A stretch of DNA of 64,000 nt, taken from positions 17,494,518 through 17,558,517 of the forward strand of contig NC_087377.1 in assembly GCF_963675165.1 (NCBI RefSeq), written 5' to 3'. Under the pieces are notes generated by a model. That model was given only the letters and a program-made list of their open reading frames with translations, had not been told where the DNA came from and made no database searches. This document shows, in pieces, positions 1-64,000 of this stretch (positions are counted from its first letter, which is position 1; each line of letters opens with the position of its first letter). The DNA comes from Halichondria panicea (taxonomy: Eukaryota; Porifera; Demospongiae; Suberitida; Halichondriidae). Both the position numbers and the translations under genes were made by a program.

Positions 1-45
1 AATATTGCATAATTTATAGATACACTGTGACGACTCAAGTGATAC

Positions 46-3000
46 CTCGCTGGCCACAGCAGTCTCTACTCCTGACAGGAACACCACGTAACCAAGGAGC
101 AAAGAAATAGACAGGTTGAGATGAATGAAGTTATGAACCTTGGTCAGTAGCTCTTTTCTAAACATCAACAGCACAGTAAGGTTTTATACATGTATAAAGC
201 TATTATAATTATAATAGTCCTTCAATAATTACCTCAATGTCAAGAAATAGAGGATAGACAACAGAAGAAAGAAGATGGAGATGGAACAACCAACATAAGT
301 CACCACTGATAGAGCAAACCTGATCTCTGGAGTTGTGTCCTACAAAAGACCAAGCATAAATAAGTAAATAAGTATTTGCTGCACGAGGCTCACATTCAGT
401 GCTCCAGTGACATCCATTAGAACAGCAAATGCTGTGAAATGACTGCTCTCACAGACAATATTATATACTCTCATTTGCTTGTCTTCATCCATACTGACTG
501 TAGTCACACCTTCTGTGGACCATGTGCTGTTGGCTGCATCACTGACAAAATAACGATAATTGTGGTAATTAAAGGTGGACAACAATAAAAGACATGAGCG
601 CTCACCTAGAAACACTCCAAAATACACATTTTGCATTTTCGGCTACTTCATTCAGAGAACTGCACACACAAGCATGAATTAGTGTTGCTTGTAAGTCCAA
701 CTACCTTTTGGGTGGTGAAATTGAAGGTTGCCTGTGCCTGAGAGTTAGTTAACTTCACATTGGAGAAGACTTGACTAGAAATAACCTGTGATACTGGTCT
801 GGTTGTGTTCCTGTATATATAAGCATACAATTAATGAGACTGAGCAGAACATGCCTTAGTATACTGCATGTTGATAAAATACATTTCAAGGTTGGTTTTT
901 GGAAGAAAATCCTCCAAGTTGGAAAACAGAATGTTGACTGCTATAACATTCCCATCTGAAAATTGAGACAGACATATCAGACATAATATATGGATATACA
1001 ATATTTTGGTTACCACCAAAGTATGAAATACCTAGAGCGCCTCTCTCCATAAGAAGAGCAGCTGGTATCACAGTTTGGGCTGAGCCTGTTTCTTCACTGA
1101 GATTGACAACTTCAGGAAAGATAATGTCATCCAGACTAGTGGTGTCAACTTCAATTGCAGCTAGCACTGGACGATAAATGCAAATAATTATACTAGCTTC
1201 AAATCAACTATCTAGTAAATGGTGAAGTATGCATACCGATGTTTTGTCTCTCAAGTGTGATCTCCGTCACGTTTCCTGTATCCACAGCTTCACTCCTCAG
1301 TGCCAATGACACATACTGACCATATAACTCTGCGTTCAACAGCAGTTGCTGACTCTCAGCAGTAGAATCCTGAGAGTATAATTATTTGCAGTTAATTATC
1401 TATATCTGTATCTGTTCTATAATATCATTATACCATTTGCAATCTTTCCCATCCTTCTGTATTCCTCTTGTCCAGAACATTGTTGAGAATGTTTATAACT
1501 TCCTGCAAGACACAATTATTTAAACAACAAAAGGAACTTAACTTATAGTCTTACTTCACTAAGATTGAGAGAAGACATGGGACTAGCAATCTCAACGTTT
1601 TGAACTAGGTAATTCACACTTGACTTGACGATCGTATTAGTAGTGCTGAGGTCTTGGGGGAATATGGTGGAGTCTCCTGTTGCATTTACACTAGTAGCCT
1701 CCGCAAGAGAAACAAGAAGGTTGTCAACTTTGTTCTGAGATGTATTGTTCTGAGATGCATTTCTAGAAAATAGTTCATTTGCCTAAATGGAGAATAGAAA
1801 ACTAGTGATGATGAAAGATCGTCATGACGATATCATGGGCTTTTAAAGAGAAGAGGGCATGCAATTCAGGCTATTCTCTCAAACTTCATCTGATTGATCT
1901 TGACGATACAGACATTATAATATCAGTATACGTCACAGTGCATGTATTTGTGTAAAGTACTACAGTAACTACAGATTCAGTCTCACCCTGTCATTAAGTG
2001 AGCTGATTACTTCCCTAGTGCAGTTATCAATGTTCACTGCTTCCCAGACACCACCCAGTGTACAGAAACGAGTCGCAGTACCTATAAATGCATGCACATC
2101 AACACACAGTCACATGGAATGATACAGTGATACCTAAAGTTATTCCATTTCCATTTTGTGGGCATTGCTGGGAATATAAAAAGCCAGCCACAGTGGCAGG
2201 GAATACAAGCCCCCATACAGAATCCTCTTCAGCTTCACACTGAACCACGCCTATAGAGATAAACCACAATTGAAGCAAAAACGTTTTCCATTCAGTTGCT
2301 ACGACCGTAAACGAGTATTAGCTAGTTGGAAATTTATATGCTTGACAATGTTTTCCAAGGCTGCATATTCCACGACTATATGCAATGTCATTGGAGCATT
2401 GTCATTTTCATTGAGAACATTCACTCTAATGCTTGCAAAACGGGGGTGGAGGGGGTGGAGGGGGTGAAGGGGGGTGGAGGGTGGGGGGGGGTGACATTGT
2501 CAGTGTAGCTTTTACTGTCATTGTGTAAGTCTGAGTTGTGGAAGCTATATTATACATGAATCAGGAGCGTATAAGTGAGTGACTTTCTGTTTAAACATGA
2601 ATAAAGAATATGGGTTACCAGCAACTTTTTTGCATAAGCTCACGTTCACAAATTGCTGCTTCTCCATCAAAAACACCAGTAGTGCTGCTACCATCTCCAG
2701 TGCAAGTCCTTGTGTTGTTACCAACCAGAACAAACCCAGCGTTACAACTGTGGCTAGCCATGGCATTAAAAGCATAGTTGCCGTTTTCATCAGAAGTAGA
2801 ACATCTGTATGTCACAAAGCCATTGGTAGAAGCAGTCAAGGGAGGACAGGTTATAGCTATAGTGAAATGAATCTGAAGCAGTAAATAATATTCATGAATA
2901 TATATAGATATACGTTAAAGCATGGGTTAACTGTAATGTTTTGTGTAAGCTTACGTTCACAAATTGCTGCTTCTCCATCAAAAACACCAGTAGTGCTGCT

Positions 3001-5044
3001 ACCATCTCCAGTGCAAGTCCTTGTGTTGTTACCAACCAGAACAAACCCAGTGTCACAACTGTGGTTAGTCATGGCATTGAAAGCATAGTTGCCGTTTTCA
3101 TCAGAAGTAGAACTGTCTGTCACAGAGCCGTTGGTAGGAGCAGTCAAGGAAGGACAGGTTATAGCTATAGTGAAATAAAGCAAATGGATCAGTATCTATT
3201 GGAGCAGTAAATGCATGACATTCATGAATAAAGCTATATATTAAAGATGTGTTAACGATAATGTTTTGAGTAAGCTTACGTTTACAAATTGCTGCTTCTC
3301 CATCAAAAACACCAGTAGTGCTGCTACCATCTCCAGTGCAAGTCCTTGTGTTGTTACCAACCAGACCAAACCCAGTGTCACAACTGTGGTTAGCCATGGT
3401 ATTGAAAGCATAGTTGCCGTTTTCATCAGAAGTAGAACTACTGTATGTCACAGAGCCATTGGTAGGAGCAGTCAAGGGAGGACAGGTTATAGCTATGGTG
3501 AAAAATGAAGCAAATGGATCAGTATAATTTTGACCTTCTATTTAAACACTCAACTTACCGGTACAGACAACTTCATCAGTTTCAGACAATGAAGCCACAA
3601 ATCCATTCAAGCAGCTACAGTTGAACTGTTCCCTGTTATTCAAACAAATAGAATTTTGACCACAGTTGCATTGTATGGGAGATAATCTCATGCCTCCAGG
3701 GTAACCATAAGAATTGTAAAAGTCGAATCCATACACTGAAACACCTAGAACAGCTGAGCTATTTTGATGGCGGATAGAATGAGCTCCAGTAGACAAACTT
3801 GTTCTACTTATGTGGCCACAAATCTCTCCACTTGAACAGACAACATTCCTCCAGCCAGTAACAATGGAATTGTCTAATAATATTTGTCCAGTTTGAAAAA
3901 ACTCAGAAGAAACATATACCGTGACATAGTTGGATGCGAAAAGAGCAAACGTTTCGACCAAATAATTATTTGTAAACTGCTCAATTGGAGGGATTATCAT
4001 CATGAATGGGTCTCCCACGTGATTACTACCCCTACCATACGCATACTGTACGACCAGTACTGGAGAAGTGGATTCAATACTACAGAAACTGTTAATAGGG
4101 ATTTCAAATTGTCTGAAGCTCCCTCCACTCTGCAACTGGAATTCACTGACTGATACGTTAGTGTTGCAGTTCACAGCTACACTTGCTGCTCGGGCACTAA
4201 GAACACGAATACGTTCACCAGAAGATCTACCCTCGAGAGATGCTACAAGAAATTTTGAGCCCCATGTCACAGTCGGAGGCACTTGTTCAACCAGGTGGTC
4301 ACAATCGAGTACAACTTGAGGAACTCTAGCACAATCAGATCCACTAAACACAGACAAAGGTTTGGAGCTAGTTATTCTTGTTCCTGTGAGATCATTACCA
4401 CTTTCAATCTGATAAGTTTCCATACTATTCAGTGTTATTGTTGAGGAGTTGAATTTGACAACAGTTTCATTTTCACAAGCCACCAACAAAATCACACTAG
4501 GAAAGTCACTATTAAAGGTGTCATAGGAGATTCCATAATATTCGTATTCATCAACTGCCATTTTAGAACATGGTAACGCTAAATAAGCATCTGTAGTATA
4601 ATGACGATAAGACATTCCATACAAATTGATGTTTCCGTCGGCTTCAACAAGGATCCCCTTGTTCCTTTCATTAACAGATAATACCTCAAAACTGGATGGA
4701 ACGTTTACCCTAGTTGAAGAGTTAGAAACATTCCCACTGATATTAATTGGAGTGACTGTGAAATTAACAGCACTTGACTCTGGGTTTGTGATAAACAATA
4801 ACAACTCGACTGTTGATTGACCATGATTTCTTGGGAAACCAACCACGAATTTTTTGCCAGCACTTGACGAGATCTCATCTAGGATTAATGAACAATTCAA
4901 GGAATACATGAATAATAGTTATATATATTATATAGACTACAAGAATTCAGTCCTACCTGTAACTTGGGCATCACAAGATGGAGCAAATGTGATGATGACT
5001 ATTGTCAATGTCAAAGTAGATCTAGCAATTCTGTAGCTGATCAT
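46..5044 (-). CDS. Gene 1: adhesion GPCR (IgGFP-binding, EGF, 3 CCP, HRM, GAIN/GPS, 7TM), 3' end outside window
   Basis: Adhesion-class receptor with its 5' end in the window. Exons I read by GT-AG boundaries and phase: 4957-5044 (signal peptide, starts [10 protein letters not shown]), 3559-4878 (IgGFP-binding-like domain with [19 protein letters not shown] and [16 protein letters not shown], then a Cys-rich EGF), 3280-3492, 2955-3164 and 2644-2856 (one Sushi/CCP each, phase 1-1), 2134-2250 and 1987-2081 (HRM), 1555-1782, 1434-1502, 1237-1369, 1032-1166, 883-955 and 705-810 (GAIN), 606-659 and 394-541 (GPS), 233-339 (TM1), 46-157 (TM2). TM3-TM7 lie beyond base 1. The GPS exon lacks 2 bp relative to both paralogues, which gives a stop just after CVQFSE, before the GPS. 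If real, the product is a secreted ectodomain. Family assignment is strong; functionality is uncertain. Confidence 0.85.
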
Positions 5045-7317
5045 TATTAATTTTTAGCAACTGACTGAATTTAGCCTGTATCTATTTCGTGAGGAAAAAC
5101 GATATATTGATGTTTAGAGCTAGCCTAACTATTTCCATGGACTCCACAGTTTGTCAGATACAAATCTTGGTCTATAGCAGATCAAGGAACAGTTTGGTTA
5201 AATATCGGTCCTCAAACTGAGAACATATATTTTGCTCGTAGATAAACTTTTCTGGTTCAGGTGTCCAAACTTTCAAGGTTGAGTCACATCAGAGATGTCC
5301 TTTGTCTTTGCACTTGATCCAGAGATATAAACAGTCTTAAAGGTATCGGAAGATCAAGAAGATGAATCTGATTAATAGGATAACTCAGTACAATAAACAA
5401 ATGAATCTTATCATTAATAGACCTAATTAAGCTGTTACGTTATTACGTATTCGTACTTAGAAAAGTATATGCTTCTAAAATCATGATAATTACGATTTCT
5501 TACTTTTAGTTTAAAAAGATATTTCAATTTTCTATTATTAATCGATACTTGAGAGAGTCACCCGCAACAATAGCGTAAAGCACGCCAGTTTCAAAAAAAA
5601 TTTTGCAGAGAAAAAAATTTTTTTATGTGTCGACCATTTACCGTTGTGGTGAAGATAAAAATGCATATTTTAGCAACTGGTTGATCAACAGATTTAGTTC
5701 TATTCAGTGAGGCAAAAATGCTCACTATAGCCATGCAGGCTAAATCTCTGAAATCAAGCCCCTCCCCTAGATTTACTATAACCCCCCCTAGATCTATTTA
5801 ACCCCCCCCCCGTAGTGGGTGCTATTAATTGAGAATCACAGCCCCGTAGATGCAGTTTTAGAGTCCCCTGTCAAGAGGAATGAATGAAAATGACACATTA
5901 CACTCTATATACACATTTTCTCATGTACATTGTATATACATTGTACAAACATGATTTTTACAAGTGATGGCAACAAATGTGACATAGCAACGAGTGAGAC
6001 TGTTTAAATACAACAGCTAGCACCTTCTACTCGACTGACTAAGTATATAAGTAAGTAAATAACATCCTTGGAAAGCATTTTCTCAAAGAAAAACTCAAAA
6101 ACGTCTCACTCCGATCCATGCCTATATTATTACAATTGAGCGCCAAGTAAATTATGGAATAATTATTTGTTGCTGCATGGCTATACAGTATACCATGCAC
6201 TGTCACAAGGTTTTGCCCCAATTGTGGATGCATGATAACTGCACGAATTGCAACACCGTATACGTACTGGTTACTGTTATACGTAGATACCACTATTGCA
6301 GCACTGTACCGAGTTAGTGTTATACGTAGATACCACTATATTGGCTATAATTATCAGAGTTAGTGGTATCTATGTTATTGGCTATAATTATCACCAAGAG
6401 TTCATTAGGAAGAGTATGCAACTCCAATAGACTGTGCACAAAAGGCATTCCGTCTGACCTACCACAGATGCTCACTATTGTAACGGCAACTAGTAGGAAA
6501 GGCAATGAATAAATTAGTAACTATGTTATTCATTGCCTCTCCTACTACTGGCACTTAATTAAATAGTGATGATTATCTTTGTCACTATTATGACTTCTAT
6601 GGTTTTAAGTGGGAGTTGTGTACTCTTAGTCCTAGAGTGACTCTTGTTCCTTGATTATAGGCATGTCTACATCTGTAGCTCTCTTTGTGTCGGACTTGGA
6701 GGCCATATCTGTAGCTCTCTTTGTGTCAGACTCTGGATTGCTATATTTGGTCTAGTTGTTCGCCTAACGGTTATAAAAGCAAAACTCGGCTTGTGATCAA
6801 GGCTAGTATATTTGATCAAAATGCTGAAACAGGTATATACTGATATAAGCAAAACAGTATACTATTTTTGTCTGCTTTCTACTCTATCAGTGTAGGCTAC
6901 TGATTTTGTGTGTGTTAAATTGGTTTGTGCAAAGTCATAAAAATTTAATTGAATTCAACATGATTGTGCATGTGTAGTGATCTTTACCAAATTTAATTAT
7001 CAATGGTCTCGATTCAAGGCCAATTGAGGCTACTGATTTAAATTTTAACATCACACTAAGTCTTGGCTATATATAATATTATAGTAATAATGTGTATTAA
7101 TGTGTGCACGGAGATGAGTATAATGCACTCACTGCGCTCATGCGTTACGTAAGCCTCAAGCATTACAATAACTTCGAACTTATTGCACACTTAAAAAGCC
7201 TGACATTTAAGGTACAGTCACATGACTGCATTTAAAGAATGTCATTGGTAGTAGATCACATGATCAGCATTACATTAACTTCTCCATGTATGAACCTGTG
7301 ATTGTACCTTGATAACT
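5045..7317. other. 5' flank of gene 1, no gene seen
   Basis: No coding exon recognised. The stretch is homologous to the 5' flanks of gene 2 (from 16853) and gene 4 (from 30763), sharing for example the motif gatacttgagag near 5549. It contains polyA/T and polyC runs (5590-5625, 5785-5815) and local direct repeats of a block beginning ttatacgtagatacc near 6276 and 6327. Promoter elements for gene 1 probably lie at the high-coordinate side of 5045, but I cannot identify a specific one. Confidence 0.6.
6662..6740 (+). repeat. Short tandem repeat, about 36-40 bp unit, 2 copies
   Basis: Repeated unit containing tctgtagctctctttgtgtc and ggacttggaggccatat. The same unit occurs with more copies in the duplicated flanks at about 18220-18370 and 32157-32270. 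Confidence 0.6.
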
Positions 7318-8117
7318 TCTAAGAAAACATCGCGCTCATTGAAGGCTCCAACTCTACTTCTAAATGGTTATGTACTGCAGCAGGTTTCTAACTACAAGTA
7401 TTTAGGAATTACCATATCGGCTGACTTGAGCTGGCACACTCACATCAATACGATTTGTAATAAAACAAGGAAGTTGATAGGTCTCCTACATCGCAGGTTC
7501 TCTGGGAATTCTTCTTCAACAACACTGTTAAAGTTGTATACATCGTTCGTGAGATCACATCTGGAATACGCATCCTCTGTATGGAACCCATTTCACAAGT
7601 GTGAAATAAACAATTTAGAAAAAGTCCAGAGATTTGCTATGAGAGTCTGTCTGAAGAAATGGAATTTGAAAAGTGAAGAATTGCTCACCTTTACCAGGCT
7701 TCCTTCTCTGCAGCTGAGGCGCCTTGCTGCGGTGCTATGCCACCTTTTCAAAATACTACACAATCTAACTGACTTCCCAAACAACCCAGCAACCAAGAGA
7801 AATATGACTTACAGTAGTAGAACTGTTAACTGTTTTACTCTGGTCCCCTACCAATGTAGAACATCCTTTTACAAATTCTCATTTTTTCCGCATGCAATCA
7901 CAATATGGAATAGGCTGGTTAGCCACAAGGACTTTACTTTAGTAGACTGTACTAGTATAAGTTCATTTAAGTCACATCTGTATTCACATCTAGTTGACAT
8001 GTTGTAACTATTAAAACGTATGTTATAGGACTCACTTCACCCTAGCTTTGTAGCTATTTGTGTATCCTTGCAATTAATTGCTAAATCTTTCATAAAAAAA
8101 AAAAGATAAAAAAAACT
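7318..8117 (+). mobile_element. 5'-truncated non-LTR retrotransposon (RT C-terminal part)
   Basis: The open frame through 8007 encodes the C-terminal end of a LINE reverse-transcriptase ORF2. Recognisable features are the YKYLGITISADLSW block followed by HTHI, then the conserved thumb/C-terminal region (SHLEYASSVWNP, LEKVQRFAMR). This pattern is typical of Jockey/CR1-type elements in animals. An A-rich tail (8092-8116) follows the stop. The duplicated flank near 32831-32850 has the uninterrupted site (cttgataactgcttctcag), so both ends are defined to within a few bases. The endonuclease and palm domains are missing, so this is a dead 5' truncation. The exact clade is not determinable from this fragment. 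Confidence 0.85.
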
Positions 8118-8377
8118 GCTTCTCAGAAATGAAACCATACAGAAACTAGGGGCTACAATATCATCGTTAACATTAATTTTGTTTACTATAATTATATCTG
8201 TACAGAATTGTCTATTGAATAATGTGCCTGAGGAAATAAGTTGATTTGACTGCAACTTTATGTTTCGTTTTGCCGTCTGGGATAAGATAATCATTACACA
8301 AAATTTAACTTTATTTCCTCACTTGTGCATAAGCTTCATTAGACTCCACTTGAATGTCTTGTGCTCTTGTGTTGCAG

Positions 8378-8640
8378 TCGCTGTGGTTACATCTCAAGCC
8401 AAGAGCTCTGCAAAGCTATTGGAGGGATTAAACCAAGGTTTGCCTAAACTATAGGGATTGGCAAAGTGTCAGGGAGCACCCTCTCCTCGCATATACGAAA
8501 GATGGAGCTGAAAGAAACGGATGATCGATCTTCAGAGAGTTGCTCGTGTGCTGGGAGGAAAGAAACAAAGAAGGGAACAAAGATGGCTGCTGCTCTGGAG
8601 AAAAACTGTTAAGACTGTTAGCAGTGTCACAGTAGGTGAT
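8378..8640 (+). pseudogene. Degraded copy of CTU1-like terminal exon
   Basis: It aligns by eye with the better-preserved copy at 33265-33544. The reading CGYISSQELCKA is kept, then an 8-bp loss removes the second CxxC region and shifts the frame. A further 2-bp gain (ctatag against ctag) follows near GLPKL. No upstream CTU1 exons are present nearby. It is a duplicated 3' fragment carried along with the receptor flank. CTU1 identification is from memory of the family C-terminus (Zn-binding CGY..C..C then [16 protein letters not shown]). Confidence 0.55.
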
Positions 8641-8856
8641 AGCAAACACCTGCTGGACTTTTAAATTATGTGTGTCAATGTTTCTTTCCACGTACATTAT
8701 TTATCCATTAATCTACATGCCAAATAATATTTATTATTAATGATTTTCGTCAATTTCTGCTACCTATAACCTTGCCTGGTTCATGTATATACAGATTTCT
8801 GATACAATTAAGCAATTGCAAGTTCCCATGCACCTAGCCTTGTTCCCATGCACCTA

Positions 8857-8952
8857 TAGCCTTGTTCCCAAGCCGATCTGTCCGTTAGGTCGCCTCCTAG
8901 TTATCAACCTATAGCATCATTTTAGAGACAAATCGGCCTGGGAACGAGGCTA
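8857..8952. mobile_element. Foldback MITE
   Basis: The ends form an imperfect inverted repeat (tagccttgttcccaagccga at the left, its approximate complement ending gggaacgaggcta at the right). A second copy lies at 18810-18927 with longer, better matched arms. It has no coding capacity. Confidence 0.65.
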
Positions 8953-9470
8953 GCTCCCACTGACTCAGTTTTGACCCCATTGGTAACCATTGGTAACCCA
9001 CACCCAATATACCATAATTATAGTGAAGCCCCTCCCAATTTCCACATATTAAATGGTTGGAATGCACATGCAGGGCCGGGATTCTTGATGTTTTCGGAGA
9101 ACTGCAAATCAGGACATGATGATGTTTTTTGTGAGGGGAAATTTCTATATGTATAGCTATATATAAGTCCACGGATGTGATTGGACCAATTATATCAGAA
9201 ATGGATTAGATTTAGAGATGAATGTGAGGATTTGGAGTGGCGGAAATATACACTGACCGGATTTTAGTTTCTCGGTAAAAGTTTGGTGGTTTGGCGCAGA
9301 TCGTTGCCATTCGATTGTGCATGTTTGTATGTTCACAACGTCATAATGCGGTGAGAATATAAATAGTATACATGCAGATCGATCTATACAATAACAAAAA
9401 ACAATAAATAACATTCCGCTAGTATAGCGGGCAGTATATAGTGTATATGTATACCTTATCAATAATTATG

Positions 9471-12400
9471 CTATGTTAGTAGCCGTGCTTTAAGGCTTTC
9501 CTGTGAGTTAGAAAAACCTTTTATCCAATTAAAGGTCATAGGTTTGTGCCACTCTTCATCATTTTCAAGCAATCCAGCAATGTACGACTTCTCTGAGCCG
9601 AATTCAGATGCAGCAGTCTCATCGACTTTAATGGCTTCATCTTGCATGGTACTATGGTCATGTTTGCTGAAACTAGAGAGACTTGGCTTGAGCTGAACAC
9701 CACTCGTCGGATTCTTACTCTGCATGCATATAATAGATATTTCACAGTCCTACTATAATTTCTTATGGAAACGAGCATATAATACACTCCAATAATTATA
9801 TGCATATATATAATTATTGACATACCAGATTGTTTTTTCCTGAGGCAGAAATTGATACAACGCTATCCATTCTCTTTCTGCACTGCTTTAGGAAGTTTGT
9901 GACCTAAAAATTAGAAGTGATCTATATATAGACATAAAAATGCTAAAAAATGAAACACGCACCTTTTCACTCCTGAGCACATGGAAGATGAACATGAACA
10001 AGCCTTGCAGTGAGTTAAAGATAGAGAACAACCATGCAAACACAATAGCGCTGCTGTTGACTGAGAGTAGACCAAACACCCAAGTCAGCCCGAGCAATGG
10101 AAGGAGAATGATGGTGGCCTTGAAGAGTTGTCTGTATGTATAAGCATTGGGATCCAACGTGTTACTGAATAGCACGAATGAGAGTTGACACACTCACGAG
10201 AATAATTGTAACTGAGATTCCTTTTTTCCACTTCGTTGCATGGTTGACTTTCTCTGATTATAGACACTGCGCAAAGCAGCCAAGAGGAAGAATACATTCA
10301 CCTGTACAGCAGGGGCGTAGGCAGGAATTTGAGGAAGGGAGGGCTGAGCTGTTAGGGTGCGAAGCGCCAGAAACTACTTGGCGCAGAGCGCCGAAATTTT
10401 TCGGCAGCCGGAAGCCACACCCCCTAATTAATGACTCTTTGCGCATGTGCAAGAAATAGCCACACCTTGCTTCAAGTAATAATACTGCTAAAGCTAGCTA
10501 GCTAGCCGTAGCTAGCTAGCTTAGTTGCACTAAAGAATCAAAGTTACTAGTATAGTATAGCTAGCTCTTGGACATGCTGTTTGTCTGCCACTAATCTATA
10601 CCAGTAATTCCCAGGCTGGACTCATCAGAGAAGGTGGGGCTCTTAGTGTAGTTTTTGCAGAGAAAGGGGGGGCTCCAGCCCCCAAAGCCCTCCCCCTCCC
10701 TACGCCCCTGTACAGGTATAGTCGTCATAATTTATAAGGGTAAACTAATGAGTGCAGATGTGTACTATCAAAAACTGCTGCTATATTATACAATGAGGCA
10801 GATTTGTACTCTGAGTCAAAAACTGCTGCTATATATATATATATACACTATCGATGCATTTGCAAGCTATACAGATCTCACCAGAACAACTAGTAGCATC
10901 GGTACAACAAATGCCCATATGGCTCCTTTATCACCGGCACCAACAGCAATCCAACAACTGAATGTTATAATATAGGGATGAATAAATATTGTCAGTAGTA
11001 AAGATTTAAAATTATACATGCATTGATATTTGCGCTGGAATTACTTTACACAAATACATGCAAAATAATTGCACGCATTCTATTGGAAATGCATATAATT
11101 ATATAGGAAACGCTGTATTATCAGTGGCGTAATTTCTCAGTGGGAGGAGGGGTTCTAGTTTTTTTAATGGGAAAAAGTACGGCTATCTACATAGTGCAGC
11201 TTGATAAGTCATCTCTATAGAGATGACTTAATATAGCCTCGAAAGATGGGGGGGAAGCCCCTTCCTACACCACTGATTATGTTGTAACATGCATGCAGTT
11301 GTCTATAGGGTTCCACTGAATTACGAACACTTACTATTCTTTTGTGCCATACTGGTCATGAATCAGTGCAGCAGATATAGCCACCGGTATCACTGGAACA
11401 ACTGCAAGAAACACATACCCAATGTTTTATCTTAATAATAATTATTTTCATAATTTACCCCATCCAATAATAAAGAATATCCACCATTTCTTGGATATTT
11501 GGTTGAAGACAAGCACCAACATCAGATAGAGCATGATTCCCCTCACACAGCATCCAAAAGAACACAGTAGTGAACAGGTAGTGAAGGAGAGCAGCCACAA
11601 ACGCACATGCTACCTGCGAACATTAAATGATCAATATATAGAGTATCATAATTATATATACAGACTCTCGCTAATCCGGCTCTCTGAATTATGGCCACCT
11701 CGGTCGTTTTGTATATACTAACATAGCTATATAGGTATCTGCGATCTTATTATTGCGATGAATAAGCACTCGCAAAGTTCACAAATGGAGTAGTCACTAT
11801 TAATTTATGATATATAAGGCTTGCTCATAAATATGAATTTCAGCTGCATGTGTCTGTTAAAGTTTTAAGGTAAACTGTATACCAGCTATATATTATATAT
11901 ATATAATATTGCATAATTTATAGATACACTGTGACGACTCAAGTGATACCTCGCTGGCCACAGCAGTCTCTACTCCTGACAGGAACACCACGTAACCAAG
12001 GAGCAAAGAAATAGACAGGTTGAGATGAATGAAGTTATGAACCTTGGTCAGTAGCTCTTTTCTAAACATCAACAACACAGTAAGGTTTTATACATGTATA
12101 AAGCTATTATATAATAGTCCTTCAATAATTACCTCAATGTCAAGAAATAGAGGATAGACAACAGAAGAAAGAAGATGGAGATGGAACAACCAACATAAGT
12201 CACCACTGATAGAGCAAACCTGATCTCTGGAGTTGTGTTCTACAAAAGACCAAGCATATAAATAAGTAAATTAGTTCGCTGCAAGAGGCTCACATTCAGT
12301 GCTCCAGTGACATCCATTAGAACAGCAAATGCTGTGAAATGACTGCTCTCACAGACAATATTATATACTCTCATTTGCTTGTCTTCATCCACACTGACTG

Positions 12401-15400
12401 TAGTCACACCTTCTGTGGACCATGTGCTGTTGGCCGCATCACTGAAAAAATAACGATTATTGTGGTAATTAAAGGTGAAAAACAATAAAGGACATGAGCG
12501 CTCACCTAGAAACACTCCAAAATACACATTTTGCATTTTCGGCTACTTCATCCTCAGAGAACTGCACACACAAGCATGAATTAGTGTTGCTTGTAAGTCC
12601 AACTACCTTTTGGGTGGTGAAATTGAAGGTTGCCTGTGCCTGAGAGTTAGTTAACTTCACATTGGAGAAGACTTGACTAGAAATAACCTGTGATACTGGT
12701 CTGGTTGTGTTCCTGTATATATAAGCATACAATGAGACTGAGCAGAACATGACTTAGTACTGTTGATAATATACATTTCAAGGTTGGTTTTTGGAAGAAA
12801 ATCCTCCAAGTTGGAAAATAGAATGTTGACTGCTATAACATTCCCATCTGAAAATTGAGACAGACATATCAAACATAATATATGTTTTGGTTACCACCAA
12901 AGTATGAAATACCTAGAGCGCCTCTCTCCATAAGAAGAGCAGCTGGTATCACAGTTTGGGCTGAGCCTGTTTCTTCACTGAGATTGACAACTTCAGGAAA
13001 GATAATGTCATCCAGACTAGTGGTGTCAACTTTAATTGCAGCTAGCACTGCATGGACGATAAATGCAAATAATTATACTAGCTTCAAATCAACTATCTAG
13101 TAAATAGTGAAGTATGCATACCGATGTTTTGTCTCACAAGTGTGATCTCCGTCATGTTGCCTGTATCCACAGCTTCACTCCTCAGTGCCAATGACACATA
13201 CTGACCATATAACTCTGCGTTCAACAGCAGTTGCTGACTCTCAGCAGTAGAATCCTGAGAGTATATTTGCAGTTAATTATCTATATCTGTATCTGTTCTA
13301 TAATATCATTATACCATTTGCAATCTTTCCCATCCTTCTGTATTCCTCTTGTCCAGAACATTGTTGAGAATGTTTATAACTTCCTGCAAGACACAATTAT
13401 TTAAACAAAAGGAACTTAACTTATAGTCTTACTTCACTAAAATTAAGAGAAGACATGGGACTAGCAATCTCAACGTTTTGAACTAGGTAATTCACACTTG
13501 ACTTGACGATCGTATTAGTAGTGCTGAGGTCTTGGGGGAATATGGTGGAGTCTCCTGTTGCATTTACACTAGTAGCCTCCGCAAGAGAAACAAGAAGGTT
13601 GTCAACTTTGTTCTGAGATGTATTGTTCTGAGATGCATTTCTAGAAAATAGTTCATTTGCCTGAATGGGGAATAGAAAACTAGTGCTGATGAAAGATCGT
13701 CATGAGCAATATCATGGGCTTTTAAAGAGAAGAGGGCATGCAACTCAGGCTATTCTCTCAAACTTCATCTCACTGATCTTGACGATACAGACATTATAAT
13801 ATCAGTATACGTCACAGTGCATGTATTTGTGTAAAGTACTACAGTAACTGCAGATTCAGTCTCACCCTGTCATTAAGTGAGCTGATTACTTCCCTAGTGC
13901 AGTTATCAATATTCACTGCTTCCCAGACACCACCCAGTGTACAAAAACGAGTCGCAGTACCTATAAATGCATGCACATCAACACACAGTCACATGGAATA
14001 ATATAGTGATACCTAAAGTTATTCCATTTCCATTTTGTGGGCATTGCTGGGAATATAAAAAGCCAGCCACAGTGGTAGGGAAGACAAGCCCCCATACAGA
14101 ATCCTCTTCAGCTTCACACTGAACCACGCCTATAGAGATAAACCACAATTGAAGCAAAAACGTTTTCCATTCAGTTGCTACGACCGTAAACGAGTATTAG
14201 CTAGTTGGAAAATTATATGCTTGACAATGTTTTCCAAGGCTGCATATTCCACGACTATGCAATGTCATTGGAGCATTGTCATTTTCATTGAGAGCATTCA
14301 CTCTAATGCTTGCAAAACGGGGGTGGAGGGGGTGGAGGATGGGGGGGGTGACATTGTCAGTGTAGCTTTTACTGTCATTGTGTAAGTCTGAGTTGTGGAA
14401 GCTATATTATACATGAACCAGGAGCGTATAAGTGAGTGACTTTCTGTTTAAACATGAATAAAGAATATGGGTTACCAGCAACTTTTTTGCATAAGCTCAC
14501 GTTCACAAATTGCTGCTTCTCCATCAAAAACACCAGTAGTGCTGCTACCATCTCCAGTGCAAGTCCTTGTGTTGTTACCAACCAGAACAAACCCAGTGTA
14601 ACAACTGTGGTTAGCCATGGCATTGAAAGCATAGTTGCCGTTTTCATCAGAAGTAGAACTACTGTATGTCACAGAGCCATTGGTAGGAGCAGTCAAGGGA
14701 GGACAGGTTATAGCTATATGGTGAAATGAAGCAAATGAATCAGTATCTCTTGGAGCAGTAATTATAAATACATTAGGGCATGGGTTAATGGTAATGTTTT
14801 GCGTAAGCTCACATTTACAAAATGCTTCTCCATCAAAAACACCAGTAGCGCTGCTATCATCTCCAGTGCAAGTCCTTGTGTTGTTACCAACCAGAAAAAA
14901 CCCAGTGTCACAACTATTGTTAGCCATGGCATTGAAAGCAAAGTTGCCGTTTTCATCAGAAGTAGAACTGTATGTCACAGAGCCATTGGTAGGAGCAGTC
15001 AAGGGAGGACAGGTAATAGCTATAGTGAAATGAATCTGAAGCAGTAAATGACATTCATGAATAAAGCTATACATTAAAGCATCTGATCATAACAGTAATG
15101 TTTTGCATAAGCTCACGTTCACAAATTGCTGCTTCTCCATCAAAAACACCAGTAGTGCTGCTACCATCTCCTGTGCAAGTCCTTGTGCTATTACCAACCA
15201 GAACAAACCCAGTGTCACAACTGTGGTTAGCCATGGCATTAAAACCATAGTTGCCGTTTTCATCAGAAGTAGAACATCTGTATGTCACAAAGCCATTGGT
15301 AGGAGCAGTCAAGGGAGGACAGGTTATAGCTATGGTAAAAAATGAAGCAAATGGATCAGTATAATTTTGACCTTCTATTTAAACACTCAACTTACCGGTA

Positions 15401-16852
15401 CAGACAACTTCATCAGTTTCAGACAATGAAGCCACAAATTCATTCAAGCAGCTACAGTTGAACTGTTCCCTGTTATTCAAACAAATAGAATTTTGACCAC
15501 AGTTGCATTGTATGGGAGATAATCTCATGCCTCCAGGGTAACCATAAGAATTTGTTGTGTCGAATCCATACACTGAAACACCTAGAATGGCTGAGCTGTT
15601 TTGATGGCGGATAGAATGAGCTCCAGTAGACACACTCGTTCTACTTATATGGCCACAAATCTCTCCACTTGAACAGACAACATTCCTCCAGCCAGTAACA
15701 ATGGAATTGTCCAATAATATTTGTTCAGTTTGAAAAAACTCAGAAGAAACATACACCGTGACATAGTTGGATCCGCGGAAAAGAAGAAACGCTTCAATAA
15801 CATAATTATTTGTAAACTGCTCAATTGGAGGGATTATCATCATGAATGGGTCTCCTACGCCATCACTCTCCCTACCATACGCATACTGTGTGACCAGTAC
15901 TGGAGAAGTGGATTCAATGCTACAGAAACTGTTAATAGGGATTTCAAATTCTCTGAAGCTCCCTCCACTCTGCAACTGGAATTCACTGACTGATACGTTA
16001 GTGTTACAGTTCACAGCTACACTTGCTGCTCGGGCACTAAGAACACGAATACGTTCACCAGAAGATCTACCATCGAGAGATGCTACGAGGAATTTTGACC
16101 CCCATGTCACAGTCGGAGGTACTTGTTCAACCAGGTGGTCACAGTAGTTTATATCTTGAGGAACAGAAGCACAATCAGATCCACTAAACACAGACAAAGG
16201 TTTGGAGCTAGTTATTCTTGTTCCTGTGAGATCATGATCACTTGCAATCTGATATGTTTCCATACTATTTAGTGTTATTGTTGAGGAATTGAATTTGACA
16301 ACAGTTTCATTTTCACAAGCCACAAACAAAATCACATTAGGAAAAATATAGATGTCATAGGAGATTCCATAATATTCGTATTCATCAACTGCCATTTTAG
16401 AACATGGTAACGCTAAATAAGCATCTGCACTATATGGTTCAAAAGATAGCCCATACACGTTAACTTTCCCGTCGGCTTCAACAAGGATCCCCTTGTTCCT
16501 TTCATTAACAGATAATACCTCAAAACTGGGTGGAACGTTTACACTAGTTGAAGAGTTAGAAACATTCCCACTGATATTAATTGGAGTGACTCTGAAATTA
16601 ACAGCACTTGACTCCGGGTTTGTGATAAACAAAAACAACTCTATGTGTACTACTTGACCAGTATTTATTGGGAAAAAAAACCACGAATTTTTTGCCAGCA
16701 CTTGACGAGATCTCATCTAGGATTAATGGTTATGCATAATAGTTAGACTACAAGAATTCAGTCCTACCTGTAATTTGAGCATCACAAGATGGAGCAAATG
16801 TGATCACGATTATTGCCAATGCCAAAGTAGAACTAGCAATTCTGTAGCTCAT
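9471..16852 (-). CDS. Gene 2: adhesion GPCR, full-length tandem paralogue with two frameshifts
   Basis: Same plan as gene 1, about 1,440 residues if frames are ignored. Exons: 16768-16852 (signal peptide), 15396-16716 (IgGFP-binding, EGF), 15117-15329, 14813-15019 and 14501-14713 (three CCPs, the middle one two codons shorter), 14013-14129 and 13866-13960 (HRM), 13433-13660, 13315-13383, 13122-13254, 12913-13047, 12775-12847 and 12607-12712 (GAIN), 12506-12561 and 12294-12441 (GPS), then 12133-12239, 11950-12061, 11459-11613, 11335-11401, 10882-10957, 10198-10301, 9963-10131 and 9826-9903 (7TM), 9471-9719 (tail). Two single-base gains break the frame: one in a T run near 16675 at the start of the IgGFP exon, and one in a G run near 11545 in the TM3 exon (MLCEGI becomes MLCEGN and is then out of frame). 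Both are in homopolymers, so they may be assembly errors. Two MITEs sit in its introns. Confidence 0.85.
10310..10710. mobile_element. MITE with CAGGGGCGTAGG termini in gene 2 intron
   Basis: A 401-bp insertion with terminal inverted repeats (caggggcgtagg at the left, cctacgcccctg at the right). It is flanked by TACAG direct repeats at 10305-10309 and 10711-10715. The gene 3 intron has the empty site (cacctgtataggtat near 20362). No transposase is encoded. The termini resemble hAT-type CAGGG ends, but the 5-bp duplication does not fit the usual 8 bp, so the family is left open. Confidence 0.8.
11121..11276. mobile_element. Small PIF/Harbinger-like MITE with internal palindrome
   Basis: Termini tcagtggcgta and tacaccactga are inverted repeats, flanked by TTA on both sides (11118-11120, 11277-11279), as expected for TWA target duplications. 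A perfect 24-bp palindrome lies at 11206-11229. It sits in the intron between the TM4 and TM5 exons of gene 2 and is absent from the gene 3 counterpart. Confidence 0.7.
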
Positions 16853-17242
16853 TATTTATTTTTAGTAACTGGTTGAATTTAGTCTCTGTATCTATTTCGT
16901 GAGGCAAAACGATATATTAATGTTTAGAGAGCTAGCTTAATTATTGCCATGGACTCCACAGTTCGTCATATACAAATCAATTAGACTTGCGTGGTCTACA
17001 AACAGTTTCACTTTAAACTCTTGGATTGAGCGTGGTTTATAGGTGTCCAAACATTCAATGACAGTTTCGTGGATGTCACTGTCAGGATATATAGGTAGCT
17101 ATCACATCTAAAGTTAAAGAGATCTTGCTTCTGTCTTGCACTTGATCCAGAGCAGTCTTAATAAAGGCATCAGAAGATCAAGAAGATGAATCTGATTAAT
17201 AGGAGAAGTCAGTATACGATAAACAAATGAATATCTTATCAT

Positions 17243-17531
17243 CAGGAGTGTATAAAGAGGAGTATGCGACTCCCACGCACATTCCATTCTAAATCTCAGA
17301 CTGAATCGTCACTAACACTTGTAAACTGTTAGCCATGAATAAAATTAAATATGGGCTGGAGGTACAAACCACAGCAGACCATGTGCGTGTATGCTGATAT
17401 CCTAATTAACTACTACACCTACGTACCCACTTAAGATGCGGTCTGATAGTGACGTGGTATGACATACTTGTACCGTAACCTAGTTTACACTACAACTGCT
17501 ACAGTTGGATACTCCTCTTCATACACTCCTG
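17243..17531. mobile_element. MITE with CAGGAGTGTA termini
   Basis: The ends are long inverted repeats (caggagtgtataaagaggag and the complement of ctcttcatacactcctg). They are flanked by exact 7-bp TTATCAT duplications at 17236-17242 and 17532-17538. The gene 1 flank has the empty site near 5406-5420. A left-truncated copy is at about 31135-31413, and 3'-end scraps are at about 17975-18025 and 31848-31895. Confidence 0.8.
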
Positions 17532-18219
17532 TTATCATTAATAGACCTTTAAACTGTTACGTAATTACGTATTCGTGCTTACTTATACTTTTAAAGAAAA
17601 GTATGATTCGATAATTACGATTTCTTTTTTGAAAAGGAACTATTTTAGTTACATAATTATGGTTTAATCGATACTTGAGAGGGTCACCTGCAATAATAGT
17701 ACGATGCACGCCGGTTTCAAAATTTTTTTCGCAGAGACCAATTTGTTAGATGTCTACCATTGACCGTTGTGATGAGAGTATACAATATTAAACACATATT
17801 TTAGCAACTGGTTAATTGATCAACAGATTTAGTTCTCTATATATTCAGTGAGGCAAAAAATGCTCACTAGGTCTAGTTTTAATAGTAGCCATGCTAAATT
17901 TCTGAAATATCAAGAGATGATAACTGCACGAATTGCAACACCATAATTATTTAGTCCAATATGTACATGTAGAATGGAATGTGCGTGGGAGTTGGATACT
18001 CCTCTTCATACACTCCTGGTCTCACCTACATCACTATTGTAAACGGGCAACTAGTAGGAAAGAATAACATTAGTTATTCATTGCCTTACTGGCAGTTAAT
18101 TAAATAGTGATGATTATCTTTGTCACTATTATTTGCAAATTTGATTTCGCCTACTATGGTTTTAAGTGGCCTGGGAGTTGTGTACTCTTCCTAGTGAACT
18201 CTTGTTCCTTGATTATAGG

Positions 18220-18370
18220 CATGTCTACATCTGTAACTCTCCCTGTGTCAGACTTGGAGGCCATATATCTGTAGCTCTCCCTGTGTCGGACTTGGAGGCC
18301 ATTTCTGTAACTCTCTTTGTGTCGGACTTGGAGGCCATATATCTGTAGCTCTCTTTGTGTCAGACTCTGG
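18220..18370 (+). repeat. Short tandem repeat, about 36-40 bp unit, 4 copies
   Basis: Copies of the tctgtagctctcyytgtgtc / ggacttggaggccat unit seen twice at 6662-6740. Copy number differs in each duplicated flank. Confidence 0.6.
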
Positions 18371-18809
18371 ATTGCTATATTTGGTCTAGTTGTTCGCCTA
18401 ACTGTTATAAAGCGACAACTCGGCCTGTGATCGAGGCTAGTAAGCTTATATTTGATCAAAATGCTGAAACAGGTATAATGATATAAAGCAAAACAATTTT
18501 TGTCTGCTTTCTACTATATCAGTGTAGGCTACTGATTTTGTGTGTGTTATTGTGCGCAAAGTGAATTCAACATGTGCATGTGTAGTTAATGATCTTTACC
18601 AAATTTAATTATCACAATGGCCTCGATTCAAGGCCGCTTAAAGGTGGCCAATTGAGGCTACTGTTAACCTGACTGCTGGACTTTTAAATTATGTGTGTCA
18701 ATGTTTTTTTCCTTGTTCATACGAATTAATCCATTAATCACTAAAATATTTCAATTTCTGCTACCTTGCCCGATTTACGCCAGATTTCTGCAACAAGCAA
18801 GCTCCCACC

Positions 18810-18927
18810 TAGCCTTGTTCCCATGCAGGCCGATTTATCTCTAAAATAACGCTAGGTCGCCTCCTATATATATAGTTATCAATCTATAGCGTTATTGTAG
18901 AGACAAATCGGCCTGGGAGCGAGGCTA
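18810..18927. mobile_element. Foldback MITE, second copy
   Basis: Arms of roughly 45 bp (left beginning tagccttgttcccatgc, right ending gggagcgaggcta) pair almost along their full length. Same family as 8857-8952. Confidence 0.7.
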
Positions 18928-19458
18928 GCTCCCACTGACTCAGTTTTGACCCCATTGGTAACCCACATCCTAGTGAAGCCCCTCCCCTTTTCCACATAAT
19001 GGTCGGAATGTACATGCAGAGAATTCTTGATGTTTTCGGAGAACTGCAAATTAGGACATGCATGATGATGTGTTTTGTGAGGGGAAATTCTATATGTATA
19101 GCTATATAATTATAATAATTAATAATTATTCTACGTTATAGGAATTAGAAATGGATTAGATAAGTGAGGATTTGAAGTGGCGGAAATATATACACTGACC
19201 ATATTTTAGTTTCTCGGCTAAAAGTTTGGTGGTATGGCGCAGATCGTTGCCATTAGATTGTGCATGTTTGTACGTCATAATCATTAAAAGGTGATGGTGT
19301 ATACAGATCGATCTACAGGTCTACTCACTAATATATTATGTACAATGACAACAAACAGTAAAGAACATTCCGCTATATATAGTATAGCGGCAGTATAAAT
19401 AAAATAGTATATGTATACTTTAATAATAATTATATATCATTCAGTTTCTATAATAATA

Positions 19459-22400
19459 CTATATTAGTAGCCGTGCTTCAAGGCTTTCCTGTGAGTTAGA
19501 AAAACCTTTTATCCAATTAAAGGTCGTAGTTTTGTGCCACTCTTCATCATTTTCAAGCAATCCAGCAATGTACGACTTCTCTGAGCCAGACTCAGATGCA
19601 GCAGTCTCATCGACTTTAACGACTTCATTTTGCATGGTACTATGATCGTGTTCGCTGAATCTAGAGTGACTTGGCTTGAGCTGAACACCATCACTCATCG
19701 TATTCTTGCTCTGCACATAATATATATTTCACAGTCGGGCACTATATAAACAGTCTGATTTCTATTGAATTTAATATACAATGGAAACAAGCATAAATTA
19801 TATACTCTCCCAATAATAATTATATGCATATATAATTATACACACTTAATTATAATAATAGGCGATCCACCTGTCTATTGACATACCACATTGTTTTTTC
19901 CTGAGGCAGAAGTTGATACAGCGCTGTCCATTCTCTTTCTGCACTGCTTTAAGAAGTTTGTGACCTAAAAATTAGAAGTGATCTAAATGCTAAAAAATGA
20001 AACACGCACTTTTTCACTCCTGAGCACATGGAAGATGAATACGAACAAGCCTTGCAGTGAGTTAAAGATAGAGAACAACCATGCAAACACACTGGTGCTG
20101 TCGTCGACTAAGAGTAGTAGTCCAAACACCCAAGTCAGCCCGAGCAATGGAAGGAGAATTATAGTGGCCTTGAAGAGTTTTCTGCATACATATATATACA
20201 AGCATTAATTGGGATCAACGTGTTACTGAATAGCACGAATAAGAGTTGACACACTCACGAGAATAATTGTAACTGAGATTTCTTTTCTTCACTTCGTTGC
20301 ATGGCTGACTTTCTCTGTTTATAGACGCTGCGCAAAGCAGCCAAGAGGAAGAATACATTCACCTGTATAGGTATATACTAGTCGTCATAATTATAAAGGT
20401 AGGCTTAAAATAAACTGAGTACATGCATGCAAATGTGTACTCAAAAACTGATTTGCAAACCAATGCATGCATTTGCAAGCTATATAGAGATCTCACCAGA
20501 ACAACTAGTAGCATTGGTACAACAAATGCCCATATGGCTCCTTTATCACCGGTAACAGCAATCCAACAACTGAATGTACAAACATTAACAAATAAATAAA
20601 TATTGTCAGTTGTAAAGGTTTGTAATAAGTACGAATTTTTATATTGGGGGAAAGTACGAATTCTTTATTGGGGGAAGCGTTATATGTTGTAACATGCAAG
20701 CCATGCAGTTATTATAGAATTTGGAGATGCAGTTTCTATACTAAATTCACAATATAAAACTTACTAATCTTTTGTGCCATACTGGTCATGAATTGGTCCA
20801 GCAGATATAGCCACTGGTATCACTGGAACAACTGCAAGAAACATATATACCCCAGAACTTGATGCCATGATTATAGTCATCACCGCACATGCATACATAA
20901 ATGGATGAACCCTCGAGGGGTATAAGTACTTCATTCGAAAGATTGTCTTCTTTATTGTGCTCAATTAGATACATGTACTTAGTGTAAGCATCGTATATCT
21001 TTATTTTACCCCATCCAATAATAAAGAATATCCACCATTTCTTGGATATTTGGTTGAAGACAAGCACCAACATAAGATAGAGCATGATTCCCTCACACAG
21101 CATCCAAAAGAACACAGTAGTGAACAGGTAGTGAAGGAGAATAGCCACAAACGCACACGCTATCTGCGAACATTAAATGATCAATATAGAGTATCATATA
21201 CAGACTCTCGCTATAATCTGGCTCTCTGAATTATGGTCACCTCGATATACCGGTCGTTTTGTATATACTAACATAGCTATAGATATCTGCGATCTTATTA
21301 TTGCGATGCCATAAGCACTCGCAAAAATCGCAAATGGAGTAGTTACTATTATGTATATAAGGCTTAATTGCTGGCATGCATGTTGTCCGTTAAAGTTTTG
21401 AGGTAAACTGTACCAGCTATACAATATACAGCAAAATACGTTCAAGTATACCTTTTTGGCCACAACAGTCTTTACTCCTATTAACAGGAACACCACGTAA
21501 CCAAGGAGCAAAGAAATAGACAGGTTGAGATGGATGAAGTTATGAACCTTGGTCAGCAGCTCCTTTCTAAACATCAACAGCACAACAAGGTTTTATGCAT
21601 GAATGCAAAGTTTCAATAATTACCTCAATGTCAAGAAATAGACGATAGACAACAGAAGAAAGAAGATGGAGATGGAACAACCAACATAAGTCACCACTGA
21701 TAGAGCATCCCTGATCTCTGGAGTTGTGTCCTACAGAAGACCAAGAATAATAAGTAAATTAGTTCGCTGCATGAGGCTCACATTCAGTGCTCCATAGACA
21801 TCCATTAGAACAGCAAATGCTGTGAAATGACTGCTCTTACAGACAATATTATATACTCTCATTTGCTCGTCTTCATCCACACTGACTGTAATCACACCTT
21901 CCGTGGACCACGTGCTGTTGGCCGCATCACTGACAAAATAACGATAAGTGTGGTAATTAAAGCTGGACAACAATAAAGGACAATCATGCAGCTCACCTAG
22001 AAACACTCCAAAATACACATTTTGCATTTTTGGCTACTTCATCCTCAGAGAACTGCACACACAAACATGAATTAGTGTTGCTTGTAAGTCCAACTACCTT
22101 TTGGGTGGTGAAATTGAAGGTTGCCTGTGCCTGAGAGTTAGTTAACTTCAAATTGGAGAAGACTTGACTAGAAATAACTTGTGATACTGGTCTGGTCGTG
22201 TTCCTGTGTATATAAGCATACAATGAAACCAAGCAGAACATGACTTAGTACTAGCTGTTGATAATAATTATACATTTCAAGGTTGGTTTTTGGAAGAAAA
22301 TCTTCCAAGTTGGAAAATAGAATGTTGACTGCTACAACATTCCCTTCTGAAAATTGAGACAGACATGGATAAACAGATTTTGGTTACCAACAAAGTTTAC

Positions 22401-25400
22401 GAAATACCTAGAGCGCCTCTCTCCATAAGAAGAGCAGCTGATATGGCACTTTGGGCTGAGCCTGTTTCTTCACTGACTTTGACAACTTCAGGAAAGATAA
22501 TATCATCCACACTAGTGGGGTCAACTTCCATTGCAGATAGAACTGGTCGGTAAATGCAATACCATCATGCATCACCCATACAACATAATAGCAATACAAA
22601 TGGTGAAGTACGCATACCGATGTTTTGTCTCTCAAGTGTGACCTCCGTCACGTTGCCTGTATCCACAGCTTCACTCCTCAGTGCCAATGACACATACTGA
22701 CCATATAACTCTGCACTCAACAGCAATTGCTGACTCTCAGCAGAAGAATCCTGAAGTATATTTGCATGATTGTCAGGTAATTATCTGTATCTGTATTTAT
22801 ACCTCTTGTAATCTTTCCCATCCTTCTGTATTCCTCTCGTCCAGAACATTGTTGAGAACGTTCATAACTTCCTGCAAGGCACTAATAAAAGGGATGTTTT
22901 ATTTAACTTGTATATAGTCTTACTTCACTAAAATTGAGAGAAGACATGGGGCTAGCAGTCTCAACGTTTTGAATGAGGTAATTCACACTTGACTTGACGA
23001 TCGTATTAGTAGTGCTGAGGTCTTGGGGAAATATGGTGGAGTCTCCTGTTGTATTTACACTAGTAGCCTCCGCAAGAGAAACAAGAAGGTTGTCAACTTC
23101 GCTCTGAGATGCATTGTTCTGAGATGCATTTCTAGAAAATAGTTCATTTGCCTGAATGGGGAATAGAAAACTAGAGCTGATGAAAAATCGTCATGAATAA
23201 TATCATGGGCTTTTAAAGAGAAGAGGGCATGCAACTCAGGCTATTCTCTCAAACTTCCTCTGACTGATCTTGACGATAATTATAGACATTATAATATCAG
23301 TATACGTCACAGTGCATGTATTCGTGTAAAGTACTACAGTAACTGCATGCAGATTCAGTCTCACCCTGTCATTAAGTGAACTGATTACTTCGCTAGTGCA
23401 GTTATCAATATTCACTGCTTCCCAGACACCACCCAGTGTACAGAAACGAGTCGCAGTACCTATACATGCACATCAACACACAGTCACTTGGAATGATATT
23501 CAATGATACCTAAAGTTGTTCCATTTCCATTTTGTGGGCATTGCTGGGAATAGGAAAAGCCAGCCACAGTGGCAGGGAAGACAAGCCCCCATACAGAATC
23601 ACGTTCAGCTTCACAAACCACGCCTATAGAGAAACCATAAAAGCAAAAAACGTTTCCATTCATTTGCTATGACTATAAACGAGTATTAGTTGGGCAGAGT
23701 TCAACCAATAGTGTTTATGTATTCGGGTCGGTTGGAATCCGCCCAACTAAACGAGTATGAGGATGCAATCTCAGCCTCGCTTGTGTAAAGATTACACCCG
23801 AACTGTATAGTCTGAACACATCAATTTTAGCAGGTAGACATTTTAGCCATTAATACTGCAATGTGATTGGCTAAAGGTAGTAATGTACTTATACTTAGAC
23901 AACGAGTGCTGCAAGCTGCGCTGTGCTAATGCCTCTCACCATGTTATGCTTTCGCTCAAAACCTCAGTAATGTTACTATAGATAGAAGAGAAGAGGGATT
24001 GGAAACAGAAATGCCCTTGAAGTACTATCCGTATTTCCCCGCTTTTTTAATCGAGGCTTATTTCTAACGTGGGACTTTAAACATGAATAATTCATGAGAA
24101 TTGTTTTTGCTGTCTATGAAAAGTCCACGAGCAGTTTTACTGCTAAGGCCACTCCAAATGAGACTGTAGTTTCCCGTCAGAGACTCCAGTAAATTATAAG
24201 CGGATGTGAGCAGTATTATCATTATTCATTACTATGAGTATCATTATAAATGTGTTGCGTCATCAATGAATTTAAATTAATCACCCACAAAAATGTAACC
24301 ATACACACATACAACCACAAACAGTAAACAAAGAACAAGAAAAAAAGTAATTTCAATATTTCATTGGATATTTAGAAAAATAATGGCCATAATGCGGTAG
24401 CTAAAGCAGGAAGCGCGAGTTGGACGGGAAACTACAGTCTCATTTGGAGTGGCCTAAACATCAACTTCAAATCACAGTACACCACTTAGTGACACAACCT
24501 TATAGCTAGACTAACACAAGGTGAAACATGGATTGCTTCAGAGCTACTATCTAAACTTCATTGTAGAAGCATCACGTGCGTGAACCAGGACCTCATGAAA
24601 AGAAGAAGAAATTGTATGATCTCACACACTGAATGCATATGCGCAGAAGAAGGGGTGTATCCGCAATAGATTAAAGTTTGCAATGGCTGCTGGCGCGTGG
24701 CACTCACAAAAAGCAAACACTTTAGTGCAAGGCTAACTCATAAAGTTGAATAGAAAGTTTGTGTGAACAGATGATACTACCAAAGATTCTGAAGAGACTG
24801 CAACAGCCTTCACTGTGAGTAGAATGAGCCATAACTAGCTTATAGAGCACAAAGCTTTAGGTTGCAAATCCGGCCACGAATCATAATCGAAGTGAATGTG
24901 CTGTTAGTTTTCGTCGCATTGCAACTGTTGGAGCAGTTACAGCTGGAATACACACACACAGCCAGCCAGCAATAAGACACACAACTAATGGGAAGAGTAC
25001 AATACTTACTCACCAGTGACAGTCACATTAAAGGTGGTGGTGTTCATTCCAACAGGATTGACTGCTGTCACAGAATACAGGCCACTCTCACTGGGTAGTT
25101 GAACATGGTCTAGAGTGAATGTTGTGGTGGCTGGTGGAGAGGTGGTGCTGGTGTTTGTGATGGTGAGGACTCCTGTCCTCCCAGTGACGGCTGTAGCTGG
25201 AACACCATCAATGAACCAGGTGATCTCTGTCAGTGGCAGGTTGAAGTCAGTGATGGTTACAGTCAAGGTGAGAGTAGAACCAACTACAACTTCAATGTCT
25301 ACATCAACAGGGAGAGTGGGGCCAACTGTATGCAAGAAGAGATACATTTGTACTGCAATGATTACTGACTATAACACACTAACCAGCTTGAACGATGATA

Positions 25401-27531
25401 CTGAAAGAAGAGTCCATTCCGAAACGATTAGTTGCATTACATCGGTACATCCCATAGTTATCGGTAGTGGCTATTAAACTGAAGTTTCCACCAGTTGTGT
25501 CATTCCCAGTGTAAACAACTTCTACAGTACTGGCTACATCAAACCGCTCCCAAACAATTTCTATAGGAATGTCTCCAGTTACAACACACACAAGGTCCAC
25601 AGCGGTGTTCAGTAGCACAGGATCCGGCTGAATGGTGGTCACAACAGGAGGGTCTGCATGGTTGAGAGATATTAGTGCAGTTAGGCATACGTAGTTATAT
25701 GTCATACCTCCCAGCTCTATTGTCACAGTGTTACTGGAATAATACGTCTACCACAGATTAGTATACTGCATACAACTATATAGAGCACTGGATTATTGTG
25801 TGTAACTATGATCAGTGGCCATCAACAATAGTTATTATTGTCCAATAAAAGCAGATTCAGATATCTCAGCAGAATATTGAAGGAAAGAAAAAAGGATATG
25901 AACATCACTTCAACCACGAGAGGATCTATGCACTACTGACTCCACCGTCCACTGCTAATACTAGAGGAATACAGTACTTTTACACATAATTATGCATGAG
26001 CGCATACATGAAGGAACCACATTAAATGGTCTTGAAACAATCAGTATAATCTATTTAAACACTCAACTTACGGTTACAGACGAGTTCATCAGTTCCAGAC
26101 AACGACGCCACAAATCCATTCAAGCAGGTACAGTTGAACTGTCCCATGTTATTCAAACAAATATAATTTTGACCACAGTTGCATTGTATGGGAGATAATC
26201 TCATGCCTCCAGGGTAACCATAAGAACTGTAAGAGCCAAATCCATACACTGAAACACCTAGAACAGCTGAGCTGTTTTGATGGCGGATAGAATGAACTCC
26301 AGTAGACACACTTGTTCTACTTATGTGGCCACAAATCACTCCACTTGAACAGACAACATTTCTCCAGCCAGTAACAATGAAATTGTCTAATAATATTTGT
26401 GCAGTTTGAAAAAACTCGGAAGAAACATACACCGTGACATAGTTGGATACAAAAAGAGGAAACGCTTCGACAAAATAATTATTTGTAAACTGCTCAATTG
26501 GAGGGATTATCATCATGAATGGGACTCCATAAGCATACTGTGCCACCAGTACTGGAGAAGTGGATTCAATGCTACAGAAACTGTTAATAGGGATTTCAAA
26601 TTCTCTGAAGCTCCTTCCACTCTGTAACTGGAATTCACTGACTGATACAACAGTGTTGCAGTTCACAGCTACACTTGCTGCTCGGGCACTAAGAACACGA
26701 ATACGTTCACCAGAAGATCTACCCCCAAGAGATGCCACGAGAAATTTTGATCCCCATGATACAGTCGGAGGTACTTGTTCAACCAGGTGGTCACAGCCGC
26801 CTATACCTTGAGGTACTTGAGTACAATCAGATCCACTAAACACAGACAAAGGTTTGGAGCTAGTTATTCTTGTTCCTGTGAGATCATTATCACTTTCAAT
26901 CTGATATGTTTCCATACTATTTAGTGTTATTGTTGAGGAATCGAATTTGACAACAGTTTCATTTTCACAAGCCACCAACAAAATCACACTAGGAAAGTTA
27001 CTACTAATGGTGTCATAAGAGATTCCATAATATTCGTATTCATCAACTTCCATTTTAGAACATGGTAACGCTAAATAAGCATCTGTAGTACTTGAATAAA
27101 AAGATATCCCATACAAATTGATGTTTCCGTCAGTTTCAACACGGATCCCCTTGTTCCTTTCATTAACAGATAATACCTCAAAACTGGATGGAACGTTTAC
27201 ACTAGTTGAAGAGGTAGAAACGGTCCCACTGATATTAATTGGAGAGACTGTGAAATTAACAGCACTTGACTCTGGGTTTGTGATATACAAAAACAACTCG
27301 GGCTTGACTGGTCGAAGTTGAGCAGTATTACTTGGGAAACCAACCACAAATTTCTTGCCAGCACTTGATGAGGTCTCATCTAGGATTAATGAACAATTCA
27401 AGGTTTACATGCATAATAATTATAGACTACAAGAATTCAGTCCTAACTGTAATTTGTGCATTACAAGGTGAAGAAAATGTGATTATGATTATTATCAATG
27501 CAAAAGTAGATCTAGCAATTCTGTAGCTCAT
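19459..27531 (-). CDS. Gene 3: adhesion GPCR with two Ig domains in place of CCPs
   Basis: The body appears frame-intact, about 1,415 residues. Exons: 27447-27531 (signal peptide, [10 protein letters not shown]), 26072-27379 (IgGFP-binding, EGF), 25384-25653 and 25014-25325 (two Ig-like domains, second with [10 protein letters not shown]), 23510-23623 and 23365-23459 (HRM), 22924-23151, 22803-22871, 22618-22750, 22408-22542, 22274-22346 and 22098-22203 (GAIN), 21997-22052 and 21782-21929 (GPS with [12 protein letters not shown]), 21624-21730, 21452-21566, 21010-21163, 20765-20831, 20497-20569, 20259-20362, 20010-20181 and 19887-19964 (7TM, including [16 protein letters not shown] and [10 protein letters not shown]), 19459-19710 (cytoplasmic tail). 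Phases agree across all junctions except the first: the exon 1 donor that is GTAGGA in paralogues reads TTAGGA here. An in-frame alternative donor/acceptor pair exists (see findings). Signalling through G proteins or adhesion ligands is a family expectation, not visible here. Confidence 0.88.
23687..23748. mobile_element. 62-bp foldback insertion with 10-bp target duplication
   Basis: Arms tagttgggcagagttcaacc and ggttggaatccgcccaact are inverted repeats. Flanked by the direct repeat aaacgagtat at 23677-23686 and 23749-23758. Genes 1 and 2 carry a single aaacgagtat at the matching intron position, which serves as the empty site. Confidence 0.75.
24147..24454. mobile_element. MITE with 32-bp perfect terminal inverted repeats
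   Basis: Terminal repeats begin ggccactccaaatgagactg and are exact complements over about 32 bp. They are flanked by TAA on both sides (24144-24146, 24455-24457). The 3-bp TWA target and short non-coding body fit a PIF/Harbinger-type non-autonomous element. It lies in the gene 3 intron between the Ig and HRM exons. Confidence 0.82.
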
Positions 27532-29298
27532 AGTAATTACAGAGTTTAGTCTCTAGATCTATTCAGTGAGGCAAAACGGATATAATATTGATGTTTAGAG
27601 CTAGCCTAACTATAATATTATTGCCATGGACTCCACAGTTAGTTATACAAATCTTGGTCTATAGCAGATCAAGGAACAGTTTGGGCAAATATCAATCCTC
27701 AAACTGAGAAAATATTATAACTAATGAGCCCATAGCTTTCTGGGGTGGGCATTTTACTTTCGTCAGGCACAAACTTACTCTAGCTCAGCTTTGCAAGGTT
27801 TACTGACTCTGCAATTGCTCCACCATGTACTGTACTCTATCTAGATTGAGCACAGTGTGTGTCAGCTCTCTCTGTGTAGTTCTGGCAAAAACGGAATCAA
27901 TTACACTCGACGAAAATCGAATAGTTGGACAGTTTTTTCTAGTGATCACAGCTCCGACTGATCTATGCTGGAAGCAACGCTGGTTAAGTCCCATAGCCAC
28001 CTGTTGGTGTTTCTGTCTATAGCACTGACCAGGAGCAGAAGAGGGGATGGAGCATCTTACTAGTAGACTATATGCATAGTATTGCAGATTTTTTTATTTT
28101 ACAAATTTGCAGAGGTAAAAAAATAGCTATAAAATGTAAGCTAATACTAATCTGAGACCTGATACTATACAGACAGAGAACAGTATACAGTTAATACACG
28201 AAAGAGTACGGAGAGATTACAATTTAAGTTTGTAGCGAAATCCCATCCACATTAAAATTCAGGTTATTCCAGGCTGAGGTATAGTAGATCTATCTATAGG
28301 AAAAAAGAAGACTGAAACTTAGCAAACTGGACAGATAATTGTTGGGTGTTCTGGTGTCTGTGCGGGTATTGGTGGTATACTTGCTTGATAGTGGAGAATC
28401 AAAGATACTGAGACTATTCACTCTAATGCTATAGGGGTGGTGACATTATCATATATATATACTAGCTCTTACTGTCAATGTGTAAGTCTGAGTTGTCTCA
28501 AAGTCTAGCTAGATATGATGTGACAAAATTAATAGTTGACCAGTATCAGGCTCAAGTAAATTTAATGTCATTATTATGTATTGTAGTTTTTTTGTACAAA
28601 AATCAAAGGAAAAACTATAATTATGCTAACAAATGCCATAGACTAGGATCTACAACTGTAGTAACCACAGACCGTGCTCTATTATTCTGTGGTTGGTATT
28701 TTTGGAACAGTTTGGTAGTTAGAGCATGGCTGGGGTAGTTAGAGCACGATTGCTGCTAAGTGATTCTATAAGCTTCTAGCAATACTATCTTACTAACAAA
28801 GGCTCTATTCTCGAGTAAAGGCTAGTTTGCTTACCAGTACGTTGAAGGCCATTGCAGTCTCTCCAGAATCAGGAATAGCAAAATATTTTCGTAGAAGGTT
28901 GCTATTCTACTTAGTAGACTAGAGCCAATAGCTATTGGTAGCTGCAAGAAGCTAAAAACTACAAACCAGTTAATGCACTGTTTTACGCTCGTGCTCTATG
29001 CATTATTGGCCTCGCGGAAGTTCTCGAAGCTCATGTAGCTCGAGGCGAACTAGTACATGGAGGTTGTCAGGATGATCAGTGGCCATCAATAAAAGCAGAT
29101 TCAGATATCTCAGCAGAATATTGAGGGAAATCAAAAAGTCATCACTTCAACCACGAAAGGATGTGTGCACTACTCCACTGCCATTATTCGCAGGAATACA
29201 GTACTTTACACATATAATTATGTATGAACGCATACAGTCTTGAGTAGACTAGAAACAATCAGTATAATTATGACCTTCTATTTAAACACTCAACTTAC
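27532..29298. other. Region between gene 3 and gene 4 with receptor intron relics
   Basis: No exon. The stretch 28415-28500 (ttcactctaatgct ... tgtaagtctgagttgt) matches the intron between the last CCP and first HRM exons of gene 1 (about 2424-2537). About 29070-29280 matches gene 3 intron 2 (from about 25808). These are remnants of a once longer gene 4. Confidence 0.6.
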
Positions 29299-30762
29299 CG
29301 GTACAGACAACTTCATCTGTTTCAGACAATGAAGCCACAAATCCATTCAAGCAGCTACAGTTGAACTGTCCCATGTTATTCAAACAAATAGAATTTTGAC
29401 CACAGTTGCATTGTATGGGAGATAATCTCATGCCTCCAGGGTAACCATAAGAATTTGTTGCGTCGAATCCATACACTGAAACACCTAGAACAGCTGAGCT
29501 GTTTTGATGGCGGATAGAATGAGCTCCAGTAGACACATTCCTTCTACTTATGTGGCCACAAATCTCTCCACTTGAACAGAAAACATTCCTCCAGTCAGTA
29601 ACAATGGAATTATCTAATAATATTTGTTCAGGTTGAAAAAACTCAGAAGAAACATACACCGTGACATAGTTGGATACGCGGAAAAGAAGAAACGCTTCGA
29701 CCAAATAATTATTTGTAAACTGCTCAATTGAAGGGATTATCATCATGAATGGGTCTCCCACGCCATCACTATCCCTACCATATGCATACTGTGCGACCAG
29801 GACTGGAGAAGTGGATTCAATGCTACAGAAACTGTTAATAGGGATTTCAAATTCTCTGAAGCTCCCTCCACTCTGCAACTGGAATTCACTGACTGATACG
29901 TTAGTGTTGCAGTTCACAGTTACACTTGCTGCTCGGGCACTAAGAACACGAATACGTTCACCAGAAGATCTACCATCGAGAGATGCTACGAGGAATTTTG
30001 ACCCCCATGTCACAGTCGGAGGTACTTGTTCAACCAGGTGGTCACAGTAGTTTATATCTTGAGGAACACTAGCACACTCAGCTCCACTAAACACAGACAA
30101 AGGTTTGGAGCTTGTTATTCTTGTTCCTGTGAGATCATGATCACTTTCTATCTGATATGTTTCCATACTATTTAGTGTTATTGTTGAGGAATTGAATTTG
30201 ACAAGTGTTCCATTTTCACAAGCCACAAACAAAATCACATTAGGAAAAATAAAAATGTCATAGGAGATTCCATAATATTCGTATTCATCAACTGCCATTT
30301 TATAACATGGTAACGCTAAATAAGCATCTGCAGAACTTGAAGGTAATAAGATATCCCATACAAATTGATGTTTCCGTCAGCTTCAACAAGGATCCCCTTG
30401 TTCCTTTCATTAACAGATAAAACCTCAAAACTGGATGGAACGTTTACCCTTGTTGAAGAGTTAGAAATGTTTCCACTGATATTAATTGGAGAGACTGTGA
30501 AATTAACAGCACTTGACTCTGGATTTGTGATAAACAATGACAACTCGATTCCTGAAATTGTATTCACCGCATTTCTTGGGAAACCGACAACGAATTTCTT
30601 GCCAGCAGTTGATGAGGTCTCATCTAGGATTTTAATGGAACATGCATAATAGTTAGACTACAAGAATTCAGTCCTACCTGTAATTTGAGCATCACAAGAT
30701 GTTGCAAATGTGATCACGATTATTGCCAATGCCAAAGTAGAACTAGCAATTCTGTAGCTCAT
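29299..30762 (-). pseudogene. Gene 4: truncated, frameshifted copy of the receptor N-terminus
   Basis: Keeps exon 1 (30678-30762, signal peptide, normal GTAGGA donor) and exon 2 (29299-30623, IgGFP-binding domain plus EGF, ending with a normal GTAAGT donor). A net 2-bp gain near 30340 (after NLYGIS) shifts the frame, with a stop shortly afterwards. The remainder reads on in another frame from [13 protein letters not shown]. No CCP, Ig, HRM, GAIN or 7TM exon follows. Sequence and 5' flank are closest to gene 2, while the intron downstream of exon 2 resembles gene 3, so it is a mosaic. A short secreted product is conceivable only if the frameshift is an assembly error. Confidence 0.82.
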
Positions 30763-31956
30763 TTTTATTTTTAGTAACTGGTTGAATTTAGTCTCTGTAT
30801 CTATTTCGTGAGGCAAAACGATATATTAATGTTTAGAGAGCTAGCTTAATTATTGCCATGGACTCCACAGTTCATCATATACAAATCAATTAGACTTGCG
30901 TGGTCTACAAACAGTTTCACTTTAGGCGTCCTTAAACTCTTGGATTGAGCGTGGTTTATAGGTGTCCAAACTTTCAATGACAGTTTCGTGGATGTCACTG
31001 TCAGGATATATAGGTATCTATCACATCTAAAGTTAAAGAGATCTCCCACTTGCTTCTGTGTTGGACTTGATCCAGAGCAGTCTTAATAAAGGCATAAGAA
31101 GATCAAGAAGATGAATCTGATTAATAGGAGAAGTCATGAAGAGGAGTATGCGACTCCCACGCACATTCCATTCTAAATCTCAGACTGAATCGTCACTAAC
31201 ACTTCTAAACTGTTACCATGAATAAAATTAAATATGGGCTGGAGGTACAAACCACAGCAGACCATGTGCGTGTATGGTGATATCCTAATTAACCGCTACA
31301 CCTACGCACCCACTTAAGTTGCGGTCTGATAGTGACGTGGTATGACATACTTGTACAGTAACCTAGTTTACACTACAACTGCTACAGTTGGATACTCCTC
31401 TTCATACACTCCTGTTATCATTAATAGACCTTTAAACTGTTACGTAATTACGTATTCGTGCTTACTTATACTTTTAAAGAGAAGTATGATTCGGTAATTA
31501 CGATTTCTTTTTTGCTATTTTAGTTACATGATTATGGTTTAATCGATACTTGAGAGGGTCACCTGCAATAATAGTACGATGCACGCCGGTTTCAAACTTT
31601 TTTTCGCAGAGACCAATTTGTTAGATGTCTACCATTGACCGTTGTGATGAGAGTATACAATTTAAACACATATTTTAGCAACTGGTTAATTGATCAACAG
31701 ATTTAGTTCTCTATATATTCAGTGAGGCAAAAAATGCTCACTAGGTCTAGTTTTAATAGTAGCCATGCTAAATCTCTGAAATATCAAGAGATGATAACTG
31801 CAGGATTACAACACCATAATTATTTAGTCCAATATGTACATGTAGAATGGAATGTGCGTGGGAGTTGGATACTCCTCTTCATACACTCCTGGTCTCACCT
31901 ACATCACTATTGTACCAGACAACTAGTAGGAAAGAATAAACTATGTTATTCATTGC

Positions 31957-32012
31957 CTAGCCTCGATTCCAGGCCGCAGGGAAAAGCTGTTGAACGGGCT
32001 GGAGTCGAGGCT
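31957..32012. mobile_element. 56-bp foldback insertion with 9-bp target duplication
   Basis: Arms tagcctcgattccaggcc and ggctggagtcgaggct are inverted repeats. Flanked by ATTCATTGC at 31948-31956 and 32013-32021. The gene 2 flank near 18073 shows the empty site (ttattcattgccttactgg). Confidence 0.75.
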
Positions 32013-32156
32013 ATTCATTGCTTTACTGGCAGACAATTAAATAGTGATGATTATCTTTGTCATTATTATGTTATTTTTCAAATTTGATTTCGCCTACTAT
32101 GGTTTTAAGTGGGAGTTGTGTACTCTTCCTGGTGAACTCTTGTTCCTTGATTAGGC

Positions 32157-32270
32157 ATGTCTACATCTGTAGCTCTCTTTGTGTCGGACTTGGAGGCCAT
32201 ATATCTGTAGCTCTCTCTGTGTCGGACTTGGAGGCCATATCTGTAGCTCTTTTTGTGTCAGACTCTGGAC
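32157..32270 (+). repeat. Short tandem repeat, about 36-40 bp unit, 3 copies
   Basis: Third instance of the tctgtagctctctttgtgtc / ggacttggaggccat array that sits in each duplicated receptor flank. Confidence 0.6.
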
Positions 32271-33264
32271 TATATTTGGTCTAGTTGTTCGCCTAACCGT
32301 TATAAAAACTAAAACTCGGCCTGTGATCGAGGCTATAAAGTAAAACAACATTTTGTCTGCTTTCTACTCAATCAGTGTAGGCTAGTTCCTACTGATGTTG
32401 TGTGTGCTAAATACTATTGAGGTTTGTGCAAAGTCATTAAAATTATCAACATGTGCATGTGTAGTTAATGATCTTTACCAAATTTAAATTTAATCATGAC
32501 AAGCCTATCTAGAGCTATAGCTCACTGCATGCACTGATAGCGTAGCTACGGTTACATTATCATCAACCACACTATTGATGAGTCATGCAGGAAGCACATT
32601 GTGCTTGAAAAACAGATGACCTTTTTTTATTAAAATATATTTTGCTCCCCCCTATCAAGAATCCTGGATCCGCCCCTGAAGGCCGCTTAAAGGTGGCAAA
32701 TTGAAAACATGATTTAAATTTAAAAATCACACTTGGCTATAGCTTTAATGTGTGCACGAGGATGAGTATAATGCACTCACTGCACTCATGCGTTCATTTA
32801 AAGAATGTCATTGGCAACCTGTGATTGTACCTTGATAACTGCTTCTCAGAAATGAAATCATACAGAAACTAGGGGGCTACAATATCATCGTTAATATTTG
32901 TTTACTATGATTATATCTGTGCAGAATTGTCTATTGACTAATGTGCCTGAGGATAGTAATAAGTTGCTTGTTTAGCAGCTGCTATAATATCATAAAAGAG
33001 TGATACATTCAATTTAAAAACAAACTGTAATTGACATTTGAGCACCTTAATACAAAAACAGGTCAGTTCTATCAACCTAGGTACTCGTGTTTATAATTAT
33101 TTCCCCATATGCCTGATTTGACTGCAACTGAATGTTTCGTTTTGCCGTCTGGGATACAGGATAATTAGTACACAAATCTCTGTCACTTATTTCCTCACTT
33201 GTCCATAAGCTTCATGCATTAGACTCCTGCATGCACTTGAATGTCTTGTGTTCTAGTGTTGCAG

Positions 33265-33544
33265 TCGCTGCGGTTACATCTCAAACCAAGAGCTCTGCAA
33301 AGCTTGCATTCTATTGGAGGGATTAGATCGAGGTTTGCCTAAACTAGGGATTGGCAAAGTGTCAGGGAGCACCCTCTCCTCGCATATACGAAAGATGGAG
33401 CTGAAAGAAACGGATGATCCATCTTCAGAGAGTTGCTCGTGTGCTGGGGAGGAAAGAAACAAAGAAGGGAACAAAGATGGCTGCTGCTCTGGAGAAAAAC
33501 TGTTAAGACTGTTATATAGTAGTGTCACAGTAGGTGACTTTTAA
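33265..33544 (+). CDS. CTU1: CTU1/NCS6-like terminal exon (partial gene)
   Basis: An acceptor (gttgcag) is followed by an exon reading [20 protein letters not shown] and then [11 protein letters not shown], ending at TAA 33542-33544. The C..C Zn-finger remnant and [16 protein letters not shown] are the C-terminal signature I know from cytoplasmic tRNA 2-thiolation protein 1, which with CTU2 thiolates wobble uridine of Lys, Glu and Gln tRNAs. The Ser/Glu/Cys-rich extension after GIGK is not something I recognise. No upstream exons with the PP-loop ATPase are visible between 30.7 and 33.2 kb, so this is a 3' fragment, or the gene has been split by the duplication. A degraded copy is at 8378-8640. 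Confidence 0.55.
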
Positions 33545-33749
33545 ATTTATTAAAGTAGATCTAGTTATTGTATATCAATCATTATGTATTTAATTTCCAA
33601 TCTTATTAATGTGTTATAATTAACTTAACACAACTATAAACATACATTTTTACGACAGATATAAAACGGATTAAGTTGCACTCATTTTCTACTAACTATT
33701 TTTTGGTGATAAGTTTATTGGGATAAGCTTTAACTACAGTCTCTGGTAT

Positions 33750-36700
33750 TTACAGTACAGCAAAGTTGGCGTATTGATCAAATGAGTTCATGTAATTCTT
33801 GAGAACCTCGTGCACGAGTATGTACTGCTCCTGTGTGTGTGTGTGTGTGGAGTGGGCAGGGTGTGTGTTGTGTGGAGGGAGTGGGGAAGGTGTGCATGTG
33901 TGGAGGTACATTACACGTACGCAACACAAGTGCAATCTCGACATTTTTAATTCAAGTACAATGCATGCAAATGACATAATTATTGCAACTAGCGAGAAAT
34001 TTTAAAATGAAAATCCTTTTACAGAATGAGAGTTTTGCATGTTTTGTATGTTGGTACAGTTCAGTGAGGGGGGGGTGATCCACTAAGACCCCCCAGGGTG
34101 TATACTGTACTAACCGTATTGGCCACCAATGCCATCCTCTGAATGCGTGCTGACTTCACGCACTGAAACACATCCACCACCGCTTCAACTTTGAACCTAT
34201 CGATGGCCGAGTACACACTCAGGAAGGTGCCAGATCGACCACACCCATCACTATACGGGGAAAAGGAGAAGGTGTAATCATCAAGCATTACATTGAAACG
34301 TGCATGCATATAATTTATAGGTGCCCTGCATGGTGCCAGAGCATCCATGCAATCTCTGATCTAAACATAATTATCATACAAGTGATAGAGCTCCCTAATT
34401 AAGAGCTACTGAATGCATCTTTTGGTTTTGAAAATGGTCATTCTATACTCTGGCTATAGTTATGACATGCAGCTACCAAAACACTGCATGATCATTTGCT
34501 ATGGTTTATGTGTGGAGGGGATGTGTGCATGTGGAGGGGGTGGGGTGTGCATGTGCATGGCTTACTTGCACATGACAATGATGGGTTTGTTTCCTGTCGA
34601 TTTCTGACTATTGACCACCAACTCATTCAGGTGTATAACCGATTCCGGTGCCGGCGGGGTCCCATTCTCATTCCACGTCTTGCAATGAAACATAGTCAGC
34701 ACGTAACAGTCGCTGCCAGTCTAAACACAATATGTGTGTGTGGGTGGAGGTGTGTGGGTGGTGGAATTATGACTGCGAACAAACGTATAAGCAAAACAGG
34801 ACACCACTAACAAAAACTCAGCACGAGATAAATAAACATTATTTTAGTTTCGAAAACAGTAGAATTGAAACTGTTGTATATACGATACATGCGTAGTGAT
34901 AGTTACACTAATGATAGTAATTACTACGATGTGTATACACCACTATACATGCGTATATTCATTATGTATATATAATTGTTATACATTCCCAGTATGATTA
35001 TATTGCATGAGTCAGTTTATTAGATTTAGTGAGGGGAATCATAAACAGTCACTGTGAAATGAAAGCAGCAAGCCAACAACCAAGTAACATAAGCAAAACT
35101 TACTGTTTCAGAGAAATCAAAACATTGATCTGCATGCCAAATACCCTCCATACTGATACAACAATACTTGCAGACAGATTATATATCTCACCACTTTCAG
35201 AGTTTGAGAGATCTCCAGTTTTCTCACGCTGATTTCTTTCTCCAATTTTTCCGAGAGCAGTTTGATAGTCATCTTGCCGTAATTGACCTCTCCGTCGACC
35301 TTATCTGGCCAGTACTGCGTACACATGTCCTGCAGTTGTGCAAGCATGGGTTGCACTCTTAATTGACTTAGTCTATAGTGGAGTTATAGAATGTTATTTT
35401 GTCTGCAAAGAAATGATATTCCACTCTAGCCACATTAGTTACATAAACAACAATTTCAAAACACCATTATCCGTGAAATGTTTTTGTGTATATACCTTTC
35501 CATTTTCAGTCAGGTCGCATAGCAACACGATTGTCCTGCTCTCAAGATTCTTGGCCATCTTCCAAAAGTCCAGTACAGTGTTGTCCAGGGGAGCCTGTGT
35601 GACCACAAAGCATCTCCTGTGTTTGTATCCCTGTATGGTGAGAGAGAGAGGGGGGAGGGTTAGAACAACTAATAATGAGAGAGAGGGAGAGGGGTGTGTT
35701 GTACTGAATAACTAATATAGTGAGAGAGAGGGGGGAGGAGGGATTTGCAAGACAACACTCACAAGACTCCTATATATAATTATTATGCTTGTATTGTATT
35801 GCATGCATGAACAGTTACGCTATATAGACTAGATAACTGCATGTATATATATATATATATATAGAGGTGTGGACTTGTGCAGAATGTTAATTGCATGTGA
35901 TTGTACATGCGTTGTACACTCACGTCTATAAAGCTGGCATTGATGTACTGGTCCTGTTTGGAGCTTCCCATGAGCTTGGGTCGATGTGCATCATCTGTGG
36001 AGTGGAAATAAATATATGAATTGTACCGTTCCCATTAATGTTGTAATCCTCTCACATGGGAATTTGTCATGGTAACGGTTCTTGCTCTCCACTTCTTGGC
36101 TGGCAATGATGTCTCTGTCTTGTTGTGATGGTTTTCTGCTGACTTGTTCCAGAAGCTGCATGCACCAGGGAAAAACAGTTAGTTCACAGTGCTTATAATT
36201 GTGTACACAGAACAGAGTGTGTACTGCTAATTTAAAGCTTGCTTGCTTTAGCTATAAGTATCACCATAAAGCTGCATGCACCAGGGAAAAACAAATATTG
36301 TAGTTAGTTTTTACAGTACTATATACACGTACAGAACAGGATGTGTACAGCTAAAACTTGCTTGCTTAGCTATAAGTTTCACCATAAATGGTCTTGTTGT
36401 GATAAATCGCAGAAAGGCATTGCATACAGAGCCTATTATAAATGATAGATAGTGTGTTTGTGCACAGAATGTACTCTATTGACTATAACGTCCGGTATAC
36501 TAGAGAAAAATCGGCCTGAGATGAGTATAATTTATGGGCCCTCCTATTCATTTCCTTTTACCTGAAACTGCTCCTCATATCCAGACAGTGATTTCCCTGA
36601 GGCTATTCTGCCCAGCTGGTTGATGGCAATGTTGAGGTTGTGAGCAGCTATCTCAGTATCTCCACATGTTATCAGCTCGTCCAGAGAATCGTGGATGAAC

Positions 36701-39700
36701 ACGTACTGTGACTATAACCACAAAGAGAGATAAATAGTATACTAGCGCTTTTTTGAGGCATTATTTCGTCAATTATAGCTTTTACTGGGCAATATTTTAG
36801 TTTACTAGAATAGAAGCAAGAAGAAAGAGATATAGCGGCTACATTGCATGGACACACACTATCATATTATTATGTGAACAGTATATGAATCAATTATAAT
36901 TATAGCATAATTATTCATGTTAGTAGAAAATTAAGGATGGTAAGGGTGATGCTGGCGCCTCTGTGCTTAGGAACTGGCCACAACTACTAAAATTCCACCA
37001 CTCTAGCTCACCATAGTCTGCACCATAAGACATCGTCTCTCCCGCAGTTCCCTCACAAACTGGTACACGTTCACTACCCTCTCCTCCTGGATGCGCTGGA
37101 GCATGGCATCTAGTACGATGAACGTACCTGTACGCCCGACCCCTGCGCTGCAGTGGACCAGGAGGGGAGTCCCGGATACGGGATGGCTCTTGCGGACCCG
37201 CCTCAGGTAACCGAGGAGAGAGGTGGCATATTGTGGAACACCGTGGTCGGGCCAACCTAGGTAGTAGAAGTGGGTAACTAGGAACGGACTGGACCCAGGC
37301 TCTGATGCCTGTATGAAAATAGAAAATGAACTGTTTGAAATTGAATTCAAAATTCAAACACAATAAACAATTTGGATTTACATACATTTGTTATTGACAT
37401 GATCCTGATCTCGTAGTCAGTGAACAATTTGATCTCCTTTAGAAGGACGACAATATTCAGACCAACTTCCATTTCCTCCCCGGTAGCACTAGGCCAATAT
37501 CGGGCACACTTCTCTCTGGAGCTCTCAACCAGTTTGGTTACCATGACAATCGTAGGGAGTTTATTCTCCCAAATCATGCGCCAGAAATCCTCCACCGTTG
37601 AAGCCATAGGACCTGTAAATATATAGAATTATAGGTAGAGCACGTTTCTACACATACCTTGTGCAGCAACGTAAGCATTGTCTCTCTTATAGCCCTGCAT
37701 GTGTGGAATTGAAATCAAATAAAAATGTACAGGTGAAAATCTGTGATGTACCCACACTGGTCGGTGGTGGTGGTTGGTACTAACCACCTCTAGACACCTC
37801 TTAGGTCTAGTTTACTACATAAAAGTGTGTTGAATCATAGATAAAAGAATTAGCTTGAGATCTCGATTGTGAAGATTGAAAATAGCCACCACTTGGGGAA
37901 ATTCTGGTGCATGGTACGTGTTTGGTGGTTCACCTTTATCCAGCTGGCATTGATGTAATCTGAGCCAGGTGTGTCTGTTGACTGCAGCTTGACTCTACAG
38001 TGGTCATCTAATGCACAACAGTTGCAATATGTCATGTGATAACATTCAATTCACTATGTAACATGTTATTGCTTACATGGGAAGATGTTTGTGAACCTGT
38101 TCTTCTTGAACTTGTTCTGGGGCAGCTGTGCCACATTCCACGAGTGATTGCCATCCTTGATAGAGCGATATTCACTCTCAAAGTCTGTGTCATCATCTTT
38201 GTGCAGCTCTCTGACATGACTGGCAAAATCAACTACTGCAATATCTGTAAGAGAAATTCATAAACTTGAGTGGGAAGAAAATGTGGGATTGTGGGATACT
38301 ATATAGTGGGAAAGAAAGTGGTTGAAAGTGTCCTTTAAAGCCATCAATTATTAGCTATGTTGATTAGCTGGGGAGAAGAAAGGAGAATAAATATCACCAA
38401 AATAAATCGAATGAAAGGCTATGATTTGGTTAAAATCACCATCACTAGTATCAAAGGCCGTGTCCACTTCGTCTACTTCTTCTTTGTGCAGGTCTTCTTG
38501 AGATTCTACCTCCTTCTCATGGAGTGGGTAAGTGTCAGGACTACGAATTGGTTTTGGTGGAGGGGCAGGTTTCATTAGCTTGTGTTTAGGAGCAAAACTA
38601 TCGTGTTGTCTTCTTCTCCTAACTCTGAGAAGATGTCATTTTGACTAAAATGTGTATCATGCATGGCAAGAACTTACATGCAAACAATACAGACTACGAT
38701 TATCAGTAGAACCACGGCAACGACCAGTCCTGCAACAGCCCCAGCAATCAATACCACCATTGCTGTGAAAAATTGTGATTATTAAACAAAGGTTGCATAC
38801 CAATCAGATATACACTTACTCCCTGACTGTGGGAGTATAACCATGGCAACACTGACATTGCCCACTCCCTGTACTGTACCAGCTGACACTGTAAAGTAGT
38901 AATCAGAGTTTGGGTCGAGATTAATAATTATAGCAGAGCTGGCGTCTTCCCCAGATACAGTAATGGTACTAGCATTCGCAGCATTAGAGCCAACTCTCCA
39001 GTAGGTGATGGTGTAGTTAGTGATGAAGCCTCTAGCCTCTGAGCGACTGAGTGGTCTCCATGACACCCGGACAGCTGTTCCATTCAGTCGAGTGGAACCA
39101 ATATCTCGAGGATGGATTAGGGGAACTGTGCGTGTACAAATATAATGATAGGATTTAAATTGTTGCTGCTTAAACTTACTTCCTTCAGCAGTGAATTCTA
39201 CAACACTGACAGGCTCTCCAGCACCAGCGCCATTGATGGCAGCCACTGATACCACATAGGGAGTATAGGGGACTGTAGGTGGAGGAGGTGATGCACTATA
39301 CTAGGACATTGACTATCAGTTCACCTAATTCATGTATAGAGAACGAGGTAGCTAAAGTGTTGTACTCTGTAACTGCTGAGTTGCTTTCTTCCTCGTTAAC
39401 ACTGATGGTGTATGTTAGTAACACTCCATTGACATCAGCAGACTCAGTCCAGTTGACAGTGAAGGTAGTTTCATTCACTCTTAAGACTCTCAGACTACCA
39501 ACTGGGCCAGACTCTGAAAGAATGGTTTATCACATGACATTAAGCGTATACTACATGTAACAAGAGACTGCATGCATTGATTGTGTTAACTCACTGGCCT
39601 CAGCTGTGGTGAACTCCATACTGGGTGTTTTTGGTCCCTCACCAACTGAAGTACTGGCTGATACTTGCACTGATACAGTTTGATAAGGACTCAGGGGAGA

Positions 39701-42700
39701 TATTGTGAACTGTTCGGATGTAGTATTAAAGGTCGTGGTGGTTCCATTGAGGTAGTCCACATACAGTGTGTAGGCGATAATGACTCCATTAGGTTCAGCT
39801 GGTGGACCCCAGGAGAGGGTGAGGGTGGTTGCCGTGGGTGAAGCCATCAACATAGCAGATGGACCTCCTGGAACTATAAGTATAAAGTATGAGGCTGTTA
39901 TAACTATTGTAGCAGTTAGAATTCCAGGAGCTACAAAGCTATAGTACCATGGATCAATATGTATTCGACTTGTACCTTCTTGTCTTGTTCTTACAACAAT
40001 TGAAACCTCTTCCCCAATGTTGTCTAACTGATAAATAGCACTGACAGAGAACTGGTATTGTTGATAAGGAAAAAGGTTGTTGATGACAATGAAGGAAGAA
40101 TTCAAATTTGTAAGCGACATTGATGTAAAACCACCGGTCCCTGTCACTTGTACACTGTACTCAATTAGTGTTACAGTAATCGAGGTAGTATCTGGATGGT
40201 CCCACATCAAGGTCACACTTCTGGATTCTGTTGTAGAATTTCTGAGGTTAGTTGCACCAGGCAACACTACAAGGATACAAAAAAATAATATTAAAATTCA
40301 TAAAATATTTTTGCTTACCATCATCATTGTCGATTATTACTATAGCAACCGCTCCACCTCTAAACGTAACTCGATTGTTGGTGGAGGTTACTGTGACCTG
40401 AAACGATTCACCAGGATCAGCGGTGTCATCATCAACTATTGTCACTGAGATACATCTGGACTCTCCAATAGTTGAAAACTGCCTCGTTTGCACTAGAGAA
40501 CTAGTAGTGAAATCAACTTGTGGAGCTGTGTGAGAAGGAAACTTGAAAAACAGTTTTGAACTATGCACACTAACTTGCTGGTCTATTGATATTCCCTGTG
40601 TCAATAGTGAACAACACTTCAAGTGTTCCAGTTGCCAGTCCTCCAGATGGACCCTCCAACACAACACAGATCTGTCCAGTCTCCTCCGTAGCTTCAGCAA
40701 AGGTGTAAGACAATTGTGATAGAGCCAACACCGGATCTAGATATAAAATTAGTGACTATAATTAGCAACTGCATGCATGACAGCTCACCATAATTATTAT
40801 CATGCATGAACGACATATACACACACACATTACACTCATACCATCGTCATCGTTGACTGTTATTGTAGTTTGGCTAATCCCTCCAACAGTCACTCTTGAG
40901 GTGGGACTGCTCAACACAACATTGTACACTGGTATTAGAGACGTCCCGTATATATCATCATCTGCCACTGTCAGTTGTATACACGGCCGAGTGTTTGCAT
41001 TTGAGTTAGCCGAGAAGGTTGCAGTGCTTGATCCTACGTAATTAGAGCAATCACACAAAGACAACAGTATAGTTTACATACCTCCACTCCAAGTAAACAC
41101 AATAGTGATGGGTACACTTGTTCCACCAGATGGACTGACCAGATTAGCACACACCTCAACCACACCACCCTCGGTACTTGTCATGGTAGGAGTGGTCATG
41201 GAGATAACAGCATCTATATAGCAATAATTATTATAACGCCATCATCGGCTGCTATACGTAGTGTCACAGTCTCACCATCATCATCGTTGACAGTAACTGT
41301 TGTCGTCACTGTGTTTCCCAGATCCAATCTTCCTTGATTGAGGGCCATTGGATTTTTATTGAGAGTAATAGTTTGTGTCAACACTGGACTAGTTTGGTAC
41401 ACATGGTTATTGGTAACAGTGATAGTCAGGCACTGGGTATCCCCTACACGAGAGTTGAAGGGGAAGGTGAAGTCCTCTAGGGAAAATAAAACTACATCAA
41501 AAAGTTGAATCAAAATGGCTGAAGAGGGAATGTCATGCGAACTGGAATTACCGGCTGACGAGATCCGATAATTGAGTGTTATAAATATATCCTTCTCTGT
41601 CCCTCCCGCTGGAGAGTCTAGTCTAGCACAAACGGACACATCACCATCTCCTTCATTCTGTACTATAGTTGGGTTCACTAGCGATACTAGAGCTCCTGTA
41701 AGAGCAAGGGTATAATGGATTATTTATATACTGCTCAGAGATTCAGAACTTACTATCTATATCCCTAATGCGAACAGTTTTCTGTGCCCCAAGTCTGATC
41801 CTCGGATTAGCACTGGAATCTGACAGACTCACACTAAACACTTCGTTGTTCTCATAAATTGGAGACATTTCTAGCAAAGTTTGAATATTCACACAAACTT
41901 GTGATTGGCTAGAAGTAAATGTTGCGTCCATCGTAAAGTCTTGATAATCAATGCCAGAGGCTGTATATACGGAAACATTAAATGTTTTACTAGGGCTGAA
42001 ACTGTAATCTACTTACTCGCTGGTTTCTCATCGTCCGGCAGTTCGCTAGTAGCAACGTGTACCACAACTTCTCTCTCACTAATGGTTGCACCACTGACTG
42101 AAACACACACCTCAACAGATTGCCCTTCGTCCAAAAGAATGTCACCATCTGAATTTGTTACTCCTGAAGTTCTGATTTCAACCATCACCTCTGTAAAAGG
42201 CAAAAAACATCGTAATTGTTATTGATATCTCATTCACAGTATATATACGGTCCGCAATGCACTCATTAAAATAACATGTAGTAACTATAAATTAACCCTA
42301 CCATCATCATCCACAATGATCACTGTGGTTTGGCTCCTCCCTACAATGACAGTGGCTCCAGTAGTTGGACTGACCACACTCAGTGACACAGTGAACATCT
42401 CATTTGCCTCAAAAATATTGTCTTCGCTCGTCATAATGACCATAATACACTTATCTGTTATATCAGTAGTAGTAAATGTTCTTGTCACTGATGCTGATAA
42501 AAAGTCTGTATCTGAAGCTTGAATACGGATAAATTAAAGAGAATGATAACATTCCAATGAACTTATAGTTGATTAATGTGTTTCCCTCACCTGTTCCCCC
42601 GCTGCTGGTTGCTAGTCTGACTTCAACATTTCTCCCTAACTGTCCGGTCAGTGAAGCACAAACTGTTACTACGCCTCCTTCCGTAACTTGCTTTTGAATT

Positions 42701-45700
42701 TCCATCATTTGTATAATAACACCTGTAGAGAGTATATAAGTATATACAATCGTCATGCTCAAATAAATTCCACTGACCACCATTGGCAGGGATTGTCACA
42801 GTAGTGGAGCTCTCTCCAGATATGGTGACCCCACTAGGGAGACTGTTCGGGTTTAGTGTCACTGTGAATGTCTCATCATCTTCAAAGATGAGATCACTTG
42901 TGGCTGATACAACTGAACACTTCTGAGTTGTGCTTAAGTCTGATGCAGTAAATGTCAGCTCGCCTGGCGCTAAGCTAAAATCACTTGAAGAAGCTGTATA
43001 CAAGGAATTGTCAATGTTTAAGCCATGCAATGATTAATATAATTATACCAGTTCCGATGGTGCTGGTCAGACCCACAACTACACTTCTCCCCAACAGTCC
43101 AGTCAGTGAAGCACAAACTGTTACCGTCTGTCCTTCTGTAACTTGCTTTTGCATTTCCACTATTTGGATGGTAACATCTGTATGTAGATAGTACAATTAT
43201 TATGCAGCTTTATACATGCTCAATAAATTCCACTGACCACCATTGGCAGGGATTGTCACAGTAGTGGAGCTCCCTCCAGATATGGTGACCCCACTAGGGA
43301 GACTGTTCGGGTTTAGTGTCACTGTGAATGTCTCATCATCTTCAAAGATGTCATCACTTGTGGCCGTTACAACTGAACACTTCTGAGTTGTGCTTGAGTC
43401 TGATGCAGTAAATGTCAGCTCGCCTGGCGCTAAGCTAAAATCACTTGAAGAAGCTGTATACAAGGAATTGTCAATGTTTAAGCCATGCAATGATTAATAT
43501 AATTATACCAGTTCCGATGGTGCTGGTCAGACCCACAACTACACTTCTCCCCAACAGTCCAGTCAGTGAAGCACAAACTGTTACCGTCTGTCCTTCTGTA
43601 ACTTGCTTTTGCATTTCCACTATTTGGATGGTAACATCTGTATGTAGATAGTACAATTATTATGCAGCTTTATATATGCTCAATAAATTCCACTGACCAC
43701 CATTGGCAGGGATTGTCACAGTAGTGGAGCTCTCTCCAGATATGGTGACCCCACTAGGGAGACTGTTCGGGTTTAGTGTCACTGTGAATGTCTCATCATC
43801 TTCAAAGATGTCATCACTTGTGGCCGTTACAACTGAACACGGAGTTGTTGAGTCTGATGCAGTAAATGTCAGCTCGCCTGGCGCTAAGCTAAAATCACTT
43901 GAAGAAGCTGTATACAAGGAATTGTCAATGTTTAAGCAATGCAATGATTAATATAATTATACCAGTTCCGATGGTGCTGGTCAGACCCACAACTACACTT
44001 CTCCCCAACAGTCCAGTCAGTGAAGCACAAACTGTTACCGTCCATCCTTCTGTAACTTGCTTTTGCATTTCCACCATTTGGATGGTAACATCTGTAGATA
44101 GTACAATTATTATGCAGCTTTATACATGCTCAATAAATTCTACTGACCACCATTGGCAAGGATTGTCACAGTAGTGGAGCTCCCTCCAGATATGGTGACC
44201 CCACTAGGGAGACTGTTCGGGTTTAGTGTCACTGTGAATGTCTCATCATCTTCAAAGATGTCATCACTTGTGGCCGTTACAACTGAACACTTCTGAGTTG
44301 TGCTTGAGTCTGATGCAGTAAATGTCAGCTCGCCTGGCGCTAAGCTAAAATCACTTGAAGAAGCTGTATACAAGGAATTGTCAATGTTTAAGCCATGCAA
44401 TGATTAATATAATTATACCAGTTCCGATGGTGCTGGTCAGACCCACAACTACACTTCTCCCCAACAGTCCAGTCAGTGAAGCACAAACTGTTACCATTTG
44501 TCCTTCTGTAACTTGCTTTTGCATTTCCACTATTTGGATGGTAACATCTGTATGTAGATAGTATAATTATTATGCAGCTTTATACATGCTCAATAAATTC
44601 CACTGACCACCATTGGCAGGGATTGTCACAGTAGTGGAGCTCTCTCCAGATATGGTGACCCCACTAGGGAGACTGTTCGGGTTTAGTGTCACTGTGAATG
44701 TCTCATCATCTTCAAAGATGTCATCACTTGTGGCCGTTACAACTGAACACGGAGTTGTTGAGTCTGATGCAGTAAATGTCAGCTCGCCTGGCGCTAAGCT
44801 AAAATCACTTGAAGAAGCTGTATACAAGGAATTGTCAATGTTTAAGCCATGCAATGATTAATATAATTATACCAGTTCCGATGGTGCTGGTCAGACCCAC
44901 AACTACACTTCTCCCCAACAGTCCAGTCAGTGAAGCACAAACTGTTACCGTCTGTCCTTCTGTAACTTGCTTTTGCATTTCCACTATTTGGATGGTAACA
45001 TCTGTATGTAGATAGTACAATTATTATGCAGCTTTATACATGCTCAATAAATTCCACTGACCACCATTGGCAGGGATTGTCACAGTAGTGGAGCTCTCTC
45101 CAGATATGGTGACCCCACTAGGGAGATTGTCCGGGTTTAGTGTCACTGTAAATGTCTCATCATCTTCAAAGATGTCATCACTTGTGGCCGTTACAACTGA
45201 ACACGGAGTTGTTGAGTCTGATGCAGTAAATGTCAGCTCGCCTGGCGCTAAGCTAAAATCACTTGAAGAAGCTGTATACAAGGAATTGTCAATGTTTAAG
45301 CCATGCAATGATTAATATAATTATACCAGTTCCGATGGTGCTGGTCAGACCCACAACTACACTTCTCCCCAACAGTCCAGTCAGTGAAGCACAAACTGTT
45401 ACCATTTGTCCTTCTGTAACTTGCTTTTGCATTTCCGCCATTTGGATGGTAACATCTGTATGTAGATAGTACAATTATTATGCAGCTTTATACATGCTCA
45501 ATAAATTCCACTGACCATCATTGGCAGGGATTGTCACAGTAGTGGAGCTCTCTCCAGATATGGTGACCCCACTAGGGAGACTGTTCGGGTTTAGTGTTAC
45601 TGTGAATGTCTCATCATCTTCAAAGATGTCATCACTTGTGGCCGTTACAACCGAACACTTCTCATTTGTGCTTGAGTTAGATGCAGTAAATGTCAGATTG

Positions 45701-46439
45701 CCTGACGCTAAGCTAAAATCACTTTCAGAAGCTGTATACACAAATAATTGTCATAATATTTATTATAGCCAATGATTAATATTTACCAGTTCCGATGGTG
45801 CTGGTCAGATCCACTAACACACTTCTCCCCAACTGTCCAGTCAAGGTTACACAAACCATTACTGTCATTTCTTCAGTGACTGACCTCTGGTCATTTGTCA
45901 TAGCAACTATGACATCTGCACAAGAATTATCATGACTCAACCAAAAAGTAATACAAGTAATGAAGTCTTACTGTCATTATCCATTACAGTGACAGTACTT
46001 TGCTGCCCCACAGACACTCCAGCAGTCATCGGTACAATTGTCAGCGTGAAACTCTCAGAATTCTCAAATATAGGATCATCTATGGCAGCAACATTCCAGC
46101 AAACTTGGGTTATAGTGTTGGTCAATGTCAGTGTGCTTGTCGGATCAACAGTGAGATCTATGGCCAGGGAAATAGTATAGCAAACTAACAATGCATACTA
46201 ACTAAATGCATACCTTGAGAGAATCCCTCACTGCTTATCAGTCTTACCACCACCACCATAGCCTCTCCAACCAGTGCAGGGGTGACTGTCACACACACTG
46301 ACACAGCTTCTCCCTCAGTTACAGTGTAAGAGGTCGGAGTAAAGCTCACTGTCAGTTCTGCATCACTAGTAGCAGTGCACAAATTGATCTCTGACCATGC
46401 AAGCACTGATATAAACAGCAATAGTACATGTACATTCAT
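33750..46439 (-). CDS. Gene 5: receptor protein tyrosine phosphatase with about 13 Calx-beta and 4 FN3 domains
   Basis: Type I membrane phosphatase, very roughly 2,500 residues. The start at 46439 gives a signal peptide ([15 protein letters not shown]); an in-frame ATG lies at 46478. About 13 Calx-beta domains follow, each on two phase-1 exons: 46214-46439 with 45972-46157, 45787-45915 with the exon at about 45520-45735, six more near-identical pairs to 42775, then five diverged ones to about 40320. Four FN3 domains lie at about 38815-40266, one TM helix at about 38680-38765, then a proline-rich juxtamembrane exon ([17 protein letters not shown]). PTP D1 has [18 protein letters not shown] and [10 protein letters not shown] (exon 37012-37308) and looks catalytic. 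D2 ends in 34115-34250 and 33750-33830 and has lost WPD and the catalytic His. Gene 6 is its tandem paralogue. Ligand unknown. Confidence 0.85.
42775..45770 (-). repeat. Tandem array of seven Calx-beta exon pairs, 454-460 bp period
   Basis: Units begin at about 42.78, 43.24, 43.70, 44.15, 44.61, 45.06 and 45.52 kb. Each holds one exon ending in GLTSTIGTG, one exon ending in [12 protein letters not shown], and both introns. Coding and intron sequence are almost identical, so the amplification is recent. Units near 43.26 and 44.17 share gagctccctcc and the SSTTQK form. Units near 43.72, 44.64 and 45.09 share gagctctctcc and the two-codon-shorter STTP form. The outermost units are more diverged. 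All indels keep the frame. Confidence 0.92.
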
Positions 46440-47254
46440 GTTGTCAGCCTTCAGTCTAATCCAGCAGCAGGCTTGCAAGTTTTTCTACTTCGATCATGAG
46501 ATGCATGCTATTTATTGAGTGTTTGTGCATGCAAGTTCCTTAGTCACAGGATGTACAGAACGAGATTGGTTGAAGCTGAAAGTATAATTCAAGTGACTAC
46601 ATCTTCGGTTCTATCGAATTCAACATGCGGAATTAACGATCTTTACTTTATTTTTGGTTTTACATGGAGAAACAACCATAAGCAAGCTAGTTACCTACTA
46701 CTATAATTATATATTGAATGCTGCTATTATACACCTACCAGCTACTATGACGTCATTAGGAAGGTATATAGATGATGTAATCTAGGATTGGTTACATGGA
46801 GAAACAACCCTTATAGATAGAAGAAAAATTCTCTCTATCTACGACAATGTTAAACAGTTAAACTAAACTACTAACGACACTGTTACACAGTTAGACTCCC
46901 AGGGAGGGCTATACGATCCATAGTCCTCATCCACTTGTAGTACCCTCGCTACGCTCGGGATACTAAATCAGTGCCTTTAGGCTTCTAAATCCCATAGACA
47001 CCTCCAAACAGTGTCTAACTATTATATAATACAGATTAAATATTTTTACTCATGTAGATCTACATGGGATTCGTACCCTGGAGTATCCTGAGAGTTTCAA
47101 CGGATGTTCCTTAGTGTCAGAGTACATTATGGTACAAATAATATTGGGAAGCTGTAACTAATGATAATGATGAACATTTTTGCATTAATTAGCAATACTC
47201 CATGAACAAGTTTTTCTACGCACTCTTCTGAAAAGGCTGCAATGGCATTCCAAG
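46440..47254. other. Region upstream of gene 5, no gene seen
   Basis: Putative gene 5 promoter side. An 18-bp direct repeat (ttacatggagaaacaacc) is at about 46660 and 46793. A short inverted sequence (accctcgctacgctcgggat) lies near 46943-46962. Weak inverted ends (agttagact / agtgtctaact) around 46886-47022 could mark a degraded element. Confidence 0.4.
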
Positions 47255-47648
47255 TAAGGCCACACAAACTTGATCACTTGTTTCTCAGGTAATATTCTAC
47301 TAAAAATCGAAGAGGGAGGAGGCTTTTTTTGGTGGGGGCAACAATTTTTGGCCACACTTTGGCCACTCCTCCTTACATGACAGGTAAAAAAGTACATACA
47401 AAATAGCATCTTAGGAAAAATACACATACATGCATACACACTCTGCTGGTGTTTAGTTACGCTTTCGCTTTAAAACAGCTGTCAAGCACAAGTCAGGAAA
47501 AGCACGAGGTGCCATCATGTAGTAATGAGATGATAATTTTTTAAGTTTAAACCTGGCGATTGTTACTAAATAAACTGAGGTCCAAGAGGGGTAAAAAAAA
47601 CAAAGCGGGAGGGCCTGAGAAACAATTGATTAAATTTGTGTGGCCTTA
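47255..47648. mobile_element. MITE with about 36-bp terminal inverted repeats
   Basis: The left end taaggccacacaaacttgat and the right end (complement taaggccacacaaatttaat) match over about 36 bp with few mismatches. Flanked by AAG on both sides (47252-47254, 47649-47651). No transposase frame. It separates gene 5 from gene 6. Confidence 0.75.
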
Positions 47649-47716
47649 AAGCAAAACTAGGCATAAATCGAGAAACGAAACATTATTTTGCAAATCCACG
47701 AATTAAAATTCAAGAA

Positions 47717-47940
47717 AACATGACTAGAATTAAGCCTATAGAAACTCTTGAGTCTCCAGGAGACGTGCTCAAGATGAAGCAAGGAGTTGTGAAGCAAGTG
47801 AAAGAGCTGGTAGACGCCTTTAACCCCAACACCCTAGAGCCACGTGAGACAGCTAACACCTGTTTTGTACTTTCTGTTGAGATGGTCAAGTCTTGCAAAG
47901 AATTCGGAGCGATTTACATTCTATCAGTAGCAGTACGTAG
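47717..47940 (+). CDS. Unidentified short open frame beside the MITE
   Basis: From ATG 47720 (MTRIKPIETLESPGDVLKMK) the frame runs with balanced, coding-like codon use through VETAN-type and FVLSVEMVKSCKEFGAI segments, until it enters a CA repeat at 47945. I do not recognise the family. No signal peptide, TM segment or known motif is evident. It lies on the plus strand between two minus-strand phosphatase genes and could be an exon of a small gene, a captured exon, or chance. A start in the same frame also exists at 47636, inside the MITE. Confidence 0.25.

Positions 47941-47943
<3 letters not shown>

Positions 47944-47977
<34 letters not shown>
47944..47977. repeat. CA dinucleotide microsatellite
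   Basis: About 16 uninterrupted CA units just downstream of the gene 6 stop codon on the low-coordinate side. Confidence 0.9.
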
Positions 47978-47978
<1 letters not shown>

Positions 47979-48030
47979 CACTACCGTATACCTCACTTGC
48001 GAGGCATAACTACTGTACAGTCTCTGATAT

Positions 48031-51000
48031 TTACAATACTGCAAAGTTGGCGTATTGATCAAATGAGTTCATGTAATTCTTGAGAACCTCGTGCACGAGT
48101 ATGTACTGCTCCTGTGTGTGTGTGTGTGGAGTGGGCGGGGTGTGTGTGCGTGTGTGGAGTGGGTGGGGTATGTGTGTGTGCATGTGTGGTGGAGGGGGTG
48201 ATGTGGGGGCGTGTGTGGAGGGGTGGGGAGGATGTGTGGAGGGTGGGGTATGTGTGTGTGCATGTGTGGAGGGGGTGAGGTGGGGGCGTGTCCATGTGTG
48301 CCAGTGGAGGTGGAAGTGCATAAGATATATACACAGTCATAGTGACTCCCCATGCACAACACGAATAAATCTTACTTTTGAAAATTGACGTTCCTAACTC
48401 AAGTGTATCCTGTACTCACCATATTGGCCACCAGTGCCATCCTCTGAATGCGTGCTGACTTCACACACTGAAACACATCCACCACCGCTTCAACTTTGAA
48501 CCTATCGATGGCCGAGTACACACTCAGGAAGGTGCCAGACCGACCACACCCATCACTGCATGGGGGAATTTATCATCAAAGCATTTTTGAACGTGTATCC
48601 TTGCATTCACTCAAATCATCAATCTTCTAAACATGCATCTTTTAGTTTTGAAAATATAGACTAAGTTATGGCAGTAGCAACTGAAACACTGATCATTTTG
48701 CATGGTTTATACGACGTACTTGCACATGACAATGATGGGTTTGTTGCCTGTCGATTTCTGACTGTTGACCACCAGCTCATTCAGGTGTATAACCAATTCC
48801 GGTGCCGGCGGAGTCCCATTCTCATTCCACGTCTTGCAATGAAACATAGTCAGCACGTAACAGTCACTGCCAGCCTAAACACAATATGTGTGTGTGGGTG
48901 GGGTGAGTGGGTGGAGGTGTTGGGTGGTGGAATTATGAGTGCGAACAAACGAACAAACAAAACAGGACATCACTAACAAAACTTGCGGGGGATAAATACA
49001 CATCTTGAAACTGCATGTTATATACGGTACATGTATAGTGACATAATCACCTTAGTCCTACATTTGTGTCCACAATACACTACAATGACTATAATTATGT
49101 ACGTATATTTATTGTGTGATACAAATGCTACATTCAAAGTATTGTATACGAGCTAATTTATTCAGTGTGCACATATACTCGAGGGAGGTATACGATAGTG
49201 TGTTTTATATAGTGTGTTTTATATAGTCTGTGACTGTGTGGACTGCTACAGAGCTCAAGGATCAATGAAGTGCAAATAAGAAGTTCTATAGGCTTCTAGT
49301 CACGTTTTCTTGGATTTCAATTCGTTGATTTGCAGCATTCTCTAGTCTTGCTCTTGGAATGCTACTGCAGCCTTTTCATAATAGTGCCTAGCAAAACTTG
49401 TCCACGGAGTGTTGCTATTCTACTTAGTAGTTAGGTCTGCACTAGAACGCTAGCCATTGGTAGCTGCAAGAGTGAGAAGAGAGCTGCAAGGCTCTGCTGA
49501 TGCAGTCATTAATTTAAGACTTTAGGCATCCTTTCTATAGCAATACTCATGGTCAATCATTTCTTTGAGTTTCCCCATCATACAGCAAAGTTGTCATCAC
49601 TATAACATTATCAGCAATATTTTATCTTTGATATATCTTTGACACATTCACCGAGGCATCAGCACTTTCATGTTTATATATAGTGCTGTGGGAATGACAG
49701 TAACCAAAATAAAAGCAGCAAGCCACCAACCTATAAACGACACTTGCTATTTCAACGAATTCAAATCTGCCAAGTATACCCTCCACAATACTTGCAGATA
49801 GATTGTATATCTCACCACTTTCAGAGTTTGAGATATCTCCAGTTTTCTCACAATAATTTCTTTCTCGCATTTTTCCGAGAGCAGTTTGAGAGTCATCTTG
49901 CCATAAGTGACCTCTCCGTCAACCTTATCCGGCCAGTACTGCGTACACATATCCTGCAGTTGTGCAAGCATGGGTTGAATTACATGAAGTTTTCACAGTA
50001 TTACTTAGTCTATAGTGAATTTACAGAATGTATTTTGTCTACAAACAAATTATATTGCACTCTAAAAACATTAGCCACATGCATTAGCTGGGTAAACAAC
50101 AAGTTCAAAACACCATTATCCGTGAAATGTTTTTGTGTATAATATATACCTTTCCATTTTCAGTCAGGTCACATAGCAACACGATTGTCCTGCTCTCAAG
50201 ATTCTTGGCCATCTTCCAAAAGTCCAGTACAGTGTTGTCCAGGGGAGCCTGTGTGACCACGAAGCACCTCCTGTGTTTGTAGCCCTGTATAGTGGGAGAG
50301 GGAGAGGGGGGAGGGTTGGAACAACTAATAATGAGAGAGAATGGGAGGAGGATACCAGTGTTGAAAGACAACTAACACTCTTAGGACTCTTACACATGCT
50401 TGTATTTGTACATGCATGCACTTACGCTATATCTCTTAGACTAGATAACTGATATAGAGATGTGGACTTGTGTAGAATGTTCTATATACACTCACATCTA
50501 TGAAGCTGGCATTGATGTACTGGTCTTGTTTGGAGCTTCCCATGAGCTTGGGTCGATGTGCATCATCTGCATCGAATGAAAATAAATATATGAATTGTAC
50601 TGTTCCCATTATAATGTTGTAATCCTCTCACATGGGAATTTGTCATGGTAACGGTTCTTGCTCTCCACTTCTTGGCTGGCAATGATGTCTCTGTCTTGTT
50701 GTGATGGTTTCCTGCTGACTTGTTCCAGAAGCTGCATGCATGCACCAGGGAAAAACAGATATTGTAGTTAGTTTTAGTGCTCTGTACACAGAACAGAGTG
50801 TGTACAGCTAAAGCTTGCTTGCTTAGCTAAGTTTCACCATAATTGGTCTTGTTGTGATAAATTACAGAAAGGCATTGATTAGAGCCTAGGATAATTTATA
50901 AATGATAGATAGTGTGTTTGTGCACAGAATGTACTCTAACGTCCGGTATACTAGAGAAAAATCGGCCTGGGATGAGTATAATTTATGGGCCCTCCTATCC

Positions 51001-54000
51001 ATTTCCTTTTACCTGAAACTGCTCCTCATATCCAGACAGTGATTTCCCTGGGGCTTTTCTGCCTAGCTGGTTGATGGCAATGTTGAGGTTGTGAGCAGCT
51101 ATCTCAGTATCTCCACATGTTATCAGCTCGTCCAGAGCATCGTGGATGAACACGTACTGTGACTATAACCACAAAGAGAGAGAAATAGTATACTAGCGCT
51201 TTTTTGACGCATTATTTCGTCAATTATAGCTTTTACTGGGCAACATTTTAGAATAGAAGAAAGAAGAAAGAGATATAGCGGCTACATTGCATGGACACAC
51301 ACTATCATAATTATTATGTGAACAGTATATGAACCAATTATGGCATAATTATTCAATTAAGGATGGTGCTGGCGCCTCTGTGCTTAGGAACTGGCCACAA
51401 CTACTACAATTCCACCACCCTAGCTCACCATAGTCTGCACCATAAGACATCGTCTCTCCCGCAGTTCCCGCACAAACTGGTACACGTTCACTACCCTCTC
51501 CTCCTGGATACGCTGGAGCATGGCATCTAGTACGATGAACGTACCTGTGCGCCCGACCCCTGCGCTGCAGTGGACCAGGAGGGGGCCCCCGGATACGGGA
51601 TGGCTCTTGCGGACCCGCCTCAGGTAACCGAGGAGAGAGGTGGCATATTGTGGAACACCGTGGTCGGGCCAACCTAGGTAGTAGAAGTGGGTAACTAGGA
51701 ACGGACTGGACCCAGGCTCTGATGCCTGTATGAAAATGGAAAATGAACTGTTTGAAATTGAATTCAAAATTCAAACACAATAAACAATTTGGATTTACAT
51801 ACATTTGTTATTGACATGATCCTGATCTCGTAGTCAGTGAACAATTTGATCTCCTTTAGAAGGACAACAATATTCGGACCAACTTCCATTTCCTCCCCGG
51901 TAGCACTGGGCCAATATCGGGCACACTTCTCTCTAGAGCTCTCAACCAGTTTTGTCACCATGACAATCGTAGGGAGTTTATTCTCCCAAATCATGCGCCA
52001 GAAATCCTCCACAGTTGAAGCCATAGGACCTGTAATTGTACAGAATTATAACTATAGAGCACGTTTATTACATACCTTGTGCAGCAACGTAAGCATTGTC
52101 TCTCTTATAGCCCTGTATGTATGTATGTATATGTATGGAATTAAAATCAAATAAAAATGTACAGGTAAAGATCTGTGATGTGCCCACACTGGTCGGTGGT
52201 GGTGGTTGGTACTAACTACCTCTAGACACCTCTTAGGCCTAGTTTACTACATAAAAGTGTGTTGAATCATAGATAAAAGAATTAGCTATTGAGATCTCGA
52301 TTGTGAAGATTGAAAATAGCCACCACTTGGGGAAATTCTGGGCATATCACTGCATGGTACGTGTTTGGTGGTTCACCTTTATCCAGCTGGCATTGATGTA
52401 GTCAGAGCCAGGTGTATCTGTTGACTGCAGCTTGACTCTACAGTGGTCATCTAGTGCACACCAGTTGCAATATGTCATGTGATAACATTCAATTCACTAT
52501 GTAACATGTTATTGCTTACAGGGGAAGATGTTTGTGAACCTGTTCTTCTTGAACTTGTTCTGGGGCAGCTGTGCCACATTCCACGGGTGATTGCCATCCT
52601 TGATAGAGCGATACTCACTCTCGAAGTCAGTGTCATCATCTTTGTGCAGCTCTCGAACATGACTGGCAAAATCAATCACTGCAATGTCTGCAAGAGAATT
52701 CATAAACTGGAGTGTATGGGGAAAGAGTGGGATTGTGGGAAAGAAAATGCATGGTGGAGAGTGTTTTTTAGATCCATCAATTATTCAAACAGAATAGCTG
52801 GCCAGGGGGGGGGAGGATAGTGGGGAAGAAAGGAGAATAAATATCACCAAAATAAATCATGATTATGAAAGGCTATAATTATGGTGGTTTGGTTAAACTC
52901 ACCGTCACTAGTATCGAAGGCCGTGTCCACTTCTTCCACTTCTACTTCGTGCAGGTCTTCTTGAGATTCTACCTTCTTCTCATAAAGTGGGTAAGTGTCA
53001 GGACTACGAATTGGTTTTGGTGGAGGAGCAGGTTTCATTAGCTTTTGTTTAGGAGCAAAGTTATCATGTTGTTTTCTTCTCCTAACTCTGAGAAGATGTC
53101 ATTTTGACTAAAATGTGCATCATGCATGGCAAGAACTTACATGCAAACAATGCAGACTATGATTATCAGTAGAACCACGGCAACGATCAGTCCTGCAACA
53201 ACCCCAGAAATCACTTCAACCATTGCTGTAAAAAAATTGTAAACAGAAGTTGCATACCAATCAGATATACACTTACTCCCTGACGACTGTGCGAGTATAA
53301 CCATGGCAACACTGACATTGCCCACTCCCTGTACTGTACCAGCTGACACTGTAAAGTAGTAATCAGAGTTTGGGTCCAGATTAATAATTATAGCAGAGCT
53401 GGCGTCTTCCCCAGATACAGTAATGGTACTAGTATTCGCAGCATTAGAGCCAACTCTCCAGTAGGTGATGGTGTAGTTAGTGATGAAGCCTCTAGCCTCT
53501 GAGCGACTGAGTGGTCTCCATGATACCCACACAGCTGTTCCATTCAGTCGAGTGGAACCAATATCTCGAGGATGGAAGAGGGGAACTGTGTGTGTACAAA
53601 ATTATAGGATTTGAATTGTTGCAGCAAAAAACTTACTTCCTTCAGCAGTGAATTCTACAACACTGACAGGCTCTCCAGCACCAGCGCCATTGATGGCAGC
53701 CACTGATACCACATAGGGAGTATAGGGGACTGTAGGTGGAGGGGAGTGATGCACTATACTAGGACATGACTATCAGTTTACCTAATTCATGGATAGAGAA
53801 CGAGGTATCTGAAGTGTTGTACTCTGTAACTGCTGATCTGCTTTCTTCCTCGTTGGTCCTGATAGTGTATGCTAGTAACACTCCATTGACCTCGGCAGGC
53901 GGAATCCAGTTGACAGTGAAGGTGGTTTCATTCACTCTTAAGACTCTCAGACTACCAACTGGGCCAGACTCTGAAGGAATGGTTTATCACATGACATTAA

Positions 54001-57000
54001 GCGTATACTACATGATACTGCATTAACTCACTGGCCTCGGCTGTAGTGAACTCCATACTGGATGTTTTTCGTCCCTCACCAACTGAAGTACTGGCTGATA
54101 CTTGCACTGATATAGTTTGATAGGGCCTCAGGGGAGATACGATGAACTGTTCGAATGTAGTGAGGATGTTCGTGATGGTTCCATTGAGGTAGTCCACATA
54201 CAGTGTGTAGGTGATGATGACTCCATTAGGTTCAGCTGGTGGACCCCAGGAGAGGGTGAGGGTGGTTGCCGTGAAACTGGCTGTTGGAGCAGTTACAATC
54301 CCAGGAGCTACAAAAGGAAGGATTTATTTTAAGTACCAAGAATGTGTTTGACGTACCGTCTTGTCTTGTTCTTACATCAATTGAAACTGCTTCACCAATG
54401 TTGCCCTCCTCATAAATAGCACTGACAGAGAAGTGGTATTGTTTATACGGGACAAGGTCAGTGATTAAAAGGAAGGGGGAATTTGTAGTAAGCGACATTG
54501 ATGGGAAACCATCGGTCGATGTCACTACACTGTACTTAATTAGTGCTACAGAGGTAGGATCTAATTCTGGATGGTCCCACATCAACCACACTCTTGTAGA
54601 TTCTGTTGTAGAGTTTCTGAGGTTAGTTGGACCAGGCAGCACTACAAGGATACACAGAAAATATGAAATTAAAAATTCAAGTAATATTTTTGCTTACCAT
54701 CATCATTGTCGATTATTACTATAGCAACCGCTCCACCTCTAAACGTAACTCGATTGTTGGGGGAAGTTACTGTGACCCGAAACGATTCACCAGGATCAGC
54801 GGTGACGTCATCAACTATTGTCACTGAGATACATCTGGACTCTCCAATAGTTGAAAACTGCCTCGTTTGCACTAGAGAACTAGTAGTGAAATCAACTTGT
54901 GGAGCTGTGTGGGAAAGAACTTGAAAAACAGCTTTGAACTGTACACACTAACTTGCTGATCTATTGATATTCCCTGTGTCAATATTGAACAGCACTTCAA
55001 GTGTTCCAGTTGCCAGTCCTCCAGATGGACCCTCCAACACAACACAGATCTCTCCAGTCTCCTCCGTAACTTCCGCAAAGGTGTAAGACAATTGTGATAG
55101 AGCCAACACCGGATCTAGATATAATAAACAAAGTAAGTCATAAATTGTTTACAGCTGAGTTTAATGATCACCATCATCATCGTACACGTTGATTGTGGTG
55201 GTACCAGTGGCAGTAATACGATCCTGGTTATCACTCAATGTCACAACGAATAATGCCAGTGGACTTGTAGTATCAAACAGTTCATCATTGCTCACAGGGT
55301 CAGTGTAAGTAATGCATTGTTCAGAGAGAAGTGCAGCTCCACTTGGGAAGGTTATATCATCTGTATGCATGCAGAGCATAATGTGTTTATAGTCAACAAA
55401 AGTGTGTGTATAATTATTTCCCAACATACGTGTCAGTTGTCCATTAAGAGATAGGTTTGCTGGAGCAGTGAACTGGACAGTGACTGACTGTCCTAAACCA
55501 CCAGTTGGTCTAGTGAGTACAGCACAGACAATGGCATCACCATCTCCTTCATTTTGGTTTAGAGTTTCATTCTTCATTTCAATAGTGACATCTGCAGTGG
55601 ATAAACTAGTAACTCATACAGATATAGCAGTACCATACAAGGTAAATAATGCAACCCCTTCAACTATAATTTCTCACCATCATCATCGTTGACAGTCACT
55701 GTTGTCATCGTGTTTCCCAGATCCAATCTTGCTTGACCTTCAACTATTTTACCAAGAGTAACAGTCAACACAGCATTTGCTCCGTACACGTTATTATTGG
55801 TAACTGGGATAGTTAGGCACCAGGAAGCCCCCACACGAGAGTTGGAGGGGAAGGTGAAGTCAACAGAAAGCAAGATATCAGCTAGAGATTGATACGAAAC
55901 ATTTAAGGTAAAACAATTATCAATGAGATCAATATCTATATCACGATCAACTCACTATTATTAAGTGTTATAAATATCTCTTTCTCTGCCCCTCCCTCTG
56001 GAGAGTCTAGTCTAGCACACACTGACACATCACCATCTCCTTCATTCTGCACTATAGTTTGGTTCACTAGCGATACTAGAGCTCCTGTAAGAGCCAGAGC
56101 ATGGATAAGAGAAAATCTGCGATTCAGGACTTACTTTGCACTTCTTTAATACGAATGATTTTATTTGCCCCAAGTGTGATCCTCGGATTAGCACTGGCAT
56201 CAACGACTGATAGGCTCACACTAAACACCTCGAAGCTCTCATAAATTAAGTCCACATTTGTTTGAACACTAATCCCACAAACTCGTGATACAGTAGAATT
56301 AAATGTTGCATCCATTGTAAAATGTGCATAATCCCTGTTCGAGGCTGTTAACAGTGAAATCAAATTGCAGTATACAAGCTGTCCTTTACTTACTTGCTGC
56401 TTTTGGATCGTCCTGCAGTTCGCTAGTAGCAACGTGTACCATCACCTCTCTCTCACTAATAGTTGCACCACTAACTTCAACACACACCTCAACAGTAGGT
56501 TGCCCTTCTGTTACTGCAATGACAGCTTCTAATTTTGTTCCCGCAAAGATTGTGAACTCTACCATCACCTCTGCAAAACATATATTTCGCAAAAGTTTGA
56601 AAAAAAGAATTAATTGTACCTTCATCATCCATTACTGTGATAGTAGTTGCAGGAGTTGGATCTGTCAGCATAATATCTGACGATGTTGGGTTCGTAAGAA
56701 CAAGCTCCAGTGTAAATGTCTGACTATCCACTTCATAAATATCATCCTCCATGGCAGTAACCATCCAGCAGTTATCCGGGGTAGTAGTGGTGTTAGTCAG
56801 ATGCAATGTGTTTGCAGGAACATCAAGTCCTCCTATTATTATACATTCATAATCAAATTAACAGAGTGACTGTTTACCTGCTGGAGTGACTGATAGTCCC
56901 ACCTCTACACTATCTCCAGGGTCCAGTGTCGCCATCACACAGACTGACAAACTGTCTCCCTCCATTACTGTCTGAGATTCACTGCCACTGCTAAAGCTGA

Positions 57001-57076
57001 CTGTTTCAGCTGCACTGCACTGACTGAGAGTGCATAGCAGCATCACAATCACACTCTGAGTTACGAGTGCCATCAT
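48031..57076 (-). CDS. Gene 6: receptor protein tyrosine phosphatase with about 5 Calx-beta and 4 FN3 domains
   Basis: Tandem paralogue of gene 5, roughly 1,600 residues. The start at 57076 gives a hydrophobic leader (MMALVTQSVIVMLLCTLSQC). About five Calx-beta domains follow on paired exons between 57076 and about 54710 (several ending VNDDDG, VYDDDG or IDNDDG, the acidic end typical of the fold). Then come four FN3 domains (about 53280-54645), a TM helix (about 53135-53220) and PTP D1 (52.7-51.4 kb; exon 51429-51725 holds GWPDHGVP and [10 protein letters not shown]). D2 (51.1-48.0 kb) ends in exons 48420-48555 and 48031-48111. D2 reads MCNDGCGRSG across a splice junction, so it is a likely pseudophosphatase. 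D1 is nearly identical to gene 5, while the ectodomains have diverged. No frame damage noticed. Confidence 0.85.
48112..48310. repeat. GT/GGGG-rich minisatellite at last intron of gene 6
   Basis: Imperfect units of the form gtgtgtggagggggtg and gtatgtgtgtgtgcatgtgt start directly at the 3' splice site of the last exon, so the acceptor pyrimidine tract is a CA-rich repeat. The gene 5 equivalent (33831-33900) is much shorter. Confidence 0.75.
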
Positions 57077-57529
57077 ATCTATGATTCCATAACACAACAA
57101 GTAATAAGTAACTAAGAAACTAAATAAGCAAATAATGGAAACAGTGAATGTGATCTATGCAGTTAAATCAAGGGATAGGCTGCAATATTTCGATGCCAAA
57201 ATTTTCATTCCAGTACAGAAAGTGAAACTATTTTGCTATGACTAATACAACACAACACATTCATTTGTTTTACATACCTGTACATGTATATGTAAGGCTG
57301 TTATCATTTAGAGACTATAATTTTCAAGACATTCCACACCATTGTGCATAGTGGACACTATAGCCTCCTTCACAAAGCCTCAGTGCGGCCTGGAATCGAG
57401 ACTATGTAAGTTAAGGGAATATAAACTGGAAAAGATCAATAATTCAAAATTGCAGTTTTCACAACACAAGGAAAACACATGATACAACATAAGTGATATT
57501 AGGCTGCCCTAGTAAATAACATAATAGAG
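57077..57529. other. Intergenic gap between gene 6 and gene 7
   Basis: About 450 bp, AT-rich, no exon. It holds the 5' flank of gene 6 and the 3' flank of gene 7. A scrap related to the cctcgattccaggcc foldback is at about 57383-57400 (gcggcctggaatcgag). Confidence 0.5.
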
Positions 57530-60500
57530 TCAATGTTCAGTGGTGGGGGAGTAGTCTTGTAACCATGACGCCACCTTGCGTCTCAGCTGTGCCCTCCTGC
57601 TCTCTTGTGCCTTCTCCTCTCGGGACAAGGGTACAAAGGTCACCCAGCAATGCAGCACTCGACTCTTGAGACGCCTATAGTGTGTGTGTGTGGGGGGGAG
57701 GTCATTACGTTGGGCATGGATGCAATGAGTGACAGAGACTGAGATAAAATAAGGCAAAGTACATGTACATGTATTACATGCAATAATCCCTGACGAAAAT
57801 GCTAGCTACATGTACAAAAATTCCCCAAGCCACAGAAATCTCAACAAATGATACACATGTACATATACAGTAATGATTGTATCGACTATCCAACACAGAC
57901 ACCACACTGTTACATGTATAGATGTGTGTATAGATGTGTGTGTGTGTTTGTGTGGGGGGAGAAACAATGCAGAGGCTACACACCCGTAGCCAGAAATCTC
58001 ACAAGTAATGTATATAGAGCATGACATAATTATTATTGACTGTCCAATAGACACCACACTAGTAAATACGTGTATAGAAACAATACAAAGGCTATACACA
58101 CCCTAGCCACAGAATGCCACAAGTTATAAGCATCATGTACGGCGTAGTGATCATTTACATCTAACTGACTACATAGTTTACCTCTCGTGCATTTTCCGTG
58201 CCTGCCTGTCCATCTCCCACCCCCTCACTCTCCCCTCTCTAGTGAGCCGTGACCAGCCTCGGAACACACGCCTAGTCAACAGTCTGATCACACTAGCCCC
58301 GGCCAGCACTTCCAACCGAACACACTCAACCATGTACTGCACAGAGAAAGATGACATTGCAATAATTAGTAACACTTAACCCTTTCCCGGCTTTAGCCGT
58401 CATATGACGGCAGCGGTAGTGATAATTTTCAAAAATCGTTGTGGGCGCTGTGTTGGAGCTATGCGCACACTGTAGGTACCAGCACATGCGCATTGGGCTG
58501 CTCTTTCACATGGTATCTTTAATATCTTGCCTCGAGGTACGCTTTGTGCAGTACTGTCGAAAGAAAAGTGACCGTTTGATAATGGCTACAAGATCTTCGT
58601 AGTACAACCTCAGCGAGGTTCTAGGGCAGCTAGACAGTGAGAATAACGATACTTATGGCCTTGTTGAGTAAAAGGACAGTGACTGGGATCATACCAAGAG
58701 AGGAAACTACTTGTCAGAGGTCAAGCTATAAACATAGAGCCTGAAGAGCCAGAGGAAGAAGCTCCTGAGCATGAACCAAAGTCCTGGACCTTGTAAGTAA
58801 CTATGGAGTATCATATGTAGTCTGGATAGCTTCAGTATGGTATGCTTAGTCTAGTTAGTACACAAGTGGACATCATGAGCCACCATTGAACTTGTAAACC
58901 TGTGTGTAGGTGAAGAAAACATTTCCCGGGAAAAGAGCGTCTGCCGATACAACCTCGCAGAGAAGTTTCTGCTGATCCTGATTGAACCATGTCACCGTGA
59001 GAACATTGAGAACACTTACTTAGTGTTTTTAGTTACTTCATGCCTTCATACAATATTCTTTATGTTCATAATTGTGAAATGTGTAAAAAATCGTTAATTA
59101 GTGGGGGGTGGTCAGTTGCTAGGTAACGATGATGATGTCATGGTACCCCCAGGATCTGGGCTACCTGTAGGAAATAGTTGCAAGTGATTTCAATGCATTG
59201 TTCATGAGATATGTATTTTTAAAGAAAAATATGTATTTATTCTGTATTTTGTTTTTTTAATTAAAGCCGGGAAAGGGTTAAAGCCACTATAAACCAGGAA
59301 ATTCATTGCCTACAACCAAAACTAAATAAAAAAAGTGGTTCGGCCGGCGTCCCGACCTTCCGCGCAAGCTAGAGTCCTAGCCAGTAACTGGAGTCCCGAC
59401 CAGTGCGCAGATGGAGTCTAATGAAACTTAAGTGCAAGCTAGAGTCCTAGCCAGTGCACCAATACAGACATGTTACTGAGAACTTCAGAAACGAAAGAAA
59501 TATAGGTGTTGCGCAAGCCGGAGTCCCGACCACCTACCTCCCGCTCCGCACACACGTGAATGTGGCTAACTGCAACAGAAGTTACAAAACTTGAAGAGTG
59601 GATCTAACAAGTGGGTGAGGCCATCCATATAGTCTTTTAAAGACCACCATACACCAGGCAACTTCAGGCAATCTGTTGTAGACAATAGATTGCCTGAAAG
59701 TCGCCTGGTGTATGGTGGCCTTTAGTTACAATGTTAGTATTTCTACTAGTTTTATAATTGCACTGACAGAAGAAACACCTTGGTTACTTGGCTACAGTGA
59801 GTGTGTTAGCGTTTCTACTAAGTCTTAATTGTAATTACACCATTTAAAGGAATCTGCCACTTTAAACACATTCATAATACACATGAATTCATAACGTACA
59901 CACACACACACACACACACACAATACATGTACTTTATTAGGTTTCTTAACAAACACATGCAATATAGAAGATGCTTTCAGCTCCAATACTTGGAAAATTC
60001 TGTACACATCACTGAGAGTACAGAAACTACACTGGTCGGTGGCGGTTGGTACTAACCACCTCTAGACACAAAATAACCACCTCTTAGGCCTAGTTTACTA
60101 CATAAAAGAGGCAAATTTGTGTGTTGAATTGAAATTGAGGGTTGAAAATAGCTACCACTTTGAAAACTCTGGGCACAGTACAGAAACTACTCAAACAAAC
60201 ACACATACTCACTCACACACACACACATACTCACCTCTTTCCATGCTTTCATGGACTGCTTCTGAAGATGTCGATTATGTAACTCATCAGCCATTCTATT
60301 TCGAGCCATTGACCTTTGCCCTCTGACCACCTTCCATCTCACAAACGTCCGCTTAACGAGAGATTGACCTCTGACTTTGTCCGCTAGTGCCCTCCCGTCC
60401 CTCATAGCCACAGTGAATCTCACCCACGCATTTAGACCTTTGCTTCGAAGTAGAGCTAGTTTGTAATGGTCGCTGGCCTTCTGGTTGAGTGTCTCCATTT

Positions 60501-63500
60501 GATTCCGCCTCTCTTCACGTTCCAATTCACGCTGCATGGAGAAAAGTCAATTAAGCAATATTCAGGAGGTCATAATTTAAGCAACAATTTTCAATTGGCA
60601 CTTCACTGATTACATAATTATACTGTAAATAGTTATTTGGGAAAATGACATTTGTTATATATTTTGTTATTATGTATTACATTGCCTTTTCCTCAGACTT
60701 TTATCAAGAACCATTATTAACTAAAAAAACTAGAGCACTAAAGTGCAAACCCTCGGCTGGTGACATGATTATAAAGAAACCAGAAGAGTGATATAATGCA
60801 GTGCATATCTAGTGATGTTGTTATCATCATCATGCATGACTTGTACAGCAACTCAGGAGCAATAAAACTAAACCAGACTGGAGGCATGCTGAAACATTTG
60901 AGAACAGGTAGTAGTACTATAGATATATGCACTGTGGATTAGGATCACAGCAAAGAAGCCTGGAGTCTCAGAGAAGTATGGCTCCAGGTCCTGCATGGAT
61001 CTCAGTCAGCTAAAGCAAGCTTTCTACTTTAGTGACCCTGTTCCATTGTTTCTGGACCTGGTACAGGATCACTTCAGTTATAAGTAACGCATGTGCAAGT
61101 TCTGTTCAAGCTACATTTTGCTCGCTTTTATTAGACAAAGAAGCTTTAACACCGAAAGCTGCCACTATTAGAAGTACTGACTTGTTGTGTGGAGGCTACC
61201 CATGCTGTAAACGCAGTGCTAGAACATCCAGGTAAGCAGACCCAGTAACAAGCTTCTTAGCTTTTGCTCGTTTTTATTTGACAACGAAGGTTTAACATGA
61301 AATTCTGCCACTATTAAAACTAATAACTTGTTGTATGAAGGCTATCCATGCTGTAAACGCAGTGCTGTGGCATCCAGGTGAGTAGATTCACCTGTCACAA
61401 ACAAACAAACAAACAAACCAAACGACTACTATAACCCGTGGCCGCCCACGCGCCTCGGATTAATAAACTAAACAAAAATTTCACTGATGATACAGCTCCT
61501 CCCCCCTCACCTGTTTAGCAGCCATTCTCTCAGCTCTCCTAGTGACCTCCCTCTCCCTCCTTGCCTCAGTCTCTGCCCTCGTCCTCTCTTCCTCCTCTCT
61601 AGCCAGAGCCTCTAGTCTCTCCTCCTCACGCGCTGTCTGTCTCGCCACACGAGCAGCCCTACGCTCTGCCATGGCAGTTGATCTATGCTCCATAGCTAGA
61701 CGAGAATTGATATAAGTGTATAATTAAACTAAAATGTAATTTTTGTAACAAACCTGATAGTGGAATTGGGCGAGTGATTTTGTTCGGTGGCCGTTTTTTG
61801 GTGTCTTTTTTAACAATGGAGGTGGTCTTCTTGTCGTTCTTTGTAGTCTCAGATTCCACTCTTGCCAATACTTGAGCCTAAGCAACCACAACATAACCGT
61901 ATGATCATAACGCCCACACACTCACACATACACACACTCACGCCCACACACACCCACACTCACCATCTCATCCTTGGCCGTCTTCCACAGTGAATGTTGT
62001 GCTGATGGCTGATGAAGTATGGGGGGCTTTGGTTGTAAGGGGGTCACTGGTTTGGGGGTAGCCGATATGGGGGGCTTTGGTTGTATGGGGGTAGCTGATA
62101 TGGGGGGGTTTGTGGGGGTTGGAGATGATTGGATAGTGTCTGTACGTTGTGAGGGGGTCATTTTCTGGCGAGGTTTGGAGGGCACATGAACAACTTCAAC
62201 TGGAGGCACACTGTAAGAGAGGGATAGCACGCAAGGGCGTGAACAACCTTAGACAAACAAGTAGGGGGCTTCTGAGGTTGGTAAGGCGTGCTGACTCTTA
62301 TTACATAACCAAAATGGGATTATTCAAAGCCCCCTAGCAATACAATACATGATTGTACATTTTTGTTTTGTGACCCTGTACCGTATGAAAGTTGTATGAT
62401 ATGTACAAGGACTACATACATGTAGATACACTTACTTAATGTTGACCACTCTCTGTGCAGCAGCTGCTAGTAGGGCTTCCATCTTCTTTTTGTACACGAC
62501 CTTTGTTGCCTCTTCTCGTCTCTCGGCTTGTACCCGCTGTACCCACGTCCCCCACCCCCTCAGAATCTTGGAGAGGAGTCTGGAGCGATGATGGGAGCTG
62601 GCTCGCTGGTACAAACTAGACAAGAGAAAATCATTACACAGTACTTTCAATGAAGGGGACCTGGCTACTACAGCGTTCAATAGAGCATCTTTGAACGGCC
62701 ATAACTTTAGTTCTGTTGGTCCAATAACGTCAATTTTATGCTTTTCTGAAAGCTTAGAGAGAGACCTTTCAGATGATGTGTTAAAATCAAAAGTCTATTT
62801 TTTTGGGGCTGTTTTGACAAAATACCATAGGCTATATAATTACAGCCCATGATCTTTTCCCGAAAATAGAAAAACATGGCCAAATCTAAACTTGAGATTT
62901 GAGCATACCATCTGAACAGGCTCCTTCCAAGCTTTCAAAAAAATTGCTGAATTTAGATCACTTGAACGCTTTGAACAATATTTATCCAGAGGGCCATTAT
63001 AAAGAATCACAACTTCACTACAGTAACTATGCGAAGATATTGCACTAGCTTACATTCTGTGTCTCTGTAGTTCTCTGGTTGTCTGATCCCTCTCTCTCCG
63101 TCGCTGACACGTCCCCACCCACCCTAGCCACGCCCCCCACACCTTCGCTAGCAGTCTCCACTCACACACGGCCGCAGCCTTCACAACTTTACCGCGCTCG
63201 ATGACCACCATCTGATACCAACGACTGAAACAGTTGTGTAACAACTTGACGTTGCTCTTGGCGTCTAGCAATTCAATCTCCTCCAATTGCTTCAATAATT
63301 CAATTCTAGTCGATTGACGTTTTCGCTCGTCTTTAATGAATTTCTCCGCTTCCGCTACTGGGTTGATTAACGGAATGGTATCCACGGCAACCAAACGGGA
63401 GCGCCGCTCTTTCTCTCGGAGCTCCGCCCTAATTTGTGTCATGTGATGAGCGATTATTTGTTCGTCTCGTTTACGTCTTGCCAGTGATTGCGTTTCCTCC

Positions 63501-63878
63501 ATTTTCACTATTTCTGTGGCTTCTTGATGAGCTTTGTTAGCCAGGGACTCCCTCGCTGACTGACGAGCCTTCCTCTGTTCCCTAGCAACACGTCTCTCAC
63601 GCACCTGTGTAGCCAATCAGATTACAGTACTAAAATTATTAATAAGTGTCTTACCTTTTTATGTCTCATATCCATGGAAACCGTTGGATCGTGCGATTTT
63701 TTAACGCTTTTAGTCCTGATGTCTAAATTTTTTGTCATTAGATCTTGAACTATGGCCTTTGCACTTTGACCTGCGTCTCCGTGTAGCCAGTCGACAGAGG
63801 ACAGGGAGTCACTGGAAGTGGGCAGAGCTTTGGACTCGAGTCGAACATCATTAATCCAACTCTGAATCAGTTGATCGG
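57530..63878 (-). CDS. Gene 7: coiled-coil protein with Trp-centred Sfi1/CCDC191-like repeats, 5' end outside window
   Basis: Exons read by splice sites: 63655-63878, 63054-63604, 62436-62615, 61964-62210, 61754-61877, 61511-61695, 60235-60531, 58182-58336 and 57530-57674 (stop at 57530). The protein is rich in Arg, Glu and Lys and predicted helical. One Glu/Arg-rich coiled-coil exon (61511-61695) and a Pro/Thr linker (TPLQPKPPILHQPS) are evident. Repeated short helices contain central aromatic residues (NCFSRWYQMV, KVWGAWLGWV, LRGWGTWVQRV, LNAWVRFTV, FVRWKVV, SMKAWKEV, VFRGWSRL, LHCWVTFV). That spacing is typical of Sfi1-type centrin-binding repeats and of CCDC191-like ciliary/centrosomal proteins. 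Naming is an inference; the N-terminus is missing. Confidence 0.7.
58380..59277. mobile_element. piggyBac-like element, deleted derivative
   Basis: An 898-bp insertion in the gene 7 intron between exons 58182-58336 and 60235-60531. Termini ccctttcccggcttta are exact inverted repeats, flanked by TTAA (58376-58379, 59278-59281), the hallmark target of piggyBac-type elements. Short broken frames inside (for example YNLSEVLGQLDSENND near 58600) may be leftovers of a transposase N-terminus, but none is intact. Confidence 0.85.
59340..59545. repeat. Imperfect direct repeats (agtccygaccagt type)
   Basis: Several spaced copies of gcaagctagagtcctagcca and the variant cgcaagccggagtcccgacc. The function is unknown; the sequence is intronic in gene 7. 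Confidence 0.5.
59638..59724. mobile_element. 87-bp foldback element
   Basis: Left arm begins taaagaccaccatacaccag; right arm is its near-perfect complement (ending ctggtgtatggtggccttta). The arms are about 38 bp with a very short loop. A diverged half-copy starts at about 59279 (taaagccactataaaccagg). Confidence 0.75.
60034..60175. repeat. Dispersed repeat shared with the phosphatase introns
   Basis: Starts cactggtcggtggcggttgg and ends near aatagctaccacttt. The same sequence occurs in equivalent introns of gene 5 (about 37753-37910) and gene 6 (about 52185-52345), so it is a dispersed element present before the phosphatase duplication. Confidence 0.6.
61115..61385 (+). repeat. Two diverged direct copies of a 140-bp unit
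   Basis: Copies at about 61115-61245 and 61257-61385 share tatccatgctgtaaacgcag-like cores and both end catccaggt(a/g)ag. On the plus strand this looks like a splice donor. No long frame is maintained. They lie inside a gene 7 intron. Confidence 0.55.
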
Positions 63879-64000
63879 CTGCAGACCAAATAAATAAATA
63901 CCATTTTACTAAATATGCGACATTTCGATATACACCATATACACCATGTACATACTCTTGCAGAAGGTAATGTTATAGATAATTAATTGTATTTTTACAT

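Follow-up and report, generated by a model that had tools for sequence, protein, structure and literature searches.

How animals without adaptive immunity distinguish microbes or foreign tissue is an open question. Sponges branched off close to the root of the animal tree. Diversified invertebrate immune receptor families are organized in tandem arrays, with a conserved framework, variable loops and recombination between copies. Among sponges, the adhesion G protein-coupled receptors (GPCRs) of Amphimedon queenslandica are like those described here in joining 7tm_2 and GPS to HRM, Ig, EGF and fn3 ectodomains; unlike here, the legend to Figure 4, which presents a selection of receptors, names neither IgGFc_binding nor CCP/Sushi (PMC4302439). 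In Halichondria panicea, a receptor figure drawn from the transcriptome includes GPS-bearing GPCRs, and its legend lists IgGFc-binding, Calx-beta, Sushi, GAIN and HormR (PMC8242945). Going by that legend, the published figure may already show the domain, and any claim of no precedent for this N-terminus, which the earlier note knew from no vertebrate adhesion GPCR, needs softening; otherwise, our searches of the open-access literature returned no named IgGFc-7TM receptor. The covered parts of the H. panicea paper contain no analysis of loops or tandem arrangement, both of which are presented here.

The IgGFc_binding domain is best known from FCGBP, a mammalian mucus protein in which, according to the covered sections of its description, the domain is followed by vWD-C8-TIL repeats, whereas here it precedes CCP/Ig-HRM-GAIN-7TM; the same source states bacterial homology to the FCGBP N-terminus (PMC9354016). 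IgGFc_binding-like proteins from 34 bacterial loci are homologous, being at most 36% identical to gene A (below) in alignment, and a GPCR body is not expected in these loci, which are known from the domain and not from their flanks.

Here we describe an H. panicea gene family in which such a domain is predicted to form the outer head of an adhesion GPCR. A fragment of a silicatein-like gene marks the genome as that of a demosponge. New here are the framework/loop pattern of 27 heads, the patchwork structure of one gene (B), and a head from a sister array that sits on CCP repeats and a likely single helix (L020). If our reading is right, IgGFc_binding joins the list of adhesion-GPCR ectodomains, and a multi-copy, GPCR-wired family that varies one outer domain and recombines between copies becomes a concrete, testable candidate for recognition in such animals.

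Predicted architecture of the receptor genes

Splice modelling yielded three tandem genes, A, B and C, all on the minus strand of the window (the whole 64-kb stretch of DNA analyzed). Each model runs from a signal peptide through an IgGFc_binding-EGF exon, a slot, HRM, GAIN, GPS and 7tm_2 to a tail, with three CCP in the slot of A and of B and two Ig in that of C. A profile search placed IgGFc_binding matches at window positions 3728-4591, 15565-16425, 26241-27083 and 29468-30283 (minus strand). The last lies in a fourth, truncated head, D, which had been overlooked when three tandem IgGFc adhesion GPCR genes were proposed; the proposed domain order and phases stand at the gene-model level. 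Introns are GT-AG throughout A, B and C and, as claimed, compatible in phase, except at exon 1 of C. Because the window heads are 87-89% identical to that of A and the splice structure is common to them, the arrangement is not attributable to chance.

In gene A, exon 1 encodes the signal peptide (4957..5044; ATG ATC AGC TAC..., with a phase 1 donor, GTAGGA) and is followed by the IgGFc_binding and EGF-like exon (3559..4878, phase 1 at both ends), three CCP exons in the slot (2644..3492; 3492-3280, 3164-2955 and 2856-2644), two HRM exons (1987..2250; 2250-2134 and 2081-1987) and six GAIN exons (705..1782). The GPS exons (394..659) comprise 659-606, where a 2-bp loss puts a TGA into the exon preceding the GPS, and 541-394, which carries HFT and TAFAVLMD. 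7TM exons 1-2 occupy 46..339, and most of the 7TM lies left of the window, reaching about -2028. A suspected loss of the start codon in A was dropped, the ATG being present in the letters, as was a frameshift near the TM5-TM6 loop in A and C, which a better splice acceptor removes.

Gene B has its signal peptide in exon 1 (16768..16852) and a +1 frameshift at a T8 run near the start of its IgGFc_binding and EGF-like exon (15396..16716). Three CCP exons (14501..15329), two HRM exons (13866..14129) and the GAIN and GPS exons (12294..13660) lead to the 7tm_2 exons (9963..12239), in which a second homopolymer frameshift, a +1 G at G4, falls in the TM3 exon (11613-11459); the cytoplasmic tail (9471..9903) ends with its stop codon at 9471. 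In gene C, the donor of the signal-peptide exon (27448..27531) has changed from GT to TT. The IgGFc_binding and EGF-like exon (26072..27379), two Ig exons (25014..25653; 25653-25384 and 25325-25014), two HRM exons (23365..23623), GAIN and GPS exons (21782..23151), 7tm_2 exons free of frameshifts (20010..21730) and tail exons (19465..19964) follow. Gene D consists of a signal-peptide exon (30678..30762) and a frameshifted IgGFc_binding and EGF-like exon (29299..30623); its 3' half is missing, and gene C starts before any slot, HRM or 7TM belonging to D is reached.

Pfam searches of the spliced A model (with one X at the break) matched 7tm_2 (3.4e-56), IgGFc_binding (4.8e-53), Sushi (1e-17, three stretches), GAIN (2.9e-15) and GPS (1.8e-7), bearing out the earlier suggestion that an ectodomain of IgGFc type precedes the body of an adhesion GPCR. 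We obtained similar matches for 7tm_2 in C (5e-58), L007 (1.9e-58) and L002 (1.1e-48) and for IgGFc_binding in L007 (4.9e-52), while C has Ig_3/I-set in place of Sushi. Across these four models, GAIN ranged from 2.9e-15 to 1.4e-17 and GPS, which adjoins TM1, from 3e-7 to 9.6e-11. HRM fell under the curated cut-off in all four (in A, 8.6e-5 and 23.3 bits against 26.2), and the EGF call reflects a Cys pattern judged by eye, with no Pfam match behind it. With a 7tm_2 bundle and GAIN/GPS next to TM1, these predicted proteins match adhesion GPCRs (class B2). They do not fit the secretin family (class B1), whose HRM immediately precedes the 7TM and which has no GAIN, as GAIN and GPS here sit between HRM and 7TM.

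The description of the ectodomain as mucin-like found no support, because no VWD, C8, TIL or other mucin module matched at E<=0.01 in the models scanned (A and L007, C from its Ig slot and L002 from its HRM). To our knowledge sponges lack IgG, so an IgG-named domain is present in an animal without IgG, and the Pfam name does not denote a function here. Searching solved structures by sequence gave a single match, NELL1 to the EGF region (E 0.35), and a fold search with an AlphaFold model of the IgGFc head (mean pLDDT 83.4, pTM 0.85) gave no PDB match at E<=0.001. Ten pattern matches in viral contigs included no relative, and Rfam at gathering scores found nothing in the window.

The canonical adhesion-GPCR cleavage motif is H-L-T/S. 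All ten C1 bodies have HFT followed by the agonist TAFAVLMD (eight) or TAFSVLMD (two), retaining H and T with Phe for Leu before the predicted cleavage bond; their GPS lacks two of the usual Cys. HLT is found at the GPS of L002, L011 and a C3 locus. From HRM to tail, eight of the ten loci have 18 introns with phases 100011202020120200, and the phases of L003 (17 introns, tail unmatched) and L009 (19, one extra) are the same over the introns in common.

Variable heads on a conserved framework

We compared 32 IgGFc exons, 27 of which entered the dN/dS and loop analyses (breaks excluded B, D, L008, L010 and L029). These 27 paralogous heads have a conserved framework common to all, and their variability is concentrated in loops. 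The framework dN/dS was 0.30, compared to 0.95 (0.70-1.28) for loops picked by entropy. As that choice is circular, we repeated the comparison on a predicted-structure partition, where long coils gave 0.70 (0.47-1.00); diversifying selection (dN/dS above 1) was seen in neither loop partition. In A the variable segments fall at residues 18-24, 88-93, 119-125, 188-191, 282-287, 309-314 and 385-388 of the IgGFc model, and they may form one putative ligand-binding surface. Gene B combines stretches of D-like DNA with stretches of A-like DNA into a patchwork, as judged by window identities and not by a formal recombination test, which indicates recombination between tandem copies. The sponge family resembles diversified invertebrate immune families in being tandem and recombining, with variable loops on a framework, but differs in having no dN/dS above 1, in a comparison drawn from one genome only.

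We consider it probable that these demosponge genes belong to one family of adhesion GPCRs that evolves by birth and death in tandem arrays, each gene having an IgGFc-EGF head, an exchangeable slot and an HRM-GAIN-GPS-7TM body. From sequence we infer that head and body are spliced together and that the GPS is cleaved; ligand class and signaling are likewise predictions. The single large exon would supply the outer recognition head (IgGFc_binding plus EGF), and its variable loops would bind a surface ligand. Binding or pull would act on GAIN-GPS, the tethered agonist (TAFAVLMD or TAFSVLMD) would engage the 7TM, and G protein signaling would follow, with heads diversifying among copies through loop divergence and recombination.

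We interpret the family as a set of diversified receptors for surface recognition. The earlier note proposed a bacteria-binding ectodomain; a role in recognition is at most plausible, given the variable loops and what has been published on sponge immunity. We are doubtful of the more specific proposal that it mediates self/non-self or microbe recognition via G proteins, with an IgGFc scaffold of about eight variable segments shuffled among tandem genes and borne on 7TM or single-pass CCP bodies as paired signaling and non-signaling receptors. The heads might instead bind the sponge's own matrix glycoproteins, as matrix or mucus attachment receptors that sense adhesion and not microbes or non-self. 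The occurrence of the domain in the mucus protein FCGBP and, in the literature as far as covered, of matrix proteins among adhesion GPCR ligands would fit this alternative, but loops that differ between copies while the framework is conserved would be unusual for one fixed self ligand, and we regard it as rather unlikely.

Lesions and intact copies

Predicted disabling lesions are present in all four window copies (A, B, C and D), and these copies are probably decaying family members. The lesions may be sequencing or assembly errors, likeliest for the two frameshifts of B. Genome-wide, 15 of 122 IgGFc matches contain internal stops, and 5 of the 32 heads compared are broken. These observations would suit an account in which the copies here are relics, pseudogenes that descend from GPCR genes, and owe much of their variability to decay. 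Against this, of 10 C1 loci that were modelled, 5 have an unbroken frame between signal peptide and TM7, and L007 (C1:17597001-17606500), about 38 kb outside the window, keeps its frame open all the way from the signal peptide to the stop codon; the variability falls mainly in loops; and dN/dS is low both for the head framework and, across the ten loci, for the 7TM (0.31; GAIN, 0.35; IgGFc, 0.46). We regard this account as improbable.

The predicted junction between head and body

The claim of a single receptor gene depends on the joining of head to body. A same-strand 7tm_2 match lies within 25 kb downstream of 24 of the 122 IgGFc hits and 12 of 42 clusters, among the 150 matches listed of 164 and by a rule under which any downstream 7tm_2 counts (D is paired because the 7TM of C lies downstream). 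Shifted controls averaged 1.6 hits and 0.9 clusters (maxima, 20 and 7), and 0 of 2000 reached the observed values. The other 98 hits have no 7tm_2 within that distance downstream among the matches listed. The order IgGFc, HRM, GPS, 7tm_2 was found again in two C5 loci, while two 7tm_2 hits on C4 (3581710 and 3593970) have no IgGFc upstream among the matches listed. In the array at C1:14.98-15.12 Mb, only L020 was followed beyond the head. There a signal peptide and head of similar kind lead into 14 CCP matches, one of them interrupted by a stop, and then into what is, judged by eye, likely a lone membrane helix, with no 7tm_2 there among the matches listed.

The gap between IgGFc and HRM is 450 bp in L009 and 215 and 203 bp in the diverged copies L002 and L011; no AATAAA or ATTAAA occurs in that of L002 or L009. 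An in-frame ATG in the open stretch before the HRM is present in 5 of 12 copies (C, L003, L006, L008 and L009) and missing in A, B, L005, L007, L010, L002 and L011. The sequence after it is strongly hydrophobic in L003 and L009, where a separate signal peptide is thus possible. Non-triplet shifts put this stretch in C and L007 into a different reading frame from that of A, B and L003. In L007, which is intact, a stop lies 7 codons upstream. With the ATG missing in seven copies and two copies out of frame, there is no conserved first exon before the HRM; an alternative start there, prompted by L003, is not conserved across the 12 copies, which weakens it, although the ATG in five copies speaks in its favor. 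Head and body distances are uncorrelated (r -0.10) and lend co-inheritance no support; this is compatible with exchange and also with two independent genes.

Two neighboring genes per unit, duplicated together (a secreted or single-pass IgGFc-CCP gene, then an HRM-GAIN-7TM gene), would accommodate L020, the C4 hits, the ATG-bearing copies and the uncorrelated distances, but the seven copies lacking the ATG, the non-triplet shifts, the stop in L007, the 203-450 bp that separate IgGFc from HRM in L002, L009 and L011, phase 1 at both sides and the order repeated on C5 make this the least probable alternative.

The slot between head and HRM is bounded by phase-1 introns on both sides and holds nothing, CCP or Ig, in a search with one CCP and two Ig queries that other modules could escape; in diverged loci it holds fn3 or a weak Calx-beta.

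Three predicted tandem receptor genes with a common architecture

The genome analysed comprises 131 Mb in 39 contigs, and the window spans positions 17494518-17558517 of contig C1. A pattern for the silicatein active-site motif matched once (fragment GDCGASYAFSAMGALEG, in a cathepsin-like frame), while the reversed-pattern control gave no match; silicatein being a demosponge protein, we read the genome as that of a demosponge. We modelled gene B by hand and then ran a spliced protein-to-DNA aligner on genes A and C, the truncated fourth head D and further loci. In these models A, B and C have the same exon order: a signal peptide exon, a 1.3-kb exon carrying the IgGFc_binding and EGF-like domains (the head), a slot of spacer modules, two HRM exons, six GAIN exons, two GPS exons, and then the 7TM exons and tail. 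Introns following the head and slot exons are in phase 1. From HRM to tail (the body), 8 of 10 loci on contig C1 (A, B, C, L005-L008 and L010) have 19 exons with 18 identical intron phases, and L003 and L009 match them over the shared introns.

The spliced models bear out the architecture of the three genes proposed in the earlier note, but all three carry predicted lesions. A has lost 2 bases in the exon before GPS, giving TTC TCT GAA TGA, with its start codon intact; B has gained a T in a T8 run and a G in TM3; and the exon-1 donor of C is TT instead of GT. D is frameshifted and has no slot, HRM or 7TM ahead of the start of C. Among the ten loci examined (A, B, C, L003 and L005-L010), five (L003, L005, L006, L007 and L009) are free of frameshifts and stops from the signal peptide to the end of TM7. 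Beyond TM7, L005 uses a GC donor, breaks occur in the tails of L006 and L009, the tail of L003 was unmatched in the spliced alignment, and L007 reaches a clean terminal stop. Given the lesions in the window and the open loci elsewhere, A, B and C are best read as probably decayed members of a family.

One gene or two

The gene models predict head and body on one transcript; alternatively, the two might be separate genes. In favor of one gene, head and HRM are separated by 215 bp in L002 and 203 bp in L011 (the C4 copies) and by 450 bp in L009, AATAAA and ATTAAA are absent from this interval in L002 and L009, and junction phases are compatible throughout, except at exon 1 of C. The open stretch before HRM has no in-frame ATG in 7 of 12 copies (A, B, L005, L007, L010, L002 and L011). 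Two genes are favored by an in-frame ATG in the other five (C, L003, L006, L008 and L009), followed in L003 and L009 by a strongly hydrophobic run. In the intact copy L007, however, a stop lies 7 codons upstream of the HRM exon, and the stretch in C and L007 is in a different frame from that in A, B and L003. Because of the seven copies lacking an ATG and these frame shifts, the stretch, judged from its sequence, is not a conserved first exon.

A same-strand 7tm_2 match lies within 25 kb downstream of 12 of 42 IgGFc clusters (24 of 122 matches). Rotating 7tm_2 matches along the contigs (150 of 164 were used) gave means of 0.9 clusters and 1.6 matches and maxima of 7 and 20, with 0 of 2000 rotations as high as observed, although the loci are non-independent owing to tandem duplication. 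The order IgGFc, HRM, GPS, 7tm_2 on one strand also recurs at 6.31 and 6.49 Mb of C5. Against one gene, 98 of the 122 IgGFc matches have no 7tm_2 within 25 kb downstream, and two 7tm_2 matches on C4 have no upstream IgGFc, in both cases among the 7tm_2 and IgGFc matches listed.

Variation in slot and head

By query matches, the slots of A and B each hold three CCP modules and that of C holds two Ig, while L003 and L005 have a single CCP each and L006 has two; the CCP and Ig queries had no match in the slots of L007-L010, L002, L011 or the C3 locus. At the C3 locus, fn3 was matched by all three of the ORFs tested from the head-HRM interval, and at one C5 locus two ORFs matched Calx-beta with scores below the curated cut-off. 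HRM scored 23.2-25.1 bits against Pfam in four spliced models, all under the cut-off of 26.2. A genome-wide HRM search returned seven matches, all of them on C5 and above cut-off; the window, in which HRM is divided between two exons, gave none.

We compared 32 IgGFc exons with that of A, and 27 were unbroken. Their alignment consists of long near-zero-entropy blocks and short variable segments with indels. In the ten segments chosen by entropy (eight interior), dN/dS was 0.95 (bootstrap 0.70-1.28), compared with 0.30 (0.24-0.36) in the remainder, a comparison made circular by that choice. AlphaFold2, given A's exon, three other window copies and 30 bacterial relatives, modelled the head exon of A with a mean pLDDT of 83.4 and a pTM of 0.85. 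The predicted fold of the domain had no PDB match at E<=0.001; IgGFc_binding-like domains occur at bacterial loci L041-L074 (Bacteroidota, Kapabacteria, Methylomicrobium and others). Of the 47 variable positions among the first 402 residues, 34 fall outside predicted strands, versus 153 of the 355 others (Fisher p 1.7e-4). By predicted structure, strands had a dN/dS of 0.29 (0.23-0.36), short coils one of 0.63 (0.42-0.89) and coils of >=6 residues one of 0.70 (0.47-1.00); the ratio exceeded 1 in no structural class. In this model, a concentration of head variability outside strands is only suggestive, since coils vary more in many proteins anyway.

Probable exchange between copies

Measured over windows of 200 columns, identity between A and B is 96.5-100% across the region running from the last CCP exon through the tail, introns included, versus 82-97% over exon 1, head and slot and 88% in the final window, beyond the stop. 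Upstream of exon 1, B and D share 97.2-99.6% in five 250-base windows (92.5% in the outermost), while A is alignable in only some windows, at <=95%. Within the head, B is closer to A (0.935, 0.908) than to D (0.879, 0.900) at window positions 16800-16301, closer to D (0.972, 0.964, 0.940) than to A (0.920, 0.952, 0.911) at 16300-15551, and again closer to A (0.992 versus 0.974) at 15550-15301. From these mixed identities, B looks like a patchwork in which flank and mid-head are D-like and the body is A-like. Across ten loci, there was no correlation between head and body distances (r -0.10; a value as high arose in 3181 of 5000 permutations). For the same loci, broken ones included, dN/dS was 0.31 in 7TM, 0.35 in GAIN, 0.38 in GPS, 0.47 in HRM, 0.66 in the tail and 0.46 in the IgGFc exon.

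Putative cleavage site and possible function

In general, adhesion GPCRs undergo GAIN cleavage, and removal of the N-terminal fragment exposes a tethered agonist. All ten C1 bodies keep the His and Thr of the cleavage motif, with Phe between; eight of them have TAFAVLMD as the agonist sequence and the other two TAFSVLMD. In the C4 and C3 copies the cleavage motif is HLT. Relative to the usual four-cysteine GPS pattern, two cysteines are jointly missing from the C1, C4 and C3 copies and present at a locus at 4.5 Mb of C1. The head, held outward by the slot modules, would bind a surface ligand, and GAIN-GPS would relay this binding to the 7TM.

According to one study, an adhesion GPCR gene goes up after microbial signals in Aplysina aerophoba, whereas GPCRs go down in Dysidea avara (PMC6208332). 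In a Halichondria panicea study, the LPS-responsive genes are reported to include no GPCR (PMC8242945). A figure legend in the latter names IgGFc-binding, Calx-beta and GAIN as domains of receptors, so the IgGFc-GPCR combination may already be drawn there (PMC8242945). The Figure 4 legend of an Amphimedon GPCR paper names no IgGFc domain (PMC4302439), and the term is absent from the text available for a choanoflagellate GPCR paper and an adhesion-GPCR review. Our search of open-access literature, part of it aimed at hypervariability, found no account of the variable loops or patchwork.

A sister array and neighboring features

The array at 14.98-15.12 Mb of C1 contains IgGFc matches without 7tm_2 among the matches listed. 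Beyond the head, its architecture rests on the first locus, L020, whose signal peptide and head are similar to those above (351 identities over 457 residues aligned with the B query). There, 14 CCP matches follow, one of them interrupted by an internal stop, and then an ORF in which a single membrane helix is likely by eye. Pfam confirmed Sushi in the single CCP ORF tested and had no match to the helix ORF. From this combination, a single-pass protein probably carries such a head as well.

Between A and B, a 237-codon plus-strand ORF (7294-8007) resembles, by eye, the end of a non-LTR retrotransposon reverse transcriptase, with no Pfam match at E<=0.01. At 42626-45843, a 454-bp unit is repeated 7.1 times in tandem (94% matches), and the one copy tested matched Calx-beta on the minus strand. 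Two similar minus-strand stretches (34000-40300 and 49600-54700) carry fn3 exons downstream of Calx-beta exons, and perhaps represent a duplicated receptor-type PTP with a Calx-beta and fn3 ectodomain. By eye, protein-tyrosine-phosphatase exons lie on the minus strand at 49600-54700.
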